Positions 1 through 64,000 of a stretch of 64,000 bases of DNA are shown piece after piece (positions within the stretch are counted from its first letter, which is position 1; every line of letters starts with the position of its first letter). Both the position numbers and the translations under genes were made by a program. This stretch comes from Nitratireductor indicus C115 (GTDB taxonomy: Bacteria; Pseudomonadota; Alphaproteobacteria; Rhizobiales; Rhizobiaceae), in NCBI RefSeq assembly GCF_000300515.1, contig NZ_AMSI01000003.1, positions 1 through 64,000 on the forward strand. The letters run 5' to 3'. The notes under the pieces were generated by a model. That model searched no databases and was not told the DNA's origin. It saw only the letters and a list, made by a program, of their open reading frames with translations.

Positions 1-23
1 TCGAGCCCGTGATCACCCACCAA
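1..23 (+). repeat. attL core (3' end of tRNA-Lys)
   Basis: The window opens inside the T-loop of a tRNA. Bases 1-23 hold the T-stem 3' side, the acceptor strand ATCACCC, the discriminator A, CCA and one more A. The same 23 bases recur at 36402-36424, after which the two copies diverge (T versus C). The intact tRNA 5' part must lie left of base 1, so integration appears to leave the tRNA functional. The integrase gene lies on this side. Confidence 0.93.
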
Positions 24-119
24 TCTTTTCAATAAGTTACGGCAGATGCTGGCAGAACAAGACCAGAACATGAGGCAACCGTGAGGCCGCCTCACGCCCC
101 ACGTGGGGCTTTCGCCGTT

Positions 120-362
120 CTACCCCTGTTCCGCCCGCCTTTTCCATCGGCTCGCATAGCTGCCTTCATAACCCCGCCTGGCTCGGTTCACCTGGCACTG
201 CACGGCATTCAACGTGTAGCCGATCGGGTTGTGCAGGCTTTCACGGTCTTCGGCGCTCGAGACCGAATGAACGTAGGACAGCATCGTCACCAGGCCGCCG
301 ATGGTTTCAACCGCATCTTCGGTAATGTGTAAGGACGGAAGTTCACTATGTTGATCTTTCAT
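120..362 (-). CDS. Small prophage protein, unknown function (80 aa)
   Basis: First gene inside attL. The start at 362 (MKDQHSELPSL...) is preferred over 392 because a GGAGG lies 12 bases upstream and the region before it is unlike protein. The product has an acidic/hydrophobic N-terminal half and a basic C-terminus ending in a run of Arg and Lys. I recognise no domain. Genes between the integrase and the att site are often accessory lysogeny genes, but nothing in the sequence assigns a role. Overlapping plus-strand reading frames look like shadows. Confidence 0.5.
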   Translation of the reverse strand: MKDQHSELPSLHITEDAVETIGGLVTMLSYVHSVSSAEDRESLHNPIGYTLNAVQCQVNRARRGYEGSYASRWKRRAEQG

Positions 363-532
363 CTTTTCCCCATGCCTCCAAAAGCATGGCAATGCTGCAT
401 CCCGGCTAAGAATGCGTCAATCATAGTGACAGATGAACGGAAAAGTTGATCAGTGGTCTTTGTGGATGACCTGCAAACTAGTCCAGACCTACACCTGAAA
501 TTAGGAAGTCTTTGCTATGGCGAGCGCCCGTT

Positions 533-733
533 TCATTCCGGGCGGTCGCTTCTACGCATGATGCGCGTGCCCTGCCGCAAGTAAATCGTATCTGCGGGAT
601 TGTCATGGTGCAGGCACGCGGCATCATAGGCCGCGAAGGCCACATAGATGTGCTCGGCCGTCGCGATCTGCGCGACCAGCTGGCCACCACGAAAGGCGTC
701 TATCGAAAATCGATGATCGAAAACTTGGCGCAT
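533..733 (-). CDS. Small prophage protein, unknown function (66 aa)
   Basis: A compact frame on the same strand as the integrase, starting MRQVFDHRFSIDAF and ending in an Arg-rich tail. The composition is protein-like and the middle reads like a small alpha/beta fold, but I recognise no family. The ribosome-binding site is weak. It lies 31 bases beyond the stop of the gene at 765-1118, so it could belong to the integrase transcript. It may equally be a chance frame. Confidence 0.45.
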   Translation of the reverse strand: MRQVFDHRFSIDAFRGGQLVAQIATAEHIYVAFAAYDAACLHHDNPADTIYLRQGTRIMRRSDRPE

Positions 734-764
734 GTTCTTACTATGTTCTCACGCGCTGAAATCG

Positions 765-1118
765 TCAATCGGAAAGGTCCAAGGCCTTATCTATCAATTC
801 CCGCAGGCACCGGAGGTCATCCAGCTCGAAGACCAGGAACACATCTTCTTCGTTGAAGCATCCGTCACGCTGATAGCATTCCTGGATCGGGAAGCTGGCG
901 TTGTCGTCCAGCATCGCTTCAAGACGCCCAAACCATTCTCCCCCGTCAAAGCTCTGAATATCGCAAAGGTTTCTGTAAAAGAAATCACCAGGGTAATCTT
1001 CTTTCAAACGCAGCGTCTCGCCCTTAACGAGCAGTTCTCCAAACGCCCACTTGACGCCTTTGCAGAACAGCACGCCCTCTGGCAGCAAGAGAAAGGCCCT
1101 CCGGCTGTAGACCCTCAT
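765..1118 (-). CDS. Integrase-coupled protein, unknown function (117 aa)
   Basis: The start ATG at 1118 overlaps the integrase stop as ATGA, so translation is probably coupled. An AAAGGG lies just upstream. The protein (MRVYSRRAFLLLPEG...) is acidic overall, with a Phe/Leu-rich N-terminal half and an acidic C-terminal helix rich in Asp, Glu and Leu. I see no membrane segment and no known motif. Coupling to the integrase suggests a role linked to recombination or lysogeny, such as a directionality or immunity factor, but this is inference from position only. A longer open frame upstream of 1118 is just antisense to the integrase. Confidence 0.72.
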   Translation of the reverse strand: MRVYSRRAFLLLPEGVLFCKGVKWAFGELLVKGETLRLKEDYPGDFFYRNLCDIQSFDGGEWFGRLEAMLDDNASFPIQECYQRDGCFNEEDVFLVFELDDLRCLRELIDKALDLSD

Positions 1119-2476
1119 CCCTTTGCTTCCTGGCCGGCTTCCTGCGCCTGCCGCGCATACCACCCTTCCAGCTTCTCCATGCCGCGCCTGGCGAACTCTG
1201 GCGGTATCGCCACATAGTGGCGCAGCACCTTGTCGGACTGGCCGAAGGCATGGCCGGAAAAACCTGCGATCTCGAAGCGGTCGCAGCCGGCGAGCGCCAA
1301 CCAGCTCATGCACGTATCGCGCAGGTCCTGGTCGCGCAGCGTGGCTATCGATGGCATGGCAGGCAAACCGGCCGCCGCCAGGACGGCCGGCACGTCGACA
1401 CCGGCAAGAAGTGTGGCCGCGTCCTTGGTGACCGCGCCGGCCTGATCCCGCTCGATATCGCCCGTTGCTGCCACTTGGCGCAGAACGCGAAACACCTTTC
1501 GATACCAGTCGGCAGCCCAGGGCCGGCCGGTGCGCTCGCACACAAACAGCGTTGTCGGAACGACCGTCCAGGCCTTGCGCCTGGCTCGCGCCGCCGCAAG
1601 CCTCGCCTCGAGGCGGCCAGCAAGCGGGATCAACAGGTTTTGCCTGACTGCCCGTTTCTTCGAGGGAGAGAACATCAAACCTTCACCGCTGATGCGATCG
1701 GCAGGCAAGGACAAGCGGTCATTCTGCCGTTGGCCGGTCCAGGGGCCGGCGCAAACCACATCGGCAAAATCTGGCTGGCCGAGCGCATCGGCCACGGCAA
1801 TCAAATGCTCGAACTCCGCGACGCTCGCCGGCCGCACGCGCTCCTCGAGGACCGGCAATGTCTCTTCCAGGCCTTCCACCGGATTATGCGCCACCAGGTG
1901 CTGTTTGCGGCCGTGCCCATAAGCGACGGACAGGAAGGCCCGCACCGCCCTCGCCTGAGCCAGGCCGTGCCGGATCTCTATCTTGTCCAGGATGCCGGCA
2001 AGCGCACGCGGGGTAAGAGCCGCTGCCGCCTCATTCCAGACGCGGCCCTGGTCGAACCCTTCCAGCAATCGACTTGCGCCCCTGTAGAAACGGATTGTGT
2101 TGTCCGCGAGCGGCGGGCGCTTCTTGCGGCCCTGCACGATCTCCCTGCCCTGCATGCGCGGGCTGGCGACGAAGGTTTCGCAAACCTGGCCGATGGTAAC
2201 CAGGCCGTCGCGCCTGGCGCGCTCGGCCGCGTTCCTGGTCTTCCGCGCCGTGGTTTCGCCTCCGGCGATTGCAGCGCGGCAGGAGGCGATTTCCTTCTGC
2301 TTGGCTTCGGACCAGGCAACAGCCTCGTCCACGGAATACCAGCGCCCATCCGGGTGGCGCAGATCCTCGCCCTTGAAGCCCAGCTGGCGATGCACGGCGC
2401 TGGCGAAGAACCGCGGACGCCCTTCGCGCCACGTAACCAGCGGAATTTTGATGATGACTTTGCCCATAGTGTTCAT
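1115..2476 (-). CDS. int: Tyrosine recombinase (phage integrase)
   Basis: Site-specific integrase that should recombine the phage att site with tRNA-Lys. With the start at 2476 (453 aa) the catalytic residues are visible: box I Arg at about 250 in TGQRQNDRL, the beta-hairpin Lys at about 274, box II Arg at about 386 in LRDTC, His at about 409 in FSGH and the nucleophile Tyr at about 421 in RHYV. The usual His of the HxxR motif is Gln here. The N-terminal 220 residues form an arm/core-binding region. An AGGAGG lies 10 bases before ATG 2476 but only 1 base before the alternative ATG 2485, which decides the start. It sits beside attL, as usual for tRNA integrators. Confidence 0.93.
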   Translation of the reverse strand: MNTMGKVIIKIPLVTWREGRPRFFASAVHRQLGFKGEDLRHPDGRWYSVDEAVAWSEAKQKEIASCRAAIAGGETTARKTRNAAERARRDGLVTIGQVCETFVASPRMQGREIVQGRKKRPPLADNTIRFYRGASRLLEGFDQGRVWNEAAAALTPRALAGILDKIEIRHGLAQARAVRAFLSVAYGHGRKQHLVAHNPVEGLEETLPVLEERVRPASVAEFEHLIAVADALGQPDFADVVCAGPWTGQRQNDRLSLPADRISGEGLMFSPSKKRAVRQNLLIPLAGRLEARLAAARARRKAWTVVPTTLFVCERTGRPWAADWYRKVFRVLRQVAATGDIERDQAGAVTKDAATLLAGVDVPAVLAAAGLPAMPSIATLRDQDLRDTCMSWLALAGCDRFEIAGFSGHAFGQSDKVLRHYVAIPPEFARRGMEKLEGWYARQAQEAGQEAKG

Positions 2477-2577
2477 GATGTTCATGCCTCCTGGAGGTTG
2501 TCAAAGTGGCCGGGCGGCCCTGGGGGAATAGGAGCCGCCCGACAGGCGCGCAGGGAACGGAGGGTGTGGTTGCGCGC

Positions 2578-2709
2578 CTAAAGGAAAATTCGGACGCCGG
2601 CGACGGCGAGCGCCCCGGAAGCCAGCACCAGCACAAGGCCAACGCCGAAGAACAAGCCGGCCTCGATGCAGGCCAGACGGTGACGGCCGCGCCGATCCTC
2701 AACGGACAT
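2578..2709 (-). CDS. Tiny membrane protein (43 aa)
   Basis: A short frame found by reading the minus strand between the integrase and the gene at 2823. MSVEDRRGRHRLACIEAG leads into one strongly hydrophobic stretch (about residues 18-43, rich in Leu, Val, Gly and Ala) that reaches the C-terminus. Its ATG lies inside the last codons of the 45-aa gene at 2699-2836 (11-base overlap), suggesting coupled translation. The positive N-terminus predicts the N-in orientation. Paired overlapping small membrane proteins recall holin pairs or superinfection-exclusion proteins, but the lysis cassette lies elsewhere, so the role is unknown. Confidence 0.6.
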   Translation of the reverse strand: MSVEDRRGRHRLACIEAGLFFGVGLVLVLASGALAVAGVRIFL

Positions 2710-2836
2710 CGAACGGCCCCCGCGATTTCGGCTGACGGCGCGCCTGGATCCAGTCCAAGGCGGTGACGGCGAGGCCGAGAAGGAAAGCGCAAGCAGCGCC
2801 GAGGGCGAGCATGGGGAGAAAATCAGTCCAGAGCAT
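2699..2836 (-). CDS. Tiny membrane protein (45 aa)
   Basis: MLWTDFLPMLALGAACAF begins a single transmembrane helix (about residues 5-27), followed by a basic tail (QARRQPKSRGPFDVR). A GGGAGG five bases before the ATG is a good ribosome-binding site. The start overlaps the end of the 227-aa gene at 2823-3506 by 14 bases and the stop overlaps the next small gene by 11 bases, so it sits in a tightly packed operon reading toward the integrase. The orientation is probably N-out with a cytoplasmic basic tail. I recognise no family. Confidence 0.63.
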   Translation of the reverse strand: MLWTDFLPMLALGAACAFLLGLAVTALDWIQARRQPKSRGPFDVR

Positions 2837-3506
2837 TGCCGCCTCCCTCCCGCGCTCCTGATAGAGCGGCGTTGAGGACGGCTACAGCCGTAATGTGTGC
2901 AGAGCTCGCCACTTCAGGGTCATTCGCCACTACATCTTCCGCTATCCCGAAATCTCGCAATGCTTCGCAAATAGTTTGGTATATCGGTTTTGCTGCCCGC
3001 TCCACCATCGCATCGTCTACGATGGGGGAAGGGGTAGGTTCGATGACGGAGAGAACGGAGTTTTCATAGTCGGCTTGGGCGGCGGCTTGGGCGGATGCAA
3101 CATCGAACCCCGCGCGAATGAATTTGCCAGCCTTGCCTTGCTTAGTTATCCGCCAATATCCACCGGCGTAGGCTGTATAAACGTCGCCGAATGGCGTGAC
3201 CGCATATGCATCCCCGTTTCTGTAGCGCTTCCACTCCAGCGCCTTCACCTTCACGCCGCCCGCTTCCTCTCCTGCGGTGAGGGCGGGGACAGGCTCAAAG
3301 TTGTCGGAGAAATACTGCGCGGCTACGAGCCACAAATCTTCGTGGTTCTTTGGGTTTCTGGCAATCATGTCGCCAAGTTTTGGGGAGCCTGCAATCGTAT
3401 CAGCCGGCGCGACGCTGACGCCTTCCAGATCATCCCCGGGAACATAGGGGCGCAGCTCTGCTATCTGCTTGCGGCGAAATTGCGTGAACTTCTGCTCTCT
3501 GGTCAT
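2823..3506 (-). CDS. Conserved phage protein of unknown function (227 aa)
   Basis: The start at 3506 (MTREQKFTQF...) overlaps the previous stop as ATGA, which removes 23 residues from the longest open frame. The N-terminal part (IAELRPYVPGDDL ... KLGDMIARNPKNHEDLW) is of a kind common in small accessory genes of proteobacterial phages. The centre (VKVKALEWKRYRNGDAY) matches another widespread phage domain that often appears next to it. So this looks like a fusion of two accessory modules. No catalytic residues can be pointed to. It is part of the minus-strand operon that starts at 4929. Confidence 0.75.
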   Translation of the reverse strand: MTREQKFTQFRRKQIAELRPYVPGDDLEGVSVAPADTIAGSPKLGDMIARNPKNHEDLWLVAAQYFSDNFEPVPALTAGEEAGGVKVKALEWKRYRNGDAYAVTPFGDVYTAYAGGYWRITKQGKAGKFIRAGFDVASAQAAAQADYENSVLSVIEPTPSPIVDDAMVERAAKPIYQTICEALRDFGIAEDVVANDPEVASSAHITAVAVLNAALSGAREGGGNALD

Positions 3507-3778
3507 AACACCGGCTCCCCGACGCTTCCGAATACCTGGCCGCCCAGCTTGGTGATCCGGGCGACACCTGCGCATCCAGCGAGGCGATCGATATGCAGCA
3601 GGCCGCGCCGGTGCAGGGCCTCGACCGTGCCAGGTGCATGGCCGCCAAAGCCCTTGCTCGACCAGCCATGCCTCTGGCGCCGCAAAGGCGCGTCGGCCGC
3701 TTCATCAAGCGCCGCCTTCATCGCCGGCGAGAGACTGCGCCAGTTTCTGAGAAGGGATTTTCGATCCGGGGATTTCAT
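3503..3778 (-). CDS. Small basic prophage protein (91 aa)
   Basis: Joined at both ends by ATGA overlaps to the genes at 2823-3506 and 3775-3999. The sequence has a helical N-terminus (LLRNWRSLSPAMKAALDEA) and a second half (RGLLHIDRLAG ... RITKLGGQVF) that reads like a winged-helix segment, in which a rule for the readout of a final Gly/Val strand is plausible. I do not recognise a named family, and DNA binding is only a guess. Conserved coupling argues that it is real. Confidence 0.66.
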   Translation of the reverse strand: MKSPDRKSLLRNWRSLSPAMKAALDEAADAPLRRQRHGWSSKGFGGHAPGTVEALHRRGLLHIDRLAGCAGVARITKLGGQVFGSVGEPVL

Positions 3779-3999
3779 AGCTTCCTCCCTTCCGCCAGCG
3801 CATCGTCAAGCGCCTCCTCAAGGTCGACGAAAGCGCCGTGAAGAAGCTGATCCGCTTCCTGGACGACCATTTCGTCAACGTCGCCATAGGCGGCGCCGAT
3901 CTCGATGAGCAAATGCCTGATCTTTTCGATGCGGCGCATTGCGAAGGTGTGGGCGCGCTTGGGCGTCCAGTTGTTGAGAGATTGAATGCGCCCCCTCAT
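3775..3999 (-). CDS. Small acidic prophage protein (74 aa)
   Basis: Linked by ATGA overlaps on both sides within the minus-strand operon. The N-terminus is basic (MRGRIQSLNNWTPKRAH) and the remainder is acidic and almost entirely helical, rich in Glu, Asp, Leu and Ala. No motif is recognised. Such small acidic helical proteins are often phage inhibitors of host enzymes, but there is no direct sign of that here. Confidence 0.62.
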   Translation of the reverse strand: MRGRIQSLNNWTPKRAHTFAMRRIEKIRHLLIEIGAAYGDVDEMVVQEADQLLHGAFVDLEEALDDALAEGRKL

Positions 4000-4280
4000 C
4001 CCTGCCCCCTGCTCTCTGCCACGTCGAGCAGATCGCGCCCGGCCTGGGTGACTTCCAGGCGCGGCTGGCCGCGATCATCCTTGCGGATAACCAGGCGCTT
4101 GAAGTGAAGATATTTGGCCGTGCTCAGCGTGACCTTGGGCGAACCGGGCGCTTGCCATCCGCCCTTCACGCGCTTCACCCGGTAATCCCGCAGGATCTGC
4201 AATGCCTTGCGCTGGCCGCTTGTGAGATCGGAAGGCCTGGCGATGACATGCGCAGGCTTGTCGGAAATGAAGGACATCAT
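3996..4280 (-). CDS. Probable winged-helix prophage protein (94 aa)
   Basis: Coupled to neighbours by ATGA overlaps. The segment from about residue 20 (LTSGQRKALQILRDYRV) through VTLSTAKYLHFKRLVIRK to LEVTQAGRDLLDV has the order of a winged-helix DNA-binding domain: two helices, a recognition-type helix, a beta wing and a last helix beginning T-x-x-G. That pattern is shared with small MarR-like or phage accessory regulators. The function is inferred from pattern only. Confidence 0.66.
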   Translation of the reverse strand: MMSFISDKPAHVIARPSDLTSGQRKALQILRDYRVKRVKGGWQAPGSPKVTLSTAKYLHFKRLVIRKDDRGQPRLEVTQAGRDLLDVAESRGQG

Positions 4281-4621
4281 GACGCCGCCTCCGCCAATAG
4301 CAGACGGGTGGCGCTCATGTTTTCCTGCATCCGAATTCTTGCGAACTCGCAGTAGTATTCGATCATTGAGCGGTCAGTGTCCGCAGGCAAAAGCTGCGCG
4401 GTGAGGCTTGCGAAGGTCTGCACCTGCACGTCAGCAAGTGCAGAAATCAGCTGCGACCTTGTCGTACCGCGAGCCATCTCGCTTTCCGCCCAAGTCTCAA
4501 TTGTGCGCACGATGCCGGTCGCGTTCAGACGGGCCATACAACGAACGACCGGTGACTTGGCAGACAAAGCATCCGCCAGAGCATCCTCATCGTCGGCGGG
4601 AACAAAAATCCTCTCATTCAT
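4277..4621 (-). CDS. Helical prophage protein, unknown function (114 aa)
   Basis: Second gene of the minus-strand operon, joined by ATGA overlaps at both ends. It starts MNERIFVPADDEDALADAL and is predicted almost wholly helical, with two Met/Arg-rich segments and no membrane stretch. I recognise no domain. Its place directly after the HTH gene suggests a joint role, possibly in controlling excision or the lysogenic state. Confidence 0.63.
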   Translation of the reverse strand: MNERIFVPADDEDALADALSAKSPVVRCMARLNATGIVRTIETWAESEMARGTTRSQLISALADVQVQTFASLTAQLLPADTDRSMIEYYCEFARIRMQENMSATRLLLAEAAS

Positions 4622-4929
4622 GGCCGGCCTCCCGCATATTCGTCTTCGAGGGCACGTGTGGCGACGCTGATTTCCAGCCGTTCGTCGGCGCCGCCGATTT
4701 GCGCCTCCGCCTTTCCGGGCAGATAGGTTTCGCCGTTGGTCGCAATCCAGCGCATCACCGCCGCCTTTGACCAGGCATTGAGACCAGGAAGCTTTTTGGG
4801 GAAGCCGAACGCCTCGAGCTCGGCGCGACGGTTGCGGAAATAGCCGTCTGTCAGATTGAGCAGCCGGGCGACGCCGGCGGCGGTAAGCACCGCCGGTGAC
4901 GAGATCGACGCTTTTGCTTCTTCATTCAT
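4618..4929 (-). CDS. HTH prophage protein, AlpA/excisionase-like (103 aa)
   Basis: The first gene of the minus-strand operon. Residues about 14-60 (LTAAGVARLLNLTDGYFRNR ... WSKAAVMRWIA) form a winged helix-turn-helix like that of AlpA/MerR-type excisionases, which read a site and pick the DNA-binding groove with a Trp-containing last helix. A strong GAGGTGA lies seven bases before the ATG. A near-perfect inverted repeat overlaps the leader (4939-4963), so it may autoregulate. It is a good candidate for the recombination directionality factor, though a plain regulator fits as well. Confidence 0.7.
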   Translation of the reverse strand: MNEEAKASISSPAVLTAAGVARLLNLTDGYFRNRRAELEAFGFPKKLPGLNAWSKAAVMRWIATNGETYLPGKAEAQIGGADERLEISVATRALEDEYAGGRP

Positions 4930-4938
4930 CGCAAATCA

Positions 4939-5010
4939 CCTCGTTTCATGGATGAAAACGAGGCGAGAATGTTACTTGCTTCACATTTCGTCAAGCAATT
5001 TCACGTGAAA
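4939..5010 (-). promoter_or_regulatory. Promoter and operator region of the minus-strand operon
   Basis: On the minus strand a CTTGAC (4990-4995), the rhizobial -35 consensus, is followed by an AT-richer stretch containing TAACATT as a possible -10. Two inverted repeats flank it: the perfect palindrome TTTCACGTGAAA (4999-5010) just upstream of the -35, and CCTCGTTTCAT / ATGAAAACGAGG (4939-4949 / 4952-4963) in the leader. Related GTGAAA half-sites occur at 5021-5027 and in the 5719-5813 switch region, consistent with one repressor binding both. Confidence 0.55.
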
Positions 5011-5085
5011 ATGTGACACACGTGAAACCGGTGACGCCAAGCACGGCGCCGCCGGATATCCCAAAACCCAATTCAATGAAGACGC

Positions 5086-5718
5086 TTAGGCGACCCTGCG
5101 CGGCCGAACCGACGCCGTGACGACGCCTTGAATTTCTACGCGATCGTCATCAATCAGCACCGGGCGCAGCAATTCGGGATCCAGCGTCGCCGAGACCAGA
5201 AACGGATGCTCAAACAACCGCACCACGGTCTCACCGTGCCCCGTCTTGTCATAGACAACGGCACAGACAACATCACCTGGCCGAGGATCCGCGTTCCGAT
5301 CCACAACAACCACGTCACCGGGCAAATAGCCCGCGCTTTCAAGAGCACGCGAGTGCAAAACCCAAGCCTCAGCGCTGTTTGAGCCTGCGCTTAAGGCATC
5401 CACTGCATCACCAAGCCCATCACCCGGAACAGGCCTATAGGCAGAAGCCTCACCCTGCGCCACGCCTCGCGCCGCTTGGGGCGGTTGCGTCTGATATGGA
5501 GGAATGCCGCCGACGCGCGCAATCTTCTCGACAATCGCCGTTTCCAGGCGCGCGACATTCAGCGGATCATTGAAGAACTTTGAAAGCGTCGAGTGTGAAA
5601 ACTTCCCCTCACGGGCAAGCCTCGATGCATTCCAATGGCGATAATCCATGATCGCACGAACCCATGCGATCTGCTTGCGCCGAGTGTTTTCCACAAAGTC
5701 TTCCATGCGCGCAAGCAT
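5086..5718 (-). CDS. CI-like phage repressor, HTH plus S24-type C-terminal domain
   Basis: Probable lysogeny repressor (210 aa). The N-terminal part (about 10-65, WVRAIMDYRHWNASRLAREG ... STLSKFFNDP) is an XRE-type HTH. Residues about 115-205 match the LexA/CI C-terminal fold, with SRALESAGYLPGDVVVVD where the catalytic Ser segment and GD strand belong. The position where the family normally has the catalytic Lys reads ETVVRLFE, i.e. Arg, so self-cleavage may be lost. It diverges from the Cro-like gene across a 95-base switch. A GGAG lies 11 bases before ATG 5718; ATG 5706 is possible. Confidence 0.85.
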   Translation of the reverse strand: MLARMEDFVENTRRKQIAWVRAIMDYRHWNASRLAREGKFSHSTLSKFFNDPLNVARLETAIVEKIARVGGIPPYQTQPPQAARGVAQGEASAYRPVPGDGLGDAVDALSAGSNSAEAWVLHSRALESAGYLPGDVVVVDRNADPRPGDVVCAVVYDKTGHGETVVRLFEHPFLVSATLDPELLRPVLIDDDRVEIQGVVTASVRPRRVA

Positions 5719-5813
5719 GCTTTGGCCTACTCCACATTACATCTGGCCGTATTTTCACTTGACACTTTTATCCAAATCACAGCTTTTCACATTTGTACAT
5801 AGGAGGTGCAGCT
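5719..5813. promoter_or_regulatory. CI/Cro switch region
   Basis: Short AT-rich gap between the divergent repressor and Cro-like genes. On the plus strand TTGACA (5759-5764) could be a -35 for the early genes, with a weak -10 after 17 bases. On the minus strand TTGGAT followed 17 bases later by ATACGG could serve the repressor. Repeated GTGAAAA / TTTTCAC elements (5752-5757 and 5784-5790) are candidate operators and resemble those at 4999-5027. AGGAGG at 5801-5806 is the Cro ribosome-binding site. Confidence 0.6.
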
Positions 5814-6023
5814 GTGAGCTGGTGGAAAGACATCGACCGACAGCGCCGCGAGCTCGGCATTAGCAGAGCAGAGATGTGCCGCCGTGCCGGGATTTCCGAG
5901 AGCACAGTGACCTACGGCATCAAGCGCGGCACCCGGCCCTATTCGACGACACGCCGCCAGGTGGAACTGGTCATCGCCATGGAGCGCCAGGTGCAGATCG
6001 ACACAGCGAGGGACAGCGCATGA
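5814..6023 (+). CDS. Cro-like HTH regulator (69 aa)
   Basis: Starts at GTG 5814, seven bases after a perfect AGGAGG (5801-5806). An in-frame ATG at 5793 would swallow that site. Residues about 6-50 (IDRQRRELGISRAEMCRRAG ... STVTYGIKRG) form an XRE/Cro-type helix-turn-helix. It diverges from the CI-like repressor and leads the plus-strand early operon, the standard place of Cro in lambdoid switches. Its stop overlaps the next start as ATGA. Confidence 0.8.
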   Translation: MSWWKDIDRQRRELGISRAEMCRRAGISESTVTYGIKRGTRPYSTTRRQVELVIAMERQVQIDTARDSA

Positions 6024-6226
6024 AGGTCTCCGACCTATCCGCCGAGCACTATATGGCGATCGATGCCATGAAGGATCAGCTTCTGATCGTGCTCATCAAC
6101 CGGCTTGGCGGCAAGGTCGACCTGCCGGTGAGCGAGATCGACGGCACGGGCGGCTGCTATCTGATGATGCGCCTCGACGAACAAAGCCGAACGTTCGAGT
6201 TCGAGGTGCGGAGGAAGGGCTCATGA
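6020..6226 (+). CDS. Small early phage protein (68 aa)
   Basis: Begins in an ATGA overlap with the Cro-like gene and ends in another with the zinc-ribbon gene. MKVSDLSAEHYMAIDAMK forms a helix; the second half (GGKVDLPVSEIDGTG ... TFEFEVRRK) looks like a small beta sheet with a basic end. I recognise no family. The alternative start at 5876 would run entirely inside the preceding gene. Confidence 0.68.
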   Translation: MKVSDLSAEHYMAIDAMKDQLLIVLINRLGGKVDLPVSEIDGTGGCYLMMRLDEQSRTFEFEVRRKGS

Positions 6227-6513
6227 CCTGGTCCCCCGAAATGAGCGAGGCGCGCCGCGCCCGCCGTGGTCAAATGGATTGGCTGAACGATCCGGTGCTG
6301 TCCTACAAGCTGGTTTGCGACGGCAAAGACCCGTTGACGAACCGTTTCGTCGTCGCGCGGAAAAACCATCTGTGCAGCATATGCTGGGGACCGATCGACA
6401 AGGGCGAGCGGATCCGCGCCGAGAGCCGGCGCAGCGCGGACGGCAAGCGCATCGAGACCCGGCGCGTCTGCCGCGTCTGCTGCGAGGCAATCGCGCGGGG
6501 TGAACAGCCATGA
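6223..6513 (+). CDS. Small zinc-ribbon-like early protein (96 aa)
   Basis: Third gene of the early operon, with ATGA overlaps on both sides. Two cysteine pairs, CSIC at about 51-54 and CRVCC at about 83-87, with the intervening basic strand segment fit a small zinc-ribbon fold that would bind one zinc ion. The rest is Arg-rich. The likely activity is nucleic-acid or protein binding; no enzyme motif is seen. Confidence 0.7.
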   Translation: MTWSPEMSEARRARRGQMDWLNDPVLSYKLVCDGKDPLTNRFVVARKNHLCSICWGPIDKGERIRAESRRSADGKRIETRRVCRVCCEAIARGEQP

Positions 6514-6782
6514 TCGCCGTCGCCGACAGCCCTTCCCCGCAATATCCGACACAAACCCGCTTCATGGAGGCCATGGCCGGCGTCATCAATCTCGAGCTGC
6601 GCAAGCGCGGACATTCGGGCGCGGAGCTGATCGAATTTCGCTGGGATGAGCGCCAGGGACAGGAACCCATTGTGACGATTGTCGCAGGCCCGGGCAAAGC
6701 ACCTCTCACGGTGGCCCGACTGAGGGAAGCCTATGAAGCGCTCAAGAAGGCGCGCCGGGCTGCACGGAAGGAAGCCGCATGA
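6510..6782 (+). CDS. Small early phage protein (90 aa)
   Basis: Coupled by ATGA overlaps to the zinc-ribbon gene and to the following tiny membrane protein. The N-terminal half is helical (TRFMEAMAGVINLELRKRG), the centre contains beta-type sequence (EPIVTIVAG) and the end is a basic helix (LREAYEALKKARRAARKE). No family is recognised. Confidence 0.65.
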   Translation: MIAVADSPSPQYPTQTRFMEAMAGVINLELRKRGHSGAELIEFRWDERQGQEPIVTIVAGPGKAPLTVARLREAYEALKKARRAARKEAA

Positions 6783-6925
6783 CACAGGACAGGAACCCGC
6801 ATCGTCGCTTTCTCGTTTTCGCCTGGCTGTTCTGCTTCACCGGCATCGGCATGTTTGCCTATGCCGTGCTCGAACAGCAGGCCGAGCGGGCCGCCGTGTC
6901 CTGGGTTTCCGGGTTGGCGGAGTGA
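6779..6925 (+). CDS. Tiny membrane protein (48 aa)
   Basis: A short frame starting in an ATGA overlap with the previous gene. MTQDRNPHRR is followed by one transmembrane helix (about residues 11-30, FLVFAWLFCF...) and a short acidic tail. The basic N-terminus predicts N-in topology. The next gene starts at the base after its stop, so the operon continues without a gap. The role is unknown; superinfection exclusion or membrane anchoring are possibilities without direct support. Confidence 0.66.
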   Translation: MTQDRNPHRRFLVFAWLFCFTGIGMFAYAVLEQQAERAAVSWVSGLAE

Positions 6926-7252
6926 ATGCCGATGAACACGCTCCTCCCCATCATCGAGCAGATGCACAATGCCGCCGACGACCGCGCGCGGGCCGATATC
7001 CTCCTGCGCTGCCCCGATGGCGTGATGCTGAAATATGCGGACGTGTTTCGCGATGCCTGCCGCCGGGCGGCATTCGATCCTGGCGAAACCCTGGTGCACT
7101 ACCGGGAAGCCGCCCTGATGGCCGTTCGCGATGCAAACGGCCTCCTGCCACCAGCCATTGCCGGGCCACTGGAAGAACTGCGCCAGGCAATGGCGCGCTT
7201 TGCCGCCGGCGGCCGCCCCCAGGAGCCGCCAGCGGCCGACACCGATTTGTAG
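6926..7252 (+). CDS. Early phage protein, unknown function (108 aa)
   Basis: Starts directly after the stop of the tiny membrane protein (TGAATG); ATG 6932 (MNTLL...) is an equally good start. The protein is helical with two Cys (LRCPDGV, RDACRR) and a Pro-rich acidic C-terminus. No domain is recognised. It is the last gene before two tandem hairpins (7294-7374), so it probably ends this transcription unit. Confidence 0.62.
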   Translation: MPMNTLLPIIEQMHNAADDRARADILLRCPDGVMLKYADVFRDACRRAAFDPGETLVHYREAALMAVRDANGLLPPAIAGPLEELRQAMARFAAGGRPQEPPAADTDL

Positions 7253-7293
7253 CGTAAGCGTAGCGTATTCGCGTTTTTTGACTGCCTCCCCAT

Positions 7294-7374
7294 AGCCGAC
7301 GAAGGGGTCTCCGTCGGCTGTCTGGCGGGCCGGCCGGGCATTCCGCCCATAGTGCCGGCTGGCCCGCCTCTTTT
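7294..7374 (+). terminator. Two tandem hairpins, the second terminator-like
   Basis: AGCCGACG (7294-7301) pairs perfectly with CGTCGGCT (7312-7319). Five bases later a longer GC-rich hairpin runs from GGCGGGCC (7324-7331) to GGCCCGCC (7361-7368) with further pairing inside, followed by TCTTTT (7369-7374). The second has the form of a Rho-independent terminator. It separates the small early genes from the replication module, so it may be a point of controlled readthrough. Confidence 0.6.
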
Positions 7375-7386
7375 GTTGGAAACGAT

Positions 7387-7833
7387 ATGGCGCGCAAGCA
7401 GAACTGGCCGAGAAAGAACCGCAAGCCGAGGCCCTTCGCCAACGCCGGCACGCGCCGGCCGCCGGCAGATCGCCGGGCCGAGCGCGCCATGCGCCGGCGT
7501 CGCGCGCGGATCTCCGGCAACGCGGATCTCGCTTCGGCGCTTGCCGCGTATTATCGTGTGGCGCAGCTGATGGCCGGTGCCACCGGCGTTTCGTTTTCTG
7601 ACATCGTGAGCCGCGCCACACCTGGCACGATGCGCCGGCGCAAGACGCGCATTGCCCGTGATTGCGCGCTCTACCTGACCGTTACCGCCATCGGCATTCC
7701 GGCAAGCCGGCTTGCCCGTGCCCTGGGCCGGCCCCGGCAGCGCGTCTGCGCGGCATGTAGCCGGATGGAGGATGCGCGCGACCGTCAGAGCGTCGAAGCC
7801 TTGCTTTCCAGGCTTGAGGCGGTGCTGACATGA
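7387..7833 (+). CDS. DnaA domain IV-like replication/regulatory protein (148 aa)
   Basis: The first 50 residues are strongly basic (Arg-rich, MARKQNWPRKNRKPR...). The C-terminal 70 residues resemble the DNA-binding domain IV of DnaA: RRRKTRIARDCALYLTV matches the helix of the R-x-x-A-x-Y-L type, followed by an ALGRPRQRVCAACSRMED segment where DnaA has its G-R-D-x-T-T-V signature and recognition helix. Stand-alone DnaA-C proteins are widespread in rhizobial genomes. Next to primase and helicase, a role in origin recognition is plausible. The DnaA signature itself is degenerate (PRQRV). Confidence 0.7.
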   Translation: MARKQNWPRKNRKPRPFANAGTRRPPADRRAERAMRRRRARISGNADLASALAAYYRVAQLMAGATGVSFSDIVSRATPGTMRRRKTRIARDCALYLTVTAIGIPASRLARALGRPRQRVCAACSRMEDARDRQSVEALLSRLEAVLT

Positions 7834-8948
7834 CCCACGCGCCCGAAGCCCCCACCATCGACATGGGCGAGATCCGCAAGCGCCTCGAGGACGATATCTT
7901 GCAGCTCGCCCGCGCCCTGGTGCCGGATGGCCGCCGCAATGGCGATTACTGGATTGGCCGCAACCCTGCCCGGGCAGACAAGCACGGCGGCAGCTTCTGG
8001 ATCCGCATCAAGGAACCGAAGGGCATCTGGAAAGATGAGGCGACGGGGGCAACCGGCGATGTCATCAAGCTGGTGCAGTATGCGCAGGGCCTTTCCGACT
8101 ACAGCGTGACACGGCGCTGGTGCCTTCGCTATCTCGGCATTCAGCCTGGCGCGCCTGCACCCACCAAGGAAGAACAGGCGCGCCTTGAGGCAAGGCGGCG
8201 CGCCGACGAAAAGCGCCGCGCGGCCGAGGAGGCCGCAATTACCGCCAAGCGCCGCAAGGCGGCGCTGGGCCTCTGGCTCCAGGCGCGGCCGATCGATACC
8301 GGCGAGGGTTTCGAGGGGTCAGTGCTCGATCGCTATTGGCGTGGCGCCCGTGGTCTCGACATGCGCGGAAAGCCCGTATCCGGCGCATTGCGCTTCGCCG
8401 CCGAACACGATTACCGCACAGCGGACGGCGAGCTGATCGCGCGGCCCTGCCTGATCGCCCATCTGACCGGCCCGGATGGCACATGCTGGGGCATTCATCG
8501 CACATGGCTGGAGCCGGACGGCCGCGACAAGGCTCTTTTCCCGGATCCGAAACAGAACAAGCCGCGCAAGATATGGCCCGCCGGCTGGCGCGGTGCCGTC
8601 ATTCGCATTTCCAAGGGTGGCGACAACCTGACCCCGGAACAGGCGGTGAAGCGCGGCAAGGCCTGCCCGCTCATCATCTGCGAAGGCATCGAGGACGGTT
8701 TGACGCTGGCGCTTGCCCTGCCCTCGCATCGCGTTTGGGCCGCCTGCACGCTCGGCAATATCGGCCTGGTCCCGATCATGGATTGCGTCTCCGAAATCAT
8801 CGTCGCGGCAGACAACGATTGGAACAAGCCCGAGGCACAGCGCGCGCTCGCGCAGGGCCTCGAGCAGCTGAGAGCTTCCGGCCGGCCAGTGCGCGTTGCG
8901 CGCTCGCCCCGGGGGAAGGACTTCAACGACCTGGTGAAAGGAGAATGA
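7830..8948 (+). CDS. Toprim-domain DNA primase-like protein (372 aa)
   Basis: Starts in an ATGA overlap with the DnaA-like gene. Residues about 40-80 (GDYWIGRNPARADKHGGSFW ... WKDEATGATGDVI) have the layout of a primase CHC2 zinc domain but lack its Cys ligands. Residues about 125-155 are a charged helix. The last 95 residues form a Toprim fold: LIICEGIEDGLTLALAL has the conserved Glu, EIIVAADND the acidic pair, and GRPVRVARSPRGKDFNDLV is typical of phage Toprim primases. It probably primes phage DNA synthesis with the helicase encoded downstream. Confidence 0.85.
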   Translation: MTHAPEAPTIDMGEIRKRLEDDILQLARALVPDGRRNGDYWIGRNPARADKHGGSFWIRIKEPKGIWKDEATGATGDVIKLVQYAQGLSDYSVTRRWCLRYLGIQPGAPAPTKEEQARLEARRRADEKRRAAEEAAITAKRRKAALGLWLQARPIDTGEGFEGSVLDRYWRGARGLDMRGKPVSGALRFAAEHDYRTADGELIARPCLIAHLTGPDGTCWGIHRTWLEPDGRDKALFPDPKQNKPRKIWPAGWRGAVIRISKGGDNLTPEQAVKRGKACPLIICEGIEDGLTLALALPSHRVWAACTLGNIGLVPIMDCVSEIIVAADNDWNKPEAQRALAQGLEQLRASGRPVRVARSPRGKDFNDLVKGE

Positions 8949-8950
8949 GA

Positions 8951-9259
8951 ATGGACAGTTTGGAAGCAACAGACGCCGCCGCAGCAGCGGTGCAGAAGAC
9001 GCCGAACCGTGTGAGCCTGGACAGCATCAAGGCCAAGATTGCCGAGGTGGAGTTTCACGCGCCGCATCTGGAACCGACCATGACTGTCTGCTTCGTCAAG
9101 ATGCAGAACGGCTTTGTGGTCATCGGCAAAACCGCCCCGGCGGACCCGGGAAACTTCGACGCGGAGTTGGGCAGGAAATTCGCCTACGAGGACGCCGTTC
9201 GTCAGATTTGGCCGCTTGAAGGCTACGCCCTGCGCGAGCGCCTGGCTGCTGAGGCTTAG
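8951..9259 (+). CDS. Gp49-family phage protein (102 aa)
   Basis: Member of a widespread small phage family (Phage_gp49_66). The signature is clear: SLDSIKAKIAEVEF, then a Thr-led strand with CFVKMQNGFVVIGKTA, then DPGNFDAELGRKFAYEDAV and IWPLEGYALRERL. The function is unknown across the family. The start at 8951 is chosen because AGGAG lies seven bases upstream; ATG 8945 overlaps the primase stop as ATGA but sits too close to that site. Confidence 0.87.
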   Translation: MDSLEATDAAAAAVQKTPNRVSLDSIKAKIAEVEFHAPHLEPTMTVCFVKMQNGFVVIGKTAPADPGNFDAELGRKFAYEDAVRQIWPLEGYALRERLAAEA

Positions 9260-9369
9260 CCCATTCCGGCGGCGCTCGATGCGGTGAAGTGAAGGCACGG
9301 CCGACTTCCGCAGCTCGACAACGCGAAGCCTGGAGCGCCGCCGGGAACCACCCAACGGAGACGAAAGAC

Positions 9370-9966
9370 ATGAAGCACAGTGACATTGCCACTCTGGCCT
9401 TCGAGACGGCCATGGCCGCCTGGGGCCACATCAGCGACGAGACACCCCGCCCGTTTCCGGGAAACACCACATATCTGGACCTTTATTCCTATGCACGGGA
9501 CAGAAGTTTTCCGCCGCCTGAAACTTTGGCGCGCAAAACAGCCGAGATGATTGGAGAACGGTTCTCCTTCGCGACCCTGCACCACGCACCGAAAGGCATC
9601 GGCGCGTTCTTCCAGGTCTTCCGGGCCGTCGCGGTCGCCCTCGAGCCATTCCATGAACCCGACCCGGAGGAAGATCATGCGCCTGGTGCCGCTCCTGCGA
9701 AGGATGACCCCGCCGGTGCAGGCGGAACCGAGGCTGACACCCAGACCCAAGAACCCGATGACGGAAACGGAACTGGCGGGGAAACTCCGCCGGCGGCCGA
9801 TCCGAAAGCCGGCAAACCTACAGCTGCGCCTTCTGATCAACCTGACGAGGCAGGCGGGGATACTGCCGCTGACGCCGGCGGGAAGGATGCCCAGGGAGAG
9901 ACCGAAGAAACGAAGGTGACCGGCGACAAGGCCGCCGGCGCAGCGAAAAAAGACGACAAGAAATAA
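9370..9966 (+). CDS. Phage protein with acidic disordered tail (198 aa)
   Basis: Starts at ATG 9370 with GGAG nine bases upstream. The first 100 residues look folded (MKHSDIATLAFETAMAAWGH ... FATLHHAPKGIGAFFQVFRA). The last 95 are low complexity, made of Pro, Gly, Ala, Asp, Glu, Thr and Lys (for example PPAADPKAGKPTAAP), and are predicted disordered. It sits between primase and helicase, so a replication accessory or single-strand-binding role is conceivable, but no OB-fold pattern is evident. Confidence 0.65.
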   Translation: MKHSDIATLAFETAMAAWGHISDETPRPFPGNTTYLDLYSYARDRSFPPPETLARKTAEMIGERFSFATLHHAPKGIGAFFQVFRAVAVALEPFHEPDPEEDHAPGAAPAKDDPAGAGGTEADTQTQEPDDGNGTGGETPPAADPKAGKPTAAPSDQPDEAGGDTAADAGGKDAQGETEETKVTGDKAAGAAKKDDKK

Positions 9967-9990
9967 CCTTCGGGCACAAAGCAGCACGGC

Positions 9991-11895
9991 ATGGCAGATC
10001 AGACCAACCAGGGCGCGGATCCTCGATCCGCGTCCGGCTCCACGCGCGACAACCCTTTCGCCGAAGTGGCGGCGGCCGTGCTCGGCACGGACCCGCTCGA
10101 GGAGGAAGACGTCCGCAGTGTCAGCTCGATCGGCCGGGAAGATCCCCTTCCCGGTCACGAGCTGGACGGCGCACCGCCTGGCGATTGGAAGCCCGATGAA
10201 CTTGGCCTGCCGCCAGGCTGTCCCGTGCTGCCGCTCGGAACCGAGGAAGGCGTTTATCACTTTCTCGACACCATCGGACAAATGCGCTCGCTGCGCGAAA
10301 GCGAATTCGGCCAGGGACCCTTGAACAGCCTGTTCCTTGGCCGTCACTATTGGCTCTATTGGGCCTTTCCCCGCAAGAATTCGGACGGGCTTGTCACCAG
10401 CTGGCGGCCGGAGAAGGTGCGCGAGATCCTCATGGGAGCCTGCGCGCGCAAAGGCAGCTGGTCAGCAGCCAACCGCGTGCGCGGCCGGGGAACCTGGCGC
10501 GGCCGAAAAGGGCAGTTGATCCTGCATTGCGGTGATCGCCTGTTGGTGCAGCATGGCACCGGCCTCAAGGAAGAACCGCTGGGCGAGCTCGAGGGGATGA
10601 TTTATCCGACCAGGCCGCCGATCGAAACGCCTTGGCCCGAACCCATGGCGGGCAAAAAAGGCCCCGCCCTCCAACTCCTGCCGCATCTGCAATGCTGGAA
10701 CTGGAGCCGGCCACGGCTCGATCCTATCCTGCTCATCGGCTGGATTGCCTCCGCCCGCCTTGGCGGTGCGCTGGGCTGGCGGCCGGAATGCTTTATCCAG
10801 GGCGATAAGGGATCCGGTAAAAGCTCGATCCATGCGGATCTGAAAGGCTTGTTCGGTTCGGGCCTGGTGCAGACCGGCGACACCACGGCCGCCGGCATCT
10901 ACCAGGAACTGAAATTCGACTGCCTGCCGGTGGCTATCGACGAATTCGAGGCGAAGAACGACACCCGCAAGCAAAAGGCGGTGATCGAACTTGCACGTCT
11001 GTCGTGCTCGGGCGCGCCGATGCACCGCGGTGGCGACAACCACCGCGGCACCAAGTTTTTCGGTCGATCCTCCTACCTGTTCTCGATGATCAATACGCCG
11101 CCGATGGACCCGCAGGACCTTTCCCGTTCTGCGCTCCTGCGCCTCAAACCGCACAAGGAAGGTGCGGTGCGGCCGGTCATTCCCGAGCATGAGCTGGTGG
11201 AGCTCGGCCGGCAGATGCAGCGCAGGCTTATCGACAACTGGCACCGATGGGACGCCACGTTCACCGCCTGGCGCGAATTCCTGGCCGATTGCGGCCATGA
11301 CGGCCGGGGACAGGACACATTCGGCACGTTGATGGCGGCGGCCGACCTGGTGATTGACCATGACGCCGAAGCCCTTGGCCTGGAGATCGGCCCGAATGCC
11401 GAAAACTTCAACGCCTGGCGCGACGACCTCGAGGTGAGCCGCCTTGCCGAGTATGACGATGCATCGGCAAACTGGCGGCTTTGTCTGTCTCACATCATGA
11501 GCCAGCGCATCGAGGCCTGGCGCGGCGGCACCAGGCACACGGTTGGCGAAGTGCTGACCGACTTTTTCGAGGGCGATATCAGCGACCCCGAGGCGCTGAA
11601 ATACGAAACCGCGCGCAAGCTCCTCGAGCAAACCGGGCTGACGCTCCTCAAACCAACCAAGGAATGCCCGAACTTCGAGCTACTGGTGCCCAACCAGCAC
11701 CCTTTGCTGCACCAGCTGTTCCAGGGCTCGAAATGGGCAGGCGAACTGGCCGCCGGCGTCTGGTCAGGCGCATTGCGCATGGCACCGGATGAGATCTGGC
11801 GCGACGCTTCGGCGCGGATCCACGGCGAGAAGAAGCGCGGCACCGCATTCGCGCTGAAAGACATCATCGTGACCGATGAGGAGGCGCGGTCATGA
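9991..11895 (+). CDS. Phage P-loop ATPase, probable replicative helicase (634 aa)
   Basis: The Walker A motif GDKGSGKS is at residues 271-278 and a Walker B (LPVAIDEFE, Asp 317/Glu 318) follows. An Arg-rich segment, DLSRSALLRLKP at about 380-390, could provide an arginine finger. The N-terminal 110 residues are acidic and Pro-rich. The arrangement resembles D5/DUF927-type phage helicases that partner Toprim primases, and the gene follows the primase. A helicase that loads at the phage origin is the most likely role; terminase is excluded because both terminase genes lie downstream. Confidence 0.78.
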   Translation: MADQTNQGADPRSASGSTRDNPFAEVAAAVLGTDPLEEEDVRSVSSIGREDPLPGHELDGAPPGDWKPDELGLPPGCPVLPLGTEEGVYHFLDTIGQMRSLRESEFGQGPLNSLFLGRHYWLYWAFPRKNSDGLVTSWRPEKVREILMGACARKGSWSAANRVRGRGTWRGRKGQLILHCGDRLLVQHGTGLKEEPLGELEGMIYPTRPPIETPWPEPMAGKKGPALQLLPHLQCWNWSRPRLDPILLIGWIASARLGGALGWRPECFIQGDKGSGKSSIHADLKGLFGSGLVQTGDTTAAGIYQELKFDCLPVAIDEFEAKNDTRKQKAVIELARLSCSGAPMHRGGDNHRGTKFFGRSSYLFSMINTPPMDPQDLSRSALLRLKPHKEGAVRPVIPEHELVELGRQMQRRLIDNWHRWDATFTAWREFLADCGHDGRGQDTFGTLMAAADLVIDHDAEALGLEIGPNAENFNAWRDDLEVSRLAEYDDASANWRLCLSHIMSQRIEAWRGGTRHTVGEVLTDFFEGDISDPEALKYETARKLLEQTGLTLLKPTKECPNFELLVPNQHPLLHQLFQGSKWAGELAAGVWSGALRMAPDEIWRDASARIHGEKKRGTAFALKDIIVTDEEARS

Positions 11896-11926
11896 TGCCC
11901 CATCACATTCTACGCAGTATAGACCA

Positions 11927-11953
11927 CACCGGCGCGCCTTTGGCGCGTCGGTG
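11927..11953 (+). terminator. GC-rich hairpin after the helicase gene
   Basis: CACCGGCGCGCC (11927-11938) pairs with GGCGCGTCGGTG (11942-11953) with one mismatch around a TTT loop. It begins 32 bases after the helicase stop. There is no clean T-run, so it may be a weak or factor-dependent terminator, or a transcript-end stabiliser. Confidence 0.45.
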
Positions 11954-12015
11954 CTTCCGCTTGACCACGTTCACGACCCGCGCCCCGCGCCCCCTGGCAG
12001 CGAAAAACCGCGCGG

Positions 12016-12046
12016 GAAACGTGACAGCCCTCACCCTCACCCATGA
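12016..12046 (+). promoter_or_regulatory. Half-conserved phage promoter-like motif (copy 1)
   Basis: GGAAACGTGACAGC is identical over 14 bases to the copy at 15313, but the right half differs: the CATAG element at fixed spacing is missing and the nearest relative is CATGAT two bases further on. It lies upstream of the terminase transcription unit, matching the placement of the other copies. Confidence 0.45.
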
Positions 12047-12094
12047 TCAGCAAGGAAGAAACCACGGGTGTTTCAGGCCTGATCTGGGGCCGGG

Positions 12095-12334
12095 TGGAAC
12101 GCTGGAACACAAGGCAGGGCAATGCCGGTTCCAGCTTAATACACTGAAAAGACAGGGAAATTAGCCGCATGGAACGCTGGAACGCTGGAACCGCATATAT
12201 AGCCTCGCGCGCGCGCGCGTATGAGGAAACGCATGTTCCAGTGTTCCAACGTTCCAACCATGGAATTCATAAGGGAAATGAATGGGTTGGCTGGAACATG
12301 GCGGTGGAACGCGCCGTGTTCCAGCGTTCCAGCG
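12095..12334. repeat. TGGAACGC repeat array, candidate pac/cos or origin
   Basis: Eight-base units of TGGAAC plus two bases occur in tandem: two at 12095-12110, three at 12170-12193, single units at 12292 and 12305. Reverse-complement units occur once near 12128, three at 12234-12257 and two at 12318-12333. The three forward and three reverse units face each other across about 40 bases that include an alternating CG run. The array ends 20 bases before the small terminase gene. Phased binding sites upstream of the small terminase gene are typical of packaging sites; iteron origins look similar. Confidence 0.8.
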
Positions 12335-12353
12335 ATAAAAAAGGGGGCAGATA

Positions 12354-12932
12354 ATGGCCGGCGACAAGGATCGCGGCTTGGACGCCGCTTTGGGACTGTC
12401 TGAGAGCGCGCGCGGGCTCTCGGAAAAAATCGATGCCGAGCGCGAAGGCGCGCCGATCCAGAACGAGCTGTTCGCCGGGCAGAGCGTGTTCGGCGCGTTG
12501 CGCCTGACGGACGGGCGCACGGTCAGCACCGGGCCGGGACGGCCCAAGGGCGCGCGCAACAAGACCACGCGCGACCTGGCGAAGCTGATCCAGGCGACAG
12601 GCCGCGACCCGCTGCTTGCCATGGCCGAGATCGTGGCGACGCCGATCGATGTCATCGCGCGCACGCTGGGCTGCAAGAAGATCGAGGCGGCAGAGTATCA
12701 CCGCAAGGTCATGTCGGACCTTGCCCCTTACGTGCACCAGAAACTGCCGACCGCCGTCCAGGTGCAGGGCGCGACGGCCGGAATGCTGGTCATCCAGATG
12801 GGCAACACCGGCCCTGGCGGCGGCGGCGAAGGCCTGCCGATGCGCCTCATAGAGGGCGAGCAAATTCAATCACTTAGCGACGACGACGAGGCAACGCCTC
12901 ACGATGCCGCGCCTCACAAAGAGGGCAAGTAA
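12354..12932 (+). CDS. Probable terminase small subunit (192 aa)
   Basis: A segment at about residues 60-75 (GPGRPKGARNKTTRDLA) is of the GRPKGxRNK type frequent in phage terminase small subunits, followed by a helical region (PIDVIARTLGCKKIEAAEYH) and a Gly-rich acidic tail. It stands directly upstream of the large terminase and directly downstream of the repeat array that it would be expected to bind. A purine-rich AAAAAAGGGGGC precedes the ATG. The assignment rests on context plus the basic motif. Confidence 0.7.
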   Translation: MAGDKDRGLDAALGLSESARGLSEKIDAEREGAPIQNELFAGQSVFGALRLTDGRTVSTGPGRPKGARNKTTRDLAKLIQATGRDPLLAMAEIVATPIDVIARTLGCKKIEAAEYHRKVMSDLAPYVHQKLPTAVQVQGATAGMLVIQMGNTGPGGGGEGLPMRLIEGEQIQSLSDDDEATPHDAAPHKEGK

Positions 12933-13340
12933 TTGGAAACACAGCAGAAATCCCCTTCCGAGACCATGATTGAAAATCAGCAGGTCAGCGCGCCCGCCGC
13001 CCTGGCCGCGCCGCGCCTGGGCCGCAATCCGTCCGATGGGGGGCCGCCTCATTCCATGGCCGGCGCAGGCCGGGGGCATTCCCGAAGCCGGGCCGCCACC
13101 CTCGAGAGGGTGAAGCCCGTGCGGTTTTCGGGCTTCGGATCAAACCGGGCCGGTGGCGGGAAAACGGAAAACTTGAACTCGGCGCCCCGGGGCCGGGGGG
13201 TGGGGGCAGCGGCGAGCAGCCGAACCGCCAACACCTGCGCCAATTGGGATGATGGTTGCTGCCATGTCTGCGGTTCGCAATCCGAGGGATATGAGGTTTC
13301 CCCATCTTTCCGCTGCCCAGGATGGAGGGCGCGGACATGA
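12933..13340 (+). CDS. Possible low-complexity phage protein coupled to terminase (135 aa)
   Basis: An open frame starting with TTG directly after the small terminase stop. Its own stop overlaps the large terminase start as ATGA, the joining style used all over this prophage. The middle is Arg/Gly/Ser-rich and unlike a fold; the C-terminus has DDGCCHVCGSQSEGY and a further Cys, a possible zinc knuckle. The same DNA contains an inverted repeat (GAAGCCCG ... CGGGCTTC near 13110-13138), so the region could instead be untranslated. Confidence 0.4.
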   Translation: METQQKSPSETMIENQQVSAPAALAAPRLGRNPSDGGPPHSMAGAGRGHSRSRAATLERVKPVRFSGFGSNRAGGGKTENLNSAPRGRGVGAAASSRTANTCANWDDGCCHVCGSQSEGYEVSPSFRCPGWRART

Positions 13341-14905
13341 CCGCCCCCGCCGAAGTCCTCGAGCTCTATCGCAGGGCGCAGCTCGACAAGCTCGATATCC
13401 GCACCTACCAGCCGCCCGGGCCGGTGGCTGCCGAGTTCATGAACGACCGCGAGCATTGGGTGCGGTTCATCAAGGGGCCGATCGGCTCGGGCAAGACCAA
13501 TGTGAACTTCTTCGACAAGCTCGCCCTGGCCATGAACATGCCTGTCTGCACCAGGGGCCAATATGCCGGGCATCGGCTCTATCGGCACATCGAGGTGCGC
13601 GATACCTATGCGAACCTCTGGGGCACTACCATCAAAAGCTGGTGGCAATGGTTCGGGCCAGACGTGGGGCACTGGACGGGCGGCGAGAACCGGAAGGCCA
13701 CGCACACGCTGGTGTTCGATACGGGCGGGGGTAGCAACCTTCATTTCGAGATCGTGTTTCAGGCGATCCAGGATCAGGACGTGGACGCTGCCCTGCGCGG
13801 AATCGAGTTCACCAGCGCCAACATGGGTGAGGCCGACCAGCAATCCGGCGACGTGCTCACCTATCTGATCGGCCGCGCTCTGCAACAGCGCTTCCCGCCG
13901 AAGCGCTTCTTCGATGAAGGGACCGAGTACTACACCTGTGTGACCGGTGACTTGAACCCACCCGACACCGACAACTGGACCTATGGCATTTTCGAGGATG
14001 AACGACCGGAGGGGCACAAGATGTTTCACCAGCCGTCCGGCCGCTCAGCCGGAGGCGAGAACCGCGCCGCCATCAGCCGCGAGACCTACGAGAAGATGGC
14101 GGCGACGAACAAGCATCGCCCCTGGTGGGTGAAGGCTATGGTGGATGGCGACTGGTCACCATCGCGCAATGGCGAGCCGGTCTATCCCGAATATGACGAC
14201 ACGGTGCATTGCGCACACAAGGAGCTGGAGCCTGTTCCAGGCCTGCCGATCCGGTTGTGCTTCGACCAGGGCGTGACCGGCCCGGCCATGCTGGTGTTGC
14301 AGTGGATGCCGGACGGGCAGTTGCGGGTCCTCGACGAATATTGCCCTGGGAGGATCGGCCCTACCGGCTTCGGCCGGGGTTGCAAGATGATGTTGGGCGC
14401 GCGGTATCGCGGATATCGCATCGAGCGCGCCACGGGCGACATGGCCGGCTTTTTCGGCGGCGACAAGGAAACCGGCGATCTCGCTATGTTCGAAACCGTC
14501 GCCAACGCCATGGGCATCGTCATTCTGCCGTGCGAGACCAACGAACTGAACATTCGCCATGACGCCGTGCGTCAGCTCCTGCGCTATCGCATCGACGGTC
14601 GCCGGCCAGCGCTCCTGGTTTCGACCAGGGCGAAGATGATCCGCAAAGGCTTCAATTCGCACTACCGCTACCGCAAGCGGCGCGGCATGGGGGACAACTC
14701 CACGGATCCGATCCCTGAGAAAAACGAATTCTCCAATCCGCATGACGCGCTCCAATACGGCGCGATCGATCTGGTGGGGATCGAGGGCGTGAAGCGCGGC
14801 GAGCTGATGGGCGGTCGCGGCGACAGCGTTACCGGCTTGCCCGACGATGACGATTTCGGCGGGACCACGACACCGGAAACGGATTTCGACGTATGGGACA
14901 CATGA
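13337..14905 (+). CDS. terL: Terminase large subunit (522 aa)
   Basis: DNA-packaging motor and nuclease. The Walker A is GPIGSGKT at residues 47-54, preceded by the adenine-binding Gln region RTYQPPG. The C-terminal half has the nuclease-type acidic positions: FDQG at the first strand, ATGDMAGFFGG in the middle and a late NPHDALQYG, the usual order in terminase RNase-H-like domains. The start at 13337 has GGAGG eight bases upstream; ATG 13322 would include that site. It ends in an ATGA overlap with the next gene. Closest in style to terminases of podoviruses with a gp8-like connector. Confidence 0.93.
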   Translation: MTAPAEVLELYRRAQLDKLDIRTYQPPGPVAAEFMNDREHWVRFIKGPIGSGKTNVNFFDKLALAMNMPVCTRGQYAGHRLYRHIEVRDTYANLWGTTIKSWWQWFGPDVGHWTGGENRKATHTLVFDTGGGSNLHFEIVFQAIQDQDVDAALRGIEFTSANMGEADQQSGDVLTYLIGRALQQRFPPKRFFDEGTEYYTCVTGDLNPPDTDNWTYGIFEDERPEGHKMFHQPSGRSAGGENRAAISRETYEKMAATNKHRPWWVKAMVDGDWSPSRNGEPVYPEYDDTVHCAHKELEPVPGLPIRLCFDQGVTGPAMLVLQWMPDGQLRVLDEYCPGRIGPTGFGRGCKMMLGARYRGYRIERATGDMAGFFGGDKETGDLAMFETVANAMGIVILPCETNELNIRHDAVRQLLRYRIDGRRPALLVSTRAKMIRKGFNSHYRYRKRRGMGDNSTDPIPEKNEFSNPHDALQYGAIDLVGIEGVKRGELMGGRGDSVTGLPDDDDFGGTTTPETDFDVWDT

Positions 14906-15321
14906 TCGAATTCCGCCCTGCCCGCCTGCCCGACATCCCGGCAATCGTTCGGTTTCAGCCGCGCAAGCTCTGGAAAGGGATTGTGACGCAGGTGCGGTCG
15001 CATCCAGCCTGGACACTCTGTCTGGACGGCGCGCCGCAGCTCATCGTCGGCGTTGTGCCTTACACCGCCGGCGTGCTCGAGCTCTGGATGTTCTTTGCCC
15101 CCGGGTTCAGCCGCGCGCCAAGGTTCAAATCGATGATGCGGCTCTGCCTCATGCACGGGGCGACGGTGTGCCCAGACCATATTCTGCTGGCGCGGATCGA
15201 TGACAGGAACGCGCCTTCCCGGAAGATGGCGGAGCTCGTCGGCTTCGTACCCATGGAAGAACATCTGCCGGGAACAACCATCCGCACCTGGATACGCCCT
15301 GCCCTGGACGCGGAAACGTGA
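14902..15321 (+). CDS. GNAT-like / internal virion protein A-like (139 aa)
   Basis: Starts at 14902 in an ATGA overlap with terminase (ATG 14893 is possible). MIEFRPARLPDIPAIV is the opening of a GNAT acetyltransferase fold, and the end (RKMAELVGFVPMEEHLPG) matches the last strand of such folds. Similar short GNAT-like proteins lie beside terminase in T7-structured phages and correspond to internal virion protein A or DUF2833. Acetyl-CoA loop residues are not convincing, so a structural role is at least as likely as an enzymatic one. Confidence 0.72.
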   Translation: MIEFRPARLPDIPAIVRFQPRKLWKGIVTQVRSHPAWTLCLDGAPQLIVGVVPYTAGVLELWMFFAPGFSRAPRFKSMMRLCLMHGATVCPDHILLARIDDRNAPSRKMAELVGFVPMEEHLPGTTIRTWIRPALDAET

Positions 15322-15345
15322 CAGCGGCCGCGCGGCCATAGGCTG
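15313..15345 (+). promoter_or_regulatory. Phage promoter-like motif, copy 2
   Basis: GAAACGTGACAGC, then 11 bases (all G or C), then CATAGGCT. It overlaps the last codons and stop of the GNAT-like gene and lies about 30 bases before the 64-aa gene that begins the connector-scaffold unit. The same two blocks at exactly the same spacing recur at 18578, 31385 and 31494, and with GTTAG at 34599. Confidence 0.75.
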
Positions 15346-15375
15346 TTCGCGAACTCACAGAAGGGTGTCCAACCG

Positions 15376-15570
15376 ATGGGAAGTCTATTTGGTGGCCGCG
15401 TCCAGGGCCCGACCGAGGCGGAGAAGGCCATGCAGCGCGACCGCTACGTTGAAGCGAACCGCGCAGACGTGGAAGCCGACCAGAAAGTTGCGCTCGCAGC
15501 CAGAGCGGCAAGCCTTCGCAAATCGCTCGCATACCGCGACCAGAGCAAGAAGGGCACGCTGGGCGGCTGA
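15376..15570 (+). CDS. Small charged phage protein (64 aa)
   Basis: Short protein beginning MGSLFGGRVQGPTEAE and otherwise a single highly charged helix rich in Ala, Arg and Lys. It is the first gene after the second promoter-like motif and overlaps the connector gene start by one base. Similar small genes often stand before the head-tail connector in T7-like virion modules. The function is unknown; a minor virion or assembly factor is plausible. Confidence 0.7.
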   Translation: MGSLFGGRVQGPTEAEKAMQRDRYVEANRADVEADQKVALAARAASLRKSLAYRDQSKKGTLGG

Positions 15571-17183
15571 TGGCAGAGAAAAACACGGCGCCGACAGAAA
15601 GCCAGCTCAAGCGTACGAACAAGGCATGCGACAAGGCCTATGAGCATTGCCGCGAAGACAAGGCGCAGCTCGACCAGCTCTATGAATATGTGCTGCCGAA
15701 CCGGGCACCGGCCGGTACGTCCACCGCCTCGCGCGCCGCACGCAACGAAAAGATATTCGATGCCACTGCCACCAAGGCAGCCTATCGCTTCGCCGGTCGG
15801 ATGCAGCAGGATGTAACGCCGGCGTTTCAGCGTTTCTTCGAGCTCAAGGTTGGGCCATATCTCGAGATCGAGGGCGACGAAAAGAAGGCGATCGAGCAGG
15901 ACCTTGAAACCATCACCAAGAAGGTGACCGCCGTCCTCGAGGGCGCACAGTTCTCTGTCGCATCCGGGGAAATGTACCTCGATCTGTTCGGCGGCACCGG
16001 CGCGATGCTCATTCTTCCGCATGAACGGGAAGTCTGCCGTTTCGTCACCGTGCCGGTTGGCGAGATCGCTCTGCGCGAGAATGGCGCGGGTGTCGTCAAC
16101 GGCATCTATTGGAAGCGGGCGTACAGCGCCGGGGACATTCCGCATCTGTGGCCCAAGGATCGCACCAACCTGTCCAAGCGTTTGAAGGACCTGGCGGAGC
16201 AAGAGCCCGACACTTCGGTCACCATTGTCCAAGCCTCCGAGTTCAACGAGGAAACCGGCCAGTGGCAATTCCTCGCATATTGCCCCGACAAGATGGACGA
16301 AGGTGCGCTTTACCACACGACCGAGCGCACATGCCCCTGGCTAACGCCGCGCTTCTACAAGGTGCCCGGGCGCGCCATGGGTACCGGCCCCGGCCTGATC
16401 GGATTGCCCACAGCCAAAACGCTCAACAAGGTTGTGGAACTGACGATCAAGGCGGCGGCCTTCGCCATTCTTGGCCTGTGGATCCACAAGAACGACCGGG
16501 TGTTCAATCCGAAAACAGCGAAGATGCGCCCGGGCGCAATGTGGGCGGTCGGCGCTACCGGCGGCACGATGGGGGCCAGCGTCCAGCGGCTTGAGGTTCC
16601 TGGCCGCTTCGACATCTCCAACCTGATCCTCAACGAACTGCGCGATGCCGTGAAAAGCGTCATGCTGGACGATACCTTGCCGCCTGATAGCGGCGCGGTG
16701 CGCTCGGCCACGGAAATCGTCGAGCGCATGAAGCGCCTTTCCGCCGACCTGTCGGGTGCCTATTCGCGCCTGGTTCTCGAAATCATCCGGCCATTGATCC
16801 AGCGCATTATCGATATCCTGTGGAGCCGCAACCTCATCAAGGCGAACATCAATATCGACCAGTTGCTGTTCAAGGTCGAAGTCGTCTCGCCCATCGCGCG
16901 CCTGCAACAGGCGCAGGACGTTTCCAACCTGGTGGAGTGGCTGCAAATCGTCATGTCGATCGGCGGTATGGAAATGCTCATGCTCACGGCGAAGGTGGAA
17001 GACATCTTCTCCGATATCGGCCGGAAGCTCGGGGTTCCTGAAAAATTCGTTCGGTCGGAAGCCGAAAAGAAATCAATTCAAAAGCTGGTCGCCCAGCTGA
17101 TCGCAAATGCGCAGATGCAGGCGCAGCAGGCGAAGCAATCGCCTGCCGGCGCTCCTGCACCGGGGGACCTGGTGCAGGCTTGA
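15570..17183 (+). CDS. Head-tail connector (portal), T7 gp8-like (537 aa)
   Basis: The podovirus-type portal. The opening helix and signature KAQLDQLYEYVLPNRAP match the start of the head-to-tail connecting protein family of T7-like phages, and the length (537 aa) is typical (T7 gp8 is 536). A long helical centre, a VKSVMLDDTLPPDSGAVRSA segment of the kind present in the crown/stem region and a Gln/Ala-rich end (ANAQMQAQQAKQSPAG) follow. It would form the dodecameric ring at the packaging vertex. Confidence 0.9.
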   Translation: MAEKNTAPTESQLKRTNKACDKAYEHCREDKAQLDQLYEYVLPNRAPAGTSTASRAARNEKIFDATATKAAYRFAGRMQQDVTPAFQRFFELKVGPYLEIEGDEKKAIEQDLETITKKVTAVLEGAQFSVASGEMYLDLFGGTGAMLILPHEREVCRFVTVPVGEIALRENGAGVVNGIYWKRAYSAGDIPHLWPKDRTNLSKRLKDLAEQEPDTSVTIVQASEFNEETGQWQFLAYCPDKMDEGALYHTTERTCPWLTPRFYKVPGRAMGTGPGLIGLPTAKTLNKVVELTIKAAAFAILGLWIHKNDRVFNPKTAKMRPGAMWAVGATGGTMGASVQRLEVPGRFDISNLILNELRDAVKSVMLDDTLPPDSGAVRSATEIVERMKRLSADLSGAYSRLVLEIIRPLIQRIIDILWSRNLIKANINIDQLLFKVEVVSPIARLQQAQDVSNLVEWLQIVMSIGGMEMLMLTAKVEDIFSDIGRKLGVPEKFVRSEAEKKSIQKLVAQLIANAQMQAQQAKQSPAGAPAPGDLVQA

Positions 17184-17222
17184 TCCGTCCGGGCAGGGAC
17201 GAAAACGAAGAAGGACAGGACC

Positions 17223-17657
17223 ATGACAGAACAGCAACCAGATAAGCACGGCGTCGATGCCGATGAAGAACTGCGCGAAATCGACGGGTTGGAACCGAGC
17301 GCCGAAGCTTTGATAGAAGCGCTTGGCTCCATGCTCGGCGGAAGCGGCGGCTGGGGCGACATCGAAAGTGATGGCGCTGCCATGCTGAAACAGCGCGCCG
17401 AACAGTCCAAGCGCGCGCAACAGCAGGCAAACCAGTTCCGCGATTGTTTTTCGACCACGGCGGGCCGCGCGACCCTCGAGTACATGCTTGACGAAACGCT
17501 GCGCGCCGAGCCCTTCCCGCTCGACGCCATGCTGAGCCGCGAGCAGATCGAGCCATTGCTGTTGATGCATTACGCACAATGCCAATTCGTCCGGGCCATT
17601 CTCTCGGCCATGGCCCAGGCGACACCCGTACCGGCCGACCGAGGACAGGACGCATGA
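17223..17657 (+). CDS. Bbp19-like phage protein (144 aa)
   Basis: Acidic N-terminus (MTEQQPDKHGVDADEE), then a helical region in which QQANQFRDCFSTTAGRATLE is followed by MLSREQIEPLLLMHYAQCQF. The FxxCFxTxxGRxxLE pattern followed by a hydrophobic helix near the end resembles the small protein that lies between connector and scaffold in BPP-1-like podoviruses (Bbp19 family), whose role is not known. The stop overlaps the scaffold start as ATGA. The family assignment is from memory of the pattern. Confidence 0.68.
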   Translation: MTEQQPDKHGVDADEELREIDGLEPSAEALIEALGSMLGGSGGWGDIESDGAAMLKQRAEQSKRAQQQANQFRDCFSTTAGRATLEYMLDETLRAEPFPLDAMLSREQIEPLLLMHYAQCQFVRAILSAMAQATPVPADRGQDA

Positions 17658-18514
17658 GCAACGAACCCAGCCACGGAGTGGAACCAACTCCCCAGATCGC
17701 CGCCGCCGACGACCCGGCCAACGCAGGCGCTCCACCTGCCGCCGATCCCACGCAAGGCGGCCGCACCGAACCTATCGGCGGTGCAGACGGCCAGATGCCA
17801 GGCATCTACAAGCCGGAGGGTATTGCCGATCATCTCGTCGGGCAGACCAACGAGGAAACGATTGATCGCCTGATACGCGAGAACAAGGGGTTCCGCGATG
17901 CCCAGGCGAAGAAGACCGGCGCAGTGCCGGAGAATGCGGACGGCTACCAGCCTTTCGAATGGGGCGAGAAAACCAAAGCTCTGGGCGGCGTAGCCGATGA
18001 CGACCAGGCCCTGGGTATCTTCAAGAACATCGCACATGAACATGGTTTCACTGACGCACAGATGGCTGCCGTGCCGAAATTCATGGAAGCAATGGCGGAA
18101 AAAGGCCTTCTCGAAGCCCCGTTCGATACCGCCGGCATGCTCGAAAGTCTCGCCCCGGAGGGCTTCAAGGGAAGCGCGGAGGAGAAACAGGCGAAGGGCG
18201 GCGAAAGGCTGACGGCCGCTGAAAACTGGATCAAGCAGCTGGATGCGGAAGCGCATGGCTTCGACCAGGACATGAAGAACGAAATGCGCCTTCTCACCAC
18301 ATCGCTTGCCGGCGTGAAGGTGATCGAAAAGCTGATGAACCGCGGCGTGAACCCTTCCGTGCATCCAGGCGGGGGCGGTGCCGAACGCGCAGTCACCAAA
18401 CAGGACTACGAAGCCCGCATCGCGGATCCTCGAAACAATGCGTTCGGCGATAAGTTCGATGAGAACTTCGCGAATGAGACCCGCGAGATTGCGCGTCGTC
18501 TGTTCGGCGACTGA
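17654..18514 (+). CDS. Capsid scaffold protein (286 aa)
   Basis: Starts in an ATGA overlap; the first 45 residues are Pro/Ala/Gly-rich and the rest is helical and acidic. A segment around 70-105 (NEETIDRLIRENKGFRDAQ) and a long helix further on fit a scaffold, and it lies between connector and capsid as the T7 gp9 analogue does. It ends LFGD, just before a strong terminator. The function is inferred from position, charge pattern and size; no enzymatic motif is visible. Confidence 0.78.
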   Translation: MSNEPSHGVEPTPQIAAADDPANAGAPPAADPTQGGRTEPIGGADGQMPGIYKPEGIADHLVGQTNEETIDRLIRENKGFRDAQAKKTGAVPENADGYQPFEWGEKTKALGGVADDDQALGIFKNIAHEHGFTDAQMAAVPKFMEAMAEKGLLEAPFDTAGMLESLAPEGFKGSAEEKQAKGGERLTAAENWIKQLDAEAHGFDQDMKNEMRLLTTSLAGVKVIEKLMNRGVNPSVHPGGGGAERAVTKQDYEARIADPRNNAFGDKFDENFANETREIARRLFGD

Positions 18515-18537
18515 ACGCCCGCTGCCTGCGGTGCTCC

Positions 18538-18567
18538 AGCCCGGCCCGGATGGCCGGGCTTTTTTTT
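18538..18567 (+). terminator. Strong Rho-independent terminator
   Basis: AGCCCGGCC (18538-18546) pairs perfectly with GGCCGGGCT (18552-18560) around CGGAT, followed by seven more T. It closes the connector-scaffold unit, and the promoter-like motif for the capsid unit begins 11 bases later. Confidence 0.92.
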
Positions 18568-18577
18568 GAGCACGCAG

Positions 18578-18609
18578 GAAACGTGACAGCGCGCGCGCGC
18601 ACATAGGCT
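18578..18609 (+). promoter_or_regulatory. Phage promoter-like motif, copy 3
   Basis: GAAACGTGACAGC, 11 bases of alternating GC ending in A, then CATAGGCT. It lies directly after a terminator and 125 bases before the major capsid gene, so if the capsid genes are not read through the terminator, transcription must start here. This is the best positional argument that the motif is a promoter. Confidence 0.8.
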
Positions 18610-18733
18610 CTTGCGTCAACGGTGGATGGACCCGGCCGGCACAGGCAACCGGCTCTTGCAAAGGAGACAGGCCCTAGGGCTCGCCCGGCAATCGGCCCCG
18701 GAAACCCGATTATTCGTTTCTTTGGGGATTACG

Positions 18734-19597
18734 ATGTCTCAGAACGCTCCCAATCATTACGTCCAGCAGTGGCGCGCTCAGGCCCTGCATGTTTACCAGT
18801 CCGGCGGCTTCGCGCTGCGCAACACCACCACGCCGCCGGAAAAGATCACCGGCGAGAAAATGCACTTCCCGATCTTCGGCCAGGTCGAAGCCGAGGAAGA
18901 CGTGCAGCGCGGCGACGAGGCCAAGCCCGCAAACCCGAACGACACCACGGTTCCGGTGGATACCAAGAAGTCCCGTGCCTTCGAGGAGGTCTACGAGGAC
19001 GATCTTGACCAGATGACCGTCGCCCGCCAACAGGCCGTCGCCATGCGTTCGGCCAAGGCGCTCGGCCGCGTGCATGACAAGACGATCATCCGGGCACTCA
19101 AGGCTTCCACCCAGTATGTCGGAGCCTATGCCGACCTCATGTCCGCGACCACGCTGGTGCAGGGCAAGCAGGTGCTGATGGGCAACGATGTCGAGGTGCA
19201 GGACGGTGAAGTGTTCTGCGGTGTGGACAGCGTGAGCTGGGCCATGCTGATCGGCGACAAACGCATTGCCAATGCCGATTATGTCGGCCCGGACCTGCCT
19301 TTCATCAAGGGCAATCTGGCAAAGAGCTGGAACGGCATCCACATCTTCGCGCTGTCGGACAAAACCTTGCGCGTCGGCGATGCCGCAGCACAGGTCAATT
19401 GCCAGATGTGGCACCGCTCTGCGATCGGCTTCGGCTATGTGCGCCAGCTCACCGGCTCGGTTCAGTGGGACAACCGCAAGGATTGCTGGACGCACAACAT
19501 GCGCATGCGCATCGGCTCCAAGCTTCTTCTGCCGGAAGGTGCGGTGCAGCTCAGGGCGAAATACGACCCGTCCGCCATCGTTCTGCCGACCGCCTGA
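18734..19597 (+). CDS. Major capsid protein (287 aa)
   Basis: Protein of the phage capsid type found after the scaffold in BPP-1-like podoviruses. It begins MSQNAPNHYVQQWRAQALHV and has a charged region (KKSRAFEEVYEDDLDQM) followed by a long helix and a beta-rich end, the order of an HK97-fold N-arm, E-loop, spine helix and P domain. No protease domain is present, so maturation cleavage is not evident. The start is ATG 18734 with GGGG upstream. It opens the longest late unit, which runs without a terminator to 31379. Confidence 0.85.
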   Translation: MSQNAPNHYVQQWRAQALHVYQSGGFALRNTTTPPEKITGEKMHFPIFGQVEAEEDVQRGDEAKPANPNDTTVPVDTKKSRAFEEVYEDDLDQMTVARQQAVAMRSAKALGRVHDKTIIRALKASTQYVGAYADLMSATTLVQGKQVLMGNDVEVQDGEVFCGVDSVSWAMLIGDKRIANADYVGPDLPFIKGNLAKSWNGIHIFALSDKTLRVGDAAAQVNCQMWHRSAIGFGYVRQLTGSVQWDNRKDCWTHNMRMRIGSKLLLPEGAVQLRAKYDPSAIVLPTA

Positions 19598-19650
19598 TGA
19601 ACCGGCGGCCGGGCAACCGGCCGCCCCTTTTCGCAATTGAGGACTGACAC

Positions 19651-19941
19651 ATGCGACCCTTTCAGAATGGGACCATCCGCCGCTACGGCGCCGGCGTCTC
19701 CTACGGCACCGGCGCCAACGTCAAGCAGCTGTCCGCCTGGGACTATGCGACCACCGACGACAAGGCGGCAATCGAGACGGCAGGGCATTTCAACGCGCTT
19801 GCCGGAGAAATGAGCATCGGCGACACGATCAAGATCCGTGCCGATCTCGACGGAACGCCGGCGCTCTATGAGTACATCGTAAGCGCCAACACGGGTTCTG
19901 CCGTGACGGTGGCGCTCTCCACGGCGACCGCAGCCGCATAA
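19651..19941 (+). CDS. Probable head decoration/fibre protein (96 aa)
   Basis: A small beta-rich, Gly/Ala/Thr-rich protein (SYGTGANVKQLSAWDYATTDD ... VTVALSTATAA) directly after the major capsid gene, with GAGGA eight bases before the ATG. Such proteins downstream of the capsid gene are commonly capsid decoration proteins. There is no signature motif; the call is from position and composition. Confidence 0.62.
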   Translation: MRPFQNGTIRRYGAGVSYGTGANVKQLSAWDYATTDDKAAIETAGHFNALAGEMSIGDTIKIRADLDGTPALYEYIVSANTGSAVTVALSTATAAA

Positions 19942-19999
19942 CGCCAGACGTTCAAAGGCCGCCAGTCGTCAAGCCTGGCGGCCAATGCCGGGGAGCCTC

Positions 20000-20641
20000 A
20001 TGGACGCCGCAACCATCATCAACCGCGCTCTCTCAAGGATTGGCTGCCTTCCGATCCAGTCTGTTGCCAGCCCGGGACCGGCAGGGGACGGCGTTGTGGC
20101 GACCTACAATGCAGTCCTCGAGGACGTGCTGTCGAAATATCCCTGGCATTTCACCAAACGGTTTGCCGCCCTCGATCATCTTACCCAGGCCCCTCCCCTT
20201 GGATGGAGCCATGCCTTTTCCCTGCCGCCTGGCCGTCTCGCCCTTCCGCGCGGCTATTATGACAGCCCCAGCAGCGACCGCCCCTTGCTTCGGTTCCAGA
20301 TCGCCGAAACTCAGGTCTGGACCATGACATCGCAGTGCTATGCCGAATACCAGATCAAACCGGATCCGGCCCATTGGCCTGGCTATTTCCGCGAGCTGAT
20401 CGTGCTGTGCTGCGCCGCCGAATATGCGTTGGAGATCCGCGAGGATGCCATGCTGCGCCGCGAGCTGCGCCGCGACGCCTACGGCCCGCCGGACTATCAG
20501 GGCGAAGGCGGCCAGTTCAAGGTCGCAAGTGACCTGGACGCCCAGGCCATGCCGAGCCAGCAGCCCGCCGGCGGGGCCAACCCGTTGACCGATGTTCGCG
20601 ACGCCTGGGACGAGCCCGACGACGCGCGGTTCGGATGGTGA
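20000..20641 (+). CDS. Tail adaptor, T7 gp11 (tail tubular A)-like (213 aa)
   Basis: MDAATIINRALSRIGCLPI is the typical opening of the gp11-type adaptor, followed by VLEDVLSKYPWHFTKRFAAL, also conserved in the family. The size (T7 gp11 is 196 aa) and place between capsid and the large gp12-like gene agree. The start at 20000 is favoured by GGGGAG upstream; ATG 19985 is the alternative. It should form the ring below the connector. Confidence 0.87.
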   Translation: MDAATIINRALSRIGCLPIQSVASPGPAGDGVVATYNAVLEDVLSKYPWHFTKRFAALDHLTQAPPLGWSHAFSLPPGRLALPRGYYDSPSSDRPLLRFQIAETQVWTMTSQCYAEYQIKPDPAHWPGYFRELIVLCCAAEYALEIREDAMLRRELRRDAYGPPDYQGEGGQFKVASDLDAQAMPSQQPAGGANPLTDVRDAWDEPDDARFGW

Positions 20642-20645
20642 GCGC

Positions 20646-23138
20646 ATGACCAAGCTGACCACGGTTCAGGCTGCACATACCTATGGCGTGCTCGATCCGC
20701 TCACCCAGGAGCGGCGCGATACAAAGTTCTTGCAGAGCGCACTTTCCGGTGCGGAAAACATCATCATTCTGCCGCAGGGTGGGTATTCCGACCGTGGCGG
20801 CACATGGGATCGCGCAGGGGCCCGGCGTCAGCTCGAAGACATCGCTCTATCGGAAGGAATGTGCACGCTGCCCAATGGGGGCACCGCGGCGGACCTTCTG
20901 AACCCCGACACCGAAATCACCACCAGTGCAGCCGCCGGCGCGCGCTTCGTTCTCTTCGAGGTCGATCTTGGTGCGGCAGAGACCGTGCATTTCATCGATA
21001 TCGGCGGCGTCCATGCTGAAACGAGCGGGGCCGACGCTGCCCTGATTGCTGAATGGTGGGACGGCGCAGTCTGGCAGCCTTTCGGCAATGCGCTCAAACT
21101 CACCATTGAAGCGGAGACGCGGCGCTTTGCATCCGGTGCGCCTGGTCACTCCGGGCATGCTGCCCAGATGTTTCGTGTCTGCGTCGATGCAACGGGCGAC
21201 GCGGCAGGTGCAATCACCTTCACACATGCGGCGTTCCGCGCGGAAGGTGCTGCGCTCTCGCTCGGCCTGGTCCGCCGCTTTACGCCCGAGCAGGGGCAGC
21301 GTCACCAACTCGTGTTCACCGATCGGAACATTGACGTTTTCGTCGCGGGTGTTTGGCAGACGGCCATCCCCTATCCTGCCGGTGAAGATATTCTGCACCA
21401 GGTGCAGATGGAGCCGCGTTTTGACAGCATCCTGGCGTTTCACCAGGAGATGGCCCCGCAGCGCATCTTCAGGATGGGGAGCAGCACAGAATGGAGCTGC
21501 TCGAATATCCTGTTCGAGAATGTCCCGCTTGTCGATTTTGGCGGGGTCTACACCAATGGCGTTACCGAGGTGCAGGAAGTTTCCGCCTACGATCTGATTG
21601 ATGGCGGTTCATTCGACCTGACCCTGGAAGGCAACACCACGACCTCAATCACGGTTAGCGACGATGGTCCTGCAAACGCCCTCCTGATCAAAGCCGCCCT
21701 CGAGGATCTTCCAGGTGTAGCGCCCGGCCTGACGGTGACGAACCTGACAACCGGGGGGAGCAACCCAGAACGCTACAAGATCCAATTCACGGGCGAAGGA
21801 AACGCCAATCGCGACTGGTTGCAGATGGGTGCCAGCCCTCTCGACAACAAAGCCTATTTCCGGGTGAAGACTGTCACCAAGGGCCGACCTGGCGGTGAAC
21901 CGATCATGAGCGAGGAACGCGGCTGGCCAGCCGTGGGCCGCATTGTTCAGCAACGGCTGGTCATGACCGGCTTCAAAAGCCGCCCCAATCATTTCATGGC
22001 GTCGGTGACGGGCGAGCCATTCAACATCGACACCGAGCTGGATGCATCGCGGGCGGCCCTGGTCTACGAGATCGAGGCCGGCGAGGCCAACGTGATGCGG
22101 GATATCGTGAACGGGCGCACGCTCCTGTTCTTCGGTTCCGAGAAAATCGCCTATCTCAAGAACCTGGTGCTGTCGGCGACGGAGGTTCCTGAATTCGGTT
22201 TCTCGGATGCTCCGGGCATTGCACCTGGTTTGCCGACCACATCGTCAGACAACGGCATTTTCTATGTCCAGGAAGGGGGCGATACATTGCGCCTCCTATC
22301 ATACACGGAGCTCGAGCAGAACTTTGTCGGTGAGAATGCCTCCGTCCTTTCCGCGCATCTGATCAAGCAGCCCACAGACCTTGCCCGCCGGCGCGCCTAC
22401 GGCAAGGTCGATGCCGACATGATGCTGATGCCCATGGAAGACGGCACGCTTACCAGCCTCACCGTGATGAGGACGCAGGAAGTTTCCGGCTTTGCGCCGT
22501 GGGAGACCGATGGAAAATTCCTGTCGGTCATGTCCGACACCGACCGCAGTATCTGGATGCTCTGCCGGCGAACATCGGCCGGACAGGATAGCATTCGCCT
22601 CGAAGAACACGACCCGGTTTTATTTCTCGATGAGGCGGAACAGATCGTGCTTGGCGCGCCGACCAACAGCCTATCCGGTCTGGATCGTTATTCCGGGCGC
22701 AGCATCTGGATCCAGGAGGGCGACAATCTTCATGGGCCGTTTGAAGTCACGGCCGGCGAAGCGACCCTGCAAGACCCAGTCGCCGGCACCATCATCGTGG
22801 GAACATGGCGGCCACCTGTCGCAGACGATATGGACGTCATGCTTGAAACCGAAACCGGCCGGCGCGAAGCCCGGTTGAAGCGCGTCAGCCGCTTGGTGGT
22901 TTCCCTCTACGAAACAACATCGCTCGCCATTGCGGTCAACGATGCTCCTGCCTTCAACGTTCCTTTGCGGAGCAATGCCGACACGATCATGGATGAAGGC
23001 CCGATTGCGCGGCCAGTCACTGCCCGGATCGAGGTTGAAGGCATGCACGGTTTTTCGCGTCATGGCCGCTCGAGGATCACACAGCTTTTTCCGGGCCGCC
23101 TCACGGTTCGGTCGGTGCAAAAGGACATAGCGGGTTAG
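20646..23138 (+). CDS. Tail nozzle, T7 gp12 (tail tubular B)-like (830 aa)
   Basis: Large beta-rich protein following the gp11-like gene. The N-terminus (LTTVQAAHTYGVLDPLTQER ... QSALSGAENIIILPQGG) has the family pattern in which the protein introduces itself with a short helix and the PQGG strand. The length is close to T7 gp12 (794 aa). It would close the tail tip and hold the fibres. ATG 20646 lies five bases after the gp11-like stop; earlier ATGs would overlap that gene. Confidence 0.85.
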   Translation: MTKLTTVQAAHTYGVLDPLTQERRDTKFLQSALSGAENIIILPQGGYSDRGGTWDRAGARRQLEDIALSEGMCTLPNGGTAADLLNPDTEITTSAAAGARFVLFEVDLGAAETVHFIDIGGVHAETSGADAALIAEWWDGAVWQPFGNALKLTIEAETRRFASGAPGHSGHAAQMFRVCVDATGDAAGAITFTHAAFRAEGAALSLGLVRRFTPEQGQRHQLVFTDRNIDVFVAGVWQTAIPYPAGEDILHQVQMEPRFDSILAFHQEMAPQRIFRMGSSTEWSCSNILFENVPLVDFGGVYTNGVTEVQEVSAYDLIDGGSFDLTLEGNTTTSITVSDDGPANALLIKAALEDLPGVAPGLTVTNLTTGGSNPERYKIQFTGEGNANRDWLQMGASPLDNKAYFRVKTVTKGRPGGEPIMSEERGWPAVGRIVQQRLVMTGFKSRPNHFMASVTGEPFNIDTELDASRAALVYEIEAGEANVMRDIVNGRTLLFFGSEKIAYLKNLVLSATEVPEFGFSDAPGIAPGLPTTSSDNGIFYVQEGGDTLRLLSYTELEQNFVGENASVLSAHLIKQPTDLARRRAYGKVDADMMLMPMEDGTLTSLTVMRTQEVSGFAPWETDGKFLSVMSDTDRSIWMLCRRTSAGQDSIRLEEHDPVLFLDEAEQIVLGAPTNSLSGLDRYSGRSIWIQEGDNLHGPFEVTAGEATLQDPVAGTIIVGTWRPPVADDMDVMLETETGRREARLKRVSRLVVSLYETTSLAIAVNDAPAFNVPLRSNADTIMDEGPIARPVTARIEVEGMHGFSRHGRSRITQLFPGRLTVRSVQKDIAG

Positions 23139-23675
23139 ATGGAACTCATCGGCGGACTTTTTGCGGGATTGCTCGGCGGGGGCTCAGCCGCCGGCGGCGC
23201 TGCCGCTGCCGGGGCCGGCATCACCGGTATCGGGGCGCTCCAGACGGGTGCCTCCCTCCTTTCCGTGGTGGCCGGCATCGGCTCGGGCGTCGCGGCCAAC
23301 AACGCGGCGAAAGCCGAAGCGGAGGAGATCAAGTTTCAGGATCGCGAGGAATTCATCCAGGGAAAGGAAACGAGCACGGCCCTGAAAGAAGAACTCATGC
23401 GCACCGTGTCGGATCAGACAGTGGCATTCGCCGCCGGCGGCGTGGATCTTTCCTCCGTGTCCGCACAGACCGCCAGACGCCAGGCGGTCGATGACGCGGA
23501 GAAAGAACTTTCGATCAATTCCAATCAGCGCCTGCAGCGCTCGCTCGCACGCCGCCGCCAGGCCGCCAATGTCAGGGCGCGTGGCCGGGCGCAACTGTTC
23601 TCGAGTGTCGTCGGTGCAGGGCAGACCCTTGCCAATGACGTGATCGACCGCTCGCAGCTCGGCAGCCTGTCCTGA
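23139..23675 (+). CDS. Internal virion protein, T7 gp14-like (178 aa)
   Basis: Starts at the base after the gp12-like stop. A hydrophobic Gly/Ala-rich N-terminus (LIGGLFAGLLGGGSAAGG, about 45 residues) is followed by a long charged helix and an Arg-rich end. T7 gp14, the first ejected core protein that forms an outer-membrane pore, has the same position, size (196 aa) and hydrophobic start. The function is inferred from this analogy. Confidence 0.76.
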   Translation: MELIGGLFAGLLGGGSAAGGAAAAGAGITGIGALQTGASLLSVVAGIGSGVAANNAAKAEAEEIKFQDREEFIQGKETSTALKEELMRTVSDQTVAFAAGGVDLSSVSAQTARRQAVDDAEKELSINSNQRLQRSLARRRQAANVRARGRAQLFSSVVGAGQTLANDVIDRSQLGSLS

Positions 23676-23686
23676 GAGGGAAGTTG

Positions 23687-26455
23687 ATGGCGAAGATACC
23701 GGAATTCACGGCAAAGGCCCCTCGCCTGCCAGCCCTCGCGGTTGACAACGACACGGGTGCAGCGCAGGCGCTGGCATCGGTTGCCGCTGCGTCTTCCCAG
23801 CTGGCCGGCCGCCTGGGAAAGATCGCACGCGATCGCGCGGTGACCGCAGCCCGTGAAAAGGGCGCGGCCGATGCTGCCAATGTTTCCATGCCAGGTGTGG
23901 ATTTCGCATTCCAGCCAGGAACGCCCGGCAAGCGGCCAAGTCGCGGTCAGGTCAACGCGCCGGCAGGTATTCGCGACGTGATCGTAGCCGCCGCCCAACG
24001 CCACGGCGTCGATCCTGCCGCATTGATGAAAATGGCCGAGCTGGAGAGCTCGTTCAATCCCAACGCGAAAAACCCATCGTCCAGCGCCGGCGGCCTTTTC
24101 CAGTTTGTCGACAGCACGGCCGCGCAATACGGACTGGCCAACCGCTACGACCCCGCACAGGCAGCGGACGCTGCTGCACGGCTAGCGCGTGACAACGCAG
24201 CCCACCTGCAGAAGGTGCTGGGCCGGAAACCAACTGCCGCTGAGCTTTATCTGGCACACCAGCAGGGTGCTGGCGGCGCCGGGAAACTTCTCGCAAATCC
24301 AAACGCACGCGCTGCCGACATTGTCGGCTCAGATGCCGTTCGCCTTAATGGTGGCCGCGCCAATATGACGGCCGGCGAATTCGCCGGGTTGTGGCTGGCG
24401 AAGGCAGGCGGCCCTGTCGCCGCGCAACCGGGCAAGGTCAGCGTCAGCCTCACCGGCGCGCGCGGGGCATTGCCTCGAGCACAGCCGGGAACGCTGGTCG
24501 GAGACGCTTACAACGAGGCCGCAACCGCTGTTTACGCGAACCGGCTGGAAAGCTCGATGCGCGCCCAGATGGACGCCATTGCACTTGAGCACGAGGGAAA
24601 GCCGGCAGAAATGCAGGCCGCCCTGGATCCTCTCCGGGCTGGCTTTACTGAAGGCCTTCCGCCGATCCTCCGGGCGAAGATGCTGGCGAGCTTTGACGCC
24701 ACCAGCCTTTCGCTACAGCGCCAGGCGATGCAGAAGGCCCGGAGCAACCTGGACGAGGAGCTGAAGGCCAGTTCTGAAGGCCTCATCGATACGCAGACCA
24801 CGAATATTCTGCGCCTGGCTGCCAAGGCCGGAACCGACAAACAAGCCGACCAGGCGCTGACGCAGGAGCTCGCAGGCCTCAATCAGACGATCGACAACGC
24901 GCCAGGCATGACACCGCTCGCCCGGGAGCGGCTGAAGCGTGCCACAGCCAATGACGTTTATGCGGCGCGAATACTGTCTGGATTTGACGGGCTGGCAACG
25001 CCGGCGGAACGCGCAGCCTACGCCGAACAGGTACAAACCGAGTGGCAAAACGGCGAGGGGCTGGCTCAGAACCTCGATGCTGACGCGTTTCACAAGGTAA
25101 ATTCCGAACTGGCCAGGCGGGTGCAGCAGGATGCAACGGCTGCCAGCAAACAGGCGACGGCCATCGGCAATGCCTTCAACGAACAGACGCGCATCCTGAA
25201 AAAGGGCCTGCCCGTCACGGAAGCGCAACGCTCCACCCTGCGCAAGGCCGTTGCCGAAACCGGCGACGAACAACTGGCCGCTCGAGCCGATTTTTTCGAC
25301 CAGCTCGCCAGCTGGCAATCGGCGCACCTGGCGGCACGGCCGGAAGCAATCGAACAGCAGATGGTGCAGCTGCAACGGCGTATGCAGCAGGAGGGCGCTA
25401 CCGAGGCGACCCTGGACACGCTCGATGTCATGGAAGGCCTGCACAAGGCCATGAAGGCCGGATTGCGCGACGATCCGCTGACATGGGCGGCACGGGCCGG
25501 CGTTACTGACGTTGCCCCGCTCGATTTCTCCGACAGCCAGAGACTGACCGCCAGCCTTTCCGAGCGCGCAAACGATGCCCAGGCCGTGGCCGAGCACTAC
25601 GGGATCCAGCCACGGTACTTCACGGCGAACGAAGCGGACGCGATCAAGCGGCAGTTCGAGGAAAACCCGCTGGCAATGCCAAGCTTGCTCTCGGGCCTCG
25701 AGGCCGGTCTGGGCAATGCCATGCCCGATGCCATGCGGGAGGTCAGCCAGTCCGCGCCGGTGCTCGCGCACATGGCCGGGCTGATTGCCGCCACAGGGAA
25801 CGAGAGCGTTGCCACCGAGGTGGCGACCATGCTCGATACCCGCCGCCAGGAGGGTTACAAATCCGCCCTGCCCTCCCAGGGCAAAATGAGCCAGGTGTTT
25901 GCGGCCGCCACGGGCGCGGCCCTTGCTGGCCTCCCCCGCACGGCCGCGGCCGCCCGCGAGACAGCAGCTCTGATATTCGAGAAGCGCGCCCTGGCGCGTG
26001 GCGTGGATCCGGCCAACGCCGCTGACCCGCTCGACCCGGCACATGAGCTCTTGACCGAAGCGATAGACGCCGCCCTGGGCGCTACAATGCGCGACGGTCA
26101 GAAGTTCGGCGGGCTGACAATGGTCAATGGCCGGCAGACCGTTGCGCCGCCCGACATGCCCGCCGCGGATCTCGACACCAGGCTTTCCAAGCTCACGGAC
26201 GGGCAATTGGCCAACCAGATGGCAATCGCCGGGGGCGACCATCGCATTTCGGCGCGCGATATCCGCAATGGTTACCTCGAGATGGTCGCGCCCGGGCGCT
26301 ATCGGGTTGCGTTGCAGGATCCGGCTACGGGAGATCCGCAATACGTCCCTGCACCTGCTGAGCTCGGCACGGGCGGATATTTCATCCTCGACATGGAGCA
26401 GCTCGTACGCGACCAGGGCGAACTCGGATCCGGTTTCTTCGGGTATTTCCGATGA
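23687..26455 (+). CDS. Internal virion protein with lytic transglycosylase domain (922 aa)
   Basis: Residues about 95-220 form an SLT-type transglycosylase domain: catalytic Glu 120 in AELESSFNP and a GGLFQF motif (136-141) in place of GLMQ, then AELYLAHQQGAGG. This would open peptidoglycan during DNA entry. The remaining 700 residues are helical, Ala/Gln-rich and resemble the internal core proteins of T7-like virions (gp15/gp16). The ATG at 23687 is used; the longest frame begins at a TTG one codon earlier. It ends in an ATGA overlap with the next gene. Confidence 0.88.
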   Translation: MAKIPEFTAKAPRLPALAVDNDTGAAQALASVAAASSQLAGRLGKIARDRAVTAAREKGAADAANVSMPGVDFAFQPGTPGKRPSRGQVNAPAGIRDVIVAAAQRHGVDPAALMKMAELESSFNPNAKNPSSSAGGLFQFVDSTAAQYGLANRYDPAQAADAAARLARDNAAHLQKVLGRKPTAAELYLAHQQGAGGAGKLLANPNARAADIVGSDAVRLNGGRANMTAGEFAGLWLAKAGGPVAAQPGKVSVSLTGARGALPRAQPGTLVGDAYNEAATAVYANRLESSMRAQMDAIALEHEGKPAEMQAALDPLRAGFTEGLPPILRAKMLASFDATSLSLQRQAMQKARSNLDEELKASSEGLIDTQTTNILRLAAKAGTDKQADQALTQELAGLNQTIDNAPGMTPLARERLKRATANDVYAARILSGFDGLATPAERAAYAEQVQTEWQNGEGLAQNLDADAFHKVNSELARRVQQDATAASKQATAIGNAFNEQTRILKKGLPVTEAQRSTLRKAVAETGDEQLAARADFFDQLASWQSAHLAARPEAIEQQMVQLQRRMQQEGATEATLDTLDVMEGLHKAMKAGLRDDPLTWAARAGVTDVAPLDFSDSQRLTASLSERANDAQAVAEHYGIQPRYFTANEADAIKRQFEENPLAMPSLLSGLEAGLGNAMPDAMREVSQSAPVLAHMAGLIAATGNESVATEVATMLDTRRQEGYKSALPSQGKMSQVFAAATGAALAGLPRTAAAARETAALIFEKRALARGVDPANAADPLDPAHELLTEAIDAALGATMRDGQKFGGLTMVNGRQTVAPPDMPAADLDTRLSKLTDGQLANQMAIAGGDHRISARDIRNGYLEMVAPGRYRVALQDPATGDPQYVPAPAELGTGGYFILDMEQLVRDQGELGSGFFGYFR

Positions 26456-28902
26456 GCTTCGTCTATGAGACGCCACAGGCGAACCCCACGGCCACTTTTG
26501 CGCGGCGCGGCGGATCGACGCTTTTCGAGATCGGCGAAGCGGCCTGGCGCTCGGCGCTCTATGTCGACAACTTCAATGCAGCACAGACTTCGCTCGACCG
26601 GGCCTATGAAGATCGCATTGCCCGCGTAAAGGCCGAAACCGGCATCGTTCTGGAAAACCCGTTGCGCACGGCTGAAAGCCGTTTCACGCGCCAGAAGGAT
26701 ATGAACGAAGTCAGCCCCATTCGCAAATCCAAGCTTTTCGGCGGGCCTGGAGAGCAAGGCCGCGATCCATATCAGATACTGCTCGACCAGGAGCAGAAAA
26801 GGTTTTCCGATCGGCTGGCAGAAATCGCGGCACAACACCCTGACAAGGCCGCCCTGATCGGCTCTGAAATCAGCGTGGAAGACGATGCCAAGCGCCTGGC
26901 TCAGAAGGCCGAGGGTGATTTGCTGTCGGCGATCACGGCACGCGACGGCATCGGAAAATGGGGGGCATTGCTTGCGGGCGGCATGGCCGGTGCCATGCGC
27001 GACCCTTTGCAGGTGATGACGCTTTTTGCCGGTGCTGGTCCTGGCACTGGCCGCAGTATCGCCGCGCGAATCCTTTCCATAGCCTCGAAGGAAGCGCTGG
27101 TGAACGGCGCAACGGAGGCCCTGTTTCAGCCGACGGTGCAGGCCTGGCGCGAGGAAGCAGGCCTTCCGCATGGCCTGAATGAAGCCATGAGCAATGTCGC
27201 ATTTGCCACAGCACTCGGCGGGGCCTTCGGCCTGGCCGGCGGCGCTATCGCCGAGGGCGCGCGTGCGTTTCGCGGTGTCGAGCTGGATGCGGCGGCCGAA
27301 CTGGCCGCAGCGCGAAACGATGTAAGCCCCGATGCTCGCGCCGCCCTTTCCGGTGACGTGGATGCCGCCCGCCGGATCCTGCCCGAGATCCGCGAAGCAT
27401 TGCCGGCAGAAGTGCGCGGGGCGCTCGACCAGGCCGACCAGCTTGACCATTTGGATGCTACGCGACCGGCATCGGTCTCCCGCACGGCGCATGACCAGAA
27501 TGCAGCGCGAGCCACCCGCCTGGCGGAAGATGGTGATTTCCCCGGTTTCATACCAGATGCCGAGCAGACGGCGCGCATTGCCGATCAGTTGATTGCTATC
27601 GATGATGCAACCGCCATCCGGCAGTTGAAGGAGGCAGCCGGCGAGCAGGGCCGCAGCCTTGTCAGCTATCTAATCGACGCCGGAGGCCTGAAGCCGGATA
27701 TAGCCGAACTCGAACAGATAGGCGCTACACGTGTTTCGCGCAGCTTTGAGGGACGGCTTGTGCGCCCAGGAGGCAAGTCTTTGGATTACGCCCGCGAGGC
27801 GGTCGCCGAAGCCGGATATTTCGATCATCTCTATGGAACGCCCGAAGAGGCTGTGGCACGCTCAACGCCGGCCGATCTGTTAAATCTGATCGAGGATGAA
27901 CTGGGCGGCAAACCCGCCTTCCCGCCTGGAATAGTGAGCGACGCAGCACGCCAGGCGGCCGAGACTGTTGCAGCTAACCGCCGCGCGGTGGAAGCTCGTG
28001 TTGCTGAGATGCAGGCAATGGCCGGCCCCGGCGTAGATGACAAGATCATAACCCGGGCGGTGGAGATCGCTGAACGGGACGGCGGCGACCCGGCCGATGC
28101 GTTCGAACGCGCGGTGATGGAACAGCCGGAACCGAAGGCGGCTCCAAGCGAAATCGACGTAGAGGAAATGGCCAGGAGGTTGGGCAACTTTGTTATTGAA
28201 GAGCGCTTGGCACCCGTCCCTGCCGTTACGGACAAACCAAGAGTTCAGCGTGCCGTCGCATCCTATTTGTCAGAGAACGCCGAAAAAATCGATCCTCGCG
28301 ATGTTATCCTGCAAGACAAGCCGCAATGGGCATACGTTCTGGATCGCGAGGGCAAAACATGGAAGCTCAAGCGCCCCTTCCATGAGGACTTCTTCAACGC
28401 CATTCGAGCAAACGAAAACCAGCACGATGAAGCACTAGGAAACGCGGCAGAATTTGCGATTTTCCGTGTTAGTCACATTGCCGAGAGTTTTACAGGCGGA
28501 GTGGACTTCTTCGGCTTTCCCACCAATCGCCAGATCAAGGCGTTCCGAAAATTAAAACACGCGATGGGTGGACGCGAAGATACGTTCTCTGTCTCGCTCT
28601 GGCGGGCACCGGGTCCCAATGCAGGTGTTCGATCGGGTGAGGTCCTTCCAGGCTGGAGCGACGACGAGTTGAAGGCAGCATCGGAATACCGGCCGGCAAC
28701 GCTCGAGGCGAACGGCCTTGATGACCCGATGCCTTCCAGGCTCCCGGAAGATCCGCAGGAGGCTGCATTCCGGGCTGAGTATGGCGACACAGAGGTGATG
28801 AACGACGCCGGCGAGATGGTGCCGCTTTCCGCCTACATGGACGAACTGGACCGGCAGGCGGAAATCGCCGAGCTGGTGGAACTGTGCAAGGTCACCCCAT
28901 GA
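26452..28902 (+). CDS. Large internal virion / ejected protein (816 aa)
   Basis: Second of three large core proteins; ATGA overlaps join it on both sides. Residues about 155-275 are Gly/Ala-rich and hydrophobic (GALLAGGMAGAMRDPLQVM, ALGGAFGLAGGAIAEGA), as in ejected proteins that insert into membranes. The C-terminal third looks different: about residues 580-730 (YLSENAEKIDPRDVI ... NQHDEALGNAAEFAIF) are less Ala-rich and the DNA has lower GC, suggesting an inserted domain. No enzyme motif is recognised. A role in DNA ejection is inferred from order. Confidence 0.75.
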   Translation: MSFVYETPQANPTATFARRGGSTLFEIGEAAWRSALYVDNFNAAQTSLDRAYEDRIARVKAETGIVLENPLRTAESRFTRQKDMNEVSPIRKSKLFGGPGEQGRDPYQILLDQEQKRFSDRLAEIAAQHPDKAALIGSEISVEDDAKRLAQKAEGDLLSAITARDGIGKWGALLAGGMAGAMRDPLQVMTLFAGAGPGTGRSIAARILSIASKEALVNGATEALFQPTVQAWREEAGLPHGLNEAMSNVAFATALGGAFGLAGGAIAEGARAFRGVELDAAAELAAARNDVSPDARAALSGDVDAARRILPEIREALPAEVRGALDQADQLDHLDATRPASVSRTAHDQNAARATRLAEDGDFPGFIPDAEQTARIADQLIAIDDATAIRQLKEAAGEQGRSLVSYLIDAGGLKPDIAELEQIGATRVSRSFEGRLVRPGGKSLDYAREAVAEAGYFDHLYGTPEEAVARSTPADLLNLIEDELGGKPAFPPGIVSDAARQAAETVAANRRAVEARVAEMQAMAGPGVDDKIITRAVEIAERDGGDPADAFERAVMEQPEPKAAPSEIDVEEMARRLGNFVIEERLAPVPAVTDKPRVQRAVASYLSENAEKIDPRDVILQDKPQWAYVLDREGKTWKLKRPFHEDFFNAIRANENQHDEALGNAAEFAIFRVSHIAESFTGGVDFFGFPTNRQIKAFRKLKHAMGGREDTFSVSLWRAPGPNAGVRSGEVLPGWSDDELKAASEYRPATLEANGLDDPMPSRLPEDPQEAAFRAEYGDTEVMNDAGEMVPLSAYMDELDRQAEIAELVELCKVTP

Positions 28903-31379
28903 CGATCGACGCGTGTCTTGACAATGCCGTGAACGGCGGAGCCATCAGCAAGGATGAAGCGCGCCGCCTGAAAGACGAATTCGAGCGCTACCGGTCGCGG
29001 CGGGAGGCCGGCGGCGCAGCAACGGCAAATGAACAGGCAAAGGCCGACCTGGCCGAAGCGCTGCGCGCAGACACGGAGCACAAGAGGCGCAAGGCGAAGA
29101 TCGCAGCCAAGGTCACGGCGCGCATTGCGAACGATCTTGCGAACCACGTCACGCCGAAGGGGAAACGCGACATTGCCGCCGGCGCGCTGGATATGCTGGA
29201 GCATTTCGGCACGGCCGGCTTTTCATCGGTCGAGGGCCGCCGGCGGGCCATCGTCGGAATGGCACATGCCCGCATGGAGGAACTGCTGCACCATTTCCGT
29301 CGCGGTGCTGTCGGCGGTGACCGCTCGCGCTGGAACAAGGCGGATCTTCGCAACCTGGTGCGCGAAGCTTTTGGCGAGGATACCGGCGACCAGGCAGCAA
29401 AGGGCCTTGCCAGATCCTGGACACAAACGGCGGAATGGCTGCGCCAGCGCTTCAACACCGCCGGCGGCGCGATCGGCAAGCTTGAGAATTGGGGACTGCC
29501 CCAGCACCACGACGCGCGTGCCTTGCGCAAAACCGGACGCGAGGCCTGGAAAGACTACATTCGCGGCCGGCTCGATGTCGCCCGGATGAAACACCCCCTC
29601 ACCGGCAAGACGATCGACGGCAAAGAGCTTGAAGGGATACTGGACGAGATTTTCGACAGCATCACAACCGAAGGCTGGAACAAGGTGGAGCCGAAGCGCC
29701 AGCCCTTCGGGCGCGGCGCGCTTGCCAACCAGAGGGCAGAGCACCGGTTTCTCGTCTTCCGCGATGCCGACAGCTGGCTGGAATATCAGGAAGCCTATGG
29801 CGGCGGCGGCGATCCATTCGCCGCCATGATGAGCCACATCAACATGATGGCGCGGGATATCTCTTCCATGGAAATCCTCGGGCCCAATCCGGGCGGCTCC
29901 ATCGAATGGATGAAACAGGCGATCCAGAAAGAGGCGCAGGACGTGGCCGCCGGCAAGCCGGGGCGAATTCCCGCCAAGCCCGACGCCGCGCTTGACTACG
30001 CCAAATGGCGCATAGACCGCATCGACGCCGTTTGGAACTCCATTCGCGGGGGGCTGGAGACGCCCATCAATGGAAAATGGGCGAGCGGCCTTTCTGCCTT
30101 CCGCTCGCTCATCACCGCGAGCGTTCTGGGTTCTGCGGCAATTTCCTCGATCTCAGACGTGGGGACACAGCAGATCACCCGCGCGTTTGCCGGCATGAGC
30201 CCGCGCGGGGTTGTGAAGCAGACAATCAGCGCCTTGCTTCCATCCAACCGCCGCGAGGCCGTGCGTTCCGGGCTGATCTTCGATAGCGCCGCGCATGTGT
30301 TCCACGCCCAGGCGCGCTATGTCGGCACGATCTCGGGGCCCGAATGGGCGAGTTACCTGGCCGACCGCGTACTGACTTTCTCCGGCCTGACGCCGTGGAC
30401 CCAGGCCGGCCGGCATGCGTTCGGCCTGGCCGCGCAGGCAGAGATCGGCGCGCGCGTCCATCTCAGTTTCGACCAGCTACCAGCCGGCATGCAGACATTC
30501 TTTCGCCGCTACGGGATCCACGCCCGTGAATGGGATATGATCCGCAAGGCACCGCTGCATGAACCCGAGCCTGGTGCGGGCTTTCTGCGCCCGGCCGAGA
30601 TTGCCGAGCGCATCGACCCGCGCCTGGCAGAGCGTTATCTGGAGATGATCCAGACGGAAACGGAATATGCCATCCCGTCCGGTTCGCACCGCAGCCGCAC
30701 GGCCCTGCTCAACCAGAACCAGCCAGGCACGTTCATTGGCGAGGTGCTTCGCAGCTTCGCGCAGTTCAAATCCTTCGGGGCGGTGTTCATGCTATTGCAT
30801 GGATCACGCATAGCGGCCATGCTTGCGAAAGGCGAAACGCGCGCCCATGGCGCAGCCTATGCCGGTGCCCTGCTCCTGACCACAACGGTTTACGGAGCGC
30901 TTGCCTTGCAGGCGAAGCAGGTTGCCGCCGGCCGGGATCCGCGCGACATGGATACGAAGAGCTTCTGGTTTTCCGCGATGCTCCAGGGCGGAGGCCTTGG
31001 CATTTACGGCGATTTCGCATTCGGGAACATCAACCGATACGGCGGCGGCTTTGCCACGACATTCGCCGGCCCCGTGGTGCAGCGTGCCAACGATTTCTGG
31101 AACCTGACAGCGGGCAACGCCGTGCAGTTGGCGAGCGGCGAGAAAACGCATTTCGGCCGTGAGCTCGTGAAGTTCGCGCGCGGCAACATACCCGGATCGA
31201 ACATCTGGTATCTGCGTCTTGGATGGGAACGCCTGGTGCTTGACCAGGCGCAATATCTCCTCGACCCGGAAGCCAACAAGGCCTTCAAGCGGCAGCAACA
31301 ATTCTGGCGGCGTGATTTCGGCCAGGAATACTTCTGGGCTCCCGGCACATCTGCACCTCAAAGGGCGCCCGCCTTCTGA
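28899..31379 (+). CDS. Large internal virion protein, gp16-like position (826 aa)
   Basis: Third large core protein, starting in an ATGA overlap (ATG 28899) and ending just before two promoter-like motifs. Long charged helices fill the N-terminal 130 residues. The C-terminal third alternates amphipathic and hydrophobic segments (for example AYAGALLLTTTVYGALALQA), compatible with insertion into the host membrane on ejection. A short segment (SHRSRTALLNQNQPGTF) resembles T7 gp16-type C-terminal regions. The role in DNA translocation is inferred from position and size. Confidence 0.78.
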   Translation: MTIDACLDNAVNGGAISKDEARRLKDEFERYRSRREAGGAATANEQAKADLAEALRADTEHKRRKAKIAAKVTARIANDLANHVTPKGKRDIAAGALDMLEHFGTAGFSSVEGRRRAIVGMAHARMEELLHHFRRGAVGGDRSRWNKADLRNLVREAFGEDTGDQAAKGLARSWTQTAEWLRQRFNTAGGAIGKLENWGLPQHHDARALRKTGREAWKDYIRGRLDVARMKHPLTGKTIDGKELEGILDEIFDSITTEGWNKVEPKRQPFGRGALANQRAEHRFLVFRDADSWLEYQEAYGGGGDPFAAMMSHINMMARDISSMEILGPNPGGSIEWMKQAIQKEAQDVAAGKPGRIPAKPDAALDYAKWRIDRIDAVWNSIRGGLETPINGKWASGLSAFRSLITASVLGSAAISSISDVGTQQITRAFAGMSPRGVVKQTISALLPSNRREAVRSGLIFDSAAHVFHAQARYVGTISGPEWASYLADRVLTFSGLTPWTQAGRHAFGLAAQAEIGARVHLSFDQLPAGMQTFFRRYGIHAREWDMIRKAPLHEPEPGAGFLRPAEIAERIDPRLAERYLEMIQTETEYAIPSGSHRSRTALLNQNQPGTFIGEVLRSFAQFKSFGAVFMLLHGSRIAAMLAKGETRAHGAAYAGALLLTTTVYGALALQAKQVAAGRDPRDMDTKSFWFSAMLQGGGLGIYGDFAFGNINRYGGGFATTFAGPVVQRANDFWNLTAGNAVQLASGEKTHFGRELVKFARGNIPGSNIWYLRLGWERLVLDQAQYLLDPEANKAFKRQQQFWRRDFGQEYFWAPGTSAPQRAPAF

Positions 31380-31384
31380 CGTGA

Positions 31385-31415
31385 GAAACGTGACGCCGCT
31401 CGGGCGCACATAGAT
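31385..31415 (+). promoter_or_regulatory. Phage promoter-like motif, copy 4
   Basis: GAAACGTGACGCC, 11 bases, then CATAGATT, lying directly after the stop of the last core protein gene. One base differs from the consensus left block (G for A after GTGAC). It is the first of two copies in front of the tail fibre gene. Confidence 0.7.
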
Positions 31416-31458
31416 TGATAGCGCGCGCCGTTTCCTGTCCCGGCTAGCGCAAGCACCC

Positions 31459-31484
31459 GCCGGAGGGCCTGCCCGCCCTCCGGC
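31459..31484 (+). terminator. Perfect 10-base GC-rich hairpin between two promoter-like motifs
   Basis: GCCGGAGGGC (31459-31468) pairs perfectly with GCCCTCCGGC (31475-31484) around a six-base loop. There is no T-run after it. It separates promoter-like copies 4 and 5, so it may terminate readthrough from the long capsid unit or be a transcript-processing site. Confidence 0.5.
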
Positions 31485-31493
31485 ACCCTCGCG

Positions 31494-31525
31494 GAAACGT
31501 GACAGCGCCCGTTCCTCCATAGCAT
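31494..31525 (+). promoter_or_regulatory. Phage promoter-like motif, copy 5
   Basis: GAAACGTGACAGC, 11 bases, then CATAGCAT, ending eight bases before the tail fibre ATG (31533). The very short leader means the start site and the ribosome-binding site would nearly coincide, unless the transcript begins inside CATAG and uses a leaderless-like start. Confidence 0.75.
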
Positions 31526-31532
31526 CGGGCGC

Positions 31533-33728
31533 ATGACAGAAACACCGCTCCCCTTCAACGATCGCGTCAAGTCCGTCTCACCGATGGCGGGCACGACATT
31601 AATGTCCACCGACTTCGAGCTGACCCGGGAGGACGGCTTGACGATCATCCGGGAACGCGCAGACGGATCGCGCAGCCAGTTGACGCTGGGCATCGACTAC
31701 AGCTTTCCATCCGGCCTTGGCAATGAAACGGGAACCAGCATCGAACTTGTTGCCGCAAGCCTTGAGGGCGACCGCTATATTCTGATCGGCTATCACCCGG
31801 AAGAACGGCTGTCCGATTTCCTCGCCTCGATCAGCTTCGATACGAACAAGATAAACGCGCAGCTCGATGCCCTCACCTTGATCGCCCAGGAGCACCGTCG
31901 CGACCTGTCTCGCGCGTGGATGAGTGACTACGAAACGCAGGGGAGACAACTTCAGGTCTTGACCGAAAACCGCTTCTGGTTGTCCGACGCAGACGGAAAT
32001 ATGAAAGACGGCGGATCTGGCGATGAGATATCCAACGCGCAAGGATACGCGATAGACGCAAATGCCGCCAAGGTGGCCGCACAGAACGCGCAAACCGGGG
32101 CAGAAGTTGCCCGAACCGGTGCAGAGAACGCCGCATCGTATGCGGCGACCAAAGCAGCAGAGGCCAATGCCAGTGCCGTTTCGTCCGCCGCTTCTCAGAG
32201 CGCGGCGGCGGACAGCGAAAGCGCAGCCAATGCTGCGGCGGTCACGTCAGTTGAAAATGCTACAGAAGCAGCGATGAGCGCGGGCACGGCCGTCAGTTCG
32301 GCCGACAGCGCAGCCACCAGTGCGGGCGCAGCTGCAAGCGCGCAGGTTTCTGCAGAGGCCGCGCGGGATCAGATACTGGCGCTCTACGATGCGTTCGACG
32401 ATCGATACCTGGGGGAAAAAGGCTCTGACCCCGCCACCGACAATGACGGCGATCCGTTGGTTGGCGGTGCGTTGTACTTCAACTCAACGACCGGCGTGAT
32501 GATGGTCTATACCGGGTCCGCCTGGGTAGCCGCGTATGTCTCGGGGACGGGCTTTGTCACCAAGACCGGTGACACAATGACGGGGCCACTGAAGCTACCT
32601 GCCGGGGCAACCGGCGATCAAGCAATTCGCGCCGATGAAGTGGCGCATGAAGTCCTGCGCGATTTCGGCGACTATTACTCGACATCTGGCGGGTTGAATA
32701 TCGACACTGATTGCGTCGCAGGTTTCAAGGCGCTCGTTTCAGTCACCGGCAGCACCGGGGCGTTCCCACCAATATCTTCGAATTTCTGGCACATCCAGGT
32801 GGAGAACATCTACTCCACAGACCTTGGACAGCGTCTCATGATGCGGGCGGTCAAGTATATGGCGACCGACCCGTTGGCAAGTGACGATGCTCCGACAATC
32901 TACGTGCGTTACAAAGGAACCACCACTTGGGGGCCTTGGACACGCATCGTTACCGACCGGGGTGGTGAGTTCAAAGCAGGGATCAACTTTGGTTCGGAGT
33001 GGGCTGCGGCTTCCAACAACCTCTCCAGACACATTGCCCTATACGGGTCAACGGTGGGCATAAATGCCTACAGCAACGGAATGAACCATGTCGTAGAAGA
33101 CGGATACACTTTTTCTTGGTATCAGGGTGGCTCTCGTGCGGCTCTGATCTCCGGCGCGGGCCATTTCTATTCAAAAGGTGGTATGTATGTCGGTGGCGTT
33201 CGCTCCGGCAACGGCTCAGTGACCCTTGGCTTCAAGACTTTCGCCTCTGGCGTCTATGATACCGCAAGAATTGTTGCCACAGGTGGGACGAGCGGCGACA
33301 CAGGTTCGGCCACACTAAGCGCAGATTGCTCTGAATTTCAGATCAATGGGAACATTGTCCTCCATTCTGGTGACCTCGTCTCGCAGGCCGAGGCGGAAGC
33401 CGGAGTGGCGACCGAGCCGCGTGTCTGGTCGGCGGAACGTGTTGCACAGGCGATTGCAGCTTTGGCACCGGCTGCCCCGGTCGGACTGTATACGGGAAGC
33501 GACTCCGAGGAGACAGATTTTCCGGTCGGCCACATCGTATCGTTCAAGGCGTCTGCCAATGTCGCCCGCAATGCTACGGTGACTTTGAGGCTCAGCGGTC
33601 CCGCAGGGGATCCAGAATACAGCAATAGCGGGGCCGGCACGGTTCTGGCAGGAACCTGGAAAGCCCGTGGCATAACACAGTGGGTCAGCTCGTCGGATCA
33701 GAAATACCTGGCGCAGAGGGTCAGCTAA
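31533..33728 (+). CDS. Tail fibre with alanine-rich coiled-coil stalk (731 aa)
   Basis: The N-terminal 130 residues (FNDRVKSVSPMAGTTLMST ... LDALTLIAQEHRRDLSRAW) fit the T7-type fibre anchor that docks on the gp11/gp12 ring. Residues about 170-285 are an Ala/Ser/Gln heptad-like stalk (for example AAQNAQTGAEVARTGAENAA), followed by a head starting near 300 (GGALYFNSTTGVMMVYTG) that recurs in many fibres. The receptor-binding end is beta-rich and its DNA has a lower GC (25 of 60 in 33061-33120), a sign of exchange. It overlaps the convergent glycosyltransferase gene by four bases. Confidence 0.88.
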   Translation: MTETPLPFNDRVKSVSPMAGTTLMSTDFELTREDGLTIIRERADGSRSQLTLGIDYSFPSGLGNETGTSIELVAASLEGDRYILIGYHPEERLSDFLASISFDTNKINAQLDALTLIAQEHRRDLSRAWMSDYETQGRQLQVLTENRFWLSDADGNMKDGGSGDEISNAQGYAIDANAAKVAAQNAQTGAEVARTGAENAASYAATKAAEANASAVSSAASQSAAADSESAANAAAVTSVENATEAAMSAGTAVSSADSAATSAGAAASAQVSAEAARDQILALYDAFDDRYLGEKGSDPATDNDGDPLVGGALYFNSTTGVMMVYTGSAWVAAYVSGTGFVTKTGDTMTGPLKLPAGATGDQAIRADEVAHEVLRDFGDYYSTSGGLNIDTDCVAGFKALVSVTGSTGAFPPISSNFWHIQVENIYSTDLGQRLMMRAVKYMATDPLASDDAPTIYVRYKGTTTWGPWTRIVTDRGGEFKAGINFGSEWAAASNNLSRHIALYGSTVGINAYSNGMNHVVEDGYTFSWYQGGSRAALISGAGHFYSKGGMYVGGVRSGNGSVTLGFKTFASGVYDTARIVATGGTSGDTGSATLSADCSEFQINGNIVLHSGDLVSQAEAEAGVATEPRVWSAERVAQAIAALAPAAPVGLYTGSDSEETDFPVGHIVSFKASANVARNATVTLRLSGPAGDPEYSNSGAGTVLAGTWKARGITQWVSSSDQKYLAQRVS

Positions 33729-34507
33729 CCGAACTCCACCTGATCCAACTTGAAGCGATCAATTCCGGCAAGCCTGCGATACAGCGTTATAGCCTGGCGA
33801 AATGGCCGGGTAATCTCCCATACGATCTTCCGGGCATATGAACGCACCGAAAACCGCTCCCTCTTTCGGCTACCATCGAACCGATCAAGATCAATCGTGC
33901 TTTGAAAATCGCCAACCGCAAGCTCTTGCACAGTGCTCTTTTGCATCACCGGCGCAGGCGCCATCTGGTAGACGCGAGCTTGGGCGACGAACTCATTGCT
34001 GAAAACCACCATGTCAACGGCTTCGGTGAAATCTTCGGTCATTGCCAGCAATCTTCTGGCCACGTCGCGCGTGATGATGTAACCGGCACAGCCCCAGCAG
34101 TCGGAATACAGCTGTCGCAGCACCCGGCCACCGGGGATTTCGATCGGGTCTAGCGAAAGGATCTGTTTCTGTCCTGTTGCCTCCGCCCGAACGATGTCGG
34201 CATTCGCCGGAAACCAGTCGTCATTTCGTACCAGATCCGCGAGGGACGGCTGCAACACCGCATCATCTTCGAGAATGAGCGCGCGCTCAGCCTCCGAGGA
34301 AAGCAGCCGCTCCCAGGTGAGCCGATGGCTCATAAAGCATGCCGTAGCACCAACCGACAGCCCGTGCCGAGCGAGCGTTTCAGCGTCGATGGTGTCGCCA
34401 TCGACAGCCGGGATGCGTTCGAAATCTAAAGATAGTGCTTCACACTGTTGACGCATGAACGCCATTCGCCCCGGCGAACGGTCGAGATTGATAATGTAAA
34501 CCTGCAT
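33725..34507 (-). CDS. Glycosyltransferase family 25 (LPS-modifying type), lysogenic conversion candidate
   Basis: MQVYIINLDRSPGRMAFM is the start signature of GT25 enzymes (LPS galactosyltransferase/LgtB-like). The acidic motif ILEDDAV (E80-D82) binds the metal-sugar nucleotide. The family adds sugars to lipooligosaccharide or to collagen-type acceptors at the cytoplasmic membrane. It is the only reversed gene in the late region, ends tail-to-tail with the fibre gene and has its own ribosome-binding site (GGGTGGGG). This is the pattern of a moron expressed in the lysogen, and the likely effect is to alter the surface receptor that the adjacent fibre recognises. Confidence 0.85.
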   Translation of the reverse strand: MQVYIINLDRSPGRMAFMRQQCEALSLDFERIPAVDGDTIDAETLARHGLSVGATACFMSHRLTWERLLSSEAERALILEDDAVLQPSLADLVRNDDWFPANADIVRAEATGQKQILSLDPIEIPGGRVLRQLYSDCWGCAGYIITRDVARRLLAMTEDFTEAVDMVVFSNEFVAQARVYQMAPAPVMQKSTVQELAVGDFQSTIDLDRFDGSRKRERFSVRSYARKIVWEITRPFRQAITLYRRLAGIDRFKLDQVEFG

Positions 34508-34598
34508 AGTACCCCACCCTTACAGTCCCAGATAACGGAGATCGGCGGGGCCTGGCAACCGTGCCTGGCCTGAAATGGATTGATCCAGGCCGAGCACA

Positions 34599-34630
34599 GA
34601 AACGTGACAGCGGCCGCGCGCCGTTAGCCT
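34599..34630 (+). promoter_or_regulatory. Phage promoter-like motif, copy 6
   Basis: GAAACGTGACAGC, 11 bases of G and C, then GTTAGCCT where the other copies have CATAG. It lies upstream of the lysis cassette (endolysin ATG 34685). An inverted repeat GGCCTG ... CAGGCC precedes it at about 34568-34591. Confidence 0.7.
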
Positions 34631-34684
34631 CCTCGTTGACCCGCCGCCCTTCCAGGCTGGCGACAGCGGACAGGAGGCGCGGCC

Positions 34685-35407
34685 ATGCGCGAGAATTTTC
34701 CCAAGAGCTTGAACGTCACGCTTAGTGAGGAAGGCGGGTGGGCGGACCATCCGAAGGATCCAGGCGGGGCGACCATGAAGGGCGTGACACTCACCACCCT
34801 GCGCCGCTTCAAACCCAACGCCACGAAAACCGACCTGCGCAAGATCTCCGACACCATGTTGCAGAAGATCTATCGCACCGACTATTGGGACAAGGTGCAT
34901 GGCGACCGCCTCGCCGCAGGCGTCGACCTGGCCACCTTCGACTATGCCGTAAATTCCGGCCCAGGGGCAGCCTGGAAGAGCTTGACGGCGGTCGCGGGTG
35001 GAGAAGACCATGTAACCGTCAAACGCCTCTGTGCGCGGCGCCTGTCGATCTATCGCACTTTCAGGCACTGGTCGACCTTTGGCAAAGGTTGGACGAACCG
35101 CATTGCGCGCATCGAGGCCAAAGGCGTTGCCTGGGCGCTTGCGGCCGCGCAGGACGCGCCGACCGTCAAGCAGGGCCTTGAGGACGAGGCCAAGGCCGCC
35201 GGCAGCAAGGCCAAACAGCAAGGTGCAGGCGGCGCGGCCACCGGCGGCTCCACTGCGCTGTCGCCCGAGGCGGCTGACCAGGTGGCGGGCTGGATCCTGG
35301 GCGGCATCATCCTCGCCGGCGTCATGATCGGTGGTTGGTTGCTCTGGCGGGCGCATGTGAACCGGCAGCGCCGGAAAGCCTACGAGGCGGAGGCGGCGGC
35401 ACAATGA
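34685..35407 (+). CDS. Endolysin, GH108 muramidase with C-terminal membrane anchor (240 aa)
   Basis: Residues 1-160 are a glycoside hydrolase 108 domain: catalytic Glu in SEEGGWADHPKDPGGATMKG at about 15-16, DYWDKVHGDRLAAGVDLATF and a later ARRLSIYRTF are family landmarks. A low-complexity linker (about 175-195, Ala/Gly/Lys/Gln) leads to a transmembrane helix at about 200-223 and a basic tail. The C-terminal anchor is unusual for soluble endolysins and would hold it at the cytoplasmic membrane until holin action. It ends in an ATGA overlap with the holin gene. Confidence 0.9.
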   Translation: MRENFPKSLNVTLSEEGGWADHPKDPGGATMKGVTLTTLRRFKPNATKTDLRKISDTMLQKIYRTDYWDKVHGDRLAAGVDLATFDYAVNSGPGAAWKSLTAVAGGEDHVTVKRLCARRLSIYRTFRHWSTFGKGWTNRIARIEAKGVAWALAAAQDAPTVKQGLEDEAKAAGSKAKQQGAGGAATGGSTALSPEAADQVAGWILGGIILAGVMIGGWLLWRAHVNRQRRKAYEAEAAAQ

Positions 35408-35967
35408 GCGTTTCGGCCGTCGCAATCCCGATCATCCTCGACGTAGCCCGGCGTGTCGGGGCTCCGGTGATCGAAAGCATAATGAGAAAGGCGCTTGGCG
35501 ATAAGGCCGGCGGTGTCGCCGGCGATCTGGCCGGCAAGGTCATTGAGGCTATCGCCGGCAAGGCCCGGCGCACCACGGATGAGCTCGGCGAGCTTTCGAG
35601 CGGGGAGCTCGAACAGGCCGTGCGCGATTTCGAAGTGGACGCGCCCCAGCTGATCCTCGCCCAGGTCGAACAGCAGCGGGAGGCAAACCGCCTGCAACTG
35701 GCCGAAATGGAGAAAGATGGCACATGGACCTGGGCCTGGCGTCCTGCCACCATGTGGGGCCTGCTCGCCGGCTGGCTGTGGTTTCTCGCCGGCGTGCCGC
35801 TTATCAACCTGTTCCTGGCCCTGTTTGGCGCGAGCATGCATGTGGTGCTCACTGTCGACGCAGGCACATGGATGACCGTGACGGGCGTCTATGCCGGCCT
35901 CTACATGGGCGGCCACACCATCAAGAGCGGCGTCGACAAGGTTACAGAGATATGGCGCAAGAAGTGA
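35404..35967 (+). CDS. Holin, 3TM type (187 aa)
   Basis: Starts at 35404 in an ATGA overlap with endolysin. About 95 residues of amphipathic and charged helix (DVARRVGAPVIESIM ... QQREANRLQLAEMEKDG) precede the WRPATMWG motif and hydrophobic segments around residues 115-140 and 155-175. This arrangement matches the 3TM holin family known from gene transfer agents and phages (GTA_holin_3TM), in which the WRP motif before the first membrane helix is characteristic. It should permeabilise the inner membrane for the endolysin. Confidence 0.87.
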   Translation: MSVSAVAIPIILDVARRVGAPVIESIMRKALGDKAGGVAGDLAGKVIEAIAGKARRTTDELGELSSGELEQAVRDFEVDAPQLILAQVEQQREANRLQLAEMEKDGTWTWAWRPATMWGLLAGWLWFLAGVPLINLFLALFGASMHVVLTVDAGTWMTVTGVYAGLYMGGHTIKSGVDKVTEIWRKK

Positions 35968-36290
35968 TCGCAGAACGCCGGCGGCAGTGGTTCGATCCGC
36001 GCCTGTCGATGGGCAACATTATCACCATCCTGGTCGTGGCGGCCGGCGTCATGGCCGGATGGTTTCAGTTCGACAATCGCCTGTCTGCACTCGAGAAAGA
36101 CGTATCGACCAACAAGATGCTGCGCGAGAGCGAGGACACACGCCTGAACCTGCGTCTTTCCGTCATGGAGAATGATCGCGCTGACATTTCGGCGCGCGTG
36201 ATCCGCATCGAGGAGCGCATAGCTTCGCAAGGGGAAAAGGTGGATAGGATCCTGGTAGCGGTAGAACGAAACGGCTGGCAGAACCGCTAA
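35952..36290 (+). CDS. Membrane protein with coiled coil, lysis cassette (112 aa)
   Basis: Begins inside the last codons of the holin gene (ATG 35952, 16-base overlap). The order is a basic N-terminus, one transmembrane helix at about 21-38 (NIITILVVAAGVMAGWF) and a long coiled coil (ALEKDVSTNKMLRESED ... EERIASQGEKVDRIL). A membrane helix followed by a periplasmic coiled coil is the form of an i-spanin (Rz-like), but the Cys or lipoprotein partner of a spanin pair is not seen. It is the last gene before attR. Confidence 0.7.
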   Translation: MAQEVIAERRRQWFDPRLSMGNIITILVVAAGVMAGWFQFDNRLSALEKDVSTNKMLRESEDTRLNLRLSVMENDRADISARVIRIEERIASQGEKVDRILVAVERNGWQNR

Positions 36291-36298
36291 GCCGAACC

Positions 36299-36334
36299 GT
36301 GGGAAAACCCGCTGATTTTGATTCGTTTTCCCAC
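36299..36334. repeat. Inverted repeat near attR
   Basis: GTGGGAAAAC (36299-36308) pairs perfectly with GTTTTCCCAC (36325-36334) around a 16-base loop. The loop begins with CCGCTGATT, which with the preceding C is the exact reverse complement of AATCAGCGGG in the attR tRNA fragment (36384-36393). It may terminate the lysis unit or bind integrase arms. Confidence 0.5.
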
Positions 36335-36378
36335 AAGGCTTTCCTGTAAGTATTTGAAATCCCTTATACTCAAGCCGT

Positions 36379-36424
36379 CTCTTAATCAGCGGGTCCACGG
36401 TTCGAGCCCGTGATCACCCACCAA
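36379..36424 (+). repeat. attR with the 3' part of tRNA-Lys(CTT)
   Basis: The sequence from CTCTTAA (anticodon loop with CTT at 36381-36383) through the anticodon-stem 3' side, variable loop, T-arm and acceptor end to CCA is a tRNA 3' half. The upstream stem half expected for a tRNA is absent, so the copy is the phage-borne remnant. The crossover core is probably this 46-base segment; only 23 bases can be compared directly because the left copy runs out of the window. Confidence 0.9.
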
Positions 36425-36564
36425 CCTCCCTCCAAAATTGTACAATAACAGCAATGTTCGAGCGATCGGGCGCTTCCCTGCCGTGACTGAAGCTGTCATG
36501 AAGAAATTGCAGCGATCTGCGGGAGCGCCGCAACGCTCCCGCGATTTCGGAAAGCGGGTGAACC

Positions 36565-36888
36565 CTATTCCAGCGTTTCGCTTACCTGCCCCGCATCAAG
36601 TTCACCGGAAAGCTCTACCGTTTTGCTCTGCTTGTTGAAGACGCAGATCATACCCAGACGGTCGTCGGACCATTTGGACTTCCCACCCACGAGCGCGAGC
36701 CCGAATGTCTCCGAACCGAAAGGATCGACCAGCGCCTTGGCACCCTCCAGACTTTCGCCAGCAGCCTCAAGACAAGCGCTGCGCACTTCATCCTGAAAAG
36801 CCTTCCAAGCTTCATCCGAAGCGGCGAACGAGGGGAAGGAAAAAGAAATAGAAATAAAAGAAAAAGCCACCCGACTAAAAAACTGCAT
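36565..36888 (-). CDS. Small exported host protein (107 aa)
   Basis: First host gene after the prophage. The start at 36888 has GGAGG six bases upstream. A signal peptide is clear (MQFFSRVAFSFISISFSF then SFAAS cleavage). The mature part contains one Cys near the start (VRSACLEAAG) and a second in GMICVFN, compatible with a disulfide in the periplasm. It resembles small rhizobial secreted proteins of unknown role. It reads away from the prophage. Confidence 0.7.
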   Translation of the reverse strand: MQFFSRVAFSFISISFSFPSFAASDEAWKAFQDEVRSACLEAAGESLEGAKALVDPFGSETFGLALVGGKSKWSDDRLGMICVFNKQSKTVELSGELDAGQVSETLE

Positions 36889-36974
36889 CAATGCCTCCAA
36901 CCATTTCCGCAACCAGAAGCTTTATCGTTACGGCAGGATTGTGGCAACGCGGCTTTCGAACAATACATTCAAAA

Positions 36975-37013
36975 TATATAACGCGCCGTAGGTTTCCCCA
37001 CGACGCGTATATA
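36975..37013 (-). terminator. Hairpin downstream of ilvC
   Basis: TATATAACGCG (36975-36985) pairs with CGCGTATATA (37004-37013) with further short pairing in the loop. On the minus strand it is followed by an A/T-rich run (ATTTTG). It fits as the ilvC terminator. Confidence 0.55.
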
Positions 37014-37029
37014 ATGTTATTCTAAAGAA

Positions 37030-38756
<1,727 letters not shown>

Positions 38757-38778
38757 AAGAATATTACCCTGGCGACTA

Positions 38779-38794
38779 CGTACCGTACGGTACG
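38779..38794. promoter_or_regulatory. Perfect 16-base palindrome, probable TetR operator
   Basis: CGTACCGTACGGTACG is a perfect palindrome 23-38 bases before the proposed TTG start of the TetR gene. Length and placement are those of a TetR autorepression operator. TACCGTACGGTA-type sites are common for this family. Confidence 0.78.
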
Positions 38795-38875
38795 GTTCTT
38801 CCACAATACGGACCCGATTGCAAGGCCGGCGGGGCACCGCAGGGCGAAATCTTTGAACTGGAAGCGCCCCGGAAA

Positions 38876-40156
38876 TCAGCCCGTCACACGCAGCGATACG
38901 CGCCTGGACATGTGCAAGTCGCGGGCGGAGACATAACGCGCCCAATCGGGCTCATCGACCCCGAGCGACCCCAACGGATCGGCCAACATGCCGGAGACGA
39001 GAGCAGCCAGAATGCTCGGCGCAGGAGGTATGCGCGCAACCGTCGCCACCAGCCAGTCGCGCAGAAAGGGCAAGACGTCCGAATCCGACTGATAAAAGGG
39101 GGTGAACATTCGGGAAAGCGCCTGAAACAGCCGAACATGCGTCCGCCTGCCAGAGGCATAGGCCTGAAGCGCGGCGGGCACATCGTCAGCCGAGGCAATG
39201 GCGGCCCCAAGCGCTGCCGCATCCAACAGGGCCATGTTTGCCCCCTGCCCCAATTGTGGGCTCGCCGAATGAGCGGCATCTCCGATGATCGCAAGTCCGC
39301 GCCCCGCCGGAACAGGCAGAGTGTGATGCTGGTAACGCGCGAGCGTCACCTCATCGAAACCATTGATCTGATCGACATAAGGACGGCTCTCCGGCCAGAA
39401 ACCCAGAACCCGCTCCTTCCAGGCGGAAAGACCCTCCTTGCGCAGGGTTTCGAACGTATCGACCTTGAGGCTCCAGAAGAATGCGGCCTGGTCGCCGCCC
39501 GAAATCGTCTGCCGGCCGACCGGAAGAACCCCGATCATGACGCTCGCCCCGTCATACCGCTGGCTTAGGGCGCGTTCGTCGAAACCGCCCACCCAGTCGA
39601 GCGTCGTCCAGATGGCCCCATAGGCAAGAGGACGCGGCTCGACAGGAATGTCGGCGTGATGACGCAACGGCGAACGCGCGCCGCTCGCATCCACGACCAG
39701 ATCGAACGGCCCTAATCTTTGCCCCCTGCTGGTCAGCAGGCAGGGGCGCTCGCCATGCATATCGAGCCCGGCAATATCCATACCTGTTTCGATTGGAATG
39801 TCCTCGGCGAATACGGCATCGAAAAGCACGTTGAAAAGTGCAGCGCGATGTATCGCGAGGCCGAAGCGCCCGGCCGGTTTCATGGAATAGCGCGCATCGA
39901 GCACTGTGCGCCCCGTATGCGCATCGCGCCCATGGAGTCTGTCAAGCCGATTGCCGAGCGCAAGAATATCATCCAGCAAACCAAGGGCATGGAGAACACT
40001 GAGGCCCGTCGGTTGCAAAACCAGCCCCGACCCCAGGGGTTTGGGGGTTTCAAAGCGCTCGAAAACAATGACACGATGCCCCGCCCTCGCCAGAAACAGA
40101 GCTGCTGCAAGCCCGGCCGGCCCGGCACCGGCGACCGCTATCTCCAGTCGGCGCAT
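38876..40156 (-). CDS. FAD-dependent monooxygenase (426 aa)
   Basis: Flavoprotein aromatic hydroxylase/epoxidase type. It starts at ATG 40156 (MRRLEIAVAGAGPAGLAA) with the GxGxxG dinucleotide motif of the PHBH family. The DG-type segment (LVVDASGARSPLRHH) and the GDAAHSASPQLGQGANMAL motif that binds FAD ribitol are clear. The substrate cannot be told. It abuts the HxlR gene (stop at 40158) on the same strand, so both may be one transcript; the TetR gene follows on the same strand. Confidence 0.9.
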   Translation of the reverse strand: MRRLEIAVAGAGPAGLAAALFLARAGHRVIVFERFETPKPLGSGLVLQPTGLSVLHALGLLDDILALGNRLDRLHGRDAHTGRTVLDARYSMKPAGRFGLAIHRAALFNVLFDAVFAEDIPIETGMDIAGLDMHGERPCLLTSRGQRLGPFDLVVDASGARSPLRHHADIPVEPRPLAYGAIWTTLDWVGGFDERALSQRYDGASVMIGVLPVGRQTISGGDQAAFFWSLKVDTFETLRKEGLSAWKERVLGFWPESRPYVDQINGFDEVTLARYQHHTLPVPAGRGLAIIGDAAHSASPQLGQGANMALLDAAALGAAIASADDVPAALQAYASGRRTHVRLFQALSRMFTPFYQSDSDVLPFLRDWLVATVARIPPAPSILAALVSGMLADPLGSLGVDEPDWARYVSARDLHMSRRVSLRVTG

Positions 40157-40157
40157 T

Positions 40158-40580
40158 CTATCCCTCGGCAGTATCGAATCTCGCGCGCGCCGCAACCACG
40201 GCACCATGATTTCTTTCTGCCCATAGAACCAGGTCGCGCAAGGGGCCATACATGGATCGTCCAAGATCCGTGAGGCTGTACTCGACGCTCGGCGGCTTGG
40301 TGGGAAAAACCTCGCGGTGGACATAACCGTCCCGCTGCAGGTCGCGAAGCGTCTGGGTAAGCATGCGTTGCGAGATATCGGGCAACATGCGGCGCAAAGC
40401 GCCGAAACGCTGCGGCCCGTCGGCCAGAGCCAGCATGATGAGCGATATCCACTTCCCGCCGATATTCGCGATTACCGCACGCACGGGACAATCGTCGAAC
40501 CCGCCGCCTTGAGCGCTCACGATCTTGCCACCGGCGATCCGCTCGAAGTCGCACCTGTTTACACTATCATCCGTTTTCAC
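40158..40580 (-). CDS. HxlR family transcriptional regulator (140 aa)
   Basis: HxlR winged helix: [20 protein letters not shown] is the family start with its conserved Cys, followed by [19 protein letters not shown] and [12 protein letters not shown]. The start used is GTG 40580; ATG 40661 would add a basic stretch without family similarity. The Cys suggests redox sensing of quinones or electrophiles. It diverges from a QorB-like gene, the same pairing as E. coli ytfH/ytfG, so it probably controls that gene and perhaps the monooxygenase behind it. Confidence 0.85.
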
Positions 40581-40757
40581 GAGCTGCCCTTTTGCCGCTT
40601 GCCGTAGCCTTGAGCCTGCCGCTTTCCGAAAACCGGTCACTTCAAGGTAACCAGCAGCCAAAAAACTGCCTTCTTTACGAACCGTGGCAAATTCCTATTT
40701 TCGCCCTGCTCTCATTTTGAGACCATCTATCAGATTTACACTTCAGCGGGAAGAACC

Positions 40758-41651
40758 ATGTCTGAAACCATTCTTGTTACCGGCGCATCCGGCCAGCTGG
40801 GCCGCCTGGTCCTGAACCATCTCCTTGAAACGCAGAAGGTCACTCCGGCCCGTCTCGTTGCCGGCTCGCGCGAGCCCACCAAACTGTCGGACCTTGCAGG
40901 TCGCGGGATTGCCACCCGGGCAGTCGACTTCGACAAGCCCAGCGAACTCGGCGCAGCCTTTGCAGGTATAGATACCCTTCTGGTCGTTTCCACAGACGCG
41001 CTGGGAGAACCCGGCAAACGCCTTGCGCAGCACAAAGCAGCGGTCGCAGCCGCGCAGAAAGCTGGAGTGCGCCGGATCGCCTATACTTCCATGCCCAATC
41101 CCGAGCCCGGCAATCCCGTGCTTTTCGCCGGCGATCACTACGGGACCGAACAGGCGATCAAGGAAAGCGGCCTCGCCTACACCATCTTCCGCAATGGCTG
41201 GTATCAGGAAAACCTGCTGATGGGCCTGCCACACGCCATTGCGAGCGGCAAATGGTTCACTTCCGCAGGCTCGGGCCGTCTTGCCCATGTGGCCCGTGAG
41301 GACATAGCGCGCGCCATCGCCGCAGCACTTGCCTCAAAGCCGCAGGGCAATGCAACTTACACGCTGACGGGTTCGCAGGCCTTCGACACCGATGAGATTG
41401 CCGCATTGGCAAGTGCGGTTACCGGAAAACCCGTCGAGGTCGTGCATCTGTCTGACGAGGCCCTGCTTGAGGGGCTGAAGGCTTCAGGCCTCCCTGCTCC
41501 TGTTGCGGCCCTGCTTGTCTCTTTCGATGCCAACACGCGTGCAGGCACGATCAGCGATGTCACGAATGACGTCAAGAAACTCGCCGGTATCGAACCGCGT
41601 CCGCTGAGGGCCTTTCTGGAAGACAACAAGGAAGCGCTTCTGGCCGGATGA
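40758..41651 (+). CDS. qorB: NAD(P)H:quinone oxidoreductase, QorB/NmrA-like
   Basis: 297 aa with an N-terminal Rossmann motif (LVTGASGQLGRLVLNHLL) and the family patterns VVSTDALGEPGKRLAQHKAAV and FRNGWYQENLL. These are typical of the atypical SDR group to which E. coli QorB (YtfG) belongs, which reduces quinones with NADPH and has no catalytic Tyr-Lys pair. The divergent HxlR gene is its likely regulator. A hairpin terminator follows at 41673. Confidence 0.88.
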   Translation: MSETILVTGASGQLGRLVLNHLLETQKVTPARLVAGSREPTKLSDLAGRGIATRAVDFDKPSELGAAFAGIDTLLVVSTDALGEPGKRLAQHKAAVAAAQKAGVRRIAYTSMPNPEPGNPVLFAGDHYGTEQAIKESGLAYTIFRNGWYQENLLMGLPHAIASGKWFTSAGSGRLAHVAREDIARAIAAALASKPQGNATYTLTGSQAFDTDEIAALASAVTGKPVEVVHLSDEALLEGLKASGLPAPVAALLVSFDANTRAGTISDVTNDVKKLAGIEPRPLRAFLEDNKEALLAG

Positions 41652-41672
41652 CCGGGGGTTTTCATGAAAAAC

Positions 41673-41701
41673 GCCTTTCTCCCAACCACCGGGAGAAAGG
41701 C
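41673..41701. terminator. Bidirectional terminator hairpin
   Basis: GCCTTTCTCCC (41673-41683) pairs perfectly over 11 bases with GGGAGAAAGGC (41691-41701), in the 93-base gap between convergent qorB-like and SLT genes. The flanking A/T bases on either side allow action in both directions. Confidence 0.8.
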
Positions 41702-41744
41702 ATTTGCAAGGATTCCGCTGGCGGCGGCTCGCCGGGACGCTGAT

Positions 41745-42323
41745 CTATCGTCCGCAACTCTTCATCTGGGCCGCATAGCTGTTGGCCATGCCGGCGGCCT
41801 TGCGGGCCGATTTCTGCATGCCGGGATTGCTGCGCCAGACACCGCGCGAATAGCCTGCATGACCGGCATAATAGGCGAGATAGAGGTTGTAGGCGTCATT
41901 CAGCGGAATGCCGTTGGTCTGGTTGCTCGTATAGTGATACCAGCCCACGAAATTCACCGCATCGGCAAAGTTCGACCGGCGCGCCGACCAGTTCCCGGTT
42001 TCGCGCTTGTAACGTTCCCATGTGCCATCGAGCGCCTGCGAATAGCCATAGGCGCTCGATTTTCGTTTCCATGGAATGATGCCGAGCAGTTTCGTTCGCG
42101 GTGGACGAACGCTCGACTGGAAACCGGATTCGATGCGGATGGTGGCCATGAGAACGGAGGCCGGGACGCCATATTGCCGTTCCGTGCGTTTGGCCTGCGT
42201 GTACCAGCCCCCGAACGGCCCCTGCTTCTGGTCGAAGACCGAGCAGACATTGTTGATCCGTGCCGGCGTCGAAGCGCAAGCGGATAAGACGAGGGCGAGC
42301 GACAAAAGAACAATGGCGCGCAT
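41745..42323 (-). CDS. Lipoprotein with transglycosylase SLT-like domain (192 aa)
   Basis: A lipobox-type signal peptide (MRAIVLLSLALVLSACAST) gives outer- or inner-membrane lipid anchoring at the Cys. The domain has the Glu of lytic transglycosylases in ATIRIESGFQ, then AYGYSQALDGTW where the GLMQ-like segment belongs, and NLYLAYYAGHAGYSRG at the end. It would cleave peptidoglycan glycan strands. The convergent hairpin at 41673 ends its transcript. Confidence 0.85.
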   Translation of the reverse strand: MRAIVLLSLALVLSACASTPARINNVCSVFDQKQGPFGGWYTQAKRTERQYGVPASVLMATIRIESGFQSSVRPPRTKLLGIIPWKRKSSAYGYSQALDGTWERYKRETGNWSARRSNFADAVNFVGWYHYTSNQTNGIPLNDAYNLYLAYYAGHAGYSRGVWRSNPGMQKSARKAAGMANSYAAQMKSCGR

Positions 42324-42511
42324 GAAAAAACCTTGCAGGCTGCACCGCGCCAGAGCCTTTTGCCTTCAGGCTGAAGTGCCTGACTTCCGCACCAATGCGG
42401 AAAGCAAAGCCGGATGGACCGGGGCAGCGTTTCCGTGAACCGACGCCCCGGTCTAATGAGTAAAATGCTAAGAATCCTTATCGGCTTCCGTTAACCATAA
42501 GGTCCGCAGTC

Positions 42512-43252
42512 TCAGTTTCCACAGGCCTTGAGGAAGCGGCGCACCGTCTCCGCCATGCCGTATTCGAGCGCATCGGCCGTCAGGCCATGCCCAATCGAAA
42601 CCTCAGCGAGATCCGGGATGCGCCGCATCAGCGCCGGCAGGTTGGCGACCGTGAGGTCGTGCCCTGCATTGACCGCAAGCCCGGCAACACGGGCCGCGTC
42701 GGCCGTTTTTCCGAGCTTTTCAATCTCGGGCGCAGCCTTCTGCGGATTGTCGTAACAACCGCCATAGGGGCCGGTGTAAAGCTCTACCCTGTCCGCCTCG
42801 AGCGCCTTTGCGGCTGCAATTCCACCGGGTTCGGCATCGCTGAACAGGGAAACACGAAAGCCACTCTTCTTCAGCCGCGCGATCACCGGTTCCAGCAAAC
42901 CTCCCTGCCCTTCGAAATCCCAGCCGTGATCGGAAGTGGCCTGTGCGGGATCATCCGGCACCAGTGTCACCTGCTCGGGCTCTATACGCTCCACCAGTTC
43001 AAGAAAATCCTCGCTCGGGTATCCCTCGATATTGAACTCGCAGGAGGGAAATTCGTCATCGATCAGAGCACGCAGATCGGGCAGGTCCGAAAAGCGGATA
43101 TGACGTTGGTCCGGGCGCGGGTGAACGGTCAGGCCATGCGCACCGGCTTCAAGCGCGATGCGCCCCAGCCCCGTCACGCTCGGCCAGGGAAGATCGCGTC
43201 GATTGCGCAGCATGGCAACGGCATTGAGGTTGACGGAGAGTTTGGCCGGCAT
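42512..43252 (-). CDS. pdxJ: Pyridoxine 5'-phosphate synthase
   Basis: Last step of the DXP-dependent pyridoxal pathway, condensing 1-deoxyxylulose 5-phosphate with aminoacetone phosphate. 246 aa, the usual length. [15 protein letters not shown] is the phosphate-binding start (the common NxDHVATLR motif is altered to NLNAVAMLR here), and [10 protein letters not shown] has the catalytic His. YTGPYG and VNAGHDLT lie where expected. The His of the first motif is replaced by Ala, which is notable because that His is usually conserved. Confidence 0.93.
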
Positions 43253-43387
43253 GGTTCGTCCTGATTATGACCCGTTTTTGATCCAGTCTCTTTGCTTACC
43301 CTGTCCGGCGCGGAACGCACAGGACCAATTCGCGTTGTGATGATGGACAGATGTCAGTTGCTGCCCGCAACGCGATTGGAGAACGCC

Positions 43388-43819
43388 ATGATCGCCATTG
43401 ACGAACCGCCGCATGTCCGGCGCATCGATACAGATCGGGACGACGCCTACGCTTTCGAGATCGTCGGACACATCACCTCCGCCGACGTGGAAAATCTCTA
43501 CGGCCTGCTTGAAGGCGCCTATGAGATACACGACCGCATCGATGTCATCGTCATCCTGCATCATTACGAAGGCTTCGACTGGCAGGCGGCTTTCAAGGAA
43601 CAGACGATGATCGGCAAGACCCATGCGCTGAGGCACATCCGCAAATATGCTTTCGTCGGCGGGCCGGGCTGGATGAGCTCAATCGTTTCGATAGTGCGGC
43701 CGTTCTTCTCTATGGAGATCAGGCATTTCGAACTGGACCAGGCTGAAGCGGCCTGGGAATGGATCGGCGCTGCGCCGTTGAAGCCGACGACCCCCGACGA
43801 GGTCAAGGCAGGCGTCTAG
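43388..43819 (+). CDS. STAS/SEC14 (SpoIIAA-like) domain protein (143 aa)
   Basis: Starts at ATG 43388. The sequence (YAFEIVGHITSADVENLYGL ... RIDVIVILHHYEGFDWQAAF) fits the SpoIIAA-like/STAS family in which a four-stranded sheet binds lipids or partner proteins. The segment HIRKYAFVGGPGWMSSIVSI is typical of its bacterial members (DUF3478). The role is not known; membrane association is often reported for the family. Confidence 0.82.
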   Translation: MIAIDEPPHVRRIDTDRDDAYAFEIVGHITSADVENLYGLLEGAYEIHDRIDVIVILHHYEGFDWQAAFKEQTMIGKTHALRHIRKYAFVGGPGWMSSIVSIVRPFFSMEIRHFELDQAEAAWEWIGAAPLKPTTPDEVKAGV

Positions 43820-43864
43820 CGCCCTCTCCCCTTGGGCGGTCCATGTCGCGCCGGCAACACCGGC

Positions 43865-44992
43865 TCATCGGACAATGGTCAATCGTTCCGAGGCGCGCGT
43901 GATGGCGGTGTAGAGCCAGCGCTGGCGCGTGTCGCGAAAGGCGAAGCTCTCATCAAACAGCACCACCTCATCCCATTGCGAACCCTGCGCTTTGTGCACG
44001 GTCAACGCATAGCCGTAGTCAAAATCGTCAAAGCGTTTCTTGGTCTGCCACGGGATTTCGCCCTCAGGGTCCTCGAAGGCGGCCTTCAGCAGCTTGATCT
44101 TGGAAATGCCGCGATCGGGATCGTCCTCCTCGGGCGAGACAAGCAGGTTGATGCCGGGCTTCACCGTCTCCCGCGACGAGGTCATGACCTTCCATAAGGA
44201 ACCGTTCAGAAGCCCCTTCGCAGGGTCATTTCTGAGACAAACGAGCTTGTCGCCGGCTTGCGGATAGGACGCATCGAACCCCTTGAGCTCGCGCAGACGC
44301 TGATTGTAGCGCCGTCGCGTGCGATTGGTTCCCACCAGAACCTGATCGGCGGAAAGCACGATATCCTGGTTGACCTCCGCCTTGGAAATAAGGCGTGCGG
44401 CGCCGTAATCGCCGGGTTCGATGTCGCGTCCTTCGCGAACATCGAGGGCAAGCTGGATGATCGGATTGTCGCGCGCCTGACGGTGAATCTCGGTCAGGAG
44501 ATGGTCCGGCTCGTGTTCGGTAAAAAAACCTCCACCGGAAATCGGTGGAAGCTGACCAGGGTCGCCGAGAACCAGAATGGGTGTGCCGAAGGACATGAGA
44601 TCGCGCCCGAGCGCCTCGTCCACCATGGAACACTCGTCGATGATGACGAGCGCAGCCTTGGCAATGGGGCTTTGCCGATTGAGCGAGAATGTCGGCGAAA
44701 TCGACGTCTTGCCCGTCAGCTCGTTCTCCACCTCTTCCTCGCCGCGCGGGCGATAGATGAGAGAGTGGATGGTGCGGGCGTTGGTTGCCCCGCGCGAGCG
44801 CAACACCTGCGCCGCCTTTCCGGTGAAGGCCGCAAATTGAACGTCTCCGTCCACATGCTCGGCGAAATAGCGAGCCAGCGTGGTCTTGCCGGTGCCGGCA
44901 TATCCGAAAAGGCGAAAAATCTGGCTGTCGCCGGCCTTCAGCCAGCGCGCCACGGATTTCAACGCCTCATCCTGTTGCGGGGAGAATTCCAT
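43865..44992 (-). CDS. RecD-like ATP-dependent DNA helicase (375 aa)
   Basis: Superfamily 1 helicase of the short RecD/TraA type. Walker A GYAGTGKT at 30-37, motif II VIIDECSMVDE, motif III PILVLGDPGQLPPI, and the C-terminal TVHKAQGSQWDEVVLF with AITRA, typical of RecD2-like UvrD_C_2 domains. It lacks the long N-terminal region of RecD2, so it is a minimal member common in alphaproteobacteria. A role in DNA repair or 5'-3' unwinding is likely. It is not part of a visible operon. Confidence 0.9.
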   Translation of the reverse strand: MEFSPQQDEALKSVARWLKAGDSQIFRLFGYAGTGKTTLARYFAEHVDGDVQFAAFTGKAAQVLRSRGATNARTIHSLIYRPRGEEEVENELTGKTSISPTFSLNRQSPIAKAALVIIDECSMVDEALGRDLMSFGTPILVLGDPGQLPPISGGGFFTEHEPDHLLTEIHRQARDNPIIQLALDVREGRDIEPGDYGAARLISKAEVNQDIVLSADQVLVGTNRTRRRYNQRLRELKGFDASYPQAGDKLVCLRNDPAKGLLNGSLWKVMTSSRETVKPGINLLVSPEEDDPDRGISKIKLLKAAFEDPEGEIPWQTKKRFDDFDYGYALTVHKAQGSQWDEVVLFDESFAFRDTRQRWLYTAITRASERLTIVR

Positions 44993-45119
44993 TGGTCTGA
45001 GAAAGCAGATTCGTTGTCCTGTGAACAGGCCATTCCCTTTGCCACAAAGTTTCTTTACCCCTTCGAGTGGAAACCTACGAAGTGGGCTTGGCCTGATATT
45101 GCGTCAACAGGGGTGCAGC

Positions 45120-46934
45120 ATGAAAACCGTCCTTCTCGCCGCCCTGTCGAGCGTCGCGCTTTTTACCTCGGGCGCGGCCCTCGCCGATACGCTTCTGCGT
45201 GTCAATCAGCTCGGCTACCTTCCCGACGGACCGAAGCGTGCATCCTTGATCACCGATCGTCCAACACCGGTACTTTGGCAGCTCGTGGATGCGAAAGGCC
45301 GGGAGATCGCGCGCGGACAGACCAAGCCGCTTGGCATGGATGCATCCGTTGGACGAAAAGTTCACCTGATAGATTTCAGCGAAGTGCGCGAAAGCGGGGA
45401 AAAGCTCTCTCTCGTTGCGGAGCGTGTCACCAGCCCGCCATTTGCCATCAAACCAAAACTCTACGTCAATCTGCCACGGGATGCCTTTGGCTATTTCTAT
45501 CCCATGCGTTCGGGCATCGAAATCCGCGCCGATATCGCCGGTGAGGCCTATGCGCGCCCCGCCGGACATGTCTCCGCGCCCAAGAGCGGCGCGTTGAACC
45601 AGGGCGACAAGGCCGTTCCCTGCCAGGAAGAAGGTTCGTCGCTAAAGATTTATGGCGATCCCTGGAGTTGCGATTACACCCTTGATGTGACCGGTGGCTG
45701 GTACGACGCCGGCGACCAGGGAAAATACGTCGTCAATGGCGCGCTGTCGGTTGCACAACTCATGAGCACCTTCGAGCGGACCCTTTATGCGAAGAGCGCT
45801 TCGGCAAAGCCCTTTGCCGACGGAGCGCTTGCCCTGCCGGAGCATGGAAACGGTGTGCCCGACGCGCTGGACGAAGCGCGCTGGGAGCTGGAATTCCTGC
45901 TCTCGATGCAGGTTCCGGAAGGCCCCCCCCTGGCCGGAATGGCGCATCACAAGGTCCATGACGACGAATGGACCGGCATTCCGACCCTGCCCCATGAAGA
46001 CCCGAAAAGACGCCTTCTCCACCGCCCTTCCACCGCAGCGACCCTCAACCTTGCAGCCGCAGCCGCACAGGGCGCGCGTCTTTTCAAGCCTTATGACGCA
46101 GCCTTCGCCGAACGGCTCCTGAAAGCGGCCCAGCAGGCATGGCGGGCAGCAGCCGAACATCCCGGACTGATTGCCCCCGAAGGCGATAGCGATGGTGGCG
46201 GCGCTTATCACGATACGGACCTTACCGACGAGCTTTACTGGGCAGCGGCTGAACTCTTCATCACCACCGGCAATGCGGATTATCGTGCGGCAATCGAGGC
46301 GTCGCCCCACTGGCGCAGTTCCATCTTCAAACCCGCCGGCTACGAATGGGCCAATGTCGAAACGCGGGCGGCCCTGTCGCTGGCCCTCGTGCCCAATTCC
46401 CTCTCCCGCAGCGATGCGGAATGGCTGAAGCGCGATATCGTGACCGCCGCCGACGAATATCTGAAGCTTCAGAAGCGGGCGCCCTTCGGCCATGTCTATG
46501 ATCCGCCCGAAGGCAGATACGCCTGGGGATCGAACCATCTGATTCTTCAGAACGCCATCATCATCGCACGGGCCCACGACCTGACGGGCAGCCCCAAATA
46601 TCGCGATGCCGTGCTGGAAACCATGGATTACATCTTCGGACGCAACGGACCGGGCATCTCCTATGTGACCGGCTACGGCACGGATTATGCGAAAAACCAG
46701 CATTCGCGCTGGTTCGCCTATGCCGCCGACCCGGCATTGCCAGGCCCCCCCAAGGGGACCCTTGCGGGTGGCCCGAATGTCTGGCTGAGCGATGAAATCG
46801 TGCGGGAAAAGCGTAAGGGCTGCGCCCCGCAATTCTGCTACATCGACGACATCGAAAGCTGGTCCACCAATGAAACGGCGATCAACTGGAACGCGGCACT
46901 CGCCGAACTGTCGGGTTTTCTTGCAGAACAATGA
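45120..46934 (+). CDS. Secreted glycoside hydrolase family 9 protein (604 aa)
   Basis: A signal peptide (MKTVLLAALSSVALFTSGAA, cleavage near ALA-DT) is followed by a beta-sandwich of the CelD N-terminal type (LRVNQLGYLPDGPKRAS). The GH9 catalytic domain has the nucleophile/base pair in GGWYDAGDQGKY and the acid Glu in the last motif (TNETAINWNAAL). GH9 enzymes cleave beta-1,4-glucans or related chains. The gene has two poly-C tracts (8 C at 45923-45930 and 7 C near 46745). Substrate unknown; possibly envelope glucan or plant cellulose. Confidence 0.88.
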   Translation: MKTVLLAALSSVALFTSGAALADTLLRVNQLGYLPDGPKRASLITDRPTPVLWQLVDAKGREIARGQTKPLGMDASVGRKVHLIDFSEVRESGEKLSLVAERVTSPPFAIKPKLYVNLPRDAFGYFYPMRSGIEIRADIAGEAYARPAGHVSAPKSGALNQGDKAVPCQEEGSSLKIYGDPWSCDYTLDVTGGWYDAGDQGKYVVNGALSVAQLMSTFERTLYAKSASAKPFADGALALPEHGNGVPDALDEARWELEFLLSMQVPEGPPLAGMAHHKVHDDEWTGIPTLPHEDPKRRLLHRPSTAATLNLAAAAAQGARLFKPYDAAFAERLLKAAQQAWRAAAEHPGLIAPEGDSDGGGAYHDTDLTDELYWAAAELFITTGNADYRAAIEASPHWRSSIFKPAGYEWANVETRAALSLALVPNSLSRSDAEWLKRDIVTAADEYLKLQKRAPFGHVYDPPEGRYAWGSNHLILQNAIIIARAHDLTGSPKYRDAVLETMDYIFGRNGPGISYVTGYGTDYAKNQHSRWFAYAADPALPGPPKGTLAGGPNVWLSDEIVREKRKGCAPQFCYIDDIESWSTNETAINWNAALAELSGFLAEQ

Positions 46935-46964
46935 GGTCCCGTGCCGGCAGGACCTCACGGCGCC

Positions 46965-47564
46965 TCATCGCAACATCGGCCACAGCGTAGCGGCGAGCGA
47001 AATGCCCATCGCTATGTTGAACCATTTGAGGCGCACCGGATCGGACAGGAAACCGCGCAAGGCCACGCCGAACCCAGCCCAGATCGAAACGCTTGGAAAA
47101 TTCACGATCACAAAGGCAATCGTCACCAGAAGAACGGTGAACAACGGCGCTTCGGGATTGGTGTAGAGCGCCATCGCCGTCAGCGCCATCACCCAGGCTT
47201 TTGGGTTCACCCACTGAAAGGCTGCCGCTTCGACAAAGGTCATCGGGTTCACCTTTTCATCACCCGCCTTGCCGCCAAGCGAACGCGACATGGCGATCCG
47301 CCAGGCCAGGTAAAGCAGATAGGCACCACCGGCGATCTTGAGCACCAGATATAAGGTTGGAAACGCGGTAAGAAGCGCACCGAGCCCGAAACCCGCGGCG
47401 ACCAGAAGCGATGCAAAGCCGAAGGCGATACCGAACATATGCGGTATCGTGCGCCGGAACCCAAAATTGACACCGGATGCCAGAAGCATGAAGTTGTTGG
47501 GACCCGGCGTGACCGAGGAAACGAATGCGAAAACCAATAGCGCCGCGAAAACGTCTGCCGACAT
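46965..47564 (-). CDS. LysE/RhtB family amino-acid exporter (199 aa)
   Basis: Inner-membrane exporter of about six helices. The N-terminus (FAFVSSVTPGPNNFMLLASG) carries the TPGPN motif that defines the family, and later segments (AGGAYLLYLAWRIAMS, FQWVNPKAW) are its second signature. Its substrate cannot be told from sequence. It lies downstream of ilvH on the same strand with a terminator between, so it is probably transcribed separately. Confidence 0.88.
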   Translation of the reverse strand: MSADVFAALLVFAFVSSVTPGPNNFMLLASGVNFGFRRTIPHMFGIAFGFASLLVAAGFGLGALLTAFPTLYLVLKIAGGAYLLYLAWRIAMSRSLGGKAGDEKVNPMTFVEAAAFQWVNPKAWVMALTAMALYTNPEAPLFTVLLVTIAFVIVNFPSVSIWAGFGVALRGFLSDPVRLKWFNIAMGISLAATLWPMLR

Positions 47565-47642
47565 GAGGCTCCTCCTCCGGCAAGCAAGAATCGGCCGGAA
47601 AGCGCCGGCCCGCTACTGCAAAATTTTCACGTAATGTTGAGA

Positions 47643-47665
47643 AAGCGTCCCATGACGGGACGCTT
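47643..47665 (-). terminator. ilvH terminator hairpin
   Basis: AAGCGTCCC (47643-47651) pairs perfectly with GGGACGCTT (47657-47665) around ATGAC; on the minus strand the T run (TTTCTC) follows. It lies 20 bases after the ilvH stop. Confidence 0.78.
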
Positions 47666-47684
47666 GCTGGCAAGGCACCAGACC

Positions 47685-48257
47685 TCACATACCCTCAGGG
47701 CCACGGTTCATCGCGGCCACACCCGTGCGGCACACTTCCACGAGGCCAAGCGGCGTCATGATGGAAATGAACTGCTCGATCTTCGAAACACGTCCCGTGA
47801 TCTCAAAGATGAAATGCTCCGTGTTGGCATCGATTACCTGCGCTCTGAACGCATCGGCAAGCCGCAGCGCCTCCACACGGTCATCGCCCTTGCCGCGCAC
47901 CTTCACCAGGGCAAGCTCGCGCTCCATCGGTCGGTCATGGCCAAGCTCGTCGGCGACCACCGAGAGATCCACCACCCGGTGAACCGGCACGATACGCTCG
48001 AGCTGATGCTTGATCTGTTCCAGCACATGGCCGGTGCCCCGCGTCACGATGGTGATGCGCGACAGGTGCTTTTCATGTTCGGTCTCCGACACGGTGAGGC
48101 TGTCGATATTGTAGCCCCGGCCGGAGAAGAGACCGATCACGCGGGCAAGAACGCCCGGTTCGTTGTCGACAAGGATGGCGAGCGTGTGCCGCCGTGCGGC
48201 CTCGGTCTCCTTGGTGATGAAATATGCCGAGCCAGTCGGCTGAAGCTGAGCGTTCAT
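47685..48257 (-). CDS. ilvH: Acetolactate synthase regulatory subunit
   Basis: 190 aa starting MNAQLQPTGSAYF at 48257 (a longer frame reaches the ilvI region without similarity). An N-terminal ACT domain (TLAILVDNEPGVLARVIGLF, GYNIDSLTV) binds valine for feedback inhibition, and the C-terminal ALS_ss_C part (FRAQVIDANTEHFIFEITG) follows. It is in an operon after ilvI with 58 bases between, transcribed from the attenuated promoter at about 50300. Confidence 0.95.
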   Translation of the reverse strand: MNAQLQPTGSAYFITKETEAARRHTLAILVDNEPGVLARVIGLFSGRGYNIDSLTVSETEHEKHLSRITIVTRGTGHVLEQIKHQLERIVPVHRVVDLSVVADELGHDRPMERELALVKVRGKGDDRVEALRLADAFRAQVIDANTEHFIFEITGRVSKIEQFISIMTPLGLVEVCRTGVAAMNRGPEGM

Positions 48258-48315
48258 AGAATGGGTCTCTTTTCGAGGAACATCGTGCAACTCACGGAAG
48301 GAAGGCGACCGATCG

Positions 48316-50118
48316 TCAGACCAGCTGCCGCCCCTCCTCGTCGATGGCTGTCGCCACGGCTTCGTCGGTCGCCTCATCGGGCAGGAGCATCTCGTTATGT
48401 GCCTTGCCCGACGGGATCATGGGGAAGCAATTGGCGAGCGCGGCCACACGGCAATCGAAGATCACCGGCTTGTCCACCGCAATCATCTCGCGGATTGCAT
48501 CGTCCAGCTTCGAAGGCTTGTCGCACAAAATGCCGTGGCAGCCATAGGCTTCCGCCAGCTTCACGAAGTCCGGCATCGCTTCCGTGTAGGAATGCGACAG
48601 GCGGTTGCCGTGCAGGAGTTGCTGCCACTGGCGAACCATGCCCATATATTGGTTGTTCAGGATGAAGATTTTGATCGGCGCATTGTGCTGCACCGCCGCA
48701 CTCATTTCCTGAATGGTCATCTGCACCGAGGCATCGCCGGCAATGTCGATCACCAGCGCATCGGGATGTGCGATCTGTACGCCGAGCGCCGCCGGCAGGC
48801 CATAGCCCATAGTGCCCAGACCGCCGGACGTCATCCAGTGGTGAGGCGCATCGAAGCCGAAATGCTGCGCAGCCCACATCTGATGCTGCCCCACCTCGGT
48901 GGTGATGTAGGTTTCGCGGTCCTTCGTCAGCTCATAGAGCCTCTGGATCGCATATTGCGGCATGATGATGTCGTCGTTCGGCCTGTAGGCGAGAGAATCG
49001 CGCGCACGCCAGATATCGATCTGCGTCCACCACGGCTTGAGCGCCTCCTTGTCGGATTTGACTGACGCCCGCCACAGCCGCACGAGATCTTCCAGAATCC
49101 GGCCCGCATCTCCAATGATCGGAACATCGACCCGCACATTCTTGTTAATGGAGGAAGGATCGATATCGATGTGAATCTTGCGTGAATTGGGTGAGAAAGC
49201 ATCGAGCCGGCCGGTGATGCGGTCATCGAAGCGCGCACCGATGCACAGCATGACATCGCAGTCATGCATGGCCATATTGGCTTCATAGGTGCCGTGCATG
49301 CCCAGCATGCCGAGCCAGTTCTTTCCCGAAGCAGGATAAGCGCCGAGCCCCATCAGCGTCGAAGTAATGGGAAAACCGGTCAGATCGACCAACTCGCGCA
49401 GGAGATGGCTCGCCTCCGGGCCCGCATTGATAACGCCGCCGCCGGAATAGATGACCGGCTTCTTCGCATGCGCCATCAGCGCTATCGCCGCCTTGACCTG
49501 CTCCATGTCGCCCTGGACCTGCGGGTGGTAGCTGGTTCGCGGCGCGGTCTGGGGCGGCGTATAGATGCCCTTCGAGAACTGGATATCCTTGGGAATATCG
49601 ACGACGACCGGCCCCGGCCGCCCCGTGGTCGCCACGTGAAAGGCCTCATGCAGGATGGCCGAAAGCTGATTGACGTCCTTCACCAGCCAGTTGTGCTTCG
49701 TGCAGGGGCGCGTGATACCGACCGTATCGCATTCCTGGAACGCGTCCGAGCCGATCAGGGTGGTGGGAACCTGACCGCTGATGCAGACGAGCGGAATGGA
49801 ATCCATCAGCGCGTCCTGCAACGGCGTCACAGCGTTGGTGGCACCGGGGCCGGAAGTCACGAGCATCACCCCGGCCTTGCCGGTGGAGCGCGCATACCCC
49901 TCTGCCGCATGCCCAGCGCCCTGTTCGTGGCGCACCAGGATATGCTGGATGTCTTCCTGTTGGAAAAGCTCATCGTAGATCGGCAGTACGGCGCCGCCCG
50001 GGTATCCGAAAATATGCTCGACCCCGTTGTCCTTGAGCGCCTGCACGACCATCTCTGCGCCCGTCATCTCGCGGCGCGAGGAAGCCTCGGTTGCGGCACC
50101 TGACTCTGCCTTGTTCAT
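48316..50118 (-). CDS. ilvI: Acetolactate synthase catalytic subunit
   Basis: First step of branched-chain amino-acid synthesis with TPP, FAD and Mg2+. 600 aa from ATG 50118 (MNKAESGAAT). The TPP-activating Glu is in VRHEQGAGH (E65), and the TPP/Mg site GDASVQMTIQEM lies in the C-terminal domain with DIAGD before it. The N-terminal extension of the longest open frame covers the leader and attenuator and is not protein. The gene is followed by ilvH. Confidence 0.96.
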   Translation of the reverse strand: MNKAESGAATEASSRREMTGAEMVVQALKDNGVEHIFGYPGGAVLPIYDELFQQEDIQHILVRHEQGAGHAAEGYARSTGKAGVMLVTSGPGATNAVTPLQDALMDSIPLVCISGQVPTTLIGSDAFQECDTVGITRPCTKHNWLVKDVNQLSAILHEAFHVATTGRPGPVVVDIPKDIQFSKGIYTPPQTAPRTSYHPQVQGDMEQVKAAIALMAHAKKPVIYSGGGVINAGPEASHLLRELVDLTGFPITSTLMGLGAYPASGKNWLGMLGMHGTYEANMAMHDCDVMLCIGARFDDRITGRLDAFSPNSRKIHIDIDPSSINKNVRVDVPIIGDAGRILEDLVRLWRASVKSDKEALKPWWTQIDIWRARDSLAYRPNDDIIMPQYAIQRLYELTKDRETYITTEVGQHQMWAAQHFGFDAPHHWMTSGGLGTMGYGLPAALGVQIAHPDALVIDIAGDASVQMTIQEMSAAVQHNAPIKIFILNNQYMGMVRQWQQLLHGNRLSHSYTEAMPDFVKLAEAYGCHGILCDKPSKLDDAIREMIAVDKPVIFDCRVAALANCFPMIPSGKAHNEMLLPDEATDEAVATAIDEEGRQLV

Positions 50119-50192
50119 CTGTCTGTTTCCGATCTGTTTATCCGGCGAAGGTGGTTTAGCCGCCCGATGCCCCCAAGGAAACACCGGGCCAA

Positions 50193-50216
50193 TAAAAAAG
50201 GCCCCCGAAGGAGCCT
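50193..50216 (-). terminator. Attenuator terminator of the ilvIH leader
   Basis: On the minus strand AGGCTCC, a TTCG loop and GGGGCCT form a 7-base stem followed by six T. An alternative pairing of AGCCT (about 50233) with the AGGCT of this stem would prevent it from forming, the classic antiterminator. Stalling in the leader peptide should favour the alternative. Confidence 0.88.
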
Positions 50217-50249
50217 GTGTTTCGCGCATGAGAGGCTTTCGCCAGACGG

Positions 50250-50303
50250 TTACACCGCCTTGCCCATGCGCGATCGTACGATAAGAATGTTTCCAGTGTT
50301 CAT
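50250..50303 (-). CDS. ilvIH leader peptide (17 aa)
   Basis: The minus-strand frame from ATG 50303 reads MNTGNILIVRSRMGKAV. Four consecutive regulatory codons Ile-Leu-Ile-Val lie right after the start, followed by a stop 34 bases before the terminator stem. Ribosomes short of charged tRNA for these amino acids would stall and let ilvIH be transcribed. The translated leader plus terminator is direct sequence evidence; regulation is inferred from the known mechanism. Confidence 0.85.
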   Translation of the reverse strand: MNTGNILIVRSRMGKAV

Positions 50304-50457
50304 GGCGGCGCACAATAAGGTTGCGCGCGAACGCCGTCAACCGCCCATTTGCACAGGAAACCGCCCCTGGTCTTAACCTTCCTTCAACCATCCCGCCCAA
50401 CCCCCCCTTAACCGATACCGACTAAGGTCGAAATTTAGGGCATAAAGGGGTGGCTCA

Positions 50458-52335
50458 ATGTTTGTGGAGCGCGGGACAACGCAAGGTGAAACCACATCGC
50501 AGGAAAGGCGCGCGGTAGATCAGCCGCAACGGCGCCTGCTTGGCCATGTGGTACAGTGCGACGGAGCCCGCGCAACCATCGCTGCCGACACGGAGACCGT
50601 CGATTCCGGCGCAGGAAACCATTGGGCCGTCGGCAAGATGATCTCCATCAATCTGGGCACCACCCGCACCGTTGGCCTCGTCTATGCAGTGGAACGCCCC
50701 GAACAGCGCTGGAACGACAACGAGACCAATCCGATCATCATCTCGGTAGAGCTGGTCGGCGAGGTTCGCGACTTCGAGAACAAGCCGGTCTTCGACCGCG
50801 GCATCACCGAATATCCGTATATCGGAGCGCCCGCCCACCGCATCCGCTCCCGCGACCTGCAGGCGATCTACGATCTCAACGGACGCAATTCGACAGTCAT
50901 CGGCAAACTCTCCCAGGACGATCAGATCGACGCCTGCATCGCCGTCGACGACACGTTGAACCGGCATTTCGCCGTTGTCGGCACGACCGGCGTGGGCAAA
51001 TCCTCAGCCGTCGCGCTTCTATTACGCAAGACCATCGCCTCGCGGCCCGACCTGCGCGTGCTGATCCTCGATCCGCACAATGAGTTTGCCACTGCACTTC
51101 CCGAACATGCCGTCCGCATCGATACGTCGACACTCGATCTGCCCTTCTGGCTCTTCCGCCTGGAGGAATTCGTCGAGGTTCTGTTTCGCGGCCGGGAAGC
51201 TGTCCCCGAAGAGGTGGAGCTTCTGCGCGACCTCATCCCGCACGCCAAGCATGTCTATCAGAACCCGCAACAGCCCGGTTCGATTCTGAAGCGCGGCAGC
51301 GACACCAACAGCCTTACCGCCGACACGCCAGTCCCCTATCGCATGGCCGACCTCATCCGCGAGATCGATGACCGCATGGGGATGCTGGAGACAAAGAACG
51401 AGCGGCCGCTCTATCGCAGCCTGAAGGCGCGCATCGAGGCGGCACTCGCCGACCCCCGCTATCGCTTTATGTTCGCTTCGCGCATGATCGAGGACACGAT
51501 CCACCAGACCATCGGCCAGATCTTTCGCGTACCGAGCAACGGCAAGACCGTAACCTGCCTGGAAATGGCAGGCATGCCACCGGAAGTGATCAATTCCGTG
51601 TGTTCCGTTCTGGCGCGCCTGGCCTTCGACATGACGTTGTGGAGCAACGGCAAGTTCAAGGTTCTCGTGGTCTGCGAGGAAGCGCACCGCTACATGCCGG
51701 TCGACACGCGTCTGGGCTTTGCCCCGACGCGCCATGCGCTGGCGCGCATTGCCAAGGAAGGCCGCAAATACGGTTGCTATCTGGGCGTCATAACCCAGCG
51801 CCCCGGCGAACTGGACCCGACCGTCCTTTCGCAGTGCTCGACCGTCTTCGCAATGCGTCTTGCGAATGAACTCGATCAGTCGATCATCCGTTCGGCGATT
51901 GCAGATTCTTCCGCTTCCACCCTCTCCTTCCTGTCGGCCATGGGCCGGCGCGAAGCCATCGTCTTTGGCGAAGGCGTCGCGACCACCATGCGCGTCAAGT
52001 TCGAAAAACTTCCCGATGCGGTAATTCCGGGCAGCCGCCGCGGGGCCGAGACCACCGGTGAGGATGCCCAGGGGCAGGAAATCGATCTCGCCTCGATCAT
52101 CAAGAGGCTCCGTGAAAGCGGGCATACGTCCCGGCAGGCACAGGGGCGAGCTTCCAGCCCTCCGGAAGCCGAAGATTATGGCTCATCCTCACTTGGCCAG
52201 GCAGGGGATCGGGGCTACGCGCCCGCCCAACGCGAATTCCACAACAGCCCCCCGCCGGTCTGGTCGGACGAAGCGCTGGGGTTTCGCTCCCAGCAGATCA
52301 TTCCCGGCGCCCGCGGGCGCTTCGGAAATCGCTGA
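50458..52335 (+). CDS. HerA-type hexameric ATPase (DUF87) (625 aa)
   Basis: The N-terminal beta-barrel (HAS-barrel-like, about 25-140) is followed by Walker A GTTGVGKS at 175-182 and Walker B VLVVCEEAHRYM, with RPGELDPTVLSQC as the sensor/arginine region typical of HerA/FtsK-like pumps. The C-terminal 80 residues are low complexity. HerA proteins translocate DNA and often partner NurA, but no NurA-like gene is beside it. The gene is divergent from the ilv leader and follows a 155-base gap. Confidence 0.87.
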   Translation: MFVERGTTQGETTSQERRAVDQPQRRLLGHVVQCDGARATIAADTETVDSGAGNHWAVGKMISINLGTTRTVGLVYAVERPEQRWNDNETNPIIISVELVGEVRDFENKPVFDRGITEYPYIGAPAHRIRSRDLQAIYDLNGRNSTVIGKLSQDDQIDACIAVDDTLNRHFAVVGTTGVGKSSAVALLLRKTIASRPDLRVLILDPHNEFATALPEHAVRIDTSTLDLPFWLFRLEEFVEVLFRGREAVPEEVELLRDLIPHAKHVYQNPQQPGSILKRGSDTNSLTADTPVPYRMADLIREIDDRMGMLETKNERPLYRSLKARIEAALADPRYRFMFASRMIEDTIHQTIGQIFRVPSNGKTVTCLEMAGMPPEVINSVCSVLARLAFDMTLWSNGKFKVLVVCEEAHRYMPVDTRLGFAPTRHALARIAKEGRKYGCYLGVITQRPGELDPTVLSQCSTVFAMRLANELDQSIIRSAIADSSASTLSFLSAMGRREAIVFGEGVATTMRVKFEKLPDAVIPGSRRGAETTGEDAQGQEIDLASIIKRLRESGHTSRQAQGRASSPPEAEDYGSSSLGQAGDRGYAPAQREFHNSPPPVWSDEALGFRSQQIIPGARGRFGNR

Positions 52336-52510
52336 CGCACCCCTCGCCTTATCGCGACGAATGAGATCGGCATGACCGCCGGCACCGATTCCTGAAGCTC
52401 CCCACAAGGCGAGCCGTTCCGGGCATGAAACCTCGCGACATCCTCTTCGGGCTGGCCTGAGATTTTATATATGCCTGAGCGATGGGGAAAATACGGAAAG
52501 GCAGCAGCGA

Positions 52511-53293
52511 TCAAGCGCAGACGCGGTTTCGGCCCAGGCGCTTGGCTTCATAAAGCATCTTGTCGGCGCGCCGGTAGAATTCCTCGGAGGATTCCCGACC
52601 GTTCCAGATCGACAGACCGATGCTGATCGTTACACGGATACGCACATTGCCGGCATCGATGATGAGGCCGGAGACCGCCTTGCGAATGCGCTCGGCAAGC
52701 TTCACCAATGCTTCCTGGCTCATGTTCGGAGCGACGATGGCGAACTCCTCGCCGCCCATGCGGGCAACGACGTCGTGATAACGCGTCATGTCCCTGAAGG
52801 CCCGCGCAACCTCGCGCAGCACCTTGTCGCCGATGTCATGGCCGTGCGTATCGTTGACCTGTTTGAAGTGATCGAGATCGAGCACCATCAGGCCGACGGG
52901 TTTTTCTATCCGGCCGAATTCATGCAGATATTCGCGTAATGCATCATCGAAGAAGCGACGGTTCTGCGTACCGGTCAGGGGATCTGTGAGAGCGGCGTGC
53001 TGGAGGGATTCGGAGCGGGCGCTGAGCGTTTCCGTCATCGCCCGTAATTTTCCCTCCTCGCGCACCTGGGTACGAATGAGCGGATAAATGAAGAAAACCC
53101 CGAACACCACGGCAGTGGCCAAAAGCACACCGACGAGAAAGAGAAGCTGATTGAAGCGTTGCAGATGCTCCCCGACGCCCTGGGTTGCGAACCCGTTCTG
53201 GATGAGCATGTAGGTATATACGAGCAGAGCCCCGGCGCCGAAGACCAGGGAGACGAATACAAAAAACGCCGATTCTGCCTTGTGGAAACGCAT
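52511..53293 (-). CDS. Diguanylate cyclase (GGDEF) with two membrane helices (260 aa)
   Basis: Two N-terminal membrane helices (AFFVFVSLVFGAGALLVYTY and LLFLVGVLLATAVVFGVFF) enclose a short periplasmic loop, then a helical linker and a GGDEF domain with DPLTGTQNRRFF, DLDHFKQVNDTHGH and active motif GGEEF. It should make cyclic di-GMP at the membrane. No inhibitory RxxD site was found four residues before GGEEF (the context is YHDVVARMGGEEF, so an R-x-x-D is absent). The ATG at 53293 is chosen over GTG 53338 for the better upstream region (GGGGCGGGG). Confidence 0.88.
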   Translation of the reverse strand: MRFHKAESAFFVFVSLVFGAGALLVYTYMLIQNGFATQGVGEHLQRFNQLLFLVGVLLATAVVFGVFFIYPLIRTQVREEGKLRAMTETLSARSESLQHAALTDPLTGTQNRRFFDDALREYLHEFGRIEKPVGLMVLDLDHFKQVNDTHGHDIGDKVLREVARAFRDMTRYHDVVARMGGEEFAIVAPNMSQEALVKLAERIRKAVSGLIIDAGNVRIRVTISIGLSIWNGRESSEEFYRRADKMLYEAKRLGRNRVCA

Positions 53294-53380
53294 CCCCGCC
53301 CCGTCAAATACCTTTGTGCCCTTCTCGCACACTCTCACTTACGCAAGGTTAATCTCCACAATCAGAAATGGAGCTTCGCG

Positions 53381-54352
53381 TCATTTCAGGCCGAGAATAC
53401 CGAACCCGAGACCGGCGATATCCCGCACGCTCATGCCCCGTTCGATGGGCATTGCGTGCCACTCGGGGCCGAACTGGTTGCGGAACCAGGTCATCTGGCG
53501 TTTCGCGTAACGGCGCGTTGCCGTCTTGGCCCTCGTCATGGCCTCTTCAAGCGACAGCGTCCCGTCCAGAACATCGCCGAGCTCGGGCACTCCGATTGCC
53601 TTCATCACCGGGCGGTCCGGCGGAATATCGAGCGCCCGTAGCGCCCGCACCTCATCGAGTGCGCCGGCACCTATCATACGCTCGAAACGCATATCGATCC
53701 GCTCGGCAAGAAAGGCACGATCCGGTGCAAGCACCATGGAAACTGCCGTTTTTGCGTCGACAAGCGGCCGGGACGGCTCGCCCTGCCAGGAACCGATAGG
53801 CCTGCCCGACGCCTCGAACACTTCCAGTGCCCGTACGATGCGCTGCCCGTCCGAGGGGCGTATGGAAGCAGCGCCAACCGGATCGCACTCTCCCAGAACC
53901 CGGTGCAGAGCCTGCGGACCCTCCTCCTGAAGACGCGACCGCCAATGCGCCCTGAGTTCGGCCGGCACCTGCGGCATTGGCGAAAGTCCCTCTGTCAGCG
54001 CGCGGAAGTAAAGCCCCGTCCCGCCGACGAAGATTGGCCTTTGTCCGTCCTGCCCAATCTGTTCTGCCAGTGCCGCAACGTCAGCCAGCCAGTGGCCGGT
54101 GGAATAATGGTCGGCAGGATTCACATGACCATAGAGCCAATGCACCGCGCCCTCCAGATCGGTAGCATCGGGCCGCGCCGTCAAAAGCGAAAGCACATCA
54201 TAGACCTGCATGGAATCGGCGTTGATCACGACCCCATTGACGGCCCTTGCGATCTCGATCGCCAGCGCAGACTTGCCGCTGGCTGTCGGTCCCGCTATCA
54301 GGATCGCATTCTTCAGGCCCTCCTGCCCTTCCTTCTCAGCGGAAAAGCCCAT
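53381..54352 (-). CDS. miaA: tRNA dimethylallyltransferase
   Basis: 323 aa. The P-loop ILIAGPTASGKSALA (21-28) and INADSMQVY are signature motifs; it transfers the isopentenyl group to A37 of tRNAs reading UNN codons. VGGTGLYFRAL and RRYAKRQMTWFRNQ follow. The first ATG usable is at 54352, which overlaps the divergent serB start by two bases. The longer frame to 54625 is antisense to serB and is not protein. Confidence 0.94.
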   Translation of the reverse strand: MGFSAEKEGQEGLKNAILIAGPTASGKSALAIEIARAVNGVVINADSMQVYDVLSLLTARPDATDLEGAVHWLYGHVNPADHYSTGHWLADVAALAEQIGQDGQRPIFVGGTGLYFRALTEGLSPMPQVPAELRAHWRSRLQEEGPQALHRVLGECDPVGAASIRPSDGQRIVRALEVFEASGRPIGSWQGEPSRPLVDAKTAVSMVLAPDRAFLAERIDMRFERMIGAGALDEVRALRALDIPPDRPVMKAIGVPELGDVLDGTLSLEEAMTRAKTATRRYAKRQMTWFRNQFGPEWHAMPIERGMSVRDIAGLGFGILGLK

Positions 54353-55241
54353 GTCTCTCGTTGCCACTCTTATTTCCCATCCCGCAAATCCCGCGGTAAC
54401 CGTGTCCAATGCGACTATGGCCATGGAGGCTCTCGATGCAAGCCATGTGGAATGGCTTTGCGAAGGCGTCGCCTGCGACATACCGCTCGGCGATACCCCC
54501 GTGGAGGCATCCGCAACGGAAGAGCGTCTGCGAAAACTGCTCGAGGGCAAGCCCATCGACGTTGCCGTGCAGAAAGCTGCGGGTCGCCGCAAGAAAATGC
54601 TGATCGCCGACATGGATTCCACCATGATCGATCAGGAATGCATCGACGAGCTTGCCGCCGAACTCGGTCTGAAGGAACAGGTCGCCGAAATCACCCGCCG
54701 TGCGATGAACGGCGAGATCGCGTTCGAACCCGCATTGGAAGAGCGCGTGGGTCTGTTGAAGGGCCTGCCTGTCGACGTGATCGAGGAAGTGATCGCACGG
54801 CGCATAACGCTTGCCTCCGGTGGCCCTGCGCTCGTTGCGACGATGAACGGTGCGGGCGCTTTCACCGCATTGGTTTCCGGCGGTTTCAAGCATTTCACGG
54901 GTCCCATCGGCAAGATGCTCGGCTTCCACACACATCAGTCAAACACGCTGCTGACCGAAAACGGCAGCCTGACGGGAGGCGTCGGCAAGCCAATCCTGGG
55001 GCGCGCCGCCAAGGCCGAAGCGCTGGCAGCCTTCGCGGCCGAACGCGGCATAACCCACGACGATGTGATCGCCGTCGGCGATGGTGCAAACGATCTCGAC
55101 ATGCTTTTCATGGCCGGCCTCGGCGTGGCGCTGCACGCCAAACCGGCTGTTGCGGCTCAGGCGCGCGTACGCATCGACCACGGTGACCTGACCGCGCTAC
55201 TCTATTTGCAGGGCTATCGCGCCAGCGAGTTCAAGCAATGA
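54351..55241 (+). CDS. serB: Phosphoserine phosphatase
   Basis: HAD family; final step of serine synthesis. 296 aa from ATG 54351. DMDSTMIDQE (Asp 87, Asp 89) is the nucleophile motif, SGGFKHFTGPIGK motif II and VGDGANDLDML motif III. The N-terminal 80 residues are the ACT-like extension typical of SerB in alphaproteobacteria. The stop overlaps the following GNAT gene as ATGA. The start overlaps the divergent miaA start. Confidence 0.95.
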   Translation: MSLVATLISHPANPAVTVSNATMAMEALDASHVEWLCEGVACDIPLGDTPVEASATEERLRKLLEGKPIDVAVQKAAGRRKKMLIADMDSTMIDQECIDELAAELGLKEQVAEITRRAMNGEIAFEPALEERVGLLKGLPVDVIEEVIARRITLASGGPALVATMNGAGAFTALVSGGFKHFTGPIGKMLGFHTHQSNTLLTENGSLTGGVGKPILGRAAKAEALAAFAAERGITHDDVIAVGDGANDLDMLFMAGLGVALHAKPAVAAQARVRIDHGDLTALLYLQGYRASEFKQ

Positions 55242-55801
55242 AGCCGCTTGAGACCAGCCGGCTGACCCTACGGGCCTGGGAGGAACGCGACCGCCCCTTC
55301 TTCCATCGCCTCAACAGCGATGAGACAATCATGGAATTCTTCCCCTTTCGCCGCAATCGGGCGGAAGCAGATGGCGTCATGGATCTGATGAATGAAGAGA
55401 TCGCAAGAAGCGGTTTCGGTTTCACGGCTGCTGAAATTCGCGAAACAGGCGAACTGATCGGTTTCGTCGGGCTACACGAGACTGCGGGACTGCCCGGCAT
55501 TTCCTCAGGAACCGTCGAAATCGGCTGGCGCCTTGCGCCTGAATTCTGGGGAAAGGGCTTTGCCACGGAAGGGGCGCGGGCCTGGCTCGACCATGGCTTC
55601 GGCCCGCTTGGCCTTGAGGAGATCGTCTCCTTTGCGGTCGCCGGAAACGAGCGTTCCACAGCGGTAATGGAACGTATCGGCATGACACGGGACGATGCAG
55701 GCGAGTTCGATCATCCCTCGGTTCCAGAAACGCATCCGCATCTGAAGCGGCATGTCCTCTACCGCCTCACGCGCCTGAAGTGGCAGGAATTGAACCGATA
55801 G
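55238..55801 (+). CDS. GNAT acetyltransferase, RimJ/RimL type (187 aa)
   Basis: Starts in an ATGA overlap with serB. TSRLTLRAWEERDRPFFHRL opens the RimJ/RimL-like domain; IGWRLAPEFWGKGFATEGARAW is the acetyl-CoA motif with the usual (R/Q)xxGx(G/A) form, and VAGNERSTAVMERIGM ends it. The substrate (a ribosomal protein or a small molecule) is not clear. An inverted repeat at 55838-55872 ends the pair of genes. Confidence 0.86.
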   Translation: MKPLETSRLTLRAWEERDRPFFHRLNSDETIMEFFPFRRNRAEADGVMDLMNEEIARSGFGFTAAEIRETGELIGFVGLHETAGLPGISSGTVEIGWRLAPEFWGKGFATEGARAWLDHGFGPLGLEEIVSFAVAGNERSTAVMERIGMTRDDAGEFDHPSVPETHPHLKRHVLYRLTRLKWQELNR

Positions 55802-55837
55802 AAATTTCAGCCGGTTCCGGCCGGCATATGGCTCCGG

Positions 55838-55872
55838 AGCAATTCAGGCGAACCCGTCTCACCTGAATTGCT
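55838..55872. terminator. 11-base perfect inverted repeat between convergent genes
   Basis: AGCAATTCAGG (55838-55848) pairs perfectly with CCTGAATTGCT (55862-55872) around 13 bases. It separates the GNAT gene from the convergent htrA gene and is followed by AAAA on the plus strand, so on the minus strand it acts toward htrA with TTTT. A shared terminator is likely. Confidence 0.72.
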
Positions 55873-55889
55873 AAAACTCCGCCCGCGCT

Positions 55890-57392
55890 CTAATCCATCC
55901 GCAGCGTCACGAAGCGCAGCTCACCATTCTTCGACGCGAGCATGAGAAGAGCATTGCGGCGCCCCTGCCCCTTGAGCTCCTCGAGGCGGTCCAGAACATC
56001 CTTCGGAGACGAAACGGTCGCCTGCGCGATCTCGACGATAACATCGCCTGCCGAAACACCTTTTTCAGCCGCAACCGAGCCCTCATCGACTTCGCTGACC
56101 ACAACACCCGAAACATCGTTCGAAATCTCGAACGTCTCGCGTGTCGCATCATCGAGCTGTGCCATGTGCATGCCAAGCACTGCGGCGGTGGAAACGGGAG
56201 CAGCATCGTCGCCGGACTTATTGTCCTGGCCTTCTTCCGCCGAAGCCAGCTTCTCGCTGTCCTCAAGCCGCCCGAGCTTCACACGAACCGTCTTTTCCTC
56301 ACCCTTGCGGATGAGGACAACGTCGACTTCCTCGCCCACGGGGCTTTCGGCAACAATGCGCGGCAGATCGCGCATATGCACGATCTCCTTGCCATCGAAG
56401 CGCGTTACCACGTCTCCGGGCTGAATTGTGCCGTCATCGACGGGGCCGCCTTCGATAACACCACTCACCATGGCACCGACAGCCTTCTTCATACCGAGGC
56501 TCTCGGCAATGTCGTCGGTAACCTCCTGGATGCGCACACCGAGCCAGCCGCGCCGGGTCTCGCCAAACTCACGCAACTGGTCCACCACATTGACGGCCAG
56601 CGAGGAGGGAATCGAAAACCCGATGCCGATGGATCCACCGGTCGGTGAAATGATCGCGGTGTTGATGCCGATCACCTCGCCATCCATGTTGAACAGCGGT
56701 CCGCCGGAATTGCCCCGGTTGATGGCAGCATCCGTCTGGATGAAATCGTCATAGGGGCCTGAACCGATCTCCCGGTTGCGCGCCGAAATGATGCCGACAG
56801 TCACCGTACCGCCAAGGCCGAACGGGTTGCCGATGGCCATCACCCAATCGCCGATGCGCATCTTGTCGGAATTTCCGAAGGGCACCGCCGCCAGTTCCCG
56901 CTTCGAAGGATCGATCTTGAGGACCGCGATGTCCGTCTTCGTATCGACGCCCAGCAGCTCGGCATCGAGCTTGCCGCCATCGCTGAAATTCACCACGATC
57001 TCGTCTGCTCCCGAGATCACGTGATTGTTCGTGACGACAATTCCTTCCTTCGCATCGATAACAAAACCAGACCCGAGCGACTGCGCCTGCTGCGGCTCGT
57101 GGTCCTGGTCGGGCTGCTCCTGGAAGAAATCGTCGAAAAATTCCTGCAGCGGCGATCCTTCGGGAAGCTTGGGCATGGGCACCTTGCCCGAACCCGTGTT
57201 TCCCGCAGAACGCGACGTCGAGATATTGACCACGGCGCCGGCAAGCCGTTCGGCGAGATCGGCCACTGAGGCCGGCCCCTCGGCCATGGCCCGCTGCGGG
57301 ATCACGACAGGCGACGACGCCAGACCGCCAACAGCCAGCGTTGCGGCGATGGGAAGCGCGCGAGCCGCGCGTAAAATCTTCGACGACGTCAT
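55890..57392 (-). CDS. degP: Periplasmic serine protease/chaperone, HtrA/DegP type
   Basis: 500 aa with a signal peptide (MTSSKILRAARALPIAA, cut near AMA-EG). The trypsin-like triad is visible: His 124 in TNNHVISG, Asp 154 in KTDIAVLK and Ser 229 in RGNSGGPLF. An LA loop with acidic/Gln-rich residues precedes the domain, and two PDZ domains follow (GWLGVRIQEV, then VSAGDVIVEIAQATV). It degrades misfolded envelope proteins. It lies after DUF2065 and hflC/K on the same strand, a conserved arrangement. Confidence 0.95.
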   Translation of the reverse strand: MTSSKILRAARALPIAATLAVGGLASSPVVIPQRAMAEGPASVADLAERLAGAVVNISTSRSAGNTGSGKVPMPKLPEGSPLQEFFDDFFQEQPDQDHEPQQAQSLGSGFVIDAKEGIVVTNNHVISGADEIVVNFSDGGKLDAELLGVDTKTDIAVLKIDPSKRELAAVPFGNSDKMRIGDWVMAIGNPFGLGGTVTVGIISARNREIGSGPYDDFIQTDAAINRGNSGGPLFNMDGEVIGINTAIISPTGGSIGIGFSIPSSLAVNVVDQLREFGETRRGWLGVRIQEVTDDIAESLGMKKAVGAMVSGVIEGGPVDDGTIQPGDVVTRFDGKEIVHMRDLPRIVAESPVGEEVDVVLIRKGEEKTVRVKLGRLEDSEKLASAEEGQDNKSGDDAAPVSTAAVLGMHMAQLDDATRETFEISNDVSGVVVSEVDEGSVAAEKGVSAGDVIVEIAQATVSSPKDVLDRLEELKGQGRRNALLMLASKNGELRFVTLRMD

Positions 57393-57594
57393 TGAGGACA
57401 AATCTCCGGATGGCTTGTCGTGTGGATCACTTTGCCGGCAGTTTAAGACGAGCTGTGCGCTTTTTCCATGAAAACGCACTTCACCATCGCATGATCCAGC
57501 GTGATTGCGGCGTGTTTGCGGCCCGCGCGGGTCTTTCTCCTGCGCGGGCCGCCAGTTTCTTAGGCCCGCTTCTTGGGCCAGTTTCTTGGCCGTG

Positions 57595-57780
57595 TCAGCC
57601 CCGCGCCAGCCAGACGACGAAGACGCCTGCCACCATGGCCGCGATGCCGGCACCTCTCAGCGCGCTTTCCGGCATCTCGGTCACCTGCTCGGCGAGCCTT
57701 TTGGCAAAGGCCGGCATCCCGCCATAGACCAGTCCCTCGACCACAAGAACGAGGCCAAGGGCGGCGATGAAATCATTCAT
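57595..57780 (-). CDS. DUF2065 family membrane protein (61 aa)
   Basis: Two hydrophobic segments (FIAALGLVLVVEGLVYGGMP and GAGIAAMVAGVFVVWLARG) make up almost the whole protein. It follows hflC with a nine-base gap, the position that DUF2065 genes hold between hflC and htrA in many proteobacteria. The function is unknown; association with the HflKC-FtsH or envelope quality control is inferred from synteny. Confidence 0.9.
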   Translation of the reverse strand: MNDFIAALGLVLVVEGLVYGGMPAFAKRLAEQVTEMPESALRGAGIAAMVAGVFVVWLARG

Positions 57781-57789
57781 CGCCCGCCC

Positions 57790-58713
57790 CTATTGCGCTG
57801 GGGCGCCAATCCGGGGCCCCGCTCCCGGGCGCGAAGTTCCCTGCGCGTCATTGAAGAAACGGAAGAACTCCGAATCGGGCGACAGAAGCATCGTCGTGCC
57901 CGCCGGATCGAGGGCCTCGCGATAGGCCGACATCGAGCGGTAGAACTCGAAGAAGTCCGTATCGCGCGAGAAGGCATCGGCAAAGATCGCGTTGCGCTCA
58001 CCCTCGCCTTCACCGCGCAGGATCTCGGCCTCACGATTGGCAGCGGCAAGGATTTCAACCACTTCACGGTCAGCGCGGGCGCGGATGCGGGCAGCAGCCT
58101 CACGACCGCGAGCGCGAAGCCGTTCAGCCTCGGCAAGGCGTTCCGCCTTCATGCGGTCATAGGTCTGTTGCGAGACCTCCGCAGTCAGGTCGGTGCGCCG
58201 GATGCGCACGTCCTTGACCTCGAGCCCGAGCGAAGCGGCTGCCGGACGCAGGTCTTCGGCCACCTCGCGCATCATCGAGGAGCGTTCCTCCGAAAGCGCC
58301 GATTCAAAGCCACGCAGACCGTAGACCCGGCGCAGGGTTGCATCGAGACGCGTGCGCAGACGCTGCTCGGCCAGAGGCACACTGCCCGAAACCGCCTGTC
58401 GGAACCGGCGTGGATCGCTGATCGAATAGGCGATGAATGCATCGACTTCGTAGAACTTGCCGCCCGAGACCTGAACGCGAATGTCGTCGAGATCGAAGCG
58501 CAGGATGCGATCCTCGATGATCTGGACATTGTCGGCCTCGAGGAAGGCAAACGGCAGCTTGAAGTAGAGACCGGGCTGCGTCTTCACGTCGACGATCTCG
58601 CCGAAGCGCAGGACGATGGCCTGCTGCCGCTCATTGACCACGAAGATCGCCGAATAGAGCAGGAAGAGAATGACCGCACCGATGACAGCCAGAATTGGGA
58701 GACGGTTGGACAT
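57790..58713 (-). CDS. hflC: FtsH protease modulator HflC
   Basis: 307 aa, SPFH/band 7 family. One N-terminal membrane helix (LPILAVIGAVILFLLYSAIF) anchors the periplasmic SPFH domain, and the long Ala/Glu/Arg helix (EAERLRARGREAAARIRARA) builds the HflKC ring. Together with HflK it encloses FtsH and controls membrane protein turnover. It starts at 58713, overlapping the hflK stop by one base (TGATG). Confidence 0.95.
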   Translation of the reverse strand: MSNRLPILAVIGAVILFLLYSAIFVVNERQQAIVLRFGEIVDVKTQPGLYFKLPFAFLEADNVQIIEDRILRFDLDDIRVQVSGGKFYEVDAFIAYSISDPRRFRQAVSGSVPLAEQRLRTRLDATLRRVYGLRGFESALSEERSSMMREVAEDLRPAAASLGLEVKDVRIRRTDLTAEVSQQTYDRMKAERLAEAERLRARGREAAARIRARADREVVEILAAANREAEILRGEGEGERNAIFADAFSRDTDFFEFYRSMSAYREALDPAGTTMLLSPDSEFFRFFNDAQGTSRPGAGPRIGAPAQ

Positions 58714-59819
58714 CAGTTGCTACCTCCCGCGCTCGGACGCGGCTGCTGCGATTGCTGGCGAAGTTCGGGCAAGGGAAGATAAGGCACCACTCCGGGCCCG
58801 CTTCCATTCTGCTCGACAATCACCTTGTTCGATCCACGCAGCACATTTTCCATGGTCTCGATGAACAGGCGTTTGCGCGTGACCTCGGGAGCCTTGGCAT
58901 ACTCGTTGTAGACGGAGATGAAGCGCTGCGCCTCACCTTCGGCCTCCTGAACCACACGGTTCTTATAGGCGGCAGCTTCTTCGCGGGCCTGGGCTGCCTC
59001 ACCGCGGGCCTGACCGAGCTTCTGGTTGGAATACTGGTTCGATTCCTCGACGAAACGATCCTCATCCTGCTCGGCGCGCTGCACCTCGTCGAACGCGTCT
59101 GCCACCTCGCGCGGCGGAGCCACGTCCTCGATGGAAAGCGCATTCACGGTCAGCCCCGTGCCATACTGGTCAAGCACGGTCTGAATGGTCGTGCGCACAT
59201 CGTCGGAAATGCCCTGGCGGTCGTCGCGGAAAATGTCTTGCGCGGGCCGGCGGCCGACCACCTCGCGCATGGCGCTTTCTGCAACCTGGCGAAGCATTTC
59301 GTCGGGACCGGCAACATTGAAGAGATAAGCCGACGGATCGCTGACCTGATAGGCGACGGAGAATTTCACGTCGACGATGTTCTGGTCGCCCGAAAGCATG
59401 AGCCCGCTGGAAGCACCGCCACGCGTGGAGCCGATATCCACCAGCCGTTCGGCCACGGTTGCGCGCTCGACGGTCTCGATCGGCCACCAATGGAAGTGAA
59501 GGCCCGGTTCGGAAAGCTCCGGCTTCGGCTTGCCGAAGCGCAGCTCCACAGCCAGCTCATCGGGCTGCACCGTATAGACGGCCTTGAAGAGCCACAGACC
59601 CGCGAGCGCCACCAGGACGAGAGCAATCATCGCAGGGCTGATACCGCCACCACCCGGCAGGGCGTTCTTCAGGCGATCCTGGCCACGCCGGATGATCTCC
59701 TCGAGATCGGGGGGCGTTCCCTGCGGTCCGCTCGGTCCGCGTGGGCCCTGGTCCCATGGACCTCCGTTATTGCCGCCCCCCCAGGGGCCGCCTCCACCGC
59801 TTTGATTGTTCCAGGGCAT
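58713..59819 (-). CDS. hflK: FtsH protease modulator HflK
   Basis: 368 aa. The Gly/Pro/Asn-rich cytoplasmic start (MPWNNQSGGGGPWGGGNN) is typical, followed by one membrane helix (about 63-85, PAMIALVLVALAGLWLF), the SPFH domain (YTVQPDELAVELRFGKP) and a long charged helix. It is the upstream partner of HflC. The start is followed by no other candidate; a 144-base gap separates it from folA. Confidence 0.95.
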   Translation of the reverse strand: MPWNNQSGGGGPWGGGNNGGPWDQGPRGPSGPQGTPPDLEEIIRRGQDRLKNALPGGGGISPAMIALVLVALAGLWLFKAVYTVQPDELAVELRFGKPKPELSEPGLHFHWWPIETVERATVAERLVDIGSTRGGASSGLMLSGDQNIVDVKFSVAYQVSDPSAYLFNVAGPDEMLRQVAESAMREVVGRRPAQDIFRDDRQGISDDVRTTIQTVLDQYGTGLTVNALSIEDVAPPREVADAFDEVQRAEQDEDRFVEESNQYSNQKLGQARGEAAQAREEAAAYKNRVVQEAEGEAQRFISVYNEYAKAPEVTRKRLFIETMENVLRGSNKVIVEQNGSGPGVVPYLPLPELRQQSQQPRPSAGGSN

Positions 59820-59963
59820 TCGTGTTCCTTTTCTAGATCCGGGCCATCCCTTGAGGGGACCGCTCCTCCATCCGGCCTGTTATAGGTAGCGCAGCAAGCG
59901 CTTTCAACGCGGCGCGCCGCCGCGACCGCCATGATTTCAGCGATTTTGCAGCAAAGAGCCGAT

Positions 59964-60461
59964 TCAGTTCGTTAAAAGACGCTCATAGACCACGTAAGTC
60001 GTGGGATAATCGTCTTTTTCACCCGCTGGAACCTCTTCCTTCGAGACCGCCGTCCAGACGCTCGATGCAATCGGCGGAAAGCGGGTGTCGCCATCCAGCT
60101 GTGCATGAACATGCGTCACATGGAGCCTGTCGGCAAACGCCATCGCCTGACGATAAATCTCGCCGCCACCGATAATGGCGACATCTCCGCTGTCACTGCC
60201 AGCCAACGCCAGCGCCTCCTCAAGCGAACCCACGCACTCCGCGCCTTCCGCGCGATACCCAGTCTGGCGCGTGATAACGATATTGCGCCGACCCGGCAAA
60301 GGCCGCCCGACGCTTTCCCAGGTTTTGCGCCCCATCACGATCGGCTTGCCGAGCGTCAGCGCCTTGAAGCGCTTGAGGTCCGTCGAAAGCCGCCAGGGCA
60401 TATCGCCGCTACTGCCGATAACATCGTTGTCGGAAACGGCGACCACAAGTTCAATGCTCAT
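59964..60461 (-). CDS. folA: Dihydrofolate reductase
   Basis: 165 aa starting MSIELVVAVSDNDVIG at 60461 (GAGG seven bases upstream; ATG 60479 adds six unrelated residues). The acidic substrate residue is Asp 28 in STDLKRF, GRKTWESVGRPLPGR and IIGGGEIYRQAM bind NADPH. It reduces dihydrofolate produced by ThyA, whose gene lies just upstream on the same strand with a 71-base gap, so the two are functionally and probably transcriptionally linked. Confidence 0.96.
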   Translation of the reverse strand: MSIELVVAVSDNDVIGSSGDMPWRLSTDLKRFKALTLGKPIVMGRKTWESVGRPLPGRRNIVITRQTGYRAEGAECVGSLEEALALAGSDSGDVAIIGGGEIYRQAMAFADRLHVTHVHAQLDGDTRFPPIASSVWTAVSKEEVPAGEKDDYPTTYVVYERLLTN

Positions 60462-60532
60462 AGCGGACCTCTTGAACATGTGCAGTCCTCGGGCATCAAA
60501 TGGTCCATTCGTTTCTCAGCCATGCCAATACC

Positions 60533-61327
60533 CTAGACCGCAATCGGCGCGCGGATGCTCGGATCGGCTTCGTAGCCTTCAAGACGAAAATCCTCGAAAC
60601 GGAAAGCAAAGAGATCGTCGACCTGCGGATTGATCCACATGGCCGGCAAGGCCTTCGGGCTGCGCTGCAGCTGCTCGCGCGCCTGATCGAAGTGATTCGA
60701 ATAGAGATGCGCGTCCCCCAGCGTGTGCACGAAATCGCCCGGCTTGAGCCCCGTCACCTGGGCGACCATCATCGTAAGCAGGGCATAGGAAGCGATGTTG
60801 AAGGGCACGCCGAGAAAGATATCGGCCGAACGCTGATAAAGTTGGCAGGAAAGCCGCCCCTCAGCGACGTGGAACTGGAACAGGCAATGGCATGGCGGAA
60901 GCGCCATATGGTCCACTTCGGCGGGATTCCAGGCCGAAACCACATGCCGGCGCGAATTGGGATTATTGCGAATACCATCGACAAGGCGGGCGATCTGGTC
61001 GATATGCCCGCCGTCGGGCGTTGGCCATGAGCGCCATTGTGCGCCATAGACGGGACCGAGATCGCCATTCTCATCGGCCCATTCGTCCCAGATCGAAACC
61101 CCGTTTTCTTTGAGATAGGCGATATTGGTATCGCCTTTTAGAAACCACAGAAGCTCATGGATGATGGAGCGCAGATGCAGCTTCTTGGTGGTGAGCACGG
61201 GAAACCCCTCGCCCAGATCGTAGCGCATCTGATAGCCGAAAATACCGCGCGTGCCTGTTCCCGTGCGGTCGCCGCGGTCGACGCCATGTTCGAGCACATG
61301 GGAAAGAAGATCGAGATATTGGCGCAT
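60533..61327 (-). CDS. thyA: Thymidylate synthase
   Basis: 264 aa, exactly the length of the E. coli enzyme. Start ATG 61327 ([15 protein letters not shown]). The catalytic Cys is at 146 in [12 protein letters not shown], the same number as E. coli. [11 protein letters not shown] and [11 protein letters not shown] bind dUMP. It methylates dUMP with methylene-tetrahydrofolate. It is upstream of folA on the same strand. Confidence 0.97.
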
Positions 61328-61684
61328 GGCAAACCGATTCGGACTGTCGTGTGAAGGCGCCATCATAATCGAGCAGACGGCAACGGAAAGGAAAACCGGC
61401 GTCCGTCCACATGGACGGCAATCCCGAAGCATTCCGAGCTGAACGGCCCTGCCCGATATCCTTGTATGTGCGGAGGTACATACAGAAAGCGCCTTCCCCG
61501 AAGCCGGGAAAGGCGCTCAATCGCTTGAAAGAAACAAGCCTTTTGTTGCAGATGCCGGACATCTCCGCCCGGATGACAGGCGGCGCTCAGAACATTTTGC
61601 GGTCAGGTTACTTCACCTCAATCCGCATAAATGCGGAGAACAAAAAGCCAGAGCGTCCCTTGGCACCGAAAAGATGCGCACGCT
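61328..61684. other. Gene-poor stretch upstream of thyA with two inverted repeats
   Basis: No convincing gene is visible in these 357 bases, though frames exist. TGTATGT (about 61464) faces ACATACA (about 61478) around eight bases, and a longer hairpin (61488-61517, AGCGCCTTCCC / GGGAAAGGCGCT with one bulge) follows at once. The region should hold the thyA promoter and leader and the end of the DUF2853 transcript; the hairpins could terminate the latter. Confidence 0.55.
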
Positions 61685-61996
61685 CTAAAGCGTTGCGAGC
61701 TTCCCGAGATCCTTGGCGACGAGATAGTAGAACGTCACGCGGCTCTTGGAACGGTCGGCCGACATGGCTTCGCAGACCTTCTGAATGGTCGAATCGCACT
61801 TGCCGGCATCGGTTTCGCCGAGTTTCTTCATGCACCAGCTTTCGCGCACCCGGTCGAGTTCGCTCGGATCGGAGCAGGAAACCAACGAGGCGTCGCGACT
61901 GCGAAGCGCAATGCCCAGATGCTTCACGATCTTGTTGACGGCGTCTTCGGAGGCGCCTGCGTCGTACTTCTTAACGTCCGCGAGATAATCAGCCAT
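61685..61996 (-). CDS. DUF2853 family protein (103 aa)
   Basis: A helical protein starting MADYLADVKKYDAGASED at 61996. The pattern VKKYDAxxSEDAV ... IVKHLGIAL and the later VRESWCMKKLG are those of the DUF2853 family found in many bacteria, often of about this length. Its two Cys (VSCSDPS, ESWCMKK) and the later CDSTIQKVC suggest a small compact fold. The function is unknown. ATG 62035 is not supported. Confidence 0.85.
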   Translation of the reverse strand: MADYLADVKKYDAGASEDAVNKIVKHLGIALRSRDASLVSCSDPSELDRVRESWCMKKLGETDAGKCDSTIQKVCEAMSADRSKSRVTFYYLVAKDLGKLATL

Positions 61997-62186
61997 GATC
62001 TCTTCCCATAATTGCAGATCGTGGCCCCGCTTCAACCGCAGGCCGCTAACGCAACCTGCACGTTCGTCAAAACTTCACCACACCGGAAGAGAGATTCCGC
62101 AATGGATGACGTCAAGTCAATCCCGAAATCCCTTTTCCCCCGCAAGCCCCTTTCCATGACGTTTGAGCCTCACTATATTCGCCTCG

Positions 62187-62486
62187 TCGGCTTGACTGAC
62201 TATGGCGATAAACTGCCGGTGAAATAAACCATTCGGACCCGGGGGCAGTGCCCGGCGCCTCCACCAGAAACCGCCGAAAGGCGATGATCGCAGGGCGGTT
62301 TCTGCTGGGGGCGAAACAGGATCGACGAGGGTGTAAAGATCGGACTTTCGCTCGGCATGGTACCACCGTTATCGGGCTAAACTCTATAGTTGCCAACGAC
62401 AACTATGCGGAGGCACGTCTCGCTGCTTAATGCGGCGCGATAGCTTCAAATCAAGCCTTAGGCCGTCGCAGGTCTAAGCGGGGTTC
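62187..62486 (+). ncRNA. ssrA: Two-piece (circularly permuted) tmRNA
   Basis: The acceptor piece ends with CCACCA at 62266. The coding piece begins GGGGGCG at 62307. CGCCTCC (62256-62262) pairs with GGGGGCG (62307-62313) as the acceptor stem, and the T-arm (CCGGG ... CCCGG) lies just before. The 40 intervening bases form a perfect 9-base stem (62267-62275 with 62294-62302) that is removed by processing. The tag frame is GCC at 62392 to TAA at 62430, ANDNYAEARLAA. The 5' end near 62187 is inferred from TATATT at 62174-62179. The gene rescues stalled ribosomes. Confidence 0.95.
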
Positions 62487-62522
62487 GGAGGCACCTGGCA
62501 ACAGAAGCCTCCACTTTATTTT
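62487..62522 (+). terminator. tmRNA terminator
   Basis: GGAGGC (62487-62492) pairs perfectly with GCCTCC (62507-62512) around 14 bases, followed by ACTTTATTTT. It follows the coding piece of the tmRNA. Confidence 0.78.
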
Positions 62523-62694
62523 CCCATGTCGTATCCAGAAAAAAACCGAGGGCACACCGGGCCTGCGAGCCTTTGCACCTGGCATTTTGTCGTTTTTGAA
62601 GAAACTTCGGTTGAACCATTGCGGCTTTTGCCGGTTTACCTCGGCACACTCCTTCATTAGAGGTATGGCAAGATTCACAAACCCGGTTCCTACG

Positions 62695-63225
62695 ATGGCC
62701 GAAGACCGTATCCGTTACGACATTCTCGCACAGGACGCCCTGCGTGGTGTGATGCGAAAGGTACTGACCGAGGTGGCCCGCACCGGCCTGCCGGGCGAGC
62801 ACCATTTCTTCATCACATTCCTGACCACGGCGCCGGGCGTTCGGATATCGACGCGTCTGCGTGAACGCTATCCTGAACAGATGACGATCGTATTGCAGTA
62901 TCAGTACTGGGATATGAAAGTCACCGAGACGGGCTTCGAAGTCGGCCTGTCCTTTGCGGATGTGCCGGAAATGCTGTCGATCCCCTTCTCCGCAGTACGC
63001 GGCTTCTACGATCCGTCGGTCAATTTCGAGCTGGAATTCGACGTACGCCCAGAGGAAGACACCGCCGAGCCCCAGCCCTTGCACGAAGTTGTCGAAGGCG
63101 ACGCACCGTCCGCCCCCGAAAGCGCGACCTCCGAGGAAGCGGCAGAACAAGACGACGCCGACGGTGAAAAATCCGAAACCAAGGGTGCGGACGTCGTCTC
63201 GCTCGACGCATTTCGCAAGAAGTGA
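62695..63225 (+). CDS. sspB: SspB, ClpXP adaptor for ssrA-tagged proteins (alpha type)
   Basis: 176 aa from ATG 62695 (MAEDRIRYDILAQDALRG). The N-terminal domain (VMRKVLTEVARTGLPGEHHF, TTAPGVRISTRLRERYPEQM, IVLQYQYWDMKV) binds the degradation tag and is shared with alpha-type SspB proteins. An acidic disordered linker follows, and the C-terminal peptide DVVSLDAFRKK is the ClpX-docking segment. The gene follows ssrA by 170 bases; the two serve the same pathway, tagging and degradation. Confidence 0.93.
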   Translation: MAEDRIRYDILAQDALRGVMRKVLTEVARTGLPGEHHFFITFLTTAPGVRISTRLRERYPEQMTIVLQYQYWDMKVTETGFEVGLSFADVPEMLSIPFSAVRGFYDPSVNFELEFDVRPEEDTAEPQPLHEVVEGDAPSAPESATSEEAAEQDDADGEKSETKGADVVSLDAFRKK

Positions 63226-63228
63226 ACA

Positions 63229-63426
63229 ATGGGCGAGGTCGTCAACCTTCGCCAGATCCGTAAACGCAAGACGCGTGAGGAAAAACAACAGCGCGCCGCG
63301 GAAAATCGCGCCCTGCACGGTCGCTCCAAAGCGGAGAGGAAGCGCGAGCAAAAGCTTGCGGAACTCGCGGAAAATCACCTGGAAGGCCACCGCCTGTTGC
63401 CCGATGGCGAGGCGAAGCCCCGCTGA
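63229..63426 (+). CDS. DUF4169 family protein (65 aa)
   Basis: Highly basic helical protein: GEVVNLRQIRKRKTREEKQQ ... ERKREQKLAELAENHL. The pattern is that of DUF4169, small rhizobial proteins next to sspB. It starts three bases after the sspB stop and its stop overlaps the next start. The function is unknown; nucleic-acid or ribosome binding is suggested only by the charge. Confidence 0.85.
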   Translation: MGEVVNLRQIRKRKTREEKQQRAAENRALHGRSKAERKREQKLAELAENHLEGHRLLPDGEAKPR

Positions 63427-63644
63427 TGGGCGTGAAGAAGCATTCCGTCAGCATTCGTGGACATCGCACGAGCATTTCGCTCGAACCTGCATTTTTCGCC
63501 GAGGTTGAACGCATCGCGCTGGAACGCGCCATGCCTGTCGCTGCGCTCATCGCGGAAGTGGACGCCGCACGTCCTGACGAAAGCAATCTGTCATCCGCCT
63601 TGCGCCTGCTGGTTCTCGAAGACCTTAAGCGCAGCCGGTCCTGA
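63426..63644 (+). CDS. Ribbon-helix-helix domain protein (72 aa)
   Basis: The pattern KKHSVSIRGHRTSISLEPAF (ribbon strand) then AEVERIALERAMPVAAL and SSALRLLVLEDL (two helices) is the RHH_4 type, common in alphaproteobacteria as a short stand-alone protein. It would dimerise and bind DNA or act as a chaperone-like antitoxin partner, but no toxin gene lies beside it. It overlaps the previous gene by one base. Confidence 0.87.
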   Translation: MGVKKHSVSIRGHRTSISLEPAFFAEVERIALERAMPVAALIAEVDAARPDESNLSSALRLLVLEDLKRSRS

Positions 63645-63659
63645 TCGCCGGCAGGCGGA

Positions 63660-64000
63660 TCAGTCGGTCGAGCGCAGCAGTTCACGCAAACGGTCGGCGG
63701 AAAGCTCCTTTGCACGGAAGAATTCGGAGATCGCATCGGGCGAGTTCGGCGTTCCGGACGACGAGGTGCCGGAAGGCGCTGAAAGGGGTGCCCGCTCAAC
63801 GTCCGAACCTCCTGAAGGTGGCGAGGGACGGCTTTCGCCGGCTTCCCGCAGCGCCTTTGCCGCCCGTTCCGCTTCCTGAGCGCGCCTTTCGGCCTCCGCA
63901 GCAGCCTTGCGGCGTGCCTCTTCTTCTTCGCGTTCGCGCTTCTCGCGCTCCAGTCGCTCCCTCAGTTCCTGCTCTTTGCGCAGGCGCTCGGCCTCGGCCT
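63660..64000 (-). CDS. C-terminal part of a charged coiled-coil protein (partial)
   Basis: An open minus-strand frame enters from the right edge and stops at 63660. The visible 113 residues begin with a Glu/Arg/Ala coiled coil (for example AEAERLRKEQELRERLERE) and pass through a Ser/Pro-rich segment to a short end (EFFRAKELSADRLRELLRST). The start lies beyond the window, so neither length nor family can be given. It is convergent with the ribbon-helix-helix gene. Confidence 0.75.
   Translation of the reverse strand, partial: AEAERLRKEQELRERLEREKREREEEEARRKAAAEAERRAQEAERAAKALREAGESRPSPPSGGSDVERAPLSAPSGTSSSGTPNSPDAISEFFRAKELSADRLRELLRSTD

Follow-up and report, generated by a model that had tools for sequence, protein, structure and literature searches.

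How are the late genes of a temperate T7-like podovirus expressed when the phage appears to have no RNA polymerase of its own? The question is raised by a prophage in the window, the 64-kb stretch of DNA analysed here, which runs from an integrase gene to lysis genes ending near position 35967 (Table 1). It was annotated by PHROG profile scans of 38 window ORFs and by some Pfam scans. Besides the genes in Table 1, the profile scans gave a primase, a primase-related protein (9991-11895), terminase, the major head protein, tail proteins, internal virion proteins with a transglycosylase domain, tail fibre, endolysin and holin, and identified the connector as T7-type; ORF 26452-28902 (816 aa) was without clear family. 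The repressor also matched Pfam Peptidase_S24 below the cut-off (E 3e-4), and its gene is divergent from the operon to which the candidate activator described below belongs. The preliminary description of this DNA had stated that no RNA polymerase gene is present, and none was found among the 38 ORFs scanned against PHROGs. The T7-type RNA polymerase family (PF00940) was also absent from all 10 phage records searched, but this proves little because the control genomes were equally empty. As no polymerase gene was found in the prophage, the podovirus would have to use the host enzyme. We propose that six copies of a short repeat are late promoters at which host RNA polymerase is directed by a phage-specific word that is read by a GafY-related phage protein, and we put the probability of this reading at roughly 0.7.

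The repeat element in the prophage

The word GAAACGTGAC occurs six times in the window, always on the + strand and always inside the prophage. Five copies had been listed previously in the form GAAACGTGAC-N14-CATAG; all of them are present, four exactly and the one at 34599 with two mismatches. The sixth, at 12016, was absent from that list and adds the terminase genes to the late units that had been described as each having a copy in front of them, namely connector, capsid, tail fibre (twice) and lysis, an assignment that we confirm. When up to three mismatches are allowed the pattern has seven matches in 64 kb against 0.97 expected from shuffling, and seven or more were seen in none of 100 shuffles; the extra matches are the copy at 12016 and a minus-strand site at 19435. 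The copies were said to be intergenic; the one at 15313 is not strictly so, as the ORF preceding it, 14893-15321, extends over its first 9 bases.

The constant part is better read from two bases after the start of CATAG, as TAnnnT, with CATGAT at 12016. In this register, core-N16-YAnnnT, one identical spacing is found in 6/6 copies including the 'GTTAG' copy at 34599, so the reported constancy of spacing is borne out. The 3' end of the word forms a -35-like hexamer and the sigma70-type -10 lies 15 bp downstream. The earlier remark that the spacing does not resemble a normal -35/-10 pair is thus right in detail (15 bp against about 17), yet a -35/-10 frame does underlie the element. A suggested likeness to the initiator of T7-type promoters is not supported, since the geometry is that of a sigma70 -10 from which transcription is predicted to start further downstream, and no RNA polymerase was found among the 38 ORFs.

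In the host genome (4,991,032 bases in 73 contigs) the pattern GAAACGTGAC-N16-YAnnnT is matched exactly at six places, and these are the six prophage copies. Allowing one mismatch adds three matches elsewhere in the genome, compared with five for a reversed control pattern. A search of viral contigs with the exact window word plus CATAG returned 47 stretches. Three of these are in one nearly identical record, IMGVR_UViG_2519899619_000009, which has four matches, and the other 44 contigs have one match each.

Table 1. Features of the prophage discussed in the text (positions in the window)
Feature	Position	Strand	Remarks
Integrase, left end of prophage	1115-2485	-	PHROG 1, E 1.8e-13
Repressor (LexA/CI-like)	5086-5718	-	PHROG 4, E 1.6e-7; PHROG 811, E 1.6e-6
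Candidate late activator, GafY-related, 148 aa	7387-7833	+	In rightward operon, between repressor and terminase
Putative late promoter, copy 1	12016-12047	+	Core 12016-12025; -10 CATGAT 12042-12047; upstream of terminase genes 12354-14905
Putative late promoter, copy 2	15313-15344	+	-10 TAGGCT 15339-15344; upstream of 15376-15570 and connector
Connector	15570-17183		PHROG 332, E 1.9e-73
Terminator-like stem and T run	18538-18567	+	Stem 18538-18560, 9 pairs; directly ahead of capsid promoter 18578
Putative late promoter, copy 3	18578-18609	+	-10 TAGGCT; upstream of major capsid gene and tail genes
Capsid mRNA 5' leader, conserved	18610-18733	+	15 predicted pairs, 6 with two-sided changes, 13 sequences
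Putative late promoter, copy 4	31385-31416	+	-10 TAGATT; first of two ahead of tail fibre gene
Putative late promoter, copy 5	31494-31525	+	-10 TAGCAT; second of two ahead of tail fibre gene
Tail fibre gene	31533-33728	+	Predicted start of leaderless mRNA
Putative late promoter, copy 6	34599-34630	+	-10 TAGCCT; upstream of endolysin 34685-35407 and holin-like 35335-35967

Related phages with the same layout and different words

Twelve viral records contain a capsid homologue, and one of these records is almost the same phage; alignment of the capsid against viral contigs gave 11 loci and no new phage. The set used for comparison comprises 12 phages: the window, the full contigs of nine viral records (two of which, G300 and G304, are only 23 kb) and prophage regions of two bacterial genomes, the Oricola MAG G690 and Jiella avicenniae G691. 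Two other viral records are short fragments and were left out. Within the reach of their contigs, all 12 phages have this layout in front of the same set of late genes, and ten different words are used: GAAACGTGAC in the window and TAAACGTGAC, AAAAGGTAAC, GAAACGTAAC, AAAACGCAAC, AAACCGTAAC, AATAAGCAAC, TTGTCGGAAC, AAAACATAAC and GAAACATGAC in the others. AAAACGCAAC is the word of G302, G305 and G303, and in G303 its first base varies among copies. The search of related prophages that had been advised recovers the layout, with phage-specific words. There are 52 exact word copies on the late strand and none on the other; dinucleotide shuffles yield on average 0-0.08 copies of a given word in each phage (maximum 2). 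Copies with one base changed also occur in the relatives and are outside these counts.

Of the 52 copies, 51 could be scored for the -10; the remaining one closes contig G302 and is probably a duplicate of the copy found at the contig start. The spacing was fixed for each phage after inspection (16 after the 10-mer, but 17 in G300, G301 and G306), and at this spacing YAnnnT is present in 48/51 copies, as TAnnnT in 40 and CAnnnT in 8. Three copies miss: at G300 12794 there is a TAGTCT that comes one base too early, at G691 11531 a TAGGTT that comes one base too late, and the third is G691 32525. All eight CAnnnT are at the terminase-proximal copy, that is in 8/12 phages, so this promoter seems to be tuned to be weaker. 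Across the set the spacer is 15-16 bp long and the hexamers are GTGACA-like, which departs from the sigma70 consensus of TTGACA at 16-18 bp. The spacer had been described as GC-rich and is so in the 12 phages (0.75 against 0.65 for the whole sequences).

Sequence geometry is that of a sigma70-type promoter, with TAnnnT at a fixed place and a start predicted about 7 nt downstream. Consistent with this, at the tail-fibre-proximal sites an ATG lies 6-8 nt after the -10 in 7/11 phages examined, the exceptions being G302, G303, G305 and G661. In the window the ATG of the tail fibre gene is 7 nt after the -10 of copy 5. It is thus placed where host RNA polymerase should start, and the tail fibre mRNA is predicted to be leaderless. 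The conserved 5' leader of the capsid mRNA is probably structured, with the predicted pairs listed in Table 1; it had no match to Rfam at E<=1. Two sub-threshold Rfam matches in the prophage both lie over the terminator. The terminator-like site ahead of the capsid promoter is the strongest of 12 in the region, but shuffled sequences gave 19.0 and the terminator scan alone therefore proves nothing.

More distant phages were taken from genomes of the bacterial order with a capsid match at E<=1e-20. Seven of the 12 such genomes were used (G424, G450, G520, G640, G661, G681 and G686) and five were left out (G316, G451, G478, G497 and G557); the capsid match is 31-35% identical, or 55% in G686. 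These were scanned without a prior word for 9-mers that occur three or more times and have TAnnnT at a fixed distance downstream. The scan gave CGGTTGACG in G681 (4/4 with spacing 15) and CGGTTGACC in G520 and G640b (2/3 each). In G686 it gave AATCCTGAC (2/3) alongside an unrelated word of equal score, in G450 and G424 it gave other words, and on the late strand of G640a and G661 it gave nothing. The maximum on opposite strands was 2. A 7-mer scan of G424 gave GTTGACC (3/6). Directed reading found CGGTTGACC or a one-mismatch form followed by N15 and TAnnnT at three sites each in G520, G640a, G640b and G424. It also gave two sites in G450, where the unbiased scan gave no repeat. ACATTTGACC has four copies in G661, one with TAnnnT and two with CAnnnT. 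Except in G686, the word in the distant phages ends in TTGAC, the canonical -35, which puts the element on a sigma70 frame with a short spacer. At least 13 words were seen across the close and distant phages.

The preliminary description had left it between a new class of late promoter and an activator site. Both the shared architecture, with another word in each phage ahead of the same late operons, and the lack of any exact copy of word plus -10 outside the prophage support that proposal. The six elements very probably function as promoters. The word varies between phages while the -10, the spacing and the operon positions are nearly fixed, suggesting that each phage has a private late switch.

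The candidate reader of the word

The protein encoded by 7387-7833 had no PHROG match at E<=0.05 and scored below the cut-off against Pfam Bac_DnaA_C (PF08299; 14.7 bits, or 15.9 in a second search, against 31.5). An AlphaFold2 model (pLDDT 83.4) was compared with the PDB using Foldseek. No match reached E<=0.001, and the top 12 matches were all DnaA, including 1j1v_A (domain IV with DNA box; TM 0.83 on target). The fold is predicted from this model to be that of DnaA domain IV. Homologues are present in 10/12 viral records, the two without being fragments of 10.3 and 5.9 kb, and also in G690 and G691, so that every member of the strict set of 12 phages has the gene. It is found in G681, G520, G640a, G640b, G661 and G450 as well, and weakly in G686 (E 0.006). 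No such gene was found in the 50 kb of G424 searched, yet this phage has three of the elements; G424 is without a counterpart of the part that holds the gene in G520.

Relatives of the protein occur at E<=0.001 (1e-3 to 8e-12) in 165/297 genomes of the bacterial family, some of them in prophages. Ten of these loci were inspected by eye; several have GafY-GafZ-like settings and at least one (L069) looks like another prophage. A relative (L143) is also present in Oricola cellulosilytica. Pfam searches showed DUF6456 and MucR neighbours at one locus (L092), an arrangement that Sherlock and Fogg have described (PMC9638019). A second GafY-like gene is present in the host itself, at C16:33026; its neighbour is, by eye, a DUF6456-like ORF, and the contig also carries a gene transfer agent (GTA) cluster. 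Upstream of the host gafY and of the GTA genes, three 9-mers are shared and no word of 10 or more bases. DUF6456 (GafZ, PF20057) was found in none of 10 phage records, a set without G690 and G691, at E<=1, and the control was positive in Caulobacter. Among viral contigs the protein query matched only IMGVR_UViG_2519899619_000009. Among INPHARED phages it gave a single weak match (C72C1, E 0.03), and a distant homologue used as query gave none. The unbiased repeat scan found no such element in C72C1 (28.6 of 34.9 kb) or in the 80 kb around the GafY-like gene of G010.

If this protein reads the word, the two might be expected to vary together. Over all 12 phages the distance between words correlates with that of every protein tested (0.56-0.83), and the GafY-like protein (0.75) is below scaffold (0.83), tail tube A (0.81), portal (0.78) and tail tube B (0.77). 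With the distant G306 left out (n = 11) the helix-turn-helix of the GafY-like protein gave r 0.70 and, with five virion proteins as control, a partial r of 0.41 (permutation p 0.003), compared with partial r values of 0.30 for scaffold (p 0.015) and 0.13 for primase (p 0.18). When three phages were left out (n = 9) the values were 0.45 for the GafY-like protein and 0.39 for scaffold. In the 12 phages one position of the recognition helix pairs with the base ahead of RAC (P-T, H/N-C, Q-G, T-T); columns of several control proteins reach or exceed this single-column association of 0.68, with values up to 1.0 for small terminase. Covariation of word and protein is therefore suggestive only. Taken together, the data make the GafY-like protein the probable reader of the word.

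Other explanations have to account for the same features. The promoters might be as we describe with the word read by another phage protein, such as the excisionase-like helix-turn-helix protein of 4618-4929, whose gene is in 11/12 phages, or that of 6926-7252, found in 8/12. We consider this unlikely. No homologue of the former was found in G691, nor of the latter in G300, G306, G690 and G691, all of which have the element, whereas the GafY-like gene is in 12/12; additionally, 4618-4929 is on the leftward strand with the integrase. Stoperators, as in mycobacteriophage L5, are also short asymmetric words in fixed orientation between genes, and the words could in principle be repressor sites of this kind that silence the late operons in the lysogen. 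Against this, the word keeps a fixed distance from YAnnnT in 48/51 copies, the repressor and early region of the window has only a two-mismatch site (5008), and a BLAST relative of the repressor (E<=1e-3) is present in only 4/9 relatives, all of which makes this reading very unlikely.

Two further explanations dispense with a phage protein altogether. The word ends on the -35 hexamer, and in distant phages on TTGAC, as in ordinary sigma70 promoters, but the bases upstream of the -35 are exact repeats within each phage and differ between phages. Moreover, hexamers such as GCAACA and GGAACA with a spacer of 15-16 bp are poor, and of the five sites within the region covered by a simple sigma70 scan not one was listed; sigma70 promoters with no phage-specific reader are very unlikely. 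Least of all do we favour an alternative host sigma factor such as RpoH, a lead raised in the preliminary description. CGTGAC-N13-CCATAG does resemble the alphaproteobacterial RpoH consensus and its spacing. A host sigma factor, however, would need no separate word for each related phage and its sites should recur in the host genome, whereas the word with its -10 has no exact copy beyond the prophage in 4.99 Mb and the CAT before AG is not conserved among phages. This lead is hence unsupported and the explanation highly improbable.

Proposed mechanism and relation to known systems

In the reading that we prefer, inactivation of the repressor would open the early operon and the GafY-like protein would accumulate after induction. 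Host RNA polymerase with the housekeeping sigma factor would read the constant -10 (TAnnnT), and the phage-specific word of 10-11 bp, replacing or overlapping the -35, would be read by the phage activator. The GafY-like protein would occupy about -43 to -31 as a single asymmetric unit. It would also touch region 4 of sigma and bring polymerase to the six promoters despite the short 15 bp spacer. The supposed sigma contact has a precedent, as Caulobacter GafY has been reported to activate promoters and to bind RpoD domains 3-4 (PMC11150451).

GafY activates phage-like structural genes with the housekeeping RNA polymerase (PMC11150451; PMC6363796). Our candidate resembles the GTA activators GafY and GafZ of Caulobacter and GafA of Rhodobacter capsulatus in that it is related by sequence to GafY-type genes of the same bacterial family and has a predicted DnaA-domain-IV fold. 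It differs from them in that the 10 phage records searched are without DUF6456, and in that each phage has several like promoters and is a temperate podovirus prophage rather than a GTA. The word, moreover, is at the -35, in contrast with about -120 in Caulobacter, where the GafY element is reported at -123 to -113 and IHF is required (PMC11150451). Roseophages such as RDJLPhi1 have been reported to carry GafA (PMC6363796).

At T4 middle promoters a MotA box replaces the -35 and the sigma70 -10 is kept (PMC6755090), which is similar to the arrangement described here, a phage-specific box taking the place of the -35 with the host sigma70 -10 retained. The candidate's predicted DnaA-domain-IV fold differs, however, from the double wing of MotA, late rather than middle genes are concerned, and no AsiA-like partner was identified in the phage; neither the MotA nor the AsiA family was among the PHROG matches of the 38 window ORFs, which are a subset of the ORFs. 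Phage Mu C provides an example of one phage activator that serves several late promoters (lys, I, P and mom) (PMC4461284), and the likeness is again that of a single activator with multiple late promoters. The Mu C site is a dyad, whereas the window word is a single asymmetric site, and no C-like protein was found among the window ORFs scanned (PHROG, Pfam). DnaA domain IV with its DnaA box shares the fold and the short asymmetric site. The candidate differs from DnaA in that it is without an AAA+ domain and has a proposed role in transcription, and in that its recognition helix is unlike GRDHTTV of host DnaA and is variable between phages.

A phage activator acting with host polymerase at late promoters is thus already known in kind. 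We found no phage late promoter of the present kind in the literature searched, and as far as that search extends the new features are a DnaA-type reader in T7-like temperate phages, its placement at the -35 and the phage-specific word. The GafY motif has been reported to be hard to predict by MEME, a single putative element having been mapped by truncation and mutation (PMC11150451). The motif was left unpredicted in two published studies, and the phage family supplies candidate protein-motif pairs. With one relative and 2-6 exact copies of a private word in each phage, DnaA-derived DNA recognition becomes directly testable.

If the proposed mechanism is true, it would explain how late-gene timing is achieved in T7-like temperate phages with no polymerase of their own, and why cross-activation between co-resident relatives need not occur. 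We see about an even chance that an entire lineage of temperate podoviruses of the Alphaproteobacteria turned the DNA-binding domain of DnaA into a late switch that replaces -35 recognition and whose code has been changed repeatedly, so that every phage has its own late programme, and that GafY and GafA are domesticated members of this protein lineage.

Predicted capsid mRNA leader and paired predicted tail fibre promoters

The leader that separates the capsid gene from its promoter was compared at the equivalent position in 12 relatives. It is strongly conserved across the 13 phages, with the blocks GGATGGACCCG ... CGGCACCCGGC ... AGGCCCGC ... GGCACTCGGCCCC, and is most divergent in the G686 phage. 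The consensus structure predicted from these leaders has 15 pairs, six of which show compensatory change, and an Rfam search with the leader gave no match at E<=1.

The tail fibre gene is preceded by two predicted promoters, 109 bases apart, and the downstream promoter is predicted to give a leaderless mRNA. Paired tail fibre promoters are also present in the related phages G298, G299, G301, G690 and G691, with a mismatch in one copy of the G299 pair.

Features of the prophage in the window
Feature	Position	Strand	Details
Terminase-proximal promoter	12016-12047		CAnnnT
TGGAACGC direct-repeat cluster with long inverted repeats	12089-12334		Between terminase promoter and small terminase gene
Capsid leader	18610-18733		
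Tail fibre promoter pair	31385-31533		
Family 25 glycosyltransferase (LPS biosynthesis)	33725-34507	Minus	Pfam E 6.9e-27; PHROG 2835 E 2.2e-27

Terminase promoter and adjacent repeats

In 8 of the 12 phages the terminase-proximal promoter carries CAnnnT, with the spacing unchanged and a C-rich spacer. These two features look as if they represent weaker tuning or an additional site. The inverted repeats in the neighbouring cluster are complementary at 17/17 and 16/16, and the cluster could be a packaging site or a TerS binding site.

GafY-like genes and promoters at other loci

At L069 (G010:C12) the GafY-like gene adjoins ORFs which, by eye, resemble ParB, a DNA methylase and a primase; this locus is perhaps a different kind of prophage. 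A scan of the 80 kb surrounding this gene found no repeated promoter word. The prophage at G424:C1:4110001-4160000 has three predicted CGGTTGACC/CAGTTGACC promoters and no GafY-like gene was found in it; the counterpart of the G520 early region is absent from its left part.

The host genome has a candidate GTA promoter, TTGACA-N17-TAGTGT, at about 43.7 kb of G000:C16 (L202). Its spacer contains an ACCG..CGGT repeat, reminiscent of the GafZ element that in Caulobacter is sited between the -35 and the -10.

Glycosyltransferase gene

The glycosyltransferase gene is flanked by the tail fibre and lysis genes. BLAST found no homologue in nine relatives, and this is possibly a lysogenic conversion gene.
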